DNA of 64,000 bases from Ianthella basta (lineage: Eukaryota; Porifera; Demospongiae; Verongiida; Ianthellidae), in NCBI GenBank assembly GCA_964019415.1, contig OZ025871.1, positions 3,700,129-3,764,128 of the forward strand. The letters run 5' to 3'. A program made the translations under genes and the position numbers. Positions within the stretch are counted from its first letter, which is position 1; each line of letters begins with the position of its first letter. The notes beneath the pieces are model-generated. The model worked only from the letters and a program-made list of their open reading frames with translations. It searched no databases and had not been told where the DNA came from. Of the stretch, positions 1 through 64,000 are shown one piece after another.

Positions 1-1194
1 CTGTGCAGTCACCAGAGAAGTTCAAGGCATATGTGGAAGCTGTCATGACTGAGCAGAAGAAGCACAATGTGATTGTGGGTGTTGCGTACATGTTCCGATA
101 TCACCCAGCTGTGGACAAGATTAAAGAGGTAAACCCTCAAGTGACATGTTGGCTGAAGCATTTGTTCCTTCTTTCTCTATAAAGATACTTGCATCTGTCA
201 GTAGAGTAGATAGATTGGATGGATGGATGGATAGAGTAGATGGATACTAGTCCAATGGTGCATCTAGGGGGACCCAGGGGTGCAAAGGAGTGCCCAAAGG
301 AGTGCCCTTTTGCTGGTCCTATGTAAGTTATTGGGCAGATTTTGGATCAGAAATAAACAAGGTTCCATTACTTCAGGGGCACTGTGTGCACCTAACTACT
401 TTACAACCCCCCCCCCCCCCCCCTTCAGAAATATTAGATCCATCATTGTAGTCTGTCAATGGAATAATTCTATGCTTCCTGATTGTAGTGCTAGTTATAT
501 GTAGGGCCTGTCTTTGCACTTTGTTGTGCCTATCTGTGTGCAGGTACTGGCCTCCCACAAGAAGACACTGCTGTCAGTGAATGCCAGATACAATTGTGCT
601 TACTCTGAGTTGGACCATCCCTTTTGGTGGGACACAAGGAAGTCAGGTGGTCCCATTGTGGAGCAGGCAACACACTTCTGTGACCTGATTCGTTATTTTG
701 GAGGTGATGTTTGCCTCAATACCGTCAAAGGTATATCTATCCCTGCATCTACCTCTGAAGGAGATGTTGGAGCTCTAGCTCATGTGCCATCTGTTGTGAA
801 TGAGTCTGACCTGCCGGTGGAGGCACGCATCCCTCGGGTGACCTTTGCCCACTGGCAGTTCAAGGAAGGTGGCATTGGCTCTCTCAACCATGGCCTCACT
901 TTGTGGGGCAAGAAGTATGAGGCAAGCATCGATCTGTGGGCTGATGGCCTTCGTATGTCACTGGAAGAGCCTTACCAACCTGACTGTAAATTGCGGGTGA
1001 GGTGTGGCTTTACGGATGAGGACAAGGATGAGGTTTTTACCTTCCCAGATGCAGACCCTTACCTGGAAGAAGATAAGGCTTTCCTTGAAGCAGTTCGTAC
1101 AGGCAACCAAAGCATCATCCGGTCAAGCTATGAGGATGCAAGCAAGACGTATGAACTGTCCTGGGCCATTAGGAAAGCATCCACTAGTGCTTAG
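1..1194 (+). CDS. Gfo/Idh/MocA-family oxidoreductase, 3-prime part
   Basis: Two exons are visible: 1-128 (open at the window edge, codons start at base 3) and 544-1194, ending in TAG. The intron 129-543 has GT and AG ends and phase 0. The joined peptide is about 258 residues. Exon 1 carries VGVAYMFRYHPAVDKIKE, the family strand-helix that follows the nucleotide-binding EKP region. Exon 2 has WWDTRKSGGPIVEQATHFCD, which matches the family pattern of glycines, a catalytic-type Asp/His pair and a C-terminal beta-sheet dimerisation domain. Family members are NAD(P)-dependent dehydrogenases acting on sugars or related polyols; the substrate cannot be told from sequence. The N-terminal Rossmann GxGxxG segment lies upstream of the window. 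The next gene starts only 108 bp after the stop, in the same direction. Confidence 0.92.
129..543 (+). other. Intron with GGAT microsatellite and 17-base C run
   Basis: Single visible intron of the oxidoreductase gene. It contains a short GGAT/GATA-rich tract at about 207-243 and an uninterrupted C homopolymer at 407-423. No coding potential is seen. Confidence 0.8.
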
Positions 1195-1302
1195 TTGAAT
1201 ACACGCGCGGACTAGGAACTAATTTTTTTGAGTGCAATCATGGTGCAATTTATCATTCTCGCCCCCGTACGTGCGCGTATATAATTTGTAGATTTAGGCA
1301 AA

Positions 1303-4300
1303 ATGGCTGACGTGGATGAAAGCGAGCTTAGAGACTCGTGCAAGCTATGGATGGGCGATGTAAGTAGTGGATGTTGACGTAGTTCAAATGTAAGCGGTGA
1401 CACATTTTTATCGTGCTTTAACATGACTTGTCTTCCTCGTTTGGATGTAGCTAAGCCCTTGTATGGATGAGACACTCATTAGAAGTGCTTTCAGAGCGCA
1501 CAGCTTCGAACTCGTATCAGTCAGTTGGGTCAAGAACCAAATTTACGAGTAAGGATGTAGCTATAACTATTTTGTCTACCTTTTGAAGAAGGTTGTATTA
1601 GTGCTTGTGCACCGTGCGCGTGGTGCATATGTGTATTAAACTAGCTACCTTCCGTTGTCCTAGAGTGTTGTGGATTCGCCCGATGCGTTACTTGGTACGC
1701 TGTTAGTTCCACTGTAATAGCAATTGTGTCACTTTAGTCTCTGTCTGTCTGAGGAGTATCAGAATTGTTAAATGTCATAATTATGACCTCCCACCCAGCT
1801 CCTGTTTTTCAGCACAATTAATGGCTGCATGCAAGACTACTGAGTGACTGCGTGCTACGGGCTTGGCCTTCATTAATATTTCAGTACTGCTGAAATGTAT
1901 GATGTATAGTGGCACTGTGTGTTCTGTTGGGATGTCATGTATACTATTACGGGAAGTACATATATCAGTAAGTGGCCTGATATTGATGTGTATTGTGTTG
2001 CTACTCCTACTGCTGTACAGAGAGGCAGTTCGACGTTGCTATCTCGAGTTCCCCTCTGCTGACCACGCTAAGAGAGCTCTGGAGAGTTTGAACCAGCAGC
2101 CCATTCCCGGCAGCAGTGATGTGAGTGGATGCGTTGAGTGTATATGACACTATTTGAAGCAATTGGTGTGAGGCACATACCACAGTCATCTACGCACCCC
2201 TTCCACAGATGCAGTAGTAGTGTCTTCTTGTTAGAGATGGGTCTTCTTGGAGTATAAGATGTATTTTAATAACTATACTACACAAGAGTAATGTGAAGGG
2301 GCAGTGCTTGGCCATGGGGCTTTGTGATGCTGTGGACTCTATCTTGACTTTGCATGGTTTATGTTGCATTGCTGTTGTGAGTTAGTGTATCACAATTGAA
2401 GACAGCGCCCACTGTAAGACCACAGCTCACTGCTGGTTACCCCTTCAAGGTAAATGGCAACACATGATATACAAGATTATTCTTTCTTGCTGTCTTTTCA
2501 CATGTGTCATTCTTACTGTTCCCTTAGAGCAAGAAGTTTCAACTCAACTGGGCTAGCAAGGTTAAGGACAAGGGGTAAGCCATGTACACTCGCCATACAG
2601 CTCTAAGCTATACATGTGACTGGTGTCATACATACTCTAGATTGGAAACGAGTGTGTGTACATGAGGAGTAGGATTCTTGTACCACAGCATTGGTAGAAA
2701 TAATGCACCATAATCAATAGCTTTGTATGACGTGTGCCTTTAGTTCCTCATTGCGTACCCTAGGGCCTGGTGACTTAAGGTTATCCTGCTATTTCCATCA
2801 TGTACAATGACTACTTATCATTCTCCTTGCAGTGGTGAGGAGCATAGCCTGTATGTTGGGAACCTTTCAGCTGAAGTGGACTCTTTAGAGCTGCTGGTAA
2901 GAATGGAGCATGGTACATGCTTTGTTTACGGCATGTCAGCAACACAACTGGTGTGTAGACACTGCAGAGCCATGGGATATAGAGCTGGGAATCAAGATAG
3001 GACTGTGCGTGTGACATTGTGTGGGAAATATTAGCTAGCCTTGACCATGTGTCTGAATATTGTAGGTGTTTGCTCATTTACGTACCATTTGTGCTGCCTC
3101 TCGCACATTTACACTGTATGACAATCCTAGCATGCTGTGCAATGTAGCGCATGCATGCAGTTCTATAGTACACTCTTCTGCCACTGCTCTCTTCATGCAG
3201 GAGTTTTTTCAAAGTAATTACCCCTCTGTAATTTCTGCAAAAGGTAAACATTTTTGAGAAATTGGCTTGTTTGTTGTGTGCCGTGACCTGCCACATCCTG
3301 CTAACTATAAACATAGTGAAAGTGTGGCCACGCCTGTAATGCATGCATCCCCTTGTTCTTTTGTGGTGTATTGTGCTTTACAATTTTGATACGTAGTTTG
3401 CCAGCCAAGATGCTTCATCTTGCAAACCATTAAGGGTTTGCATAACTCATGATTGGGATAAGCATAAGCTCAAATGTATGTATTATGTCTAACAGGCATT
3501 GGAATATATTATGGAAGTTTACTGAGTATAGCTCTCAGAAAAAGCAAGATGAACCATACTCCACATGTTGAGCCTGTCCATATTATATGTACGTAGTGCG
3601 TATATATGTGTGCCAGCATCCACAAAAGGATGAGTCCACAAAGTAAATTTGCTGAGCATTGCACTGTACATAATCTAATGCATGCACAGTAAGTGCTCAT
3701 GAGTAAGGAGCTGTCATGGTCCTACGTACGTATGTGCAGTTGTGAACAATGACAGTGGGACCAGCCAAGGATTTGGTTTCATAAAGTTTCTGGATATTGA
3801 TGAGAGGGATCGAAGCATTGCTGAGCTGGATGGCCTAACGTTTGTGGGAACCAAGCCAGTCACTATGCAGATAGCTGAGACACCTCAATCACAGAGCAGG
3901 TGGGCACGTCATGGTACACGTGCTGTGGTGTGCATAATAATTGATGCAGTTGCCTTCTGTTGAAGAAATGTTGTCTAACTGTCCACTGATTGGAGTGTGA
4001 CAGCTGAGCAGTACCCCACTAGGGCTCTTTCAAACTATCAGTTTATGTACATTACTACCGTATGTGCTGTACTTTCTGACTACAAGCAGTAGAACCTCCT
4101 TCACCCTGAATCGAGGCCCCTGTGGTGACAGGCACTGCCTATACTTGGCAATGCGTGCTGTTTATCCCTGAAGTTGGGACACATTACTGTTCAGGGGATT
4201 GTATGCTGTCATGGCTGTGACAGATTGTAAATGCAGTTCTTGTATTGATCATGTGCAGAATTTCCTTAGATTAATTTTGTTTGCACATCATGGTAACTTA

Positions 4301-6785
4301 AGTATTTGTTTTGAAAATGCAGTGGTCCGGATGCAGTTCAAAGACAAGCACCTCCAGTGTATGCCTATGGAGGGTATGTGTACGGCACCAAGACCAAAGA
4401 GGTTGACAAGAACTGTCATGAAGGCACTAACTATCAATCTGGAGCACTATCAACAGTGAGCACACTGGAGCAACAGGCCTAGGTCTAGTATTCATCAGCT
4501 ATTGCTCACAACACTAATGGTCTGCATTTTGCATGGGCTGAACAATTTAACATCCCAGGGTAGGATTATCTCCTCTATCCGTCATTAATGCACCAATGCT
4601 GTACACCGTGGACACTGGGCTCTATGGCATGTAAGATGTGATGAAGTAAACAGTGGGAGTAGTAGTCTTGGGTAGCCAACCCACTTCTCGACATTTTATA
4701 AATCATTGACATTGTGTGGATAGATTGACAAAGTGATCTCCCCTCTGCCACTGATAGGCAGTGCATCTACTGCCTGGATGAGATGGACTAGTTTTGTGGG
4801 TTAACTATGGTTAGAAGCTTGAATTCAAAGTGTACTCGTTCCAGGCCTTGAGCCGTATGTATGTAAGTGTATTGTATTTTTACAAAACAAGATTTGCATG
4901 AATATTGTGGTCTGTTATCTTGCCTGCGTGTGCAGGCACCTTACAGTTATACTGCCGACTACAGCACTGGACAATCAAGTGCCGATGAAATGCTGGATGA
5001 TGCAAGGCAAGTGGTCCACAGCCCAACAACAAATGCTGTGTCTTCATCTGTGGTTGCCTGCAACTCCAAAGCCACCAGCAGTGGGCACACACAGGTGTCA
5101 TTGACATCACTTGAGGTTACCGATGCAGAACTGATTGCTCATGATAAGGTATGTACGTATGAGAACTCGGTTAGCCCATAATGTGCCCATGGAGGATCCA
5201 TACCGTAATGTAATCTTTGAACCTATAGTTTATACTTGTAGTCTTACGTCTCTATGTGTGTGTGTGTGAGTGCGGATGTTGGTCACATGGAGCAACATAC
5301 TGCCAATTGGGTTACTGTACAGTATAGCATGTTCACACAGACATTACAAACCATGGTTCAGTTCGGTTCGGTTCTGTTTCTAGTCGTCATGTGAACGATA
5401 ACCAAACAGCACCAAAGCGCGCCAGACAAACCATGATTGGACTACCTCACCTTGCCATGCTGACATGGTTCAGACAGGTCGGATAAGCCAAAAACTCGAG
5501 AAAGACGGATGCAACACATGCATGCCTGCATACCTCCATAGATACAAGAAAGGGTGGGATGGAAAACACCCATTTTCTCGTGATACGTTCATGTCTCAGA
5601 TTCTGCAATAGGGTGTGGATGCACAGGGAGCTTTTGGAACAAGATGGGGTTCAGAACATAGGGCTGCCTTTTGCCTGTACATGAAGGAACAGCTTGTCAG
5701 TATGTCAGTTGTCACATTGACACCTCCACTAGCAAACTCAGAAGTTGTTCTACATAAGCGAAAGGCGGAGCCGTGCAGAACTCCCAAGAGCCCCTGCCTT
5801 ACCATACACTGTTTGTCACGTATACCGTATGGAAAGTCAGCATGATAACTATGCTGTTCCATTCCCACTTTGTTCCTTTCGACACTAGTCAGGAAACAAC
5901 TACTGTCCTGCTTTCGCTATTCCACTTACAGGAACACAAAGTTAGGGCAAGTGAATAAAAGTCACATCATCAAGAAACGAGCAGAGAGCTACAGTTGCAG
6001 TGGCAGCATGGTTTTGCTGCCATGCATGCCGGAAATGCCCCCAGGGATAAAATTACTTTGATATACCTCCACTGATGTGGGGAGGGGAGCACAAATACTG
6101 CCACAGCTGTTACAGCACTGCTCTGCCGCATCAATCTGTGGTAGGATCGTCGGAATTAACTTCCACCTAGTGCCAAACACACGTTGCAACTATCTAGTGT
6201 TCTTAAGTGAAGTTCCTACTAAGTGCCAGCAGATTTCACACTACAGGTGTGAGTGTATCCACACTTTATGAGAATGGTCATGTTTAGACCGAGACACGGA
6301 TGTAAACCACACCCACTGGGGGTTCACGTATATACAGTGCAAGTTACAAAATATAAAGATAGGATGATTGTCACAGAATGTCATGGTGGTGGTCTAGACT
6401 GTCTACATGTTGACATAACCGCAGTACATAAAGCTTCTTCGTGAACAGTCTTGTGCTGCTGGGTTACATGGCTGGGTCACATCTAATGGAAGCCATTAGC
6501 TTGTATTGTTGGTAAATGTCACTCCCGTAGCCATCACTAATTGTACCATTTGGCATGGCCATGTTGCTGTGCAGATGCATGCTTATTTCCAAAAACTTTA
6601 CTGCAGGTATCACTTAACACACTGGCAGTCAGGCTAGATGTCCAATTGTGGAAATACTGTCCCTTCAATTGTTTATTGTTGTTTTGCAGAGACTGTTTGA
6701 AGCAATGCAAGAAGCAAAGTGGGACTTGCAGTTTCATAGGAAGATTTTAGGAGCATCACCTCTGGATGGACTCCACAAGCAATGA
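1303..6785 (+). CDS. TRNAU1AP: tRNA selenocysteine 1-associated protein (SECp43), 10 exons
   Basis: Exons 1303-1359, 1451-1548, 2021-2120, 2528-2574, 2833-2896, 3201-3243, 3740-3899, 4323-4377, 4936-5148 and 6690-6785 (TGA) join in frame to 310 residues; the human protein is 287. It has two RRMs. RRM1 has RNP2 KLWMGDL near residue 15 and RNP1 RRCYLEF. RRM2 has HSLYVGNLSAEVDSLELL and SQGFGFIKFLD. The order, linker (SKKFQLNWA) and C-terminal Ala/Tyr/Gly-rich tail ending in an acidic helical exon match SECp43. The family binds selenocysteine tRNA and supports its methylation and selenoprotein synthesis. The start has an AAAATGG context. Exon 8 needs the GTGTAC donor at 4378 to stay in phase; a better-looking GTATGT at 4374 would break the frame unless an exon was missed. 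Most introns are 80-500 bp; the last is 1.5 kb. Confidence 0.94.
5149..6689 (+). other. Last TRNAU1AP intron, no gene recognised
   Basis: 1.5-kb intron between penultimate and last exons. It has short ORFs on both strands (for example 5596-5868) but none with a recognisable motif or splice context. Around 5340-5480 it is rich in GGTTC/GAACC-type inverted words, suggesting an old repeat insertion. Confidence 0.6.
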
Positions 6786-6914
6786 ACACACCAGTGGTAG
6801 TAACATTTGTGACCCTTATACTATGCACTAACCCTACACACAGTCTCATTTGCACAGTAAAGTTCACTTGAACTGAAGCTTTTTAGCTACAGTTTTAGAG
6901 CTGTTGACAGCATG

Positions 6915-6920
6915 AATAAA
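6915..6920 (+). terminator. Candidate polyadenylation signal of TRNAU1AP
   Basis: AATAAA lies 130 bp after the TRNAU1AP stop codon, in the 278-bp gap separating it from the convergent MRGBP stop. It is the only canonical hexamer I see in that gap on this strand. Confidence 0.5.
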
Positions 6921-7063
6921 ACTATATGACAAAACAACTTGATATGACATAACAAACGATATATACTATAGGTAACATTTACAATTACCAAATGATAGAG
7001 GTTGACTATGCATGTCCTGAACACTTTATCAATTGAATGAAACAGGTTCAGTGCACTGCACAA

Positions 7064-8089
7064 CTACCTCCTTCGTTTGGTTGTCCTCGATGGTGATGAT
7101 ACGGGGGAAGCTGAGCCTGTAGATGATCGTCTTCCCCGCTTTCTTGCACTGTGGCTGTGGGCAGAAGACTGTGCCTCTTGGCCTCCATCTGCACAATAAT
7201 ACAGTAGTTCAGAAATGCCAAAGTGCACATGCACTGCACAATACATGTAACGATTGCATAATAACACACAATACAGGTGACAGGACACAACATTGATTAG
7301 AAGGTCTTGTACGTACAACAGTGTGAAGCCTTGATGGCAATAAACCCTACAAGCAGAACACCACTTTACAATGCAACTGTATCACTTCATGCAAGTGCAT
7401 ACCATCTTTGTCTAATGGCTGTTCAGGTGCTTGAGCAGGTTCCTTTCTGGATGATCTTTTAACTACCTTAAGGTCTTCTGGTAGTTTAAATTCCTTCTCT
7501 TCCAGAGAAAAAGGAATTGCTTCTACCTCATCCAGTGCATCAATGTCATACAGACTGTACAGATGGTCCCAGATGTCTTTAGCAGATACAGTGAAGCCGA
7601 GGGCCTGGCTTAGCCGGTTTTGTATGCATATCATGTGAAAGTGCTTGTTCAGACCTGAAGTAGAATATGGGAGTGGAGCAGATATGACAGAGGTCCTTAA
7701 ATTGAACAGTACTCCAAATACATTAGTGCAATACACCATGCAGATGTTGAGGATTGGATAATTCATCCATGCAATCAGATTGGTACATAACACAACACAG
7801 ATTTGCCCCGCTTCTCAGACCATTTCACTCATTCCGTTGCAATGAGGCGAGAACATGTGGCCTGGTCAAATAGCATATGAGTCATGATTAGTATTTACCT
7901 GAACATCTCAAAAGGCTTTTGAGATGTTCAGTTCATTTGCTTAGAATCGATGATCTGAAACGTAACCAATGGTTTGATTCATCAGTCATGGTTTGTTGTA
8001 CACTACTTACCAACAGGTTTGTGTCCTTGCATGGCGTGAAACAAGGCCACCTCCTGTTCAGCTGTCCATCCTAATTTCTCGGCGGCCAT
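7064..8089 (-). CDS. MRGBP: MRG/MORF4L-binding protein (NuA4/TIP60 subunit), 3 exons
   Basis: On the minus strand, exons 8089-8011, 7654-7403 and 7188-7064 (TAG) join with GT-AG introns in phases 1 and 1 to give 151 residues; human MRGBP is about 204. Exon 1 reads MAAEKLGWTAEQEVALFHAM then QGHKPVG, matching the family start. Exon 2 has NKHFHMICIQNRLSQ and KDIWDHLYSLYDIDALDE, the conserved Eaf7/MRGBP core. The tail is basic and serine-rich, ending SRTTKRRR, a likely nuclear localisation signal. The protein is a small subunit of the TIP60/NuA4 histone acetyltransferase complex that contacts MRG15-type proteins. The acidic linker is shorter than in vertebrates. It is head to head with EIPR1 and convergent with TRNAU1AP. 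Confidence 0.93.
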
Positions 8090-8179
8090 TTTGGAGCACA
8101 ACATGGCGACTGTGCAATAAAGAGTTCGCTCTACACCTGTTGTGCTGTTATTGTGTGCTGTTGAACGTGTATGAACAAC
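8090..8179. promoter_or_regulatory. Compact divergent promoter between MRGBP and EIPR1
   Basis: Only about 90 bp separates the MRGBP ATG (minus strand, at 8089) from the EIPR1 ATG at 8180 (81 bp to the alternative in-frame ATG at 8171). The interval contains an ATGGCGAC word at 8103 resembling a YY1-type initiator. On the plus strand that ATG opens a five-codon upstream ORF (ends TAA). Both transcripts must start inside or near this stretch, so a shared bidirectional promoter is inferred. Confidence 0.6.
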
Positions 8180-11100
8180 ATGGACGGTGGGGACAAAGCT
8201 CCTATTATTTATGGCATAGAGTATCAGGTACGTGTTGGTTGTGATGGAGTGTCTAGTTAGTTAAGTGAATATATGATAGCTAGTACAGTGTCCGTTTCAA
8301 TAGATATATAGTCGGGTAAGGATGCCAGTGTTAATAAATATGTACATGTAGGAGCTAAGCTACAGTGCAGACGCTATAATAGTTTGATAGAAATGTTAGA
8401 ATTAATACTGTTGGCATATGTGGCCCTGATACTGTTTGAATGGTGCTGCATGTTGTACAAGATTGCTAAAGTTGCTCGTTTTTAAATAGGGACGTGCTCT
8501 CGCCAGTAGAGGAAGCCTGAGTGGAGACTTTGAGAGTATACAGTTCCTCTGTGGCTCTCAGACACTGCAACATGACAACAAGGTTGGAAATAGGGGTGAC
8601 CATGCCAAGCTAGTCGGCTCATCTGCCATTAGTATGCAAGTGGGTAGTTATGGGTGCACATGGAGGTGTCATGCATTATAAGCTGTATTGCTGACTAGAG
8701 GAGCATACACTCCTCTTTGTTCGATGTGATTGACACCAATATCTACATTGTTTTGTTGTTTATAGTGACTACTGTTATTGCATCACTTGATCAACTCATA
8801 CATATATACATAGATCCATTTAGTCGAGTATGATGAAGACACTGAAACTATTGAAAAGACGACCTACCCACATCCTGAAGGAGAGATCTGGCAAATAAAG
8901 TGCAGCACACTGGACAGCACTCTGTTAACCACTAGTCACTCAAAAGGTAAAAGGTTATGATTATGAGATTATGCAGCATCACCCTGTAAGGCTATGGTGT
9001 GGCAAGATAGATTTGGGTCAGCTGTGTTAAGGCAGATGTCTTCTTGACCTTTCAGTTTTGGATGGTAAGATTGAGTATGGAGTGTCCTTGTGGAAGTTAC
9101 AAGATGAAGTTGATCCACAGGCAGTAACGTCCAGTCTGAGCATGCTCCCTTCTATGGAGAAAGCTGGCAGTGTCCCTCACAAAGCTCCATCCAACATACT
9201 GAAAGTAACCTGGAACCCCACTGTTGAGCAACTGGCTACTTATGATGATCAGAAACTGGTACTATGGCATCTGGCAGAAGGACAGCCTATGGTATAGTAT
9301 TTGATCATTTGTAAACTGACATGGTATTGTTAAGTATACTGTGTGCACGGCAGCTATATATAATTTATACATGAATGGACTATTTCTAACGTACGTATTG
9401 TTTGGTCAACTTCATAGGAGGCTGGTGAAATCAATCTGTCTTCAAAAGGACTCACAACGTTTGCATGTGCTACTTGGAATCCACACCATAATGCTACCCA
9501 GATCGCTACTGGGTGTGGTGAAGGAGTCAGAGCCTTTGACATTCGATCCAAAGAGTGAGTAGTGCCATTATTCTTGAACAATGTGGCCAATGATGTGTGT
9601 TTAGTCCCTGTACCAACTATAAGGTAGGGTTATTATGCTTATTAGCACAATAAGTGCTTATATAGAGCATACAATGAGGAACTAGGTAATAACCTGCATC
9701 TAAGCTGACGCCCAGGCTTGGAGGGATTTGTTGGGAGTAGTGGTGAAGTAGGAGTGCTTCCAAATGGCTATTAGCCTTACAATCAATGTGCTTTGCAACA
9801 TTTGCGTGAGATATTGGTATATACAATGTTCTGTGCTCTGTGTATACAATGTTGAATGAACCGGTGTGAAAGTGTTAGGAACTGAATAGGAGAACAAAGC
9901 TGAAAGTGTACAATGCCATCGTAGTACCCACACTGATGTATGGAAGTGAAGCGTGGGCACTGAACAAATAACAGGAGTCAGCTGTACAGGCAACAGAAAT
10001 GAGGGTATTGAGGCGCTTTCCTGAGAAGAGTAGGATGGACAGGGTGAGAAATGTGGAGATTTGAGAGGAGTTAAAGCAGGATGGGGTACTAGAGAAAGTG
10101 CAAAGGAGACAAGTGAGATGGAGAGAAGCATTGACAGAGATGGGACCAGAGAGACTAGTCAGGAGAGTGTACGAAAGTGAGATGGAGGAAAGAAGAGGAA
10201 GAAGGAGACCAAGAAAGAAAGGGAATGATAACTGTAAATAATGAATATTCTAATGTATGTAACAATAATGTAATGTATGTAACAATTCACATGATAAACA
10301 ATTTCTTTGCTACTGTATCGTTAAGGAACACCTCCTGCATAGGAGATATTGTCCATTTTGGCTGATATATTGATTGATTGATTGACAATGTTCTGTTGGG
10401 ACCAAGAAGACCACTCACCTTGGAACTTTCAACTAGTTCTTCCCAAAGTGTATCAAGTGTGAAAGGTGACAGCACATCTACAGTGATCTTGATATTCTAG
10501 TTCAAACTTTGCAGCATAACCTGTTTCGTTAGCTTCCTCTTTCAAAGCTAACTGGACGACACTCACTATTATTTGAATTCACAAGTACAGTACACTCTCC
10601 ATCCTTTTCCACTGCCTTTACACCAAGGCTACAAAGCTTCCCTGTCTAAATCCATTCCATCATGTTCAGAGGGCAACGTCTCTTAGCAAAGGGCAAAAGC
10701 ATCTTCGTTGTTCTTTCTATCATCAAAAATTGTTCGCACCACAGGGATCTACGTATATTTTTCCGTCATAAGCTGAGATGGGAATGCTCGCATCTGTGGG
10801 GGAAACATATGCTGTGATCGTGCTTTGAACTGCCCATATATCACTTTGTAAGCAGGAATATATGTAGCATGTTACCTTCTCCCATCTTTATAATCCTCCT
10901 AGTACCTGCATTTGTATAATGTTTGTTCTTAGGGTGTGTTTCTCAATAGAGCAAGCTCATGAACAGCAAGTGAGAGATATTGATTTCAATCCAAACAAGA
11001 TATATCATTTCGCTACTTGTGGGGATGACTGTCAAGTGAACTACTGGGATAGCCGGAAGACGAAAGAGCCACTGATGATAAGGAGGGACCACTCCCATTG

Positions 11101-12608
11101 GTAGGGCATAGTGAAGTTGTAGGGATATTATTGTTTTACAGTTGCTTTCATGTTGCATGCTTTGTAAATGGGGCATGTCACATTATTCTTCACATGGTTA
11201 TCAGCACTTTTATTTTCCTTTGATAGTCTTACCAGTGTACAAATTTTCTACTATTCAAGGGATCTAAGCCATAGTTGCATCACTGTCAATAGCGACTTAA
11301 AGTTTGTGGTCCAACTGTTGAGGTCCTTGTCTTTCTTCCAGGGTGTGGAGTGTACGCTTTAACCCTACACATGATCAGCTGGTATTGTCCAGTAGCAGTG
11401 ATAGCCAGGTATTCCTCTGCCGTGTTCCATCAGTAGCATCTGAACCTGTGAGAACAGATGAAGATGAAGACAACAGGTGTGCATGTTGAAACACAGCAGA
11501 CTGTGCTAATGTGTGTGATGTGTCCTAAAACTGGGACTGCCTGTGTCCATATTTTAAGTGGTCCTCCACTGTAGACTCGCACATCCAGGCCTATTTTATA
11601 TGGGAAGTAGGTCTGGAACATTCCAATATGCTGAATTGTGTTGGATGACAAGTGCAACTTCACATACCTCAGAGATTAAGCCCTAGTTTATTCCACCTCA
11701 AATACAAGCGTGACATGCTGAAGAACACTGTTGAGGGGGTTTGATTGGGTTACAGGGTTAGCGTGGCTGCCTACATCCTAGGTATTTTCTCAATGCATTG
11801 ATAAAGTTGCTAGTAAAGGAAGACACAGCCATTTTAATGAAGACTATGTGCAGAAATGACACATGTGGGATGGGTTGTCTGTAATCATATTGGTTCAGAA
11901 TGGGTATTAGGTGACATAATGGCCTTTCTGCAAACTGATTGGTTACACTGTGGGCTGCAATGCTGCACAACTCAATGTATGCCAATATGCCAGGCCTAGC
12001 TTTACCATACAAAAAAGACCTGGATGCACCAAGCTACTTCCAATGGTGGGTGTTTAGTGCTAGGTCCCTTGCCAAGGCCACTGGTAATGCATCAGACAGC
12101 AAACTGTTCTTCTAACTCTAATGCATTTACTAAGTCAAATGATTGTTCGTATATTAATGGAAGGAATGTCCGATACACTTTAACAGTATTACACATAATA
12201 TTCTTTGTTGGTTTTACTGTTTTGGTTATAATGTCCTAAATAATTATGTGTCTACTATTATTTAGTACATGTATATGCATATAGCTACTTACTATGATGG
12301 ATAAAGTCAAATAATACAATCATGTGCTATTCTGTAGTACAGAGTATGTCTGACTACTCACTTCTTATGATAACTGTTTGAATTTTACTCTCTTCTTTGC
12401 TTTTTTGGTTCATGTTCTTAGCACAAGTTTCCACAAGGATGCACTAGAGGATACAGTCATCAAAGAATTTGAAGAGCATGAAGACAGTGTGTACTCTGTC
12501 GAATGGAGTGGAGTTGATCCATGGGTCTTTGCATCACTGTCTTATGATGGCAGGCTTGTCATCAACCATGTACCAAGCAAGGAGAAGTTTCGCATCTTGA
12601 CAATATAA
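8180..12608 (+). CDS. EIPR1: EARP complex and GARP complex interacting protein 1 (WD40), 8 exons
   Basis: Exons 8180-8227, 8490-8582, 8814-8946, 9056-9291, 9418-9554, 10933-11100, 11342-11476 and 12422-12608 (TAA) join in phase to 378 residues; human EIPR1/TSSC1 is 387. Landmarks are [14 protein letters not shown] at the start, [71 protein letters not shown], and the closing [13 protein letters not shown] and [19 protein letters not shown]. The seven-bladed WD40 propeller is complete. EIPR1 binds the EARP/GARP tethering complexes and works in endosomal recycling and dense-core vesicle biogenesis in the cytosol. An in-frame ATG at 8171 could add three residues. Intron 5 (9555-10932) holds a LINE remnant. 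The donor after exon 2 is a weak GTTGGA. Confidence 0.96.
9892..10384 (+). mobile_element. LINE 3-prime remnant with ATTG tail (EIPR1 intron 5)
   Basis: The plus strand reads [20 protein letters not shown], then [12 protein letters not shown]-type and RRRPRKK words. These are typical of the region after the RT domain in RTE/Jockey-like non-LTR elements, here with in-frame stops. Past the coding remnant come a short hairpin (CCTCCTGCATAGGAG at about 10328) and an ATTG repeat at 10365-10383. The same hairpin and a different microsatellite tail end the remnant at 41500-41930, so this is probably the true 3-prime end of the family. Confidence 0.75.
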
Positions 12609-13859
12609 AACTGACTTTGCTAGCATGCCAGTACTAGTGCCTAGACTGCAGTAGTCTGCGCTTTTGTCTCCGTATAGCAAATAAGCCCATTGTACCTACT
12701 TGCACCTGTGTCAAGACGGAAGATAAGCATATCAAGCACATAGCTAAGCTCTATCGATTCTGGAGCATTTAGTCCAATGACTTCCGGTACAGCTTGGCTA
12801 AAATGGCGGCCATAAGTGCCCGCTGCATTCCTCGCGTTCCAAGTACGTGTGACACTGCGTACTGAGAAAGAGATCAAGTGAAGACTTGTACGCATTTCCC
12901 TACGGTAAGCTTGTACTTTTCATATTGCGTATCTTTGGGTGGATAAGGATGATTTGTCTAGATAGCTAAGTCGTTTCAGTCCAACCGCGCGAGCTTTATA
13001 GGCGTACCGTACGATCCTATGCCAAGCTAGTCTGTCGGAGCAATCTAATTCCCTGGCACTCACCTCTGAGTGCGTAACTAAGTTTCCTGCTTCTTGATCC
13101 CATAGTATCGACATATCAATTAGTAGGCGACTTGTGCAGCAGTTCAGTATAGCGCACGAGAAGCTGCAGCCGGGCGTACTTGGTCCAAGAGGTTACATGG
13201 CAGGGAGGCTAGTGATGCTTAAAGGTTTTTTTTGCTAAGTAGCTACTACATACAATGTACCTGATGACTGTACTTAAAGATGGTGGAAATTACTTGTCAT
13301 TTGAATTAGTACCTAGCTATAGGCCTGACAACCAACTCTGTGAGCTCAATGAATGTATGTACACATATACGTATTATCACCTCACACATGTATTGCAAAG
13401 CAGAGTTAAGCAAGCAGTCAGATCAATCGGACTGTCTGTCTATATTCTACAGCAGCGATTCAGGGTTCCGTGCTGGACCCACATTAATCTTACACTCAGC
13501 CCCACTTCTGCAAACATGGCTCTGGCACACAATTCTGCATTTCTTGGTTTTACTGACTCAGCACATTTCAAATAGTACCTATACAGTCAATCGTGCTTAC
13601 TGTGGGAAGCTCAGCAGTGCATGTCTATGCTATACTGTCATTATTGCAGAATATATTGCCAGAATCATCAAGCACTAGTGGACTACATGTGAAACAAAGG
13701 CTCTTAGCCCTTTGAGTGGGAAGCTCGCTGACAAATGGTAGCACTGTTTCACCTTGCTCATGTTCAGGTCTGTTGTTTCCAAGTTTCTGAATGCTCTTGC
13801 TGGATGAAAGATGCGAAAATGTGATTTCTGGGCAATTAACAAACTTGTTGTGGCCCTAA
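12609..13859. other. Spacer between EIPR1 and the sulfotransferase; candidate 5-prime exon
   Basis: No conserved coding sequence seen. At 12799-12812 an AAAATGGCGGCCAT word (YY1-type) is followed by a strong GTAAGC donor at 12904. This could be a 5-prime untranslated exon of the sulfotransferase, joining the acceptor at about 15374; the ATG there would open a 20-codon upstream ORF. On the other strand 12895-12641 is open for 84 codons with an Arg/Ser-rich start, but I recognise nothing in it. Confidence 0.35.
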
Positions 13860-14458
13860 CCCTTACAGCCCATTTACACTAGTGGAACAGTTTCATAACT
13901 GGTTATGAGAACTGTTCTATGGATTGGTTCTCATCAGTTCAGCCCCCGTTTACACTAGTTACAGCCGTCAGCGAAACAGGTTTGAGTAATGCAAATAAAG
14001 TGCAAGAAAGGACTATAGTAGTCTCCAACAGACGATTTCCATTGAGTAGGGGCCATATTTCTGAACAAAAGGCACAGTTATCAGTAATTTCCACCTGAGC
14101 AGCCCTCTCCCGTGCACATTTTGATTGAAAAAAAGCACCTCTGCCTCACTCCAGATAACAGCCATGCTTCTACCTGCTTAGAGCACGATACAGGTTGCTA
14201 CTGAAGAACTGAACTACTGAAGCTTCTCTGTGCTCTTCAACTACCTGGTTACGCGCGAGACAAGTGGCGTGAACAGCCACTTACAAACGGTATCATTTTC
14301 ACTAGCAAATGGAATGCTTCTGGACCGTTTTGGACCACCTACTGCCGCATGGAACGGTTCGCTTTAGAACTATTCTAGGCCTGTTTACACTACAGTAAGA
14401 GCCGTTCCGGAACCATTCCAGAATGGTTCCACTGCGTAGTGTAAATGGGCTGTTAGGG
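13860..14458. mobile_element. MITE of about 600 bp with 22-bp terminal inverted repeats
   Basis: The left end (13860-13881, AGCCCATTTACACTA core) and right end (14437-14458) are inverted copies matching at about 21 of 22 positions. A second, weaker inverted pair with GTTTACACTA lies inside (about 13946 and 14376). There is no ORF of transposase type. I do not see a convincing target duplication. Confidence 0.7.
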
Positions 14459-14811
14459 TTCACATGTCACATGATATGATCCTAGGAATCTGAATGGTTC
14501 TCCAAGATCCTGATATGCTGAGTCAACAAAACCAAGAAAAGCACACGTGGCATTGTGTGTCAGACCCTACCTTTCATGGGTGGCAGCCATGTTTGCGGAA
14601 GTGGGGCTGGGCGTGAGACTAGTTCCACATGGGATAAATTGCTGATCATTGAAACTGAGTAGTGTACTTGGCTGTGGCCTATAGTTTGTTTATGGAGCAA
14701 TTCCCTTATTTGGCAACACTTCTTATGATCCCTTATTTGTTTACATACCATAAATGCATGAGTTAATTTGGATATTTCGGGAAAGCATACTTTGTTGTCA
14801 CATGTTTCTGA

Positions 14812-15055
14812 CACAATGATACGAGATTCTTGAGCAAGACACAACTGATAATGATAAATCAATCAAATGCAGGACATTTCGACCCGAAGGTCTTTGTCAA
14901 CTGCGTACAGGATACCTGTTTACCCATCTACCTGATGATACCTGATTACCCATCATCCTGTACGCAGTTGACAAAGACCTTCGGGTCAAAACGTCCTGCA
15001 TTTGATTGATTTATCATTATCAGTTGTGTCTTGCTCAAGAATCTCGTAACATTGT
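14812..15055. repeat. Long hairpin: about 101-bp arms, 41-bp loop
   Basis: 14812-14913 and 14955-15055 are inverted copies with only a few mismatches. Landmark words are ATTCTTGAGCAAGACACAAC in the left arm and GTTGTGTCTTGCTCAAGAAT in the right. It lies 330 bp before the sulfotransferase start codon. It could be a foldback element or MITE, or a transcribed hairpin. Confidence 0.85.
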
Positions 15056-15388
15056 ATTATCAACGCAATTATGAGGCTCTACAATATCATGTTTCTGACA
15101 GTTATAGCTAGGCGGCTTGCTCCTTTTAAAGGAGAGTATTGGGAGAAATCACCATAACAGGTAATCTGTACCCCACTCATGCCCATCTCCCTCACAGCTG
15201 CTGCCTTGTAGATGTCACTGCGAGCCTCTATTATGCACATACTACCTATTAAATAGCTTGTATTCCATTGCACTGCTGGTTTTATTCTTACACAGATTGC
15301 CTTTATACCTTTTACTTTTGATGTTAACCACATTGTGATACTGCATTTTGTATATACTGTTCTTTGTATCATAGGAACCACTGGAGAC

Positions 15389-16708
15389 ATGAATCTTAAG
15401 GTGCTGATGAGATATACATTGTTGGCTGGAGTGGTGTTTTTAATTCTTCTTCTGAATTATTACAGCACATACTCTTTCAGACTGCTAAGCCGTTCCAGTA
15501 CTCAGAAGTATGTTGAGCAGGCTCGTTATACCATTGCTACTGTGAATTCAGAATACAAGAACCATGCAGTACATACCTCTAAGACTTTATCCATAAGCAG
15601 TGCAGCACATTCTAGCCCAGTATTATCAGTGAAAGACACACCATCTCGTCATCTACTGTCACAACTTGATAGCCATGCCACAGATGCCAAGAAGCAATAT
15701 TTAGACAGTGTTATTGCAGACCTGCAAAGGTACCTTCCTTCTGACTTTCTACCTGGCTTCAAAAACCCTTGTTGGTATAGAGGACCAGACCTTGTCTGTC
15801 TCCCATATTTTCTCGTGCTTGGGTTTCCGAAATGTGGAACTACTACATTATGGAATTTGATGAAGAGTCATCAGGACTTTGCCACCCCATTAATGAAAGA
15901 ACCCACGTTTTGGCCTAGAAGAGGGAACTTTAGCAGATATTTGTCAGTGTTTCACCCTGCAGCAGTCACAATTCAGGAGAATCCCGAGAGAAGGATAACT
16001 GGTGACTTTAGTACAGCATTAAGCTGGAACCTACCTTTTGGATTGAGGGATAAACCTGAGTCAACTTTCCCTGATGCAATGCCATATGTTATATCTCGTA
16101 TTTTGCCACAAGCTAAGGCCATCTTCATTGTCAGAGACCCAGTCATGAGGTCGCGGTCACAATTTTATTTCATGGCAAAGCGCTGCTCATCCCTCAATAC
16201 CACTCTCAATGGGCCGGAGTACCTTCACCGGTCATCAATGGATCATCTGCATGCCTTCAGAACTTGCATGCTTGAGAAGGATAGTGATTACTACTGTGCT
16301 CTTAAGTATAGGGCATGGGCACAGCATCAACCTTGTCCAGCCTCTCTGGCAGTTGGTATATCTCTCTATTACATCCACTTATATAAATGGTTCCAGCATT
16401 TTCCACGTGACAATTTTCTCATTCTCAGAACGGAAGACTTGGAGCACAACTCAACTGCTGTTGCAATGGCAATGTTTGAATTCCTTGGTCTACCTCCAAT
16501 AAATGCACAAGGATTGTCAATGCTGCAGAAGCTAGAAGGGCAGAGAAGCAATGCAGTTGAATTTCTTCATAAGGAGACACAAATAGTGGCTGAATTGCAG
16601 CCTACTTACATCTGGCAAGAAACGGTAGAAGCACTTAGAAAGTTCTTTGAGCCCTATAATAGGAAACTGGCAAACCTGCTGAATAATGACATGTATTTAT
16701 TTCATTGA
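15389..16708 (+). CDS. CHST15-like carbohydrate sulfotransferase, single coding exon
   Basis: 439 residues from the ATG at 15389; a splice acceptor just upstream (about 15374) implies a 5-prime untranslated exon. Residues 9-25 form a single hydrophobic signal anchor after a short basic tail, the type II topology of Golgi sulfotransferases. The stem is followed by LPGFKNPCWY and then the PAPS 5-prime phosphosulfate loop GFPKCGTTTL at 145-154. The 3-prime phosphate motif IFIVRDPVMRSRSQFYF is at 245-261, with Arg249 and Ser257. The KEPTFWPRRG and NFLILRTEDL words fit the CHST15 (GalNAc4S-6ST) branch. It should transfer sulfate from PAPS to a glycosaminoglycan or similar glycan in the Golgi lumen; the exact acceptor cannot be inferred. 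It is intact and ends in TGA. Confidence 0.9.
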   Translation: MNLKVLMRYTLLAGVVFLILLLNYYSTYSFRLLSRSSTQKYVEQARYTIATVNSEYKNHAVHTSKTLSISSAAHSSPVLSVKDTPSRHLLSQLDSHATDAKKQYLDSVIADLQRYLPSDFLPGFKNPCWYRGPDLVCLPYFLVLGFPKCGTTTLWNLMKSHQDFATPLMKEPTFWPRRGNFSRYLSVFHPAAVTIQENPERRITGDFSTALSWNLPFGLRDKPESTFPDAMPYVISRILPQAKAIFIVRDPVMRSRSQFYFMAKRCSSLNTTLNGPEYLHRSSMDHLHAFRTCMLEKDSDYYCALKYRAWAQHQPCPASLAVGISLYYIHLYKWFQHFPRDNFLILRTEDLEHNSTAVAMAMFEFLGLPPINAQGLSMLQKLEGQRSNAVEFLHKETQIVAELQPTYIWQETVEALRKFFEPYNRKLANLLNNDMYLFH

Positions 16709-16885
16709 CGTTTGGCTTTGATATGTTTATTTTGTATGATTGTACAGTGATTGTTTCTTTGTGATTGCCATGTACTATAAAAACAACTGCAGAATTTCTG
16801 CAGATTTTATAGCAACAGTTTCTTTGCTGTATACGTCACTCACGTGGCTACACGTGACGTGGATGTGCACGTGCATGATGGCGGC

Positions 16886-17276
16886 GTACCACGGCTGTTT
16901 CGCAGTGGCAATTTAGTTTGTAGCCGCAAATTGGGAATTGGAACCAGGATCTACCCTCCTTCGAAGGAGGCCAGATTTCATCTGCTTTTTCTCCGCGAAT
17001 ACTGAATCAATGCAGATTTAACGCCTTAGTGCAACAGAAATGACAGTTGGCAAGTGAGTTTTAGCCTTTAAAGCGTGTGATATACTGTTGCCATTTCGAA
17101 ATTATAGTCGAGGCTTGCGTATATTAATCTTCTCTTAGCGTCCTTCTGCCAGTTTTCACGCTATCGTGCTATACCTTGACTGAAAGCCCAATGTGTCTAT
17201 AACATGGCAATGAAGGGCTTGTTCTACGGCGCATCGCGGATTTTGCATTATGAGCGCTAGTAACATGGTACATCCT
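16886..17276 (+). repeat. Left arm of inverted duplication, contains putative STK31-like exon 1
   Basis: 391 bp that recur in reverse complement at 18630-19021, roughly 85-90 percent alike by eye. The arm holds a CpG-rich, ATGGCGGC-containing stretch upstream of the candidate start codon at 17040 and the GTGAGT donor at 17054, so it looks like the promoter and first exon of the large gene. Confidence 0.8.
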
Positions 17277-20200
17277 ACTCACATACAGCTAAATGTAGAG
17301 CTGCGCAGTCACCGAGTCAGAGTGGATAGTGTTATGTTAGCCAACCAATCTCTGCATGATAGAAATGTTCTTGGTGCATGGCAGAATGCCTATGTGTGTG
17401 TACTGTACCTTATTTATAAGTATGCATTCGGATTACATACTCATCCAACCTGCACTTGGTTTTGATTTGCAGGGTCATTCCCCTTGTCACAGCTAGTTAT
17501 AGCAGTAGTACGTAGCTAGCTGTGATGTTTTTGTACATGAGTGTGCATAGTTGTATGCTGTTTTCCTTTCTCCAATGTTCTCCTTAGAGTATAGTTTACA
17601 AAGAATGCACTGATCATTAGTCTTGGAGCAGCTATGGTGGATGGTTAGATGCTGCATGTGTGAGAGGATGTTATCTTCCTTTGTAAAGCACAATGGGTAA
17701 TGCATACAAACACTAATACCTTGTGTAACCAGTCTACAAATAGCAGTCTGGCTATGTGAGAATAATGGCACTCGCTACACGACTGGTAGTCCTTTCATGT
17801 GGAGCAAAAGAGTATTTCTAGCTTACTATTACCACCTCCTTAGTTCTCTCCATTTGCCTAAAGTAAATGTTCTCTGTTGGATTCCAAGATCAAACGCACA
17901 ATGCAGTGTGTACAGCCCATAAATCTTATTGTTTTGGATTTATACACATTCAATTGCTTGTGTGGGAGTACTGATCACTAATTACTTTAACTCCTGTATA
18001 ATAGCTGTCACACTCAATGTTCATGCACACAGCACTTGTGGTTTCTGTTCTATTTTACAGGTACACCTGCCCCCTTTTGACTGCTAGTCTTACCATGCAC
18101 ATGTACAGCTCAGCTAAAGCCAACTGTAGTCAACAGAAAGAAAATGTAAGAGAACGCAGAGAACGTAATGTCATAGAACATAATTAATGTCATTTACACT
18201 TGATCAGCTGCATGCGTCATGCAGGAGCTGGACTATCAATTTCTTACCTATTTTTACAGCTTATTGTACCAAGCCAATTTCTAGTAATTATTTATTTTTA
18301 TGTAAGATGGCAAAGTCTTTAATTAGCATGTTCTGTTTTGTTATCTTATGGCTAAATGGTGGCTACCAAAAGTATAAACTATAAAACTGAGCTTAACATG
18401 CACTTACTAGTTTAATCCAGTGGCAAAATATAATAGCACCAAATTAAGGCATGTGCACATAGCTATGCATTCTAGCTCTACGTAGTGCATAAAGTAATAG
18501 ATAGATTTCGCTGAACAGCATATATTCACAGTTAAGTCAGTGTGCCTAATAGTCACACTGTAGTGACACTTTGAGAGTCATGAACGGATGGTATATCATG
18601 TAGTGACCGCGGTGCCCGCACTGCATATCAGGATGTACCATGTTACTAGCGCTCATAGTGCAAAATCCGCGGTGCGCCGTAAAACAAGCCCTTCATTGCC
18701 ATGTTATAGACACATTGGGCTTTCAGCCAAGGTATAGCAAGATAGCGTGAAAACTGGCAGAAGAGCGCTAGGAGACGATTAATATACGCAAGTTCTGGCT
18801 GCAATTTCGCCATGGAGAAAGTATATCACACGCTTTAAAGGCCAAAAATCACTTGCCAGTTGTCATTTCTGTTGCACTACGGCGTTAATTCTGCATCGAT
18901 TCAGTATACGCGGAGAAAAAGCCTACACTTCTGCCCATATGATAAGCCTCGCTGAATGTTCCTGGTTCCCAAACCAAAACTAAGTTGCCATAATTTATGT
19001 GGTGCGAAACAGCCGTGGTACAGTTCCACCTACGATGTCTTTGTGACAAACATCCCCCTATCTGCAAAGAACGTAAAGGTATCGTTCATTAAGCATATCT
19101 TATAGTTGGTGTATTCGCCGGCCAATGTATAAGGTTTCCCAGAATACCCCATTTCATTGGCTTCGAACTGTGTGCGACAAATCGTCGTCTGCTTGCAATT
19201 TCCCACGTGAACTTAACGTACAGTAGCAGTACATGCTCTGTTACCGCCAAGGCATCGCCTACCTTTCACTCACCACGAGCACCTTGGTTGACGGAGCTTC
19301 CTTGCTGTGCAAGGCCAGTGCCATTGATTATGTAGCTAGGTAATCCCTGTGCAGTAGCTTTAGCACAATGTGCATGTATGTCTGTGTGCTTGTATATGTT
19401 ATGCAGGTGGGGCTTAATGGCCTCTTTTCCAAGTATGGGACAGTGGAACGCTTGTCCGTAAGAGAAAAAGACTTCTATCAGACTGCGTATGTTGTGGGCC
19501 TGTTACTGCTGTGGATGCATGGTACCTTGTGTGTAGTCTAGCTCTGGTGAAGAGTCTCACTGCTACTTCCATTATAACTTGTAGGGGTGCTTCTAATCTT
19601 GCCCCCTTGGAACTTCAGCAAGCCATATAGCGACATAGTATCACCCCCCCCCCCCCCCCCCCCCATTCTTGGAACCTTAGTTTTGCCTCCCTCCCCCTCC
19701 AATAATTTCTAAATACAGCACTGATGTCTTATAATTATTTGATTTGGGGAAAGTAACAATTAAACATTTAACTGCAGATCTTCATCAACTGCACTCAAAC
19801 TTCACAGTCAACTGGTGATTAACTCAGTGATTTGTGTACAGGTGAAAAAGGCCCTTGTGGTCGAAATATTTCTGAATGTGTATTGGTTGCTCCTGCTGCA
19901 TTAGTCTTTAACCCGCTGTCCTCTGTCACTGCTACCATTACTGCTTTTGAATGCTCTCTCTTCCATTCCTGAACTCTTACATTGATTCCCAAGTGACAGT
20001 GAGGTCACAGTGGTTACTAGTTATACACCCGAGTCTACTACTGTATAGTGGGAAAATTTTGCGGAAGAAAATTTTGCAATTTCACTCAAAGCCAAGCATT
20101 TCGTGGTTTTAATTTCACGATTCTCAGTATTTTTCGAGATTTACAGCATTAATTTTTGTGATTCCTAGCTGTAAATTAGCCTTATGTTATTTGGAGAGAC

Positions 20201-23200
20201 GACCAGAAGTGTTACTTTTGTAGGTACACAAGGACTGTTGCACAAAATGACACAACTTATGGATGTTCTATACATTGGCCTTCACAGTGCTTTTCACGAT
20301 TTATGGCTTGAGGTGTGGGGTTCAAGTTGCTGATGAAGCACAAGGCAAAGCCGAGTGTTTTATCACGCAACGGACCCCCACACCGAGTGCCATAAATCGT
20401 GTAAAGCACTTCTAGCCCACTTTAAATGATATAGAGTGACTTGCGCAGGTGAATGGTTGTCCTTCGGTCTTCCATTTCCTGATTGCATCATCTGCAAGCC
20501 ATATTTGGTTGATTCCATTGTGTCATCTGTAGTGTGATTGGTTGGTTCAAACTTGCCACACATTCTGGTCAGAAGGAAGGAGTGAAGCGAGTAGCTGTAG
20601 CAGCAGTGGGCGATAACACTCCTCCGCTGGCGAGAAGACTCTCAATGAGCCTTTATAGAACATTTCCGAGCTGTGCTTTGCTCTTTTTATCACAGTAGCA
20701 TTTAAGAGCATCTATTTGCTGCGTTGTTACTGTCCCTATAGCTAGCTCTAGCTAGCTAGTGTGAAGATGCCCACTCGGACTGCCAGTTCAAGAGATGCAA
20801 AGGGACTAGTGAAGCACCCTCCCTCTGTCATTAGAGCACTCATTGCGCCTTTCAGAAGCGAAGTATGGGTAGCAGGCTAGGCTTTCACTTACAGAGTGGC
20901 GAGGTCACACATGGACAGAAATGAAGACGAACTTTCGAAATTCGTGATCTAAGTAGGCCACATTGGACAGGATCCAGGGAAGTGTAAAAAGGGAGCAAGT
21001 TTGAGTGATCGCACTTCTAGCTAGCATTCTTTATGGCACACTTGCATTCTTTAACTTCCATAAAAAGCAGCCATAAAGCACACTGCAGGATTATGCAATA
21101 TAGAATAAAATCCATTTGATCTGCCCACCCAAGTCACTCTATACCACTTTATAGTACAGTGTATGTACATGTATACCTCTTGCTTACAGAAGATCAGAAA
21201 GGGGACCCCCTAGGCTCCTAGCTACCTTCAATGTTGGATAATGTTGTCCTTTCAGTAGACATGAATTTGTCAGTAGGTGAGTTGCTGTGTGCTATGTATT
21301 GGACTCTATTCATTGCATAGGTTTGTGAAGTTTGCTGATGAGGAAGCAGCAAAGAATTCTATTGTCGAAGTGAATGGGAAATACTTCCAGGGAGCCAAGC
21401 TATCTGTATGTGAGCCTGAGCCTAAACAAACTGCATACATAGCTCACTTGCCAAGGATACTTAATCTTCTTTCTTTCCTTCTTAGGTGAGCAAGGGTGCC
21501 TGCTGGGGAGGAGTATCAAGGTATGTATGATTTTAGAGTGTTGTGTGGGAGCTAGATGTCTTTAATGCATTCCGTGAGCTAACTGTTGACCATTAAATTT
21601 GTAACCTCTTCTTTGCTCCATTGCTGTGTAGCTACACCGGGAGGAAGGATTATGGTTATAAGCAGGACTATCAGAAAGAGTGAGATTCTTTTTAGTAGTG
21701 CTGAGTCATATGGTGCTTGTCACAAGTAGGTTGGTTTTCAGTGGGTCTTTTGCATACGTATACTTATGGGTAATCTGCGTTTCCAACACAACAAGGTACA
21801 GTTGATCAATAATCGTGCAAGGACACTTTATCAAGCAGGCTGCAGATCACACAGGAACCTGGCTACCTGCTTAGCCAAAGATTCTGTTCCTTACAGGGAA
21901 GAGCATTGGAATCATTACTTGCATCTTCCTATCTGCACATGTATTGTTTCTACACTAATCACTTTGCCAGAAGTTTGTACATAGTGAAAATGCCCTGAAA
22001 ATGGGCATTTTTGCTGTTTAAAGATTTATATAGAAAGAATTGAGATTATTAAGACAATGACATTTAGGTATATTAGAACGAGAGCACTAAAATGCAGAAC
22101 CCTCGGCGCTGTGTCACACTAAAACCACGTGGAATCTTGCTGACTTCGCTTTTTTTGCCCACCACGTGGACTGTAGCTGACCTCACACTTTGTGCGCACC
22201 TTCCTCACTGCTTAACTCTCTGCTACACGCTGTCCCAGTCCCAGTTACACTTCACAGTGCTGATGATTATGCAGCCCCTGATGCAGCCCTTTGGGCGTTG
22301 CCCAGCCATTTTCTATTGCATAATTTTGGGCCGTACAGCTGTTGCCCTGTGCATCTACTACTACTCACACAGGTTCATTGCACAGTATAGTTCTCCATTT
22401 GGCCCTGTTGACTGGCGGTTGAACACAGTTACTAGCTCTTGAACACAGCCATTTTAGCGCAATCACCTAGATAGTTTAGGAATGAGTGTTGCACTGTAGT
22501 TGTTACTGTCACTCTGAAGCCGCCTCGTAGGCTGTAGAGCGAGAATAAAGTGAGACAGACAAACTCAGATGACTACCGTAACCCTGTGGCGCATGCATGC
22601 CGAGGGTTAAATATGGCAGTTAGCTGTGTATGATTTGGTCAGTTGATACTGCACTTTTGTATTCTGCTGAGTGATTTCAAGATCACCTAACCCATAGCGT
22701 TTAAAGGTGCGCAGTCATGCATGCCATAGACAATGAATCGTAAAATCCGTTAGACCCGAATGATGTATGTATCACAGTATGCAAACGTAGATTAGAGTGT
22801 GGATAAACCCAAATGACTCACGTATGCACCATTGAGAAGAAGCACTTCACTGTGCTAGTTCTGCACACTTGCCTCTTTACAGGACATTTGTTGCAGCAGT
22901 GGCAGAGCTTGTCCCTACTTCTTTGGTTGGCCTTGCATCGCACCCACAACACGCAGTAAAGTATCGTAGTTTGTTGTGGGCATTCACTGTTTTGCCATAG
23001 CCATCAAGCCTGCCCACGCAGAGTCTCGAAATGGCACTTAAATCTTTATGGGTGACAGTGCATGCAGGGTCATCTTCATCTTCACCGTCTCTCTCAGAGA
23101 AAATTGCCAATGTGCTGGACCAATTCTTCATGTGTGCCGCCATTTTTATTTTGGAACTGGCAGTATGGTTAAAATTTTGGGTGTAGTGGTTAATATGACT

Positions 23201-26200
23201 TATTGTACTATCAAATATTGTGACTTGCTCAGCAACTATTGTAATGGTGAAAAAGAGGCTATTGCTTAGCACTAATTCCTACCCCCTTTCACGTGGACAC
23301 CCTGAAAGTGGGTTGAACATGGGTTGAACCCACCTTTCACATGTGGTCTTCGAACCAGGTTCACCTGGTTTATAGACCTGAGTTCAACCCAGTTTTGAAG
23401 GTGGGTTCAACCTGCTTCTAAATGGGTGTTGGTAAAATGGCTAATCACGAACGATTATGAATGGGCATAGAAATCACTGTTTTGCTGGAAGACTGCAGTG
23501 AGGCAAAGATCCAGAAGTGTAGGGCTGCCAATTCTAAATTTGTGTTCCACTAATGGTCCTCCCATCTAGCTACAGTGTGGTCTAGGAAAGCATGGCTCCT
23601 GTTCCTTGCCCATACTACCCTTGTCTGTTGATCACTCTGAGCTAAAGTCTCCGTGTAACCAGAGAAGTAGTCATAGTAGGTTTGTCTCCTTGATGCTGAT
23701 AGAAAAAACATCATTCCTTTCCTCCTAGCCATGAATCTCTCACTGCACTGTAGTGCTGCCAAAGTCAAATTAGCCTGAAACACACAATAACCAATGCAAT
23801 ATCCTCCACCGACACCATTTTGCTATCAACTAACACATCATTTTGCCATGGGGAAATTGCCATTAGCTCGCATGGAATTTGCTAGTGAACATTAGGGAGG
23901 TTAGACCCTGGCCGAATCTAGTTACACTAGCCCAGGTTAAGGTGTGCATGGAAAAGAAATGCTGATCTTTTACTCTGGAGTGTGTGCCAATCTTACTGTG
24001 AATTGTAGGGAAGTTACCAGAAGCCACTCCTCCTCCCTGAAACAAGGCACAGGACGACAGGCAGCCTCTGTAAGCATTGGAACAAAGAAGCAGGTTGTCG
24101 TTACTCACGTAGAGAGCTGCTGGACTTTCTGGGCACAGGTAAATAGCAAGTTCTATTCTCTATGTTTGATCAGCCCTTAGTATTGCTTGGGCATTGATTT
24201 ATGAATCTAGCCCACCTAGTCATTGAAGCAGAAATGCCAAAGAACGAAACCCATGCACAAATCCATGATCGAGTAGCAAGGTAATTTGTACTGTGACATC
24301 AGAGCTATAGAAGTATTAATACCTTATGAAAGGAAGCCTTTGTGGAAGCATGTTGAATCTTGAAATGCTCCTGCTAGGGCATTCATGACGTTTATATATT
24401 ATGTAAAGTTTCTACACATATGGTATACTACAATGTACAAACTAGGATCTAATAGCATACATAATGTAAGCAGTTGTGTATTGATCACACAGTGTCTTGA
24501 GCTGACTTGTATTTCTTATCAGACTATGGACGAGTACAATACAGAATTGGTATACAAGATCACTTCTGAAGTCAGCATGTACTGTGGAAAAAATCCCCCA
24601 GTTGTGTCAACCCCTGAATACAATGAGGTAAGTATATATAAATTGTGGCAAGTACAAGTTGGCAGGTTTCATAACGTTCTCTAGCTATTGCCATGTCATT
24701 TGGTACACTGAAGCTGCATTACTTTTAGTTCCCATGACATTAAGAGTTTAAAATATTCTACCAATTATTTCTGATGTGACCTTATTATTCAATTATAGCT
24801 GGTACATATTAAGGAAAAAGGGGAATTGGGTGCAACCTTTGTCCCGATTTTTCTCGGCTGCCCACCAATGGATTGCGACTAAACTTGCCCAGCACTGTGA
24901 CACTGTGGTGTAGGCTGCACAATATGGTTTCTGTTTTTTAATGGCCCGCGACCAAGGAAGGAGAAGTTTTTGAGAAAACCCGTCCGCCGACACTTCCCAC
25001 ATCTGGTAGTGGTTTGCTACCAAACTTTCCCAGAGGCACCAAGCTATGCCTTAGAACGTCACTGGGGGAGAGGTGTTCAGAAACGAGCTACTCTTGCAGC
25101 GAACCAAGAGGGAAATGCTTGGGTGCACTTGTGCACCAAGAACCTCCGTCGGCGGCGAGTGGATTGCTACCAGACTTTCCCAATCATCTCATCTGTTGCT
25201 GCTACGTGTCACGATCACCATCATTTTCGAAAGCAGGCCTATTCTGAGCAGCGCGACGCTGGTTATTTGCTAACCCCACACAGTGGCCATCTTTGTCAGT
25301 GGCGATTGCCATGTTGCCATAGAGAAATCGAACATAATTAGCCCCAACTTTTCTCACGCAACCTGAGAACAGATTGCTACCTAACGTTCAAAGCACTACA
25401 ACGCCGTGCTGCAGAGTGCACAGCATCTTCGGCATTCTCCAACAGCCTACAGCCAAGGAAGGAACACATACGGCGAAAGAGTTTAGGCCAAATTTCACCT
25501 GCTAACTTCCTGCACATGGGAACAATCGTCATCCAATTTTCAGAGGCCCAGGGACACTGCACTATGACATGATAGAGTGTCACAAGGAATAGGGAATGGG
25601 CGAATGGGGCCATATTTTGGGCTTGCCGAAGGCGGGGCCTTGCAGCTAGTTCAATATAAATGTGTGCAGTGACATACAACTGTAGCTTCACGTATATATA
25701 TATATATATATATATACACCGTTACCAAGGAAACCATGTTTTCTCAGGCTTATATCACCTATTTGCACATGTTTCCCTTGGTATTGGTATATATATTACA
25801 TATCTGTAAATATATCCGTAACATGAAGCCATACGACAAAATGTCAATTTGAAGACAATATAGGGGCTGCCTGCGGCAAAAATTGGACATTGAAAGATAT
25901 CTCTTCAAGAACTGCAAGACCGGCGATTTCAACCCATGGAGGACACTTCTGGAGCCCCACTTTGTAATTCCTGAGAGTTTGGTGGCGCCCTGTGCAGTAC
26001 CTTTTGCCCAAATCGTGAACAAACAAACTGAATTATATATGTAAGAGTCGCCAGTAGAAATTGAAGATTAGCGCATATCGTTATAATTCGAAAATGGCCG
26101 CCGAAAATTACAAGATTTAAGGGGCAGAAAGTGCCACTAAATGATATTTTTCGACCCATGAAGTGAATGCGCTTGGATAAGGCATGCTTTCTGCTTTATA

Positions 26201-29200
26201 TAAACTGCAGTTCATACCTTTTGACTTCAAAAGTTGCCCTTGGTTTCATATTTTCAAAGACTTCTTGAACAACTCTGACCGGAACATTCGGCTACTGTAA
26301 CATGAACATCGCTCTGCTGATGGATTCATCCTCACTACAGTAGAAGATTTCCACAGTTATAGCTCTATTAAACATCATTACGGTACGAAATGAGACCTAA
26401 TTCATCAGGAGTTAAGGCGGAGTGGCCATTTTTAATTGCCATTTTGTATTCTGCATATAGAAATAAAATGGCGAGTTGACTACATTCAGCTGGCAATTAC
26501 TCGGTAACGGAAGCTCAGGTTCACATGCTAAACGTTTTAAGATATGCGACTACCTAAATCCTGGAAAATCTCCAAATCGGCATAATGCATTAATCTTCGA
26601 TTTCTACTGGCGACTGTCACATATAGATATATATGAACATGAAGCCATATGAATACTTAAATCTGAAAACAATATAGGGGCGCCTTCGGTGCCCCATAAA
26701 GAATAAAGTGTAAAATATTTCACTCTGTTCTTTTGTTTGCGCTAGGAGCTAAGTAGTGGTAATTAGAAGAGGGGCTCTTTCAAAAAATGAGGGTGTAGCT
26801 TCATTTAGCTGTTGCCAATGAAGCATGGCTCATGAAGGTGTCTCATGGACTTGGATCCCAGTCAGCAAGCCATATCATCGTTTGACTGTGACATCATCTC
26901 AAACGGAGGGAAGAAGTTTGTTAAGTGACTGAATTGCTCAGTCTGCAGCTTGTTCATATCAAGCATCAGGAATAATGCATTTTCAGTGATTGCGGGATTT
27001 TCAGATGGTTTTACAAGCATGAAAGAAAATACATTTTGCACTTGAAATTGAGTGCAAAGTGACACTTTGTACACTTTATATTCTCTATTGTGGCTCTCAT
27101 TTTTATCGCAGTACCATTTACACGTAGAAGTATGCCTACTGAATTGTATCATTTAGTGAACCCTTGGGGTTCAATCAATGGCAGTTTTGTATCCTGTTTG
27201 CCCCTCCCCATTCAGTATAGACCCTTTTCATAAATACGTCACTAATCGTTGACAGTCACATGACATGACATCACGGTTGGCAAAAGAAGTGGAAGAACGT
27301 ATTGCGCGATGGCAGTTATGGGAGAAATTTCGGCGACGCTCGAGTCAACGTTGAGGAAGCTTCATTACGAGGACTCTGCAGACAGGAAAGAGCTGGAGAA
27401 GACCCTATTTGACTATTAAGTGACTGACTTAAAGTCGCTGTGTAAGGAATTACACGTTAAAGTCGGAGCTGCTACCAAAGCAGAATTGGTCGGTCGCCTA
27501 CTGTCACAGTGGCAGATAGGGCTGTTTGCGGAAAAGGAGGATAGCTCGCTGGCAGAACCATCCGCTGTAACACCTGAAATACAGCAGCAGCTAGCTTAAC
27601 TTCCGCCTTTCGAGTCTGTTACAGGTTGGAGAAAGGACTTGTCAGATCTAAAGGACTTCACATTCATGGACGTCTACATGTACCTGATCGAAAGCAAAGA
27701 TAGAGTTTGATCACAAGAGCCTCAGATCTTTCAAGTCACTCAAAGCCTACAGGCATTTCAGCACTGGACTAGGGACAAATGTGTGGATGAGTCCAGTTCT
27801 GGGTGATCTGTGGAAGCGTGTTATGTTACCTAAACTCACCCAATGCTATTGTGACCATGTAGTGCCCAAAATATTGTGCTGCAGATTGCAGTAACTGCAT
27901 GTTGCAAATGTATCATGATCATGTCATTGAAGGAATTACACATTACAATCAATTAACACATTACACTGAACTGTCTTTTTGATTATAAATGACATTATAG
28001 AAACTAGTGTACAACTGGGGGAGAAAAATTAGTGAGATACGCACAGACAGTAAAAATTTGGGAGGAAACGGCAGCTTGAGATATAGGTAAAACTCCTTGC
28101 AAAATTCGGTAGTTCTTGATCTGACTGATTGCTCTCTCCACATGAATTCTTACTTCTGCAATGCGCCGTGTCTCTGTCACTTCCCTTGCTGACAACTGAG
28201 GCCTTTGATCCAGGAAAGGGGGTATATTCAGTGTCACACCCAGTGGTGCCAACATGTCCTGTATGTCAAAGTCCCGGTCTGCCATGACATTATCACCAGG
28301 CTGTAGCAATTCAAGGATCCCACTCTTCTCTGTAATCATACGATCTGACACACGTCCACCCCACATTTGTGACACGAAAGTCATAACACCTCCAGGACTG
28401 ATGCCGACCAACACCTTAAAGGTGTTATGGTGCTTATATGCTGAAAATGTCAGAAGTTGACTCTGCAGTGATGAAGGCCGCTGGATAAATACTTCAGTGC
28501 AGTCAATGATTACTCTGGTCTTGGGGTACCTTGCAAACTGTGAGGGTAATCGTGCACTAACAGCATCCTGTGCTGGCCATGGGAACAGCAGTTTCAAATC
28601 TCTGTACAACAATCAAATCCACTTTGTGAAAATACGTGAGAAAGTAGCCGTCGAAACACCAAATCTCTCTGCCACATCCTCAGACAGCACACCTAATCTC
28701 AATCGCATTAACACGGCAAGGAATTCGTCCTTAATCTGCAATGCCCTAGGTCTGCCAGGTCTGGGCTTCTGTATTCACAACAGCATCAGATGACTGCTTC
28801 AAGTAGGCAAGAAAAGCTACTAGCACTTGGTAGTTAGGAAGGCCAGTATAAAACTTGACTTTGTGGTCATTGCCAGCGATTTTTTTCATACCCCATCTCA
28901 CTTGAGCCAACTCCTCTTCAAGTTTGATTACGGTCTGCTTCAGGTCTTGGTTCTGCCGCCTTAAGACCTTAACTTCCTCCTCCAATGTGAAGAAGGACAG
29001 GTCAGTGTTGATGCCTGTCTCGCAGTAACGCGATTCTTGCGTGGCAGACGACGTGAAACTCTTGGACAAGTCCAACAAGATGCTCGCCGCCTCCTCTGAT
29101 TCTTCGATGTTTCACGCTCTCCTCGTCGCTCTTTCCTCCGGACCGGGCGTCTTGGAAGTCACGCGCCTCTGCTTTCCATCCTTGAAGACGGTAGGAACGT

Positions 29201-31860
29201 AGTCGGTGTCTTCAGGGTCTTTAGATGGTCTTCCTGACACGAAGTGTTCTCTGCAGAGACGATGATGGTCCTTTAGCTCCCATTTAGAGCGTGAAACTGC
29301 TTTGATCCAGAGTTCTCTCCTGCGTGGTTCTTCGGGGAAGCGATAAAACTTGATGGCTGAGTCCTTGCTGAAGCGATTGGCGCAACTTACGGCACAGCAA
29401 CTGACTGGCATTGTCCTCACACCTCGAAATCCCTATCTTTTACAATGGGCGTGTGGTTTCTTTTGCCAACCGTAAAAAAGTGCGCGAAATCATGACGTCA
29501 TTATGAAAAGGGTCTATTTACAGCAATGTTTTGTCACTTATTATGTTGCACAGTTATAGCAAAAGTGAAATGGCCACCATTGAACCTGTTAGCTGGAAGG
29601 AAGTATTAATTGAACAGGTCATTTCTGGGATCTGAAGCCATTCAAACTTGTGTACTGAGCTTTGTAGTGAAAGCAATCAGTTTACCTTGTATATGAAGTA
29701 TATGAAATATGGTCTTTGATGTAAGTACCCCATTATAGTATACTTCTGACAAGCACATTGTGTTACAAACAGTTATTGTATCCCCCCACTTCTCAGACTC
29801 CCTTGCATGCTACTTTCATCTCTTTCATCCACACAGGTGTATGCTGCGGTTTATGATGGTGATGGGTGCTGGTACAGGTGTAAAGTACTGGACATCAGCA
29901 ATGATGAGGTAGCGTACCACTTGATTACAATGTGAATGTCACACAATCTGTAATGTTGAATGCTGCAAGTGTGTATTTTCATGCCTGTTGTAGTGCCTGA
30001 TTCGCTACATTGACTTCGGCAACAGTGCCGTAGTAGATAGATCTTCACTGCGGAAGCTTCCTGTTGATCTACAAGCACACAAGGTCACTGAGCATTTTGC
30101 TCTTGCTGGGTTGGCCAAACCCGCAGATGACGAGCAAGAAACCAAGGTGAGGCTTGTTTTGCTCTTTCTTTTGCTTCTCTATACATTTGGTGGCTTTAAC
30201 ATGGTTACATTTTTTTGGGTATATATGTGCCTGTAATGAGTTATATATTGTTATATGGTAACACACTATGTGAGACATCCACAGAACAGGGCACAAATTG
30301 ACAGGAAAGAAGAGTGTACAGAGTAACCTGTCAATGAACTCGAACGGACGCCTGTTCTTGTGTAAGAGGATTCGGCTTGAGCAATGGGGTAACTGTTTTG
30401 AAGAAAGGTTCGCTGGACATCCAATTTTACCTTTACCAGCAGATGACACAGGTGACGGGGTGTTAGCCAGCACAAATGAGGAAAACGATCTCACCCAAAC
30501 ACTCTCCCTCGCTGAGGTAGAGAAGGCCGTGTTTGCTCTGATGTCACGGTGTGCATACGGAGTTGATGACATTCCTGCAGAATTCCGCCATGCTCCACAT
30601 GCATATTAAGCCCTACATACTATCATTTGTTCAGTACGGCTCTCAGAAGATCTGCCTGATGACTGGCTTTGTGGAGAAATAATTACCATCCGGAAAGGAA
30701 AAGGCAGTAAGAATGACTGCAAATCATAATGGCCAATAACACTCCTCTGCACAACTGCCGAAGTCATGTCAGCCATCATAGCAAAGCGCCTCTCGGTGGT
30801 GGCCATGCCTATGATGTGAGACTCACAGTCAGGGTTCTGTGCAGGCCACTCCTGAGAAGATCAACAAGTATTTCTAGTTGAAAAAAACTGGTGGGGCTAC
30901 CGCCCCAACTTGAAATACTTGCTCCCTCCAGTTGCTGCTGTGTTATCAATATATAGATCCCGTTGCCATGGTAACATGCGTCTAAACAATGTTTCTAAAC
31001 GTCGTAGACACCCCGGGTGTTGTTTCACACCGTGGTCTATTTTGTCTAGCCGTGTTTTAATTCGACGCGCGGTGTTCGCGCTTATGCTCTAAATAGTGAT
31101 TTAGAGCATGGGTGTGGCACGCGCGGTGTTCGCGCTATGCTCTAAATAGCGATTTAGAGCATGGGCGTGGCATGCACGGCGTAGGCGCCTATGCTCTAAA
31201 TAGCGATTTAGAGTATGGGCGTGGCTTGGGCCCGTGGTCTATAGCAGAGAAACTGCAGCTGCGATAACAATAGTAGCTAACTCCACAACATACGATGCAC
31301 AGGTCACTCAGCTTACTTGTTTCGTCGACAAGCAGGGTAAAGCAACAATCCGGCAGTGGCCTACGAACCTGAGCCGAGAAAGGAACTGATTACGAGCTGG
31401 GAACAGGCTTAGGACACCGCTCTGGGAAACGTTGTGGCTGACGGGGCTGACAGTGAATAAATAAGCTTACATTTAGCTTACGCGCCGCATCCACTGCCAA
31501 CCTTTAGGAACGTCTGCTGCGAGATGACAAACCCAATAACCAAATGACTTTTTCTCAGCCATTGTCAGAAATTGCTAACTACTTCCGGAAGACGCGTGAT
31601 GACGCAAATACGAGTAGTTTAACTGATTCGCTGCCGCTCCTTGCCCAATCGTTGGGATTTATAACACTTAAATGCTGACCAATCGGTGTCTCTGAAGATT
31701 TAGACCACTCGGCACTCGGGCACTTCGTGCCTCATGCTCTAAATCTCAGAGACACCTCTTGGTCAGCATTTAACTATTACATAGTAGCTATTGCAACTAA
31801 TTTTGTGTCATTCATCAACACACTTGTGAACACACCGCACACACGCACGCACGCGCGCGT

Positions 31861-31902
<42 letters not shown>

Positions 31903-34900
31903 CACACACACAGAACACACACACAAATACACCAAATACACACATGCAAACATACGTACAGTACGTGCTCTCTAAAAGACATTGATGAGAGGAGAGGGAC
32001 ATGGATGCAGGGCACACAGATTGCTGCAAGTGTTATACAGCACACCTGCAGTCATTGCAGCGGCTAGGGTTCTGTTGTGGCAGAAGGCAGTTTGCTTGAC
32101 CACACTACGTGCACCATCTGGAGGAAATTTTGAGGGTAACTGTGTGTGCTTAAGCTTTAAACGCCATAGAAAGTTAGCAAATGTTTGCGTACAGAATTAC
32201 TGTAGTGGGGCTCACCAAATTATACATCACTTCTGTCACTTCTCTGAGACAGGGAACTGAAGTCCTTCAGCCATGATTGAATGCGTTGTGTGAACCATGT
32301 TGCCAAACTGCTGGGTGCTATCCCATTGCTTTCTGTGTGTCTTCAGACTAGAAGTGGCGTGGTTGCCTGTTGTACAACTTTCGAAGGCAGAAGCGGAGTA
32401 ATGTTTGGAAGTCGGTTTCAAAGTTCTTCCTTTGGTTCTTCCAGTGTGAGAGAGGCAAAGCAAAAGGCCGACAGTATAAATTCCTCATCTTCAATATATC
32501 TATTGATACATCTATTGTATAAATGTGAGCACAGTTATACTACTGCAGTTTACGTATTGTATGCATATACTAGCAAGGTGCCATATATGGATCAGTGGCG
32601 TTGGTGACCAATGACCCGGCTGCTATAGGGTTGGCTAAAGACTAGAGGTTGCAATTGCTGGTCTGGTTCACTGCCATTTTTCCCTTCCCCCGACTTTCCT
32701 TATCATATGTAGTTCTGAACATTGTCTTTCATTCATATCACCATGGTGCATAGACCATCTTAATCTGATGACTAACTATTCCTCAAGGACAGATCAGAGG
32801 TAAAGGAACTTTTGCCAATGCCTATCTTGGTGTACAGCTGACTGTGAAGGGTACATCAGATTATGAAGTTGAATGTCGTATCCACAAGGCCAAAGCAACA
32901 CGAAATGAAATTTGATCAGTTCTCTGTGACTCATGTTTGCCCCTGGCTCTATGAGTGCAACTGCTGATAGTTTGAGTATTCAGCGTGCTTCTCTACAGTG
33001 CAGAGTCACGGGACCTCAGTAACAACTCCCTGTGTTAGATCCTGAAACATTTTGGTCGTCGGTGCATGGCTGCCGTATTAAGCAAAGGAGGTACAGTCCA
33101 TCAATGCAGAGGAGTGCTCCAAGGCTGATCCAGTTCAGGTCACTCACCAACTGCAGTGGAACTGGGAAGGCTATGTGGAGCGCATGCCACAAAAATGCCT
33201 ACCAAAGTTTTGCAGGGATGTTGGTGGTATATAGTGGCTGGTTTGCCAGATGTCTACATAGCAGAGCTACCAATAAGAATGATTGGATCAATGTTTACCC
33301 CCATGGCCAACACTTCAACAGACTGAAATTTCCTTTCCTTGCATGATCCATGAAATTATGACATTGTACTGTGCATGTTGCAGGCATTCCCAATCGGGGA
33401 TAATGCCAATGATGATGATGATACAGTGCTCCATAACACTGATAAACGAGCTACCATGAATTTCTGTTATGCAAGTGCTCGAACAACTACCCACTAGCTA
33501 CAATACGTCCCATGTAGCAATGAGTCTGTACGCTATCTTAGTTTATATACCCTACTTTTCATCTGAGCATCAGCTGTGCTGCCAAACAGTTGTCTAACAA
33601 CAACATACAATTTTTGATATTACCAACCTTCCAACACCTACAAGTCTGTTACTATTAACACTTGGTTTTTGACCGTCAATACATCATGCACAGTTATCCT
33701 ATTCAGCCATATGTAATTTATGTGTACACCATTTTGTTTAATGCCATTATTGGATTGAACTTCACCACTGTGGCCAACATTCAACAGACTGAAATTTCCT
33801 TTCTGTGTGTGGTTTATCGCAATCTGCTGCCAATGTTTAGATGTTAGGCAAGCAAACAGCAATCTAAAGATATGTATTGTGTTTATGTGTTCCTCTGTTT
33901 ATTGGTTTTATTGCTTAGGCTATGGAGCATTTGAAGGCATCTCTGACTGATAAGGTTATAATGGTGGAGTTTGTTGAACACAGCGATACTGGTTCGTTCA
34001 AGAGAGCTTTCATTTTAGCTAGAATAGGCCTCCTGCTGTTGTGTCTTTTGTAGAGTAGTCACTGATGATCTTATTGTTTGGTTGATGTTTTATATTGTGT
34101 ACACAACATAATAGGTGCTTTAAGTGTGAAGGCATTTCTGACTGGCTCTGATGATGTGGATGTGGGAGAACAGATGGTGCGTGAGGGACTGGCTGTGTAC
34201 CTCAGCAAGACTGCCAGGCCACACACACCGAACAGCCCCCATTCAGAGCCAAGTGATGATTCTTCTAATGAAGATGGCATTCCAACAGTGGGTAACAAGG
34301 TACTGTTCTTTCCCATCTGTGTGTTCCTGGAGTGTATCAGACAGCACAGTAGTGCTGTCTATATAGGGATGGCATTGGTTGTTTGTATGCTGTAATACAA
34401 GCAAAAAGTAGTGCTGTTGCTGTTTAGGGTTACAACCCAGCAAAAGCTACCCATGAAGAAGTGCTGGTTGTACACTATGCAGGACCAACCTTACTTGCAA
34501 GTGAAAACATGCACTCCCGCAGAAACAGACCTCAAAATTTTCCATGTTTTGTCTTCTTCTTATCATTATTATGGTTCTCTGACAGCAGTAGCACACGAAC
34601 CATAGTGAGTACAAGAATGCTTTTACCTCAGTATCATGCTGCTTTCCACTGGCTGTATCCCTTTGTAAGTTAGAAACCTTTGCAAGCAAGTTGCACAAAT
34701 GAAGGTTTCCAGGCCTATGGGAGACATTGCCATGCGACAGATGCCATTGTAAGATGACGTAATTGAATGCTAGCTAGATTACACTTGCAGTTGTGCACTT
34801 CGGCCATTTTTATTACTGCACAGTTGGCTTCCAGTCGCCGTTTCTGTATTCTTTTCACTGGGTTAGCGTAGAACCTAGGTGCTAGCCCACACATTGAGCT

Positions 34901-37900
34901 ACAGGGTTACAGAACCAAGATTCAACACCTGCACCAATGTCCTATGGTTGTGGGTTAGTATGTAGCTACAGGTTAGCTACACACTGTAAAATGTACAGAA
35001 ATCTTATTATAATAACGTAACGCACATTTTTGATGTTCCGGATATACTCCTTTAATTCTGGATGGTACGTCACGAAACGTGGCAAGGTTACAAACAAGCA
35101 TAGCGAGAGTAACTTGGTCGAGCTAAAATTTAATTTAAGTTGTACCATCTGAGTTCTTGCCAGTTTTACAGTTGCTGCCATATCTAAGAGATAGGGAAAC
35201 ATTGAGTTTTGTTGTCCAGAATGGCCTCCTTCAATTTTCAACCAATCTTCACCGAACTTGGAAGAGTATATCATGGCAATGCGGGGGGTGACCTAAGGTG
35301 GTTAGCGCCTTCGCCACTTCACTCCTTTAGACGAAATGGATTAACATAAGTAAATTCTGTACGTACGGAGTTTTACGAAACGAGTCTACAGAATGCTCTC
35401 AGTTAAATGGACGGTTTTGATTGGCTAAACGCGCCCCCAATTGTTGGGATTCCCCTTAGGTGGTGCAACCATGCACCTTACATTGCAGGAACAACTACAT
35501 CAGCTGAAATTAACTGGGGAGCGGCTCTGCCATGTGCCCATGCATGACACCATTACCATTCTCCGCAATTCTTTCTCCATTCCAAAGCTCCTACACATCC
35601 TGCGGACATCCCCCACCTTCTCATCTCATTGAAGTCCATTGTCTCCAGGATAACCAACATCTGCTTTGAATTTGATGATTGGTGCCAAGCGACTCTTACT
35701 GTCAACCAGGGGTGGCCTTGGGTTCCGGAGCTGCTCTATTCTTGCACCGTCTGCCTTTTTGGCTTCTGCTGACGGAGCCTCCAAACTCATGTTAAAGCTC
35801 TTATCACCCCACCTTCTGTCTGTCCCGTACATTTCCAAGGACTGTGCACTCACCGTTTGGAAGAGTGCTCTGCCAGTAGACACCCCCCCTGTCCACCAAG
35901 TTGGACCATCAGAAGTCTTGGGACCTGCCCATTAGCCAGCTTCACCTTGATACCCTCCTTGCCTGGTGTGTTGATCAGACCTCCCATTCCAGTATCCTTG
36001 GGGCAAGCTCCCGCGAGTCCGGAGCTTGACTTAACGCACTCCCAATCTCCTCTTTGAGCCTCCACATGTCAGATGATGTGGTCCATACAGCCATTAGTCT
36101 GCATGTCGGTGCCCCCATTTGTCTACCACACACTTGCAGCTCCTCCAGTCATCCTGTAGATGAGTTTGGACATCATGGGTTGAGCTGTACGTTCAGCAAA
36201 GGGAGAGTCCTTCGTCACCACATGCTAAACAGTAACTCCATCACTCCCTGGCCTCTGCTACTGTACCCAGCTGATTAGAACCATCCAATCTGTTTTGGGC
36301 AGACGGCAAATGCCCCAACGAAGTGACAATGGTACCCTGGTCCAACGGAAGATTCCTTGTGTGAGACGCCACATGTGTAGACACATTTGTGACTCTCACA
36401 AGCCAACTACAGCCAGAGAGGCTGGTGGAGCCGCTGCACTTGCCGCGTCTGGGAAGGCAGAAGTATGCCCATTTGGATCATGCTTACCTGTTCCAGCCTG
36501 TAGCTTTTGAAACCTGTGGAACAGTCAGGCCCAAGTCCATGTCTTTTCTCTGGAGCCTTGGAAAACGCCTCAGGTCTGTAACTGAAGAGCCCAGTTCGTT
36601 TGCCTACCTGCTCCAGTGCCTCTCTGTTGCCATCCAAGTGGAGAACAAGGCCTCCATGCTAGGATCACTCCCTGCCACTGACATGGACTAGGTGACATTT
36701 CCCCTATGTAGGGCTTGTTCCCCCGCTTCCGATGATGACTAGGCTGCATGTTCTTAATAGTTTCTGCTTTAGTTGTCTCATGTTTACTTATCCTTATTAT
36801 TAGTAATATTGTAGCATCATTTATTCAATCATCATTAATTTGCATAATTATGTTAAAGTGATTCAGTAGTGTAGATTAATGTAGGGATAGAAAGTAAAGG
36901 TGGGACCATGCTGAATGAGAGAGTAATGAAAGAAGTGTAAGTGGAGAGAGCACTTTAGTGAGCTATTGGGAAGTGAGCAGATGGAAGAAGGTATAATGGG
37001 TTGAATAAACTAGTTGCATGGAAGAGAGAAGCGATGCTAGAAGAGGAGGCCACGAAACAGGGTGGCGGAAGTGACCTGGCTCTGGTCATGCAGAATCTAA
37101 ACTACTTACATATGATTGGGGTCTAACAACTTCTTTTTGTAGGGGGTCTGGTGTCATGGCCCCAGTAAAGTTTGAACTGCGTTGCTTGAAAGACTGATTC
37201 TGGGTAGCTAAATGTACTGTGCTCCAATCCTGTAGGCTCCTGTTTTGTTCTTGAGGCAAAGAGGCAATGTGCCTGTGTGCTGATTAGTAAGTAGTAAGTA
37301 CTAGTTACTACTGAGCTTCGAGGGCATAACACATTTACTGACGGCAGACCCGAGGGTGCTTTGCACCCAAGGGCAAAGTCAGTAATCGCAATGTAGAAGA
37401 AGAGGCTCATTGCTACATTGTTCAATGTAGGCAAATAGTTTGTGAACAATGACGTAGCAGATTAATTAACAACCTTCGTCAGCGTACAAAACTAGTTTTG
37501 CTGCGTACAAAGCTAGTTTTGTACGCAGCTGAAGGCTGACAGTCCTGCATTCCGTTGTGTTGATTAATTTGCTACGTCGTGCGATAAACAGTATGTACAC
37601 TTTTCTGGGTCAATGTTGACCAAATGTCGTGTGGGCAGGAGGGCAGGTCACATGACACGTGTATGCATGACTTCATGTGGCTTGGCATCAGCCTTAAACT
37701 CCTCAACTGCAAAATTTCTACTGTCTTGCATAATCATTGCCTATCAGTAGAGACTTGAAACACATTTGGTGAGAATGTTATTGTGCAACTATCCAAGCAT
37801 TCGTTAAGAAAGTATGGGTGCTTAATTTGTATTTGCTTATAAATTAACCCAGGAAATTGTATGTGCCCACAAATTGTTACTAATCAGTGTAAAGGCACAT

Positions 37901-40900
37901 TGCCTCTTTTTCATCGGCAACAAACTGGAACCTTTAGAATTGGAGCACTGTATCAACAGTATGTTCATGTAATACAATCTTTGTATCATTAGCCCTAATT
38001 CATCTCTGACCATCATTGTTAAAGTGGTGTTAGCCAAACGAAGGATATTTTTAGCCCCTTTTACTTGTAGTTTATAGGCCTAGTAACTGTCAAGTCTCCC
38101 AATGCACGCTTTTATATCTGTGTTGCTCTGTACATTCATTTACGGTACATGTGACAAGAACTTGAATGCGTATGCGGACTTGCCGCGCTGTGTAGCCTCA
38201 TATAGCAGAGCGGCAAGCGGTTGGTATCTATGCACATCCCACAGACCGGTCACAGAGCACCTGAGGACAGCTCACACAGTGGCCGCAGACCACTCACATA
38301 CATACGTAGCGGCCACGGACCGCTTACACAGCAGCGGAGTGGTAATCTAGTGCCCACAAAAAACTGTATGCACGGTAGTCAGCTGTTTTTTATGCACTAG
38401 TTCGCCATGATCAGGATATTCACGCTGCAAACGATTCCAGACAGGTTTGTGCTGACGACTTCAATACATCCAAAGAAGCCTATCCATGGCCTTTAATTGT
38501 TTTTTTGCCACTGCTGTTTGGCTGGTTTCGCTGAAGAGCCCTAATACATTAAGATAGGAGACGCCATTTTGAACTGGGCACATTCCTAAATAGACATTAT
38601 GAGCGTGACGTCTAATATATTTCGAACAAGCTCTTTCGTTTAATACGTACGTACATACCATCGCTGGCACAAAGCTCCGCAGACTGCCCATGCACACTCT
38701 TCAGATGGTGCATAGACACTCCACAGACAGCAAACACACGCTGTGCGGAACACTTAGCGGTCATTAAACGTCCTCCATATTGGCTAACTGCGGAGTTCAG
38801 CGCAGAAATTCAAATTACTTGTGACATGTACCGTATCTATGGCAACCAAGTGGTGCTTGATCTAATCCAGTAATTAACTTTGAAGGTCCTTTAACTTTCT
38901 TCTTGCTGAGCATGCTTTCTTCAAAATGTAATGCTAGGACTTGCAACAACACCGTTTTAACCTCTTCCATTATGCAAGCAAGATAGCATCATGGTAGTTG
39001 ACATATGAAACATCAAAATGATACTCGTGGGCATGTGTGTTTGTATGTGTGTGTATTTGATCCATTATCCAAGTGCTTTGTTATGGCTATTGCCCACTTA
39101 TCAGACACACTCACTGCACAACAATCACTCAAGCATGCCCCACAATGCCCTGCATTTGTCCAAGAGTTGATGCCTAGTCCCCACAAGATGTTACTAACAC
39201 TCAAAGTACGGGTTTCTACCTGCATGCTACAAATTGCAGTTGGATGGGTAATGCTTTTCATATTACTCTCTGTTGGCAACTATTATCATGTTGAGTATTA
39301 AAGGTACGTACTTTGATCATGCCTGGTTTTGATGCAGTGCCTAAACTATCTATTGCAGTTGGAGCAGTTGCAGTCATTCATTAAATGGACACCAAGCCAG
39401 GTTGATACTTCTACCTCATCACCTGTGCAGCAGTTTTGCATCACTTCTCCCACACAAGCTAAAGAGATCAATACCCCTTCCTCTCAGCACACACCAGTTT
39501 CCCAATCTGAAGGGTTTTGCTCTCAGCATACTCCTTATGCACCCAAGTCTCCAATGGTTGTTGCTGGTGCTACTGAAGTGGAACAGCAGAAAGAGATTGA
39601 TGCTTTGAGAACAGAACTGGAAAGGAATCGAGTGGAGGTGCATCAGTTGAGAATGAGGTGGATACCCATGTGTACAGTTGCCACTGTTTACTTGTCATTG
39701 TGTATTTTGTTCATTTTGCATTTGTGTGCTCGAGTGTATGCTTTTATGCATATTGTCTTTCCTTGTGCAGTACTATTGGGCTGGAGAATGAGAAGAAGCA
39801 ATTAACAAAGGAATGCAATAGTCTCAAGCAGAACCTACACCAGGTTCATCTGGAAGTTGAAATGCTGCAGGCACGCCTCACAGCAGTACAGAACATTGAT
39901 GAGAAGGTACATATTTTCCCTGCTCATGAGAATATCACATTTTAGATGTTATACGTATGCTCTTTAAATGGTCTAATGTGGCTGTTTGCATGTACTCTCA
40001 CTGTAACTTGAGCAAGGTATGTCCTTGCATTTAGACACAGTGGTGTGAATGTTGATATACATTTACAGATTGAAGCTTTGCATATTTGTTTATGTAGGTT
40101 GTGTTAGTGGTGTAGCAAGTAATAGTTTAATGCCGACCAGGAGGTATCTACGGGATATAGATCACTAAGCTCGAGGGCGTGAAGCGCCCAAGTGCTGAGT
40201 GGTCCAAATCCCGTAGACACCGATTGGTTGGCATTTAAGTAATTTTGATCCCTACTGATTGACGACAAACCTGGTCCTCTAGGTAACATACGCCGTCTAG
40301 AACGCTGCTTCGTCAGTTGGAATGGCCTTGGGAATGTCTGCTTGCTTCTGCGTTGGGAAAAAAATGAGTTCAGTGTTTACTGTTGTACTGCCTGTAAAAG
40401 GGGAACTTCCCCTGCGGGTTCAAGCTCCGCCTCCAAACCTCCTTCCTGCAAAAGGTTGTGTTTCCACCTTGTTACAGAATCGGAAATGAATGTAATGAAG
40501 CAAGGCTACACCCCGCATAATATGGAAATGAATACAAGGTGTTTGTATTGGGATCATCATTACGCTTACTCTTAAGTACTGTGCTTTGTCCTGGTCAGGT
40601 GGCTTCCTGTTGGTCACAACTTGTAAAGACACACCAGTCACGTGCTACAGCAATGGCAAGTGGTTCGTCATGGCTGGTAGACCTTGTCCATGTCGCAAGC
40701 ACTCTGCGGAAAGAGGAGAGAGTATCCCTGGAGAGCATGGCTGTTGTGGAGGAGGTGAGTGTTATTGTTGTAGGTGGTTCACTGTTACTGCACTTTCTGT
40801 AGAGAAATAACTACCTACAACCAGCACCATGGAGTGCAAATTGCAATTTGTGTCTAAAGACACTAATACTGCAGGGAAATATACCACCCACATGTTGCAG

Positions 40901-43900
40901 AGCATGATGACCATTACAGGTGCAAGCGGTGTATTTGTGCAACTTATCAGGAGACCGCCTCCATTCACAAGTTACAGAATGTTAGGATCACCATTGGTGC
41001 AAGTTAGAGGGGAATGCAGCAACAATGCACACTTTGCATAGTGGCACAACCACCTATTGTGTCGTGCATATGTGCAAGTTATCAAGACCAACATTTTGCA
41101 CCATTGCTGTTCCTGACATTTTGCTAGACTTGTGCTGGCGTTTACTGCCATCAACTGGCACATACACTCCACTTAGTTGCTACCCTCTGCAACTTGATCT
41201 GCAAGCATGATCAGGTGGTACAAGGCCTGCCTAAAGTGTCTTCAGTTTAGCTTTTTGTTATTGCTTCATGTTCTAAGCCTTTCCCTGTGCAGTATGAAAG
41301 ATTTCACAACTGAAGCCCTTATAGTGCATTTAATATCGTATACTGTACATTGCAGAGAAACGGTAGCATTATACAGGCATATACAAGTACACTTATTACA
41401 GTTGCACTTATTTTTAGGCACTGGCTGGAACATAGCATTGGAATATCCTACCTTGTAGGGACATGACAATGGCAACTTTTTCTTCCATACAGTGCAAAAG
41501 GGGCATGTAAGTAGGTTGCAGGCGTGTGAAATGATGTGTTTGCAAAGAATAGAGGGGGTTATGAAACTTGATAGGATAAGACACGAGGATATTCAGAAGT
41601 CACTGGGACAAGTTACGGTGGTAGACATGATAGAGGAAAGGCAAAATATATGAAGGAGAGCTAGAGGGATTGGATGGCGAGAGACTTGTAAAGCAGGTAT
41701 ATGAGGGTGATATTGGTGGGAGAAGACCAAGAGGACGACCAAGAAAAGATGATGTGATAATTTTTAATTAGACATGTATGGACTTTAAGGAACTATATTT
41801 CAACTATGTAGCTATTACATTTATCATGCTATTACCCTGACAGTATACCGTTACAGATCATTTGTATTTACGTGTCTACCTCCTGCATAGGAGACACAAG
41901 CCATGTTGAATAATAATAATAATAATAATTCTTACCCATATCTCTTTGCTAGATTATCAGGTAAACATCAGTAGACAAAAACACACCTCGTGTGGGCAGT
42001 TGCACACTCACCTTACTAGTATAGGTTATACAATGAGAATGAGTGTTTATCGGATATACACGCAAAGCCTGAGGCTGTGTATATTCGATGAACCTGAGTA
42101 CGAATTGTATAACCGGCTTGTACCAGAATGCAACCAATGAAATTCACTTAACCAAAATGGCGGCCGTACGAAATGGATTCGAACGCAAAGTGGCCAATCA
42201 GCGCTAATTCAGGGTCCCTAAGAGCTGCTGTCCTTCAAAACAAGTTCACTTCCTTAGTAACGGAGATGAAGAACAGAGAAAACCACAGTGGAGCTGACAG
42301 CAGCATGGACTAGCCCAAGACCGCGTACTGCGCACTTTTTCCTGTTTGGGCAGTATGGAGAAGCCCTGCAGAGCATTCTAGTGAGCTGTCACAATTTCTG
42401 AGTGAGTTGTGGTCACTGACAAGCACTTTCATTGGACTCAGTCGTCGCTACCACTGTTTTCCTCTAGCTTCATTGGTTCTGTGGTATCCTGCTTCATCTT
42501 CGCATGGTGCCGTTTCTTTAAGCGCCTTCATTTTCGTAAGTTTTTGGTTGCTCCGCTGACACTACCATCCTGTTACATGTCGTATGCAATGTCGCTGCTG
42601 GCATTTTCATCGTCGCTACCGTCTTCGCCATTGGTACTTCCCTGTCTGCTTCTTTTAACTCTCTCTCTTTCGTCACTGCTACTGTTTCTGCTTTCTTTGA
42701 ATGTTCTTTCTTACATCGCTGCCTACACATTTTGATTCTGAATAGAAATGATGACACAGGGGTCACTAGTTAGACACCTGGGGTCACTAGTTAAACACCT
42801 GCAAAGAATGAATTTGCAGCTGCATGAATACTTAATTTGGTGTCTTAGTCATATATTCACCTAACCACATCAAAGAAAACACCCACGCATTATGGTACAA
42901 GTGAAAATAATCCCTGCCATAGGTTGTTATGTACCTGTTTCATGCAGCTCAAGAACACACTGCTGAAGTTTGAAGAAGCACAACATAACATCAGAATATG
43001 TGTAGAGAAGGTAAATATCTAGTAGCAAGTAGCATTACATTGTACTGTACTGTTTGGGACAATGTCTTGGTAATCTGACCCTTAATTCTCAGGGTGAAGT
43101 TGCTCAGCTGGTTGACACACGAAATGCGGCAAGGGAGAAATTGTTGCAGACTATCGAATGCTTCACTACACAGGCTGAAGAGAAGCTTGGAGATGGGTCA
43201 CGAATGAAGTTACTGAAGGTACTTCTACTGAATTTACAATGCTTATTACTAATTAGATCCCACTAGTCCTAGACAATGCTTATTACTAATTGTTATATGA
43301 GGAAGCCATACATCAAAGCAAGCTGCAGTGGTCTAATTTCGCATAACGCCACTGTTTACGCTTTCACACCTCATAACACACTGCGTCGAGGGGGGCTCTT
43401 ATTGGTTCACCCAATCACTTTCCACCCTTAAACAAACGTTTTGTTTACTGCTTTAGCAAAATGCCTTTGATATTCATCACCTTGTGAACTTTCTCATGAA
43501 CATTGGCTCTGAAATGATGAGTGCTTGGCACTTGGAAGCATGGTCATTAACATAAATGTATGCCTAGCACACGTGTATTTTTATGGCAGTGACATGTAAT
43601 TGTGCATGTAATGTCTTTAGTGATAGAGAAACCAACATTCCCTTTTCCAAGTTCACTTTATGGATGAAATTGAAGGTAGGTCTTGCCATTCCCAAGTTCT
43701 CCAGTCGTTTAAATCCTAGTACACTCTCTAAAAAGAAAGTTCTCCCTTCATACGCTGCTTGCAGGACTTCTAATCATATGCCCTAGTGCCGACTCAAGCG
43801 GCGCCGACGTTTTATTCAGTACGAGAGGCCGCTGACAGCCTTTTTCTTGCGACGCTTCTAGCCTTTCGCCTTGTGCTTCGAGAAAATCGTGTTCTCTGGT

Positions 43901-46900
43901 TTCTATAGTTACTTCTGTCAGGTTCCTTCGGTAAATTCATTCGACAGCGAACGAATTCAAGCGCTAATCCCTGCTGTTTGAATCGTAACAAGTCAGTTAT
44001 AACATGGCCGCTCGGGCGCTTAGCTGATTTATCAGCCAGCGCCCTGGCGGCCATGTTATAACTAGTACTTAGATCCCACTAGTCCTAGACTAATATGCTT
44101 TGCATCTCTGACCAGTGAGGGTTGATCAAATATTTCGAGGTCAACTGTTCATTGTTTGCAAACGAATATTTGAATATTCATTTCACCAGAAGCGATAATT
44201 AATATGGTGGTCAGCCATGCAGCATATACCAAAGCTGGGAGGGGAAAACCAGAGGACGAGCAGTACAGGCGTACTTGACCCAATGAAAGCACTTTGTAGT
44301 TACCTCCCCATAATCTGTGAGAGTTACATACATGGCATTTAATTTCTGTACTGTCATATTGACTGATTCATCAATCAAGGTTTTGTGCCATCATTTACCA
44401 TTTTATGACATCATCTACCCACACAAATATTCAACCAAATGTAATTGTCTTATATATTAAATGTTAGTGTTCAGGAATTACTCCTACATTTTTGGGGTGT
44501 CGAAGGTGCCCCTATATTGTTTTCACATTTAAGTATTCATATGCCTTCATGTTCGTATGTATGTATATTTCTGTCATTGCAAATGGCGGCGCTCACATCG
44601 TTCTTTATTACAAAATATAAAATCATCTCTAATGGCGTTTCGCTGTCTGTCAATCGAATAAAATGTGTTCATGAACATGTGTTGATAGAGTGATACTCAT
44701 AAAAAGCTTAACGAAAGACTCTTCTGCGAGATACAGCTCCAATGATCACAGACGGACTATGTAAAATGGCTGTGCTCGATGCTCTCTGTTTCGGCTCAAA
44801 ATCATCTTTCATCGTATTTTGCCATGTATCCAAAGAACAAAAGGTATTTCTAGAACACATTTAAGTAATAGTGTTGTAGTAGAAGCTTTCCTAACTATTC
44901 TCCTGCGAGGTACAGCCCCAAATACAAAAGAGGTTGAACAACCAGTTGGCCTATTAAAAACAATCAAATCATGGCATTACCACTTAGGGTAGCTTTTTTA
45001 GCCACCACAGTCCTCCTCCAGGCACAAAGCAACATGTATGTTCTCATTCAAAATGTTGTGTAGGTCAAAAAGCATCAGCAAAGCATTTTGACAGTTTGGT
45101 AGGGGTGCTTTCACTGGATGACTTGCTGGTTTTGGGACTTGAAACTTGCAACCCCAACAGTCCATGGCATTGTGATGTATCTTTCAGGTCATCAGCAAGG
45201 CTGCATCCCCAACTATCTGAACTATTGAACATACACGGGGAAGTTGCTAGCAAGTAGTTTGTGTTCAGGGGCGCCCCGGCGTCCCACGAGTTTTTTTTAA
45301 CTCAAAATACTTGTTGGTAAGATGGCCACCACACATGGTAGGAACAGAGAGGAGATGTGAGAGTGACATGGCTGAGTCGAAATTTGGATTGAAGTGTTTG
45401 TTGCAGTTCTTGTGTCTTTTACAGTTGCCACCATATCAGATAGGATAAATTTCGCAGATTGATTAAACGCGAACTCCATTAATTTTTTTACCAATCTTCA
45501 CCAAACATGTAAGAGTACAATACAACAATCCAGGGAGTGACCTAATGTGCCAGCTCCGCTGGACTCCTTTAGACGAAATGCAGCCAACGGAGGTTTGTGC
45601 GGCGGGTCTATGGAATGCTTCCAATTAAGTAGACAATTTCAATTGGTAAACACTTATTTTTTTAATGTACATGATGGGAACCCACCCAAAGGGTGGGTAT
45701 TCAGCTAGATCTTCTGATGTTCAACTATTTGGTTATTTGGTTGACCCTTCTATCCACTGATAGAAGTGATGATTGAAATTCCACCTTCTAGGTGATTGTG
45801 TAGTTGCTATCTTAAATGCATCTTGGTGGTAATCCAGAACCCATATTACAATTGCACGAGGTAGCTATACCTAGAAGCCTCTATTTTGACTAGAAGGTGT
45901 GACTGACTGCCACAGTTTTCCTTTTTAACACGTTTGTCATGACATCGCAGAATAGCTAGGCCATATTACCTCCAAAAATTTCTTAAGGACTTCAAATAGA
46001 TACAAATATTGTTCACATGTATTCATATGGGGAGAAAATCCTATAAATTGTATAAATTAGTGCTGATATGTCAAAACATTAATTTTGGCATTGAATATGC
46101 TTGTTTTACGTGTCAATATACTTGCATGAAATACATTAGAAATTTACTCTGTGTCATGTGTGGTTGGGAAGAGCAATATAGACACAGAGTAGTTATACCA
46201 GGAAACCTGTACTTTAGGTGAAAGGTGTGGATAACTGCTAAATTCCTTTCATTAACAGTTTTGGAGGGAGAAACTTAGTGATGTATGAACATGCTGAACA
46301 CTGATGGTGATCTCTTGGTACGGGAGTGTCGCAGGCTTAGGACTGCTAATCTGAGCAAAGCGAAACTCAGTACTGTGCGGAGCCACCCCTTTGTTGTGCT
46401 GTAGGGCTGGTGTCACTTCTGCACAAGGAACACTGCTAGCCACTTGTAGAAGACAGTGGCTGCCTTGCCCATTCCACCACTTGCTGCAAACACCAATGGC
46501 ACACCAATGACATCGCTGGATACCTCTTTAAGAAGGCCTGCAGTGATATCGCATAGCTCATTATGGCGGAGTGATATCGCGTAGCTCATTATGGTGGATG
46601 GATGGGTATCCTCCAGTGGGGCAGGACAGTGCATGGGCAATAGTGAATACTTGTTCACAAACACAGTGTGAGGCCAGCAGCGGTGGTGAGGGCATCACGG
46701 TATGCTCCCTTGTGCAGGGTGAAGCCATAAGGATCCAGTGGTATCACTGTGAACCAGCTTTATGCACCCTCCTCAGTTGCTAGTTCTGCAGAATGCAGTA
46801 GTGCTGCTGGTAACTTGGACTTCAATCTGGTAGCTGTATCCCTACATGCAAGAATGTCGCACCTTATAGTCCTATATCCTTGAATGTAGGGACCATGGTT

Positions 46901-49629
46901 AATACTCCACTATGTAACAGTCTTTATGTGTTTCTGTCCTTTTTATGCCATCCCTACATCCTTACAATTTTTGTACAATTTTCTATTACTTCTACTTTCT
47001 GTACTTTTAATAGTGGGCAGATAAGCCAAAGCAACACACTTAGTCTCAACCATACAGCAATGGTGCAGACATACCCTATTTCTGTAATCCTGGAGCTCAA
47101 GGTGTGGTTAGAACCTAGGTTCTGCGCTAACCTACCAAGAAGAAGACGGAAAACGCGACCGGAAGCCAACCATGTAGTAAATAGAAAATGGCTAGGAAAT
47201 GCCTGACTGGGAATGTCATACAAATAACATGCAAGCTAACTTTGGCCTCCAATTGGGCATACAGCGGCATTGCTAGGCTACTGAACTAAATCTGAAGGAG
47301 GATTAGGCAAGCCAATGTAGCCAAAGCATTTATTGCATCATGTTAAAATGGCGTCTCTCGCATAGCAACGTCTGTCGAAGGCCCAGAATCCCTCATTTGT
47401 GAAACTTGTTTGCAGAGGTTTCTAATCTACAAAGGAATACAGCCAGTTTATTGACAAATTAAGATGTGGTAAAGGCTTCCTTCTACTCATTATGGTTCGT
47501 TCACTACTGCTGTCAGTGAAGGAAAAGAAGACGAAACAGAGAAAATGTCAAGATCATTTTCTGCCAAAGTGCGCACTTTCGTTGGGAAAGTAAGGTTAGT
47601 CCTGCGTTGTGTACAACAGATACTTCCTCTTGGGTAGCCTTCTTCGCCGGGTTTCAGCTCTATACGGCGATAGTGCTACTTTTCGTCTGTATTACAGGAT
47701 ACAAACAACGACCACCATCCCTACATAGGATGGAGTTGATTGCCAAATCGATGTGCTTGTGTGTACATACATATGTACAACTGTGTAGCTAGCAGGTGAA
47801 GCCCTGTATTCGTCCATGTACACGAATGAATGTCTTCATTTGCAATTACACTTGTATATACTTCAGCCATTACTCCACCTTTGTTGGATGACTGAGGGAG
47901 GCGATCACTTGTTGCCATCAATAGGACTTCAGTCTCCAAGCTAACTGAGACACTGATACTGGTGTTGCAAGCTGATAGGCATAATATCTACTGATTACCC
48001 TTTTGATCATTCTTGCCACTTTTGTGGCTTACCACAAGGCACGCTTATTCACAAACTTTATGTTTTGGTGCACATTACTGATATCAAAGCTTGTCACTCA
48101 TAGGGCATAAGTATAGCCCATTTTCAACCCTAGACGCGCATGTGCCACAGGGTTACAGTAGTCATTATTACTGTTTTTATTAATATATCAACTGAAATGG
48201 CGTTAACTGGGGTATTCCCATCTGCTGTCCTGTTACTGTAAACATTATAAACATTTTGTAGCTGCTTCAACCCACGAAACATTCGTTTAAAATATAGCAA
48301 CGAGTAATAACGTATTACATAGTAATGTATGTACATGCAGTCATGCGAACAGCTGAGTGCAGGTACCTGCAGCATAAATACAGTTAATTTGCCTGCAGTA
48401 TCACCTGCAGCAATCATTATGTGACCCAGGTGGCGGGGACCAAGATACAGGTCAAGTAGAGGGAACGATGTGACGCTTACGACTGCTACAGCTGGAGATT
48501 GTACTGCCATTTTAAGATACACTTTTTGCCTCAGCATGACTACAGCAGCAAGATTCTGTCAAGAAAGCATAGAGGTGCACACAGAACTATCATGCAATCA
48601 GTCAAGACTGTGTTTGTAAAAGGAAGTGACAAGTTTACAAATGTCTGATCACCATCGCATTATCTTCAGTGCTGCAGTTTCCATTTTCCATAGTCTATTT
48701 TCTGTAGAAGCACCCACAGAAAAAGCAATCAAGCTATGATTGAATGTGCCGATTTTTGGGTCCTTCCATGTATAATCAGCCTGTGTGGACATGGAATAGT
48801 GACCGATAAGGAGCACAAGTGCTTAGAATTATTTGAATTTCTTGAATATTTTTAGGGGCTGCCTGCGGTAGCCCCTATATTGTTTTCATTTCGACATTTT
48901 GTTGTATGGCTTCGTGTCCTGCTTCCTGTGGCATATATGTTGGTATGTCGGTATGTTTATATAATACGTTAACTACAGTAGTATAACTGTGCTTGCATTT
49001 ATATAATAATGTATCGACGGAAGTATTGAAGATAGGAAATTTATATTGTTGGTCATGTTTGTTTGCCTCTCTCACACCGGAAAGACCGAGGGAAGGACTT
49101 TGAAACCGGCTTTCAAACATCACTTCGTGCAGAGCATAGGCGTCTTCTGCCTTCAAAAGTTGTCGAACAGGCAACCACACCACCTCTGGTCTGAAGATGT
49201 ATAGGAAGCAGCGGGATAATACCCAACAGTTTGGCGACTTGGTTCACATGCTCTTTCAATCATGGCCGCCCTGTTGAAGGACTTTAGTTCCCTGTCTCAG
49301 AGAAGTGACAGGAGCAACGTAGAACTTGGTGAGTACCACGCTAACGGCTATAACGTTTAAAGCTTAAGCACGCACAGTTACCCATGGAAGTTTCCTCCAG
49401 ATGGTGCGTATGTAGTGCGGTTGAGCGAACTGCCTTCTGCCACAACAGAGCCCTAACCGCTGCAATGACTGCAGGTGTGCTGTAAAGCACTTTCAGGTAT
49501 CTGTGTGCCCTCCATCCATGTCCATCTCCTTTTATCTATGTCTTTTAGAGAGCATGCATGTATGTTTGCATGTGTGCGTTTAGTGTATTTCTGTGTAGCT
49601 ATATGTCTCACTCACTCTCTCTCTCTGTG

Positions 49630-49660
<31 letters not shown>

Positions 49661-51550
49661 ATGCGTGCATGTACTTGATTGTGTTGTTAGCAACTCGGAG
49701 AATGTGCAAACTGTGTATAAGATAAGCAAGTTAATGTACTGGGCCGTTGTGCAAATGTTTGTCAAAATATTTGTGACTCTCTTCATGTCCGCTTCAATCA
49801 TTTATGTTCATTTTTGCCTATGAAGTGTGTTCACAAGTGTGTTGATGAATTACACAGAATTAGTTGCAATAGCTACTATATATTGATAACACAGCAGCAA
49901 CCGGAAGGAGCAAGTATTTCGAGTTGGGGCGCAACCCCACGAGTTTTTTTAACTCGAAATACTTGTTTTGTAGTTTGCAGTGTAAACTCTTAATGAGTAT
50001 GACTTGTCCCTTGTTTTTTTGATTTCTGTACACTGCAGCAATGCAGCGATGTGATGACAGCTTGTGGGATAGAGAGTATAGATCTCCACATGCTAGGAGA
50101 GGGAGAGATCAAGAACCTTCTTATGATGCTGCAGAAGTTGCAAGTAAGTACAGAAAGAATGTTTCCCTGTGTCACTTTCCATGAAGGAGCAAATAATAGC
50201 AGCCCTTAATTTTTCAATAGGGCCTGATTGGCTAGGTAAATCAGATATGGTAGTCGTTTCTTTGACACTAGCCAGTTTGAATACTGTTTTCCAAAGCTTG
50301 GTAGCATGCAGCTACCTTCATCAGGGATTAATGACAAAATAGAGCACTCATGCATTTACAAAGTTGATGGTGGTGGTAGATGATTTATGATAGTAGGTGA
50401 CAGAATGTACCCATAGCACTATGAATTATTTGAAGCTATCGAAAATACAAGAATGGATAACTCTAACAATAAAACACAGTTTAGATTGACGTAGAACATA
50501 AAGGAGTATGTAACTTGTATAAAACTAGTCCAGAAATTTCATGTACTGGCTGGGCAGAGCCCCTTTTGTGATTCTTTGTGTTTGGGCAGCAGTGGACATG
50601 CCAGCTATGTAGGATCACTGTACATGTGGTCACAGAGTGGTGGCCGGTGACGACTTGTGCTTTGTATAGATCCACTTGGTGGCCAGTGGACCATGTGGGT
50701 TCAACTAGAGCAGATGCAACCACATCATCTTTCTGAAGTGCATTTCTGCAGTGTTTGGTCAGCCAATTAACAGGGCAATCCGGTGTGATGGCAGGTATGC
50801 AATGATTCAGTGTCCACTGCAGATGAAGAGCCCAGTGATTCTAGCTTTATCTTGGTGGTGCTAGTTGCTGTAGACATACAGATACTAGCCCTCATGAAGG
50901 TGTGGCCAGTCCCTGTGACACTGACAGCTGATTGCACAGCTGGCCCTTGACCGTTCCAATTTCTTAAAGCCATTCCCCTTATTGTGAGAGGATTCTCTGG
51001 GATTTGAGATGGCTTGCTTGAGTTGCTGCATGGAAATGGTTGAGAAGAAACAGTAACGATGTCGATTGTGGCTTGTTTCGACAAGTTGCCTTTAAGGTCT
51101 TCGGACGTAGCTCCTTCCATCGAGCCTTGCTGTGATAACGCTTATTATCCTAATAATAGCCACTATTACCTCTCTTCTCTTTTCAATTGCCTTCTCCATT
51201 ACTAGTGTTAGAGTTAACACTTGATCTACACAATCTCTAGGTTATGTAAAAAAAAAAAAAAAAGATAGAGGCAATTTACACCTAGCAAAGCAGACAATTT
51301 ATCAGTATAACTAACGTAATACCATGTGCAGTGTATTCAGCACAACAAGTATTTTGAGTTAAAAAACTCGTGGGGTGTTGGGGCGCCCCTGAACTCAAAT
51401 AATCTCCACATGAATGTTCGGTAGTTCAGAAGGTTTGGGATACAGCAGTGCGGATGACTTGAAATATACATCAAGATGCAGTAGACTGTTGGGTTTGCAA
51501 GAGTTTCAAATCTCCAGACCAGCCTGTCATCCAGTGAAAGCCTCTCTACA

Positions 51551-51599
<49 letters not shown>

Positions 51600-51650
51600 A
51601 CGTACACACACACATGCGTACGCACAAACGCACACACAGAACACACATGT

Positions 51651-51685
<35 letters not shown>

Positions 51686-54600
51686 TGCACATACACACAC
51701 AAACACACACACACACACACACACACACAGGGTGAGAGAGAGAGGGGGGTAGACACAGAGTGATAACTAGCAAGGTCTGTTGTTGCTGAATGGAGGAACA
51801 TTTCAGAGCATGTTACCTGCCCATAGTGTAATTCAATTCCTCTAGGAGTACTAACCTTTGCACACTTCGGTGCCATGATTTCCTGAAGTGCACCGCGCTG
51901 TTCCACTATCTCAATGAACTCCATGAGGGTAGCTAGTTTTTCCATCATGTGCAATATCAGGCTTTTCAGTTGAAAATGAAACCAATTCATCCAAGGAACC
52001 TCATTGCATTGGTATGTTATAATGAACAAATGGCTCTAATCCCGCTTTAACCATTTAAAAGTGCTATGCAATCATCATCATATACATTATTACTCACGAG
52101 CTGAATGCCCGCCCTACGGGCAGGTTCCAGCTTATCGCAAGCCAGTGAGTCGGTACCTTGCCAGTTTTGAACTATCTGCACAGGTAGCAACTGAGGCTGG
52201 CTGCTATAACGACGGTAGAGTTTAATTCGAATGTTTGCAATAACGAATAAGATTTTCCGTAACCGGAAGTCCCAGAAACCAATAATTAAAAATGGCGTCT
52301 CGGCCCGCGGGAAAAAAGGAAGCACTTTCTTCGGCTGCAGGGAAGCTAGGTGAACGACACCCCTCTAAGCTCATGTCCCCCCACTACCTTAACTGGCATG
52401 GCTCGTATCAAGTATGCCAATGACCGGTAGTGGAAGGGCCGGTCGATAATGTTTAAAATGGCGTATCGGCCCGCGGAGAATTGACAAAGGACGTCTCGCT
52501 TTTCGGCCGCAAGGCAGCTAGGCGAACAGCACCCCACTAAGAACATGGCCCCCGAGTTTATCAACTGGCACGGAGTGTCTCGAGCCGATTCCCGGGAAGG
52601 CGCAGATTTTATGGCTGAACAAACATACATCCAAATTCTAGATCCCGTGAATTATAGTAGGATGCTGTGATAACAAAAAGTGCATCTAAGCAGAGTATAT
52701 GTGCTCTATTGCCGCTTCCCACTTGTCTTTGCCCACTGCATGGATACGTAACTGCTCCAGCCCACTTGCAGTTCTAAGGTTCAGGCCCACTGTCTCTAGC
52801 TCCGATCTTAGGGTGCTCGGTAAACAGGTCCTGGGCCTGCCTCTTCCAGCCTTAGGTATTGTGTGCACAGTCAGGTCTAGAGCCTTTTGGGCTGGTGCAT
52901 CTCTAGGCAGCCGTAAGCAATGACCAAGTAGCCTTAGTCTGGCCCTCTGTAGGTCATGGGATAGTGGTCTTGTCTGTGTCAAGTGGTAGATAGCCTCGTT
53001 CCTGATTTGCTTGGGCCACTGATAGCCCACCATCACTCGTAAATGTCGGCGGTGTAGTGCACACAACTTCTTGGTTAGTGCTGCTGTGAGCCCCCAAGTC
53101 CCACACCCGTATAATAGGACTGGGCGTACCAAGGCATTCCAAACCCTGACCTTGAGTGCCAGTGATGCACCTATCCCTGCAAAGAGCCCAAACATTCTGC
53201 GAAAGGCCAAGTCTGCAAGCTGCATCCTTTGCTTGACATCATTTTCCTCCCCTAACAGTGCACCTAGGGTCTTGATGTTCTGTCATTCTATTCCCTCTTT
53301 GCTCACGTGCACCCTCTGTGTCTTGTTTCTGTTGCAGTGCAAGTGTCGTAGAGGTAGTTCGGTGTCCAATACTTCCATCACTTCTTCGAGATAGTCATGA
53401 CTGGTGGATACGAAGTCAATATCATCTGCATACTGCATCTCAGAGACCAAAGAGAGCTGCAGGTCCAGTGTTGGTGTGGCAGGGAACATTGGGCGTACTT
53501 CCTGCAGAGCCTTTTCAAAAGTAGTAGTGAATGCTACCGGGCTAAAGCTGTCTCCTTGTGGGACCCCAACTGTTGACTGGAAGTATTGGCCACTTACTTC
53601 TCCAATTCTGACTGACAGACTGGTATCAGCTAGTAAGGTGTGGGCTATCTGGTATACATCCTCGTCTTCTCCACTTGCTGCTAGAAGGGATTCCAGAATA
53701 GTCTCTCTTGAGGGTGTATCAAATGCCCGAGATAGATCTAAACACAAAAAATGGAATTCCATGTCTGTCAATAGGGCCATCGAGCAGATCAGCCTCTTGG
53801 CAAAGATTATGTCAGCACAGCTGCGGCCCTTTTTGAAACCAGCTTGGGTAGCAGGGATGTAGGAATTTCCATAGGGACTGAATCTCTTGAGGAGGATGAG
53901 TGACAGTAGCTTCCAGATGCCATTTAATAGCACCACTGGTCTCAGGTTGGACAAAGGACCTTGTGGCTTGTCTGGCTTCTGAAGAGGAATGAGTGTGCCA
54001 GCTCCGATGTCATTCAGGTGGATTTTGCCTTCTACAACTGCATTCAGTAGGTTTGCAATCCACTGGGCGGCTTCACTGTGAACACATGCATACTTCAGAA
54101 GTTCATTGGGCACAGAGTCAGGTCTACATGCACAGTTGTTCTTGAGCTTTGAGGCTGCGCTTTTCACCTCCATTTGAGTGATGGGATAACTGAGTTCAGT
54201 GCACAGTGGAGGGCAGGGGTTGGTTGTCATGTTTGGAGCGAACAAAGCTTTGAAGTGTGCAGTAAGCAGTCAGGCCTGTGTTTCAATGTTGTGTACTGTT
54301 CTACCGTCACTGTCATTCATGCTCACTCCAGATGTTGATCTGATGCCAAGAGCCTTGAGTGCAGCAAACATCTTGCGCTCATCATCCTTGGCCTGTTCCA
54401 CCTCTCGAACTTTGGCCTCTAGTCTCTCTCTACCCTTGTGCTTGAGAACAGATGTTAGTTCCCATCGTTTGCTGCGTGTGTTGGCTCTAGCTGCAGCCTT
54501 CTGTTGTCTTGTGCGTGCTGCATGTTCCTCAATGCACAGTTTCCTTACTTCTTCCACTAACTGTTTCACCTCAGGATCAGATAGAGCGTAGCGTCGCCCA

Positions 54601-57600
54601 CCTGTGAATGGTTGTCTAATCCCTACTTTCTCAGTGCCTATCTCCTGGAGAGTAACCCCAAACTCTGTCCAGCTACACTCTGTGGGAGATCCAGCTGGCA
54701 ACTGCTTGGACACTGAGTTTGCAAATGTTGTTTGAATCTCCGAGTCGTGTGCAAGTAAGGCTGTGTTGATGGCTTTGTTCTTAGTCACATGCTTCCTCTG
54801 CCAGTGCCTCTTTGGTGTCATGAGGTCCATTGTTACCAGTCGATGATCACTAGGCAAAGCACACTCTGCCCATGAGTGGGTATTTTTCACAGATCGCTTG
54901 AATTGGTTGGAAATGGCAATGTAGTCGATTTGATTGTAGATAGGTATCAACTGTGTACTGTCTGAGCTGTGGTGGTATCCCTGCCATGTGGTAATGTGTC
55001 TAGAGGCGTGTTTGAAGAGGCTGTTGGCAATAATGAGGTTGGACATTCACAGAAGCTCAGGAAAGCCTTTCCATTTTCATTGCGTTTCCCTTTTGACCAA
55101 GCACCGATACAAGAGTAGGTGTCCTTATCGTGTCTCTTCCCGATCTTGGCATTCATATTCCCCATCTATAAGGTGACAGCTCTTCGAGGGATAGGTGCCA
55201 CTGTGGACTCTAGCTGTTCAAAGAAGTTCTCGCATAGTTTCGGATCGGCTGTGCACTGTGGGGTAGTGGGTCCGTAGGCAATAACGGCGCTAATGGGGAC
55301 ATCTTGCTTACCGAATCTGAAGGTGACTACTGCCACTCTGTCACTAATGGACTTAGATGATTGTGGGTACGGCTGTAGTCTGGGCCCACTACAAAAGCCA
55401 TTCCACCCCTCAGTGTGTGCAATATAGCGCCGCCTTGTGCCATCTTCGTAGGCCACGGATCTGCTTCCCTTCTGGTCTCTTGCAGTGCCAGGAAGTCCAA
55501 CTTGTAGCGCTCAAAGTCTAGGCCCAGTTGTTCCAACTTGATGTTTGACAAAAGACTTCGGCAGTTACGAGTAGCAAATCATAGGGGACAAGCACAACGA
55601 GAGAAGAGACGTTGAGTCAAAGACTTCGGGACAAAGCCCAGCCGTGTCAGGGCCGAGATCAAAATTCCCGCCATTTTTTATGCAATAGAGAAAGCTTAAA
55701 TGTAGTAAGTCGATAGCGACTTGTCTCAGAGTGCCGCCATTTTAAAATGCCCGTCGCTCGGTCTTCATGATATTTGGAACTATATCTCACAGGAGAATCT
55801 TTCAATAGGCTTCTTACTAGCATTACCATGTAAACACATACCTATGTCCTAATTTTGTTTAATCGATAGTCGGTGAAATGCGAACATAGATGATTGTGAG
55901 CCTTGTAAAGTGTAGACCTCAAACGCTGCCATCTTGAATTGCCCGAAATATACATGCACACAGACATAGTCCATTGTGATCATGAAGCCATACAAATACC
56001 TAAAAGTGCAAACAATGTAGGCGCACCTTTGGCGCACCAAAAACACACACTGTATCTACAGACACATGCAGCACGTAGGAAATTGCCAGGCAAGCATTGT
56101 TAGCTGAAGATAATAGTATAAAAATCTAACTATGCTCAATACATGTCATCCCCTGCACTGCTCAGTGTTACTTGCAAGTCTCTGCAGGATATTCTAGCAG
56201 GCAGCAGAACAGACTCATCTTTATTTACATAAAGGTACATGATTATTTTGTATGTGTGCATTTAGGGTGAGAGGTCTCATGAAGTGACACAGCTAATGGC
56301 AGTCACTGATGGACAAGTAGAGACTTGTTGTGAGGCCTTGGAGAGTCTGAGAAAGGTTTGCTGTTGTGTGACTAACATAGTGTCAGTGGTTACTATGTCA
56401 AATTGAACTTGTGCAATTTCAGTACAGAGGTAGAGATATGTGTCTAATTTACATATCCAAAGTTTTCAGCAAGCTAAACTAGCCTGCTTGAGTTTTGGAA
56501 GAAAAGAAGAAATTGAAAATTATGCAGCAAATACACAGTGCTTTGAGCTTTCCTGTTGTCTGACATGTTATTACTTAACATGTGAGACATTTGTACATGT
56601 ACAAGTACTGTCTTTACTTGCATGAGTAGCATTTTTAATTGCACAGTACTATTTTATGCTCCAGTGACATGTGTGTAGCATGGCAAGGTATCTTTAATCA
56701 CTACTGTATGTTAGTGTTTTAGGCAGAAGGTGTAAATGCCATGAACATTGTTCACATGTGTACTGTGCTAATTTAAATTGCTTTACTACTATAACGTGTG
56801 CCACATGGGTGCGGGCTAGTACGTCCACAAGTACTCGTAGGAGTACTCGATTAACGCTTAAATTGGAATACGCTGGTGTTAAACGTGTTGCCTTTGTTAC
56901 ATGATATAGGCAGCCATTTCTTGTTTAATCTTATTCAGTTGTCCAGAGCAATGCTGATCTTCCATCTATGATTGGTTCTCCATTGATTTACCCACTTTCT
57001 AACTGTGGCACGTGAGGTTCTTCATCCATCTGACTCAAACATTGCCACCATTTGCAAGTCAATACTGTAGATTGCATATCCCAAGTGTATAATATTTCAC
57101 ACGTTAGGAGCAGACAAATTTCCCTGCAACCTCCTGCTTAACTTCATTTGAGGGGATTTCCAATTGGACTATCTCATTAAGGGAAGCACTGATGAAGTAG
57201 TGAGTAACACTAAATTACGGGAACGTTTATGTCCTTTATACATTTGAGATAAATTGTATATTCCAGTAGTGTGATATCTGGGTTATCACCCAAGATTGAG
57301 GTGAAGCCGAGGTCGCGGGTGATGACTGGATATATGACAAGTAAACAGGATACAATTGGCTTATATCCTATCCAATGGACATTACTACTTAATATACACT
57401 AGATTCCTTTTATGTTACTATCAAGTAAGATATAATCATCATTATTGGTTGCATGGTTTGAGGGCTACATGGCCCAAGATGATGTTCCCTGAAGGAAAGT
57501 GTAGCCACTGCTACTCCATAATTTTGTATTGCATGTAATGTAATCACACTGTTCTTTCAGATGTTTTCCAGCCCTGCTTGTGCTGAAGGTGACATGGACA

Positions 57601-58721
57601 AGTTTCCCGATATCAACACATTGCTAGACCAGATTATGAAGGCGTGCACTGCTGAATTGCTGGTGTTGAGTGTAAGTGCAGACATCCAGTATAAGTGTAC
57701 ATCTGTAGGGGCATGTCCAATGAAAGCATGTATGTACTATTTAATTTGGCATATAATGGAGCAAACACTGGGTTGCTCTTGACTTTAATTATTACATAGG
57801 TCACAGATTTTGACCAATTTTCTCATGTTCAGCAGATGAGACACTACTGGTATAGCTCCTTTTTGCATCAAAATCAATAAAATTATTGCTGGTTGGTGGG
57901 TAGGAGTTGAATCCTGACCTCATATTGTCTTTGCTAATGAATTATTATTGCCCACTTGATAGCTCTATAATTAACTGTGCATTGTTTACCACATATATGC
58001 AAAGGCCACAACATTGGAATGACTTAATGCTACTGTTAGCTTCAGCTTATACATTATGCCCAAACTGGCATCTTAACCATCCTACACTTAATATGTAGTT
58101 TTTTTGAATAAAGTTCACAATGGCCAGAAACAAAGACTTCATAGAGCAGTTACTGACCGTCTTTTTTGATCTGGTTCTTGCTGGATGGGTAGGTGTGCTG
58201 ATGTGTTGCTATCACCTCACTTCTCAATCTGCTTTTAACCCATTAGTCCTGAATGATGCATATATGCGTCATGGCGAACTAGTCTCAGAAAATGTCGCTC
58301 TTCGCTGGCTATGAGTAGTCCACGGCAGTGTCTCTTTCACAGGGCATGCAGTAGTATCAGAGCCTCCTTTGGCATTCCTACCTCAATTCCTGGTCATGCA
58401 AGCTGCGCGAAACCAACTGCTTTAGTTTGCAAATGATATTATACAACACTTCTTGCTTGTATTTTAAGTACGCATGCGCTGGCATGAATTGGTGTTGGAA
58501 GAACTCCAAAAATTGTTAGGACAATACACACTGCATTTGCTGCAACTTTATTGTGTGATAAGTGTGTAAAGCTGTCTTGTTCTATGTCTGTATTGGAAGA
58601 TCTCTAATATGTTTCTTTTGCAGAGAGATGATAAATCATTATTACCTGAATACATATGCAAACTGCTTTCACAACTCATGGGTAGCATCCAGTTGGAAAT
58701 CAAGGAAATGCTAATGCTGAG
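17040..58721 (+). CDS. STK31/TDRD8-like protein with N-terminal RRM, 22 exons, 3-prime end outside window
   Basis: Phase-consistent exons: 17040-17053, 19024-19078, 19407-19486, 21321-21405, 21486-21520, 21632-21679, 24009-24138, 24523-24627, 29837-29908, 29994-30146, 33919-33991, 34115-34299, 34428-34460, 39359-39657, 39771-39906, 40599-40754, 42948-43010, 43093-43218, 50039-50143, 56266-56355, 57561-57671 and 58624-58721. About 750 residues are encoded here. Order: RRM (8-80), linker, Tudor domain (150-260), coiled coils (about 357-501), helical region (501-750). [26 protein letters not shown] and [11 protein letters not shown] align with STK31, as does [12 protein letters not shown] further on. 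STK31 is a germline Tudor/kinase protein linked to germ granules. The kinase domain should follow downstream; I find no kinase exon before 64000. The RRM is not in human STK31 as I remember it. Exon 1 and the end of exon 13 are the least certain calls. Confidence 0.82.
17277..18629 (+). other. Spacer of the inverted duplication (STK31-like intron 1)
   Basis: 1.35 kb of AT-rich sequence between the two arms of the inverted duplication. Short ORFs (17250-17465, 17493-17771) show no recognisable domain. Confidence 0.6.
18630..19021 (-). repeat. Right arm of inverted duplication, antisense copy of the exon-1 region
   Basis: Reverse-complement copy of 16886-17276. It contains an antisense version of the candidate first exon. 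Its outer end (CAGCCGTGGTAC, to 19021) runs into the AG acceptor used by exon 2 at 19024. Confidence 0.8.
19024..21679 (+). CDS. RRM-encoding exons of the STK31-like gene
   Basis: Exons 19024-19078, 19407-19486, 21321-21405, 21486-21520 and 21632-21679. RNP2 is VFVTNIP (residues 10-16), helix 1 is [20 protein letters not shown]1 is DFYQTAFVKF (45-54), and the fold closes with [12 protein letters not shown]. The RNP1 aromatic pair is present, so RNA binding is plausible. A basic Tyr/Lys-rich linker ([14 protein letters not shown]) follows. The alternative is that this is a separate short RRM gene, but the phase-2 junction into exon 24009 and the absence of a stop or polyadenylation signal favour one transcript. 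Confidence 0.8.
19644..19664. repeat. C homopolymer, 21 bases
   Basis: Uninterrupted run of C in the intron after exon 19407-19486. Confidence 0.95.
20041..20180 (+). mobile_element. One-ended fragment with the pogo-like terminus
   Basis: After a TA dinucleotide the sequence CTGTATAGTGGGAAAATT begins. The same terminus, also after TA, lies upstream of the transposase gene at 61162. I find no matching right end nearby, so this is a solo end or a degraded non-autonomous copy. Confidence 0.5.
20286..20410. repeat. Hairpin with 22-bp arms
   Basis: 20286-20307 and 20389-20410 are inverted copies (TTCACGATTTATGGC against GCCATAAATCGTG). A further inner match is TGTGGGG with CCCCCACA. It is probably the subterminal hairpin of a transposon in this intron. 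Confidence 0.75.
22098..22609. mobile_element. Possible 510-bp MITE with AACCCTCGGC ends
   Basis: 22098-22107 reads AACCCTCGGC and 22600-22609 is its exact inverse; a looser match continues inward. There is no transposase. An open frame at 22092-22442 has no recognisable motif. Confidence 0.4.
22877..23143 (-). CDS. Unrecognised antisense ORF of 88 codons
   Basis: Starts at an AAAATGGCGGC context (ATG at 23143) and runs to a stop at 22877. It reads [15 protein letters not shown], then an acidic GEDEDD patch and [20 protein letters not shown]. Composition looks protein-like, but I recognise no family. It lies in an intron of the STK31-like gene on the opposite strand. It may be a nested gene, a first exon, or a transposon fragment. 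Confidence 0.25.
   Translation of the reverse strand: MAAHMKNWSSTLAIFSERDGEDEDDPACTVTHKDLSAISRLCVGRLDGYGKTVNAHNKLRYFTACCGCDARPTKEVGTSSATAATNVL
23280..23425. repeat. GGTTGAACC-rich palindromic cluster
   Basis: Overlapping inverted words (GTGGGTTGAAC, GTTGAACCCAC, CAGGTTCACCTGG) fill about 145 bp, as in subterminal repeats of a DNA transposon. Borders not resolved. Confidence 0.4.
24009..34460 (+). CDS. Tudor-domain exons of the STK31-like gene
   Basis: Exons 24009-24138 and 24523-24627 encode the pre-Tudor strand [11 protein letters not shown] and a helix. Exons 29837-29908 and 29994-30146 encode the barrel with Tyr190, Trp196, Tyr197, Tyr213, Asp215, Phe216 and Asn218, the aromatic-cage type residues that read methylated arginine. 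Exons 33919-33991 and 34115-34299 give the second half of an extended Tudor/SN-like unit ([20 protein letters not shown]). Exon 34428-34460 is short; its end was chosen so that it joins the next exon in phase. The 5.2-kb intron after 24627 holds a complete DNA transposon. Confidence 0.82.
24628..26035. other. Intronic repeat-rich stretch
   Basis: Contains degenerate recurring words of the type GATTGCTACCAAACTTTCCC at about 24872, 25013, 25162 and 25373, a TA microsatellite at 25694-25715, and one copy (25790-25880) of the hairpin-ended family whose other copies lie at 26630, 44500, 48850 and 55980. An open frame at 24970-25341 overlaps the degenerate repeats and is not credible as a gene. Confidence 0.5.
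26036..26623. mobile_element. 590-bp element with about 45-bp inverted ends
   Basis: The words TCGCCAGTAGAAATTGAAGA (26048 region) and TCTTCGATTTCTACTGGCGA (26595 region) are inverted near-copies, and the match extends through GCGCATATCG/CATAATGCAT. No transposase ORF inside. Confidence 0.6.
27309..27890 (+). pseudogene. Truncated SAP-type accessory protein of the ISL2EU-like element
   Basis: From ATG 27309 it reads [20 protein letters not shown], then a SAP-like [20 protein letters not shown] segment. [21 protein letters not shown] follows in pieces, and [18 protein letters not shown] comes in another frame. This N-terminal order is what I know from the second ORF of these elements, which continues into a YqaJ-type exonuclease. 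Here in-frame TAA codons (27417, 27597) and a frameshift near 27708 break it, and the YqaJ part is absent. Confidence 0.6.
28004..29420 (-). pseudogene. THAP-DDE transposase gene of the ISL2EU-like element, broken
   Basis: Minus strand from ATG 29420. A THAP zinc finger covers the first 85 residues (Cys pair CAVSC, later CREHF, and VPTVF box). After an in-frame TGA near 29112 the same frame continues through a coiled coil ([20 protein letters not shown]) and a helix-turn-helix start ([11 protein letters not shown]). A frameshift near 28770 follows, and another TGA near 28613 sits where a Trp is expected. The remaining 202-codon frame is a DDE_4-type catalytic domain with Asp in VIIDCTEVF, Asp in VMADRDFD and Glu in IHVERAISQ. 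It is not functional as it stands. Confidence 0.8.
30300..30830 (+). mobile_element. LINE reverse transcriptase fragment, degenerate
   Basis: Reads [34 protein letters not shown] then [18 protein letters not shown] and SKNDCKS-WPITLL. This is the domain 0 to motif 2 region of a non-LTR RT, with stops. The YADD catalytic box is missing. It is truncated on both sides and followed directly by a hairpin-ended repeat. Confidence 0.7.
30952..31785 (+). mobile_element. Non-autonomous element, copy 1, nested; contains 54-bp palindromic tandem repeats
   Basis: Starts ATCCCGTTGCCATGG and ends in a hairpin built on AAATGCTGACC and GGTCAGCATTT. The copy at 60275-60965 is in reverse orientation and shares the same ends and interior (for example TCTGGGAAACG). 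The uninterrupted host sequence is preserved at 49865-49885, which fixes the borders. Imperfect 8-bp flanks (ATATATAG and TTACATAG) would fit a hAT-type duplication. Confidence 0.65.
31066..31226. repeat. Three tandem 53-54-bp units, each with a palindrome
   Basis: Units start near 31066, 31119 and 31172. Each has a GCGCGGTGTTCGCGC-like head and the palindrome TGCTCTAAATAGCGATTTAG, then GGGCGTGGC. Units 1 and 2 are almost identical; unit 3 has diverged in the head. Confidence 0.88.
31866..31945. repeat. CA microsatellite
   Basis: Mainly uninterrupted CA dinucleotides from about 31866 to 31900, then interrupted CA to about 31945. Confidence 0.95.
32601..33918. other. Intron stretch with no recognised gene
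   Basis: No conserved coding exon found before 33919. A frame at 33032-33346 lacks motifs. Confidence 0.5.
34975..35430. repeat. Dispersed repeat, copy 1
   Basis: Shares AACCAATCTTCACCGAACTT-type sequence, GGGTGACCTAA and ACTCCTTTAGACGAAATG with 45315-45660 in the same orientation over about 400 bp, with substantial divergence. Confidence 0.7.
35440..36691 (+). mobile_element. Degenerate retroelement polyprotein fragment (RT C-terminal side)
   Basis: Frame pieces read [108 protein letters not shown] and [11 protein letters not shown] know this order from RT-derived polyproteins common in cnidarian and sponge genomes. The DGK-PD...VWDATC part looks like a PD-D/E-K nuclease; here PD is PN and the Trp before Asp is TGA. 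Several frameshifts and stops make it dead. Confidence 0.65.
36700..39358. other. Long intron stretch with small repeats only
   Basis: Contains the 127-bp MITE at 37451 and CACAGACCG/CGGACCGC-rich inverted words at 38160-38350. No coding exon could be supported; an extra STK31-like exon around 39120-39210 cannot be excluded. Confidence 0.45.
37451..37577. mobile_element. 127-bp MITE-like element
   Basis: Ends are inverted (GACGTAGCAGATTAATTAAC against GTTGATTAATTTGCTACGTC, about 18 of 22 matching). The centre has two GCGTACAAA-GCTAGTTTTG type units that can pair with each other. Confidence 0.65.
39359..43218 (+). CDS. Coiled-coil exons of the STK31-like gene
   Basis: Exons 39359-39657, 39771-39906, 40599-40754, 42948-43010 and 43093-43218. 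A Ser/Thr/Pro/Gln-rich stretch leads into heptads ([40 protein letters not shown]). [20 protein letters not shown] matches the STK31 segment after its coiled coil. No stop codon occurs in the joined frame across these exons. Confidence 0.78.
40130..40240. repeat. Hairpin terminus related to the 30952/60275 element
   Basis: AATGCCGACCAGGAGGTATC pairs with CACCGATTGGTTGGCATT, with an inner pair around CGGGAT/ATCCCG. Same architecture as 31662-31775 and 60285-60395, but diverged, and the rest of the element is not seen. Confidence 0.6.
41500..41930 (+). mobile_element. LINE 3-prime remnant with AAT tail
   Basis: Reads [20 protein letters not shown] then [12 protein letters not shown] and VVDMIEERQ before stops. 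This is the same post-RT region as at 9892-10384. It ends with the same CCTCCTGCATAGGAG hairpin (about 41880) and an AAT microsatellite at 41908-41929. Confidence 0.72.
42640..42790. repeat. Dispersed repeat shared with 19905-20035
   Basis: Both stretches carry CGTCACTGCTAC/GTCACTGCTACC, TTTGAATG-TCT and a GTCACTAGTTA/GTTACTAGTTATACACC end in the same orientation. Confidence 0.5.
43238..44090. repeat. Direct repeats flanking a hairpin-bearing segment
   Basis: The 22-bp sequence at 43253-43274 (TTAGATCCCACTAGTCCTAG start) recurs exactly at 44069-44090. The left copy is itself bracketed by a tandem copy of CAATGCTTATTACTAATT (43238 and 43273). Just before the right copy is a 67-bp near-perfect palindrome at 43996-44062 (GTTATAACATGGCCGC arms). 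Confidence 0.75.
44490..44880 (-). repeat. Hairpin-ended dispersed repeat, minus orientation
   Basis: Reverse complement aligns with 55740-56040 over about 300 bp, including the terminus CATGAAGCCATA (here with one change), AATACTTAAAT and AACAATATAGGGGC with a GC-rich terminal hairpin. Other termini of the family are at 25790, 26630 and 48850. Confidence 0.7.
45060..45312 (-). repeat. Hairpin-ended repeat related to 51343
   Basis: Read in reverse it starts CCAACAAGTATTTTGAGTT with an AACTCGTGGG stem and continues into a segment that can be read [20 protein letters not shown]. The homologous segment at 51414 reads [20 protein letters not shown]. The shared reading frame suggests it once was coding. 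Confidence 0.6.
45315..45660. repeat. Dispersed repeat, copy 2
   Basis: Diverged copy of 34975-35430 in the same orientation; see that entry for shared words. Confidence 0.65.
46250..46690 (-). mobile_element. Retroelement fragment, 3-prime end of the polyprotein
   Basis: The minus strand reads [20 protein letters not shown], then directly [24 protein letters not shown]. In intact relatives I know, these two blocks are separated by a long spacer, so this copy has an internal deletion. It belongs to the same family as 35440-36691. A 28-bp tandem duplication (GTGATATCGCATAGCTCATT type) is at 46540-46595. Confidence 0.55.
47800..48510 (-). CDS. Candidate nested minus-strand gene fragment, unrecognised
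   Basis: 48510-48367 reads from [23 protein letters not shown], then [20 protein letters not shown] and KLTVFMLQ. It ends at a GTACCT donor, 48 codons, phase 0. The pattern [17 protein letters not shown] resembles a WD40 blade. A second stretch, 47944 down to about 47800, follows a CTCAG acceptor and reads [20 protein letters not shown], then [18 protein letters not shown]. The two do not join in phase directly, so a middle exon would be needed. It lies inside an intron of the STK31-like gene. Confidence 0.3.
48985..49975 (-). repeat. Hairpin/CA-repeat element, copy 2 (uninterrupted)
   Basis: Reverse complement of the element at 30869-32600, without the nested insertion. It has the AACTCGAAATACTTG hairpin end (49920-49965), the empty site at 49865-49885, a GT microsatellite at 49625-49665, and the long shared tail down to 48985. 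Confidence 0.75.
50039..58721 (+). CDS. Helical exons of the STK31-like gene before the expected kinase domain
   Basis: Exons 50039-50143, 56266-56355, 57561-57671 and 58624-58721 are multiples of three or phase-consistent and lack stops. They encode mostly alpha-helical sequence (for example [15 protein letters not shown] and [19 protein letters not shown]), as expected between the coiled coil and kinase of STK31. Sequence identity is too low to align by eye, so these exons rest on splice signals, phase and order. Confidence 0.68.
51248..51262. repeat. A homopolymer
   Basis: About 15 consecutive A, in an intron. Confidence 0.9.
51343..51770 (+). repeat. Hairpin-ended repeat with large CA microsatellite
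   Basis: ACAACAAGTATTTTGAGTT start, an ADDLK-type segment as at 45060, then imperfect CA repeats from 51548 to 51730. Open frames on both strands over the CA tract are artefacts. Confidence 0.8.
52292..52411 (+). CDS. Exon-like ORF, copy 1 ([12 protein letters not shown]...)
   Basis: ATG in an AAAATGGCG context, 40 open codons, then a GTATGC donor at 52412. It reads [20 protein letters not shown] then LNWHG. A related copy lies 47 bp downstream at 52458-52670. The family is not recognised. It could be the first exon of a gene or of a transposon gene. Confidence 0.35.
52458..52670 (+). pseudogene. Exon-like ORF, copy 2, one in-frame TGA
   Basis: Same ATGGCG start and CGGCCCGCGG word as copy 1. 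One TGA comes after eight codons, then the same frame reads [30 protein letters not shown] and continues to a TGA at 52668. Conservation with copy 1 at the protein level (SAA, LGE-HP-K, NWHG) suggests former coding function. The LINE at 52672-55590 adjoins its end. Confidence 0.4.
52672..55590 (-). mobile_element. Degenerate endonuclease-RT LINE (APE type)
   Basis: Minus strand. The endonuclease starts near 55585 ([24 protein letters not shown]) and includes [21 protein letters not shown] and PSDHRLV. The RT covers about 54245-53283: [45 protein letters not shown] and catalytic [10 protein letters not shown]-terminal domain (53225-52686) has [14 protein letters not shown] and ends [10 protein letters not shown]. 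It is broken by a frameshift near 55400 and one near 55060, a TAG at about 55166, and TGA codons at about 54270 and 53283. Apart from these the frame is well kept, so the copy is fairly young. It is inserted opposite to the host gene. Confidence 0.88.
55740..56040 (+). repeat. Hairpin-ended dispersed repeat, plus orientation
   Basis: Direct-orientation copy of the family at 44490-44880, ending ATGAAGCCATACAAATACC and AACAATGTAGGCGCACC with a GGCGC-type terminal hairpin. Confidence 0.65.
57266..57340. repeat. Hairpin around ATATC...TCACCC
   Basis: GTGATATCTGGGTTATCACC pairs with GGGTGATGACTGGATATATG, a symmetrical stem with a GAGG-rich loop. Probable transposon terminus or small foldback element. 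Confidence 0.5.
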
Positions 58722-60274
58722 GTGAGAGAATGGCCATTTTCTGCAAGTTTCCTATTTTCAGTTGATGCAATGACTGAGCCACTTGTAAGTGTACATTCAC
58801 TACTTATTGAAAGAACAGCTCTTGCAGTAGGCCACTGCATGGCACAAGGCTGGCTAGGGTGCTAGATTGTTAAACATGTTGTTCTCATTAATCAAAACTG
58901 TAACTAAATATCAGTAATGTATTGGAAAAATTAGTTAACTATACTAACTATTATATCATCTGCCAGGAAACTATAATTTTACAAGAAATAATATAAGTTT
59001 TCTACAAAAAAATACTAAAAATGTAGGGCTGGCATAAAAAGTACAGAAACAAGGAAAGGCTGCTACACAGTGGAGCATTCACTATTGTCCCTACATGGAA
59101 GAGTGCTGCACCATATAGTACTACACTACTTGTTTACATCGAAATACTTGTGTATCTTGCACTATATATGTATGTATGTCTGTAACAATTCAGGAATGCA
59201 ATTATGCCGTACCGTATGTTCCTATGTGTCACCGTCTGCCAAAACACTGTGCACCCATGGCCTGTTACTTCAATTCAGTGCTAGTAGCATCATATCGTCT
59301 CGTGGTCTCTGAGATCAACCTATGGACTGTGCCAGGTCTACATAGTCCTCCATGTGCCTCCACAACAGCTATTTTGTCAATGTTTCACTTAGGACTTTGT
59401 TTGATCAAGGCCCACACCATCTACCTTATGTCAGCTTTGTTGGACCTTTCCTGTGGTGACAGCTTGTGATCCTCTTTCAAAACGTCAATTTGCATACTTT
59501 CCTGTGTAGCTTACTTAAGTATGGCAGCTACAAAGTGTCTGTTCTTGGAATTCTCCAGCTTGAACTCCTCAGATAAGCCTACTAAATTGGCCAAACATCA
59601 CAGGTTACTCACAAGCCTCTCCCTTATGCTGTCAGGGAAATACTTTGAAGGCTGCATCACTGATGACAGACATAGGCAGCTAGCTAGCTACCAAACGAAC
59701 ATAGAGACTCAGATTATGGTCAATTCCACCTCAGCTGATCACTGATCCATTGTGCTGTCCCACCATCAGATTCCTCTGAGCCAGCTTGGCTCCCTCCACC
59801 GCCAATGCACGATTCACTAGCCAAGGCTTGTTGGTGCCTCCAAGCGCATTGCAGGAAGTGGGCAAGATATTTCCTTCGTGGGGGAACAGGGTTCTGCAGG
59901 AGTAGGGTACGGACATTTCTGTTTAGTTCGCTTAATTAGCTCCACTCCTAAACAATAATGATGCAATGGATTCACCACGTTTCCCTAGCGCCTTCCTTAT
60001 TTGGTAAGAAAACAATTAAGATTCCTTTTGTTCGGCAAATAAATCACTTATAACACCTCCTTTTTAGGACGTCACTGATTTATAAGCACTACCCCCAGTG
60101 GCAGATCCAGCCCAAACCTTGAGGAGGGGCTGAGTGCTTTTTATTGGTATTGCGCAGTCACATTATGATGTAATTAAAAATGGCTGTGGGTGGCCAGAAC
60201 TAAGAAAACACTTAATTCAGATCCCTGTGCAGCCACACCAGACTCTATTATGCTTAAACCAGCTCCTATAAGTA
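58722..60274. other. Sequence after last recognised STK31-like exon
   Basis: No kinase motif (such as HRD or DFG type) or other conserved exon recognised. Frames at 59176-59469 and 59521-59745 have no motifs. It is probably intron. Confidence 0.5.
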
Positions 60275-60965
60275 ATAGTTAAATACTGACCAAGAGGTGT
60301 CTCTGAAATTTAGAACATGAGGCACGAGGGCCCGAGTGCCGTGTGGGCTAAATTTTTAAAGACACTGATTGGTGTTATAGATCCCAATAATTGGGCAAGG
60401 AGCAGCAGAGAACCAATTTACCTACTCGTACTTGCATTATCACGCCTCTTCTGAAGTAGTTTGCTATTTCTGACAATGGCTGAGAAAACGTTGTTTGATT
60501 CAGGTCTCAACTTGGGCTGGTCATCTCACAGCAGATATTTCTAACAGGTCGGCAGTGGATGAGGCGCGTCAGCTATATAGCATCAGCATTATAAGCGTAA
60601 GCTTACTCATGTCAGCCATGTCAGCCACAGCGTTTCCCAGAGCGGTGTACATGTCCTTTAGCCAAAGCCTGCTCCCAGCTCATAACCAGTTCATTTCTAG
60701 GTTCTGGTTCGTAGCCGGATTGTTGCTTTACCCTGTTTCTCGATGAAACAAGTAAGCTGGGCAACCTGTACATTGTATGTTGTGGCATATTAATAAGCAC
60801 CTGCAGTTCTCTTCTAAAAAGTTCCTATAAAATTCCCAGCACGAACGACACACCTTAGGTAAAGCCCAGCTAGAAATAGAAGTCGTGACGTAGGCTGTCT
60901 ACAAGATTTATAGATCACAAAAAGAGGCCCGTTGCTATGGTAATGGGATCTATGGTTATATAGAG
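60275..60965 (-). mobile_element. Non-autonomous element, copy 2
   Basis: Reverse-orientation relative of 30952-31785. It has the terminal hairpin at 60285-60395 and the shared interior around CAGCGTTTCCCAGAGCGGTG, and ends in ATGGTAATGGGAT. It lacks the 54-bp tandem repeats. Confidence 0.7.
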
Positions 60966-61161
60966 GATTTAGGTGTTGTAACACATTAACAGTTTTCAAA
61001 GAATGAAGTGCAAACTTGTGTCTGACTTTTGACTTGACTGTTTCTCTTTGTATTCGTGAAAATGGTCAGAGCTATCTCAACGGATTACTGATAGAATGTA
61101 GAACAATGCAACTGGAATCAAATGGTGTAGAGAGAGAGCTCACCTGAAAAAGGTTCTAGTA

Positions 61162-62726
61162 CCGTATAGCGGGAAAATTGGGCGAGGTTTTAATTTTGCG
61201 TTTTTCGCAATGTTGGTGAATTTGCGAAAGTTTATTCACGAAAATTTCTTTCCGTGAATTATATTGACACCGACATTGTTCCATTGTTCGGATGCAGTCA
61301 TGGCGTTGTTGAAGTACTTTCAGCTAAGTCTAAGTCTCTCCCTGACCCTAACGGCCCCTTGTCAAGCGCAGTGAAACCTCAGGCGATAGAAAGTGCCAAC
61401 AGAAAGGTTTCTGCTCTCCTCGCAACCGACTCCAGCACGAAGGACGACGGCTCCGGGCCATCGCGTGGTCCGTACATGAAGTTCTCGCCTGAGCAGAAGG
61501 CCCAGATTGCTAGGTACGCGATGGAGTCAGGGAATAAGCGGGCAATATGGCGATACTCCAATGACTGGGGCGTCGATCTCAAAGAAAGCACCGTCAGGTC
61601 GTGGAAGTCTAAGTACGAGGATGAAGTGCGAAAGAGGAAGCCGACTGAACCGCTGCCAATAAAAGCGCTGCCAAATTACAAGCAAGGTCGCCCGCTGCTC
61701 CTTGGAGAAGAGCTGGACACAGCAGTGAAGGCCTACGTGGAGAATATCCGAAAACTAGGCGGTGTTGTGAACACTGCGATCGTTTTAGGTGGCGCTGAGG
61801 CTATTATAGCCAACAAGGATAGGAGTCTAGTTGACACTCTTGCTCCTGGAAAGGACTGGGCAAAGTCTCTCTTAACTAGGATGGGATTTGTGAAGAGAAA
61901 GGCCACAACAAAGGCAAAAGTTCCTGTGAAGGATTTCGAGGCGATAAAGACCACATTTCTCAATGAAGTGTTCACTACTGTCATTATGGAGGACATTCCT
62001 CAAGAGCTTATTGTCAATTGGGACCACACTGCTCTGCATTATGTGCCAGTGTCTTCATGGACCATGGAGAAGAAAGGCAGCACACGTGTGCCCGTTGCAG
62101 GCATTGATGATAAGCGCCAAGTTACCACCATACTGGCATGTTCAATGACAGGTGAGTTTCTCCCACCCCAGGTGATCTATCAAGGCAAAACCGCGCGCAG
62201 CTTGCCTTCCTACAAGCTCCCTGCTGATTGGGATGTTACATATACACCCAATCACTGGGCCAATGAGGATACATCACTGCAATATCTACAGAAAATAATT
62301 CTGCCCTTCATGAAACAGAAGCGAGAAGAGTTGGGCTTTAGTGCAGATCGCCCTGCCTTAGTTTTGTTTGACCACTTCAAGGGACAAGTAACAAAACAAT
62401 GCTTGCAATTTTTAGAAGACCACCACATCCATCATGTCCTCATTCCTGAGAATTGTACCGATCGACTCCAACCCTTGGATGTGGCGGTGAACAAACCGGT
62501 GAAGGATTTTATGAAAGCAAAGTTTCAGAAGTGGTATGCTGAGCAGGTCGCAAGCCAACTCAAGGAAGATAAAGACACACATCCTGTCGACATGCGATTG
62601 AGCATTATGAAACCCCTAAGTGCTCAATGGCTTTTGTCAATGTTTGATCACTTTAAGGAGCACCCAGAAATTGTACTGCATGGTTTCCATGCTAGTGGAA
62701 TAACTGATTGCCTCAAGGGACATTAA
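61162..62726 (+). mobile_element. Pogo/Tigger-type element, left end and transposase
   Basis: The left terminus CCGTATAGCGGGAAAATTG begins right after TA (61160-61161), as expected for TA-inserting pogo/Tc1 elements; a solo copy of the end is at 20041. The transposase frame follows. No inverse of the terminus occurs before 64000, so the right end is lost or lies beyond the window. Confidence 0.6.
61254..62726 (+). CDS. Pogo/Tigger-type DDE transposase
   Basis: One open frame to TAA with no internal stop. It has an N-terminal helix-turn-helix (YMKFSPEQKAQIARYAMESG, WRYSNDWGVDLKESTVRSWK), a CENP-B-like DNA-binding part (GFVKRKATTKAK), and a DDE_1 catalytic domain. Numbering from 61254, the catalytic residues are Asp257 (NWDHTALH), Asp373 (LFDHFKGQ) and Asp409 (DRLQPLDVAVNKPVKDF). 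The first in-frame ATG is at 61476, inside the DNA-binding region. A more typical start is ATG 61301 in another frame, reading MALLKYFQ; a one-base slip near 61320 would join it to the main frame. So the N-terminus is probably broken or spliced while the catalytic domain is intact. The domain also occurs as domesticated genes, but the adjacent terminus favours a transposon. Confidence 0.85.
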   Translation: MNYIDTDIVPLFGCSHGVVEVLSAKSKSLPDPNGPLSSAVKPQAIESANRKVSALLATDSSTKDDGSGPSRGPYMKFSPEQKAQIARYAMESGNKRAIWRYSNDWGVDLKESTVRSWKSKYEDEVRKRKPTEPLPIKALPNYKQGRPLLLGEELDTAVKAYVENIRKLGGVVNTAIVLGGAEAIIANKDRSLVDTLAPGKDWAKSLLTRMGFVKRKATTKAKVPVKDFEAIKTTFLNEVFTTVIMEDIPQELIVNWDHTALHYVPVSSWTMEKKGSTRVPVAGIDDKRQVTTILACSMTGEFLPPQVIYQGKTARSLPSYKLPADWDVTYTPNHWANEDTSLQYLQKIILPFMKQKREELGFSADRPALVLFDHFKGQVTKQCLQFLEDHHIHHVLIPENCTDRLQPLDVAVNKPVKDFMKAKFQKWYAEQVASQLKEDKDTHPVDMRLSIMKPLSAQWLLSMFDHFKEHPEIVLHGFHASGITDCLKGH

Positions 62727-63028
62727 TTACTTTGCAATTATTATTTTCATGACAGACATCCACATGCATAAATTTGATTCACTGTTATTATAATGTATGT
62801 ACAGGTAATTACACTCAGTAATTAGCTAAACATATATAGTAGTACAATAGGTAAGGGATAGGGTCAAAAATCAAAGGCACAATGTTTTTATTATAGCATT
62901 TGCTGGCTTAGTGCCATGGGGTGGGATAGGCAAGGAGGGAAACAGTGTCATTTCCTTTGCGTTGATGCACTTGACTATATGTGGCCTCATTCTTTCTTGG
63001 TCAAACTTGACTTTTGTCACATCCACTC

Positions 63029-63958
63029 CTAATGTGCCAGGGCTGTTAGCACAGCAACTGCAAATAGCCCACAGTCATCAACACCTTTCTGCTTTCCTAT
63101 TTTCATCAGGTTTAGGATGACAGGTGGCCAATAGACCTCCAGTGACCCAGAGATAGCTGACAAAGTATCAGCATCCTGGTCACTGTACAAGGAGTCATAG
63201 ACATTCACCTCACCAGAGCGGAAATCCAGTGTAGACAGCACAATCCAGTGATTGCCACGAACAAAGAAAGCTTGCAATCCACCAGGTGGCAGCTTTTGTC
63301 TTCCAGCCACTAAGGTTGAGCACATACCCTTCAAATTAGGATGCTGTGCTTGCAACAACCTCTGCACAGCATTTATATGTTTATCTGAAAGTTGTGCACC
63401 TTCTGTCACAATGAACTTGTCGGCCTCCGTGAGCTGGACATCTTCGATCTTCATCCACACCTGCTCCATCTGACCATCCACCTCCACTACACCATCTGCA
63501 TCTTTGCTTAACGTTTGCTTTGGTGGAAGCTCCAGAATGGTCTTGACCTTCAATTTATCTTCACTCGAAGATTGCTTTGGTGGATGATGCATTCTTTTAG
63601 TAGCCATAATCATCTTGACTTTGGACACAGCACTAGAATCGCCTGAAAAAGTGAGCGTGCAAGGCAGTTCCAACCCTCCTTGAGGCAAATCCGCCAAGTG
63701 CCTTTTGGGACCAGTAACGGTGCACAAAATGACACCGTTTCACTCCAAAAACAGCGCGCATAGCCTTGACATTGTCCGCAGTACGTGTCCAACCGTTTCG
63801 CCATCTTTCTTCATCGCAACAGCATAGCGATCCTCGGGATTGTCGCTCTCCCTTGCACACTCTAGCTCTTCTCCGACTGTAGCGTCCCAGATGTCCTTGT
63901 ACACGTGATAGCCTCTTATGCAGCTTTCCAGAGATTGCAGCCATAGCAAAAATAACAC
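63029..63958 (-). pseudogene. HIRAN-like plus Ulp1-type (C48) cysteine protease gene, one in-frame TGA
   Basis: Minus strand. The first part (63958-63740) reads SCIRGYHVYKDIWDATVGEE, RYAVAMKKDGETVGHVLR and SRLCALFLE, a HIRAN-like module of the kind I know from mobile-element proteins. A TGA at about 63740 interrupts it, and the same frame continues NGVILCTVTGPKRHLADLPQ, then a linker and an Ulp1/SENP fold. Numbered from ATG 63727, the catalytic set is His160 (GNHWIVLST), Asp178 (VYDSLYS), Gln213 and Cys219 (KQKGVDDCGLF). All four are present. It stops at TAG 63029, convergent with the transposase 300 bp away. It may be the second gene of the same element, or a separate one. Confidence 0.7.
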
Positions 63959-64000
63959 CTCTTTTCATTCAAGAAACGCAACAAGTTAAACGTAAACGCG

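Follow-up and report, generated by a model that had tools for sequence, protein, structure and literature searches.

A putative RRM encoded upstream of the Tudor domain in a very long STK31-like gene of the sponge Ianthella basta

Exons, introns and neighbours of the gene

The window, which is the whole stretch of 64,000 nucleotides of Ianthella basta DNA that was analysed (contig OZ025871.1, positions 3,700,129 to 3,764,128), contains 18 supported exons of an STK31 (TDRD8)-like gene, all on the plus strand, as determined by splice-site reading together with domain and STK31 matches. Positions above 64000 are a straight continuation of the window coordinates into the next 120 kb of the same chromosome. 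The features of the gene model are as follows.

16875..16889, plus strand: exon 1, left piece, with the start ATGATGGCGGCGTAC (MMAAY); the flanks joined at the duplication read into the RRM in frame
16890..19017, strand not assigned: DNA transposon of 2128 bp in coding exon 1
19022..19078, plus strand: exon 1, right piece, RRM, with RNP2-like VFVTNI
19407..19486, plus strand: exon 2, RRM; weak donor
21321..21405, plus strand: exon 3, RRM, with RNP1-like QTAFVKF spanning the exon 2-3 junction; weak donor
21486..21520, plus strand: exon 4, end of the RRM, 35 nt; top-scoring acceptor of the model, strong donor
21632..21679, plus strand: exon 5, linker; phase 1 in, phase 2 out
24009..24138, plus strand: exon 6, linker and first strand of the extended Tudor; phase 1 in, phase 0 out; no internal ATG
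24523..24627, plus strand: exon 7, extended Tudor
29837..29908, plus strand: exon 8, Tudor core, CWYRCKVL
29994..30146, plus strand: exon 9, Tudor core
33919..33991, plus strand: exon 10, C-terminal half of the extended Tudor; weak donor, picked for phase
34115..34299, plus strand: exon 11, end of the extended Tudor; weak acceptor, picked for phase
39359..39657, plus strand: exon 12, linker and start of the coiled coil; one of several acceptors of the same phase
39771..39906, plus strand: exon 13, coiled coil (by eye)
42948..43010, plus strand: exon 14, helical
43093..43218, plus strand: exon 15, helical
56266..56355, plus strand: exon 16, helical
57561..57671, plus strand: exon 17, helical
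58624..58721, plus strand: exon 18, last in the window; phase 2 out, fitting the next exon at 68928
68928-69120, plus strand: exon 19, beyond the window; STK31 score reached by 1 of 300 shuffles
85499-85576, plus strand: exon 20, beyond the window; STK31 score reached by 0 of 300 shuffles
98192-98346, plus strand: exon 21 (tentative), alpha-C to hinge segment by eye; score reached by 16 of 300 shuffles
109694-109867, plus strand: exon 23, catalytic-loop exon, 46 kb beyond the window; GLHCFHKLNIVYGDLTTRSV...IIDFDLSKSL
127892-127993, plus strand: exon 24 (tentative), SRMAGDMYLFGKILLL; tblastn E value 24; score reached by 31 of 300 shuffles

The model of 23 exons (exons 1-21, 23 and 24) encodes 888 amino acids without a stop, with a single phase gap, which was padded, at the exon missing between 98346 and 109694; neither this exon nor the C-terminal end was found in the continuation. 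The splice sites were picked with phase and homology in view, so that the phase agreement is partly by construction. Splice-site strengths were scored using a generic matrix, by which the donors of exons 2 and 3 are weak, as is the acceptor of exon 11. In exons 4, 6 and 20 codon usage prefers a frame other than that of the model, and the codon-usage score is below zero for exons 4, 6, 12, 18, 20 and 24. The alignment with human STK31 suggests that further window exons may be missing at two places where the human protein is longer, one between exons 13 and 14 and the other between exons 15 and 16.

The preliminary description of this DNA joined 22 exons in the window without a phase conflict into RRM, Tudor, coiled coil and helical region. 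The order of the domains is confirmed by the profile matches and the STK31-collinear exons, and the RRM and Tudor exons do join in phase with GT/AG ends; the start exon and the count of 22, however, gave way to a different start and to the 18 exons above. The gene is very long, as the proposed span of more than 41 kb implied, but 58721 is the end of the last window exon and not of the gene. The gene is at least 93 kb long (to 109867), and 111 kb long if exon 24 is correct.

The proposal that the introns collect transposons agrees with the DDE_Tnp_4, THAP and RVT_1 matches found within them. On the minus strand, a DDE_Tnp_4 transposase frame and a THAP frame lie close together at 28007-29432, within an intron, and reverse-transcriptase-type frames were recognised by eye at 52689-55578, where 53286-54269 matches RVT_1. 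On the plus strand, a frame that stays open over 509 codons and matches the transposase family DDE_1 lies between exons 18 and 19 (61194-62723), and CA-type simple repeats at 31679-32064 and 51414-51760 give long His-Thr frames. Frames of gag-pol retroelement type (by eye) follow soon after the tentative exon 24 (L041:4761-8300 approximately); one piece of this type gave no match against Pfam. The upstream neighbour of the gene, at 15257-16705 on the plus strand, is a single open frame with a sulfotransferase domain.

The RRM, the insertion in exon 1 and the junction with the Tudor exons

Joined exons 1-4, searched against Pfam as part of a joined piece of 363 amino acids, match RRM_1 with an E value of 2e-9 and 37.6 bits, above the cut-off of 20.7. 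By eye against the RRM consensus, the RNP2 aromatic is present in VFVTNI, and one of the two RNP1 contact aromatics is present in QTAFVKF. The 35-nt exon 4 is needed because exon 5 would otherwise be out of frame after 21405.

The first coding exon is divided by the 2128-bp element. The element carries the terminal inverted repeats CACGGCTGTTTCGCA and subterminal inverted repeats at 16984-17250 and 18656-18922, and it is flanked at both ends by GTAC, the target-site duplication, whose first copy forms the last four bases of the left piece of exon 1 and whose second copy occupies 19018-19021. No transposase frame was found in the element, in which the longest open frame is 93 amino acids. All six copies fetched from elsewhere in the genome are 97.5-100% identical to it, and each has a 4-bp repeat at its ends, as read by eye; further relatives occur at many places, mostly partial or more diverged. 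In its ends and in the length of its duplication the element resembles the DNA transposons with CAC ends and 4-bp duplications (presumably Chapaev-like), although it has no transposase. The insertion in the sequenced haplotype is a recent one. No empty copy of the exon 1 site was found in the assembly.

When the flanks are joined with one GTAC, the ATG at 16875 runs in frame straight into the RRM, and this ATG is most likely the start of the gene. It lies approximately 170 bp downstream of the stop of the sulfotransferase-like frame; in-frame ATGs are also present at 16863 and 16770, with an in-frame stop at 16737. The start at 17040 given previously lies inside the young transposon, and the 14-nt exon that it would begin was rejected for the same reason, with an acceptor at 19024 that scores 0.4. 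The ATG at 18956 is likewise element sequence and was kept solely as a possible new start on the insertion allele. The element is a warning for gene prediction, because two start codons that are plausible by eye are derived from it.

On the sequenced haplotype the transposon separates the start codon from the RRM. Counted from ATG 16875, it lies between codons 5 and 6, and the original frame becomes MMAAYHGCFAVAI followed by a stop, after 13 codons, the last eight of which belong to the element. On this allele the frame ends there unless the in-frame ATG 18956 or splicing rescues it. One consequence could be that the insertion killed the allele, so that the RRM part or the entire gene is a pseudogene in the sequenced individual. 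We consider this somewhat unlikely: the stop eight codons into the element speaks for it, but the downstream exons found are all open, by which any loss would have to be very recent. In addition, the insertion is perhaps present on one chromosome copy only (heterozygous), or ATG 18956 may bypass it. A pseudogene of this kind is compatible with an RRM-Tudor protein encoded by other alleles.

Exons 6-11 (24009-34299) encode a complete extended Tudor domain, which matches the Pfam family TUDOR with an E value of 2.9e-22 and 79.4 bits (cut-off 23). The closest solved structure by sequence is that of Drosophila CG7008 (PDB 2wac; E value 7.6e-17, query residues 151-329), where the two halves of the extended Tudor are both aligned; further matches are to several structures of TDRD1 and TDRKH. 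CG7008 is Tudor-SN, which has nuclease-like repeats and is not known to have an RRM or a kinase. The residues of CWYRC and RYIDFGN presumably correspond to the aromatic cage of the methyl-arginine readers. The correct frame of exon 6 reads ...TFWAQ and ends in phase 0; its frame 0 (GSYQK...) was rejected, since exon 7 would then be read in a stop-containing frame and the Tudor homology would be lost. This rejected frame has the better codon usage and a weak zf-CCCH_4 match (E value 0.081), which was taken as chance.

Whether the RRM and Tudor exons belong to one gene was weighed at the junction of exons 5 and 6. The phase-2 end of exon 5 is exactly what exon 6 requires in the Tudor-homology frame, an agreement that has a 1-in-3 chance of arising by accident. 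The acceptor of exon 6 is usable. The only in-frame ATG before exon 6 is at 23959, with a stop upstream of it at 23938. The 17 codons from this ATG have a codon-usage score of −3.9, which is weak evidence because several accepted exons also score below zero. The sequence at 23313-23955, which in three pieces is also present on another contig (C17), is probably a repeat, and ATG 23959 lies 4 bp past it.

The same region can be read as two genes, namely a small RRM gene (exons 1-5, with a stop just past 21679) and a conventional STK31 whose start is either ATG 23959 or an unseen exon farther upstream. The frame after exon 5 reaches a stop at once, which is true for any phase-2 GTGA donor, so that the RRM exons may form a small gene of their own. 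Vertebrate STK31 is published as Tudor and kinase-like only, which is also in favour of two genes, as are ATG 23959 with its upstream stop and a single AATAAA at 22544 between the RRM and Tudor exons. However, one AATAAA/ATTAAA is not above the approximately 1.3 expected from the 184-kb average, the sequence preceding ATG 23959 is probably repeat, and the 17 codons that follow this ATG score poorly, with the reservation given above. The agreement in phase between exons 5 and 6 and the usable acceptor of an exon 6 that contains no ATG also argue against two genes, which we regard as unlikely. The single gene is favoured because of the common strand, the phase and the lack of an ATG in exon 6, and the model with RRM and Tudor in one protein is, in our judgement, the better one with reasonable confidence. 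The earlier proposal of an RRM in front of the STK31 Tudor is therefore upheld as regards an RRM_1 match above cut-off, on the same strand and in phase, whereas for a single transcript we infer the splicing of these exons into one mRNA.

The genome-wide searches covered the 209-Mb assembly of 96 contigs. In this assembly no second locus was found for the segment of RRM, linker and Tudor (36 of 36 candidates scored); the best row elsewhere has an E value of 4.3e-12 and matches the Tudor part only, and other, weaker rows correspond to the Tudor or RRM portions of different genes. No other neighbouring pair of RRM and Tudor was evident by eye among the TUDOR and RRM_1 genome matches listed. Among the matches listed in the genome-wide TUDOR, RRM_1 and Pkinase searches, which comprised the best 150 of 271 RRM_1 candidates and 127 of 2243 Pkinase candidates, none lies in the window or its continuation. 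A profile scan of raw frames (two of the three plus-strand frames, 16801-31801) gave TUDOR at 13 bits only and nothing above cut-off; such scans are near-empty because the exons are short.

Relationship to STK31 and the kinase-like exons

The human STK31 sequence used as query was an approximate one, not taken from a database record. In tblastn with this query, collinear matches on the plus strand extend from 24088 to 109867, at 24088, 29810, 29994, 34156, 43087, 68971, 85496 and 109706, and were selected from a long list that also contains chance hits. The Tudor pair has an E value of 4e-13, the catalytic-loop exon 0.010, and the other five between 1.3 and 32. A further match at 57585 (E value 42) was set aside, since it aligns exon 17 to a different region of human STK31 than in the model.

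The part after the Tudor domain scores 164 against this approximate human sequence, compared to a mean of 49.1 (SD 7.3, maximum 77) for 300 shuffles; the shuffles do not preserve heptads, so that coiled coils gain partly from composition. Without exons 23 and 24 (exons 12-21) the score is 141, and 54 for the reversed sequence. The scores of exons 12-18 and of exons 14-15 (65) were each reached by none of 300 shuffles. The resemblance to STK31 previously noted for the Tudor and post-coiled-coil segments is thus substantiated by collinear matches on one strand and a score above the shuffle maximum. Because the Tudor domain, the post-Tudor helices and the downstream kinase-like exon are collinear on one strand, the assignment of the gene as a real STK31 ortholog is well supported by these comparisons.

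A kinase domain downstream of 64000 had been named beforehand as a test, and a kinase-like exon is present at 109694-109867 on the plus strand. Its score against the approximate human STK31 was reached by none of 300 shuffles; in Pfam the exon alone matches Pkinase with an E value of 2.7e-4 and 20.9 bits, which falls short of the cut-off, 31.7. The tentative exon 21, which was chosen by eye, matched no Pfam family when searched alone, and its reversed sequence scores above the exon itself against the approximate human STK31. Joined exons 21, 23 and 24 reach 24.3 bits for Pkinase against the same cut-off of 31.7, where the matching stretch (residues 48-113) is essentially the catalytic-loop exon. 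The profile search of the joined protein, which had been suggested as a check for RRM, Tudor and kinase domains, thus placed RRM_1 and TUDOR above cut-off and Pkinase below it.

A scan for HRD/DFG motifs over 124 kb on both strands gave a single match, at 80494, which lies in a frame taken for reverse transcriptase, and missed exon 23, the motifs of which are degenerate. The catalytic loop of exon 23 reads YGD, followed by DFD, with the Asp position kept; in human STK31 the loop is HGS by the approximate sequence, and DFD is found in both. From these residues, the kinase-like part is probably a pseudokinase, like that of human STK31.

Free splice-site choice could in principle have produced the resemblances to RRM and STK31 by chance. 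In favour of this, the exons are short, none of exons 19, 21 and 23 exceeded the cut-off when tested singly in Pfam, and the raw-frame scan gave no match above cut-off. Chance is nevertheless highly improbable, since the E values of 2e-9 and 2.9e-22 allow amply for the splice choices made, the shuffled and reversed controls are far lower for the entire post-Tudor part, and exon order and strand are kept across 93 kb.

Proposed role and comparison with known systems

A germline role of the protein is suggested by its family. By the same analogy, the Tudor domain would bind Piwi-type proteins at their methylated arginines, the RRM would contact RNA that is bound or nearby, the coiled coil would multimerise, and the pseudokinase would serve as a scaffold, so that a protein of RRM, Tudor and pseudokinase could act in germ granules as an adaptor that contacts RNA. 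Little is understood about STK31, a Tudor protein of the germline. If an RNA-binding domain was once part of STK31, the original role of the protein could be read as linking methylated Piwi-type proteins to RNA.

We also considered, as a speculation with a low probability of being correct, that RRM, Tudor, coiled coil and pseudokinase together represent the ancestral animal form. In this view the RRM was lost in vertebrate STK31, and the kinase part in TDRD10, a shortened relative. If this were true, STK31 and TDRD10, which are named separately, would both be what is left of a single adaptor that contacted RNA. An RRM-bearing STK31 would also give TDRD10 an origin that can be tested. The combination of RRM, Tudor and pseudokinase in one protein would be new; the separate parts are known from STK31 and TDRD10. 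No report of an RRM in STK31 was found in the literature covered, which lay mostly outside subscription journals, and this speaks weakly for its absence; among the invertebrate papers listed there, none mentions STK31, which is also absent from the accessible part of an annelid paper.

The gene shares with vertebrate STK31/TDRD8 a single extended Tudor domain, a helical middle, a very long gene and probably a degenerate kinase-like C-terminus. For mouse Stk31, PMC3929691 gives 24 exons that span 74 kb, and great gene length is therefore not unusual in this family; the same source states that mice with the Tudor or kinase part of Stk31 deleted stay fertile. The difference lies at the N-terminus. 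The published architecture of vertebrate STK31 is without an RRM, whereas RRM_1 is encoded here in exons 1-4, if these are spliced to the Tudor exons. The domain tables of PMC2754085, as far as accessible, give human STK31 as TUDOR and kinase-like, with no RRM reported, and list it as a non-enzymatic kinase homologue, in agreement with the preliminary description, in which the human protein lacks an N-terminal RRM. Zebrafish STK31 is given as one Tudor and one PKc-like domain, again with no RRM reported in the available text (PMC5485951). A survey of Tudor genes across animals, published in 2025, lists STK31 with a single T3 (extended-type) Tudor and PK, and TDRD10 with a single T3 Tudor and RRM (PMC12147562). 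The present gene shares with TDRD10 an RRM followed by a single T3 Tudor, conditional on one transcript; no kinase part is listed for TDRD10, whereas here further exons follow the Tudor domain in phase and lead toward the kinase-like exon. Amphioxus Tdrd7, a germ-cell Tudor protein with an RRM near its N-terminus (PMC3735472), likewise combines an N-terminal RRM with Tudor, but it adds LOTUS and two Tudor domains, with no kinase mentioned in the part of that source available.
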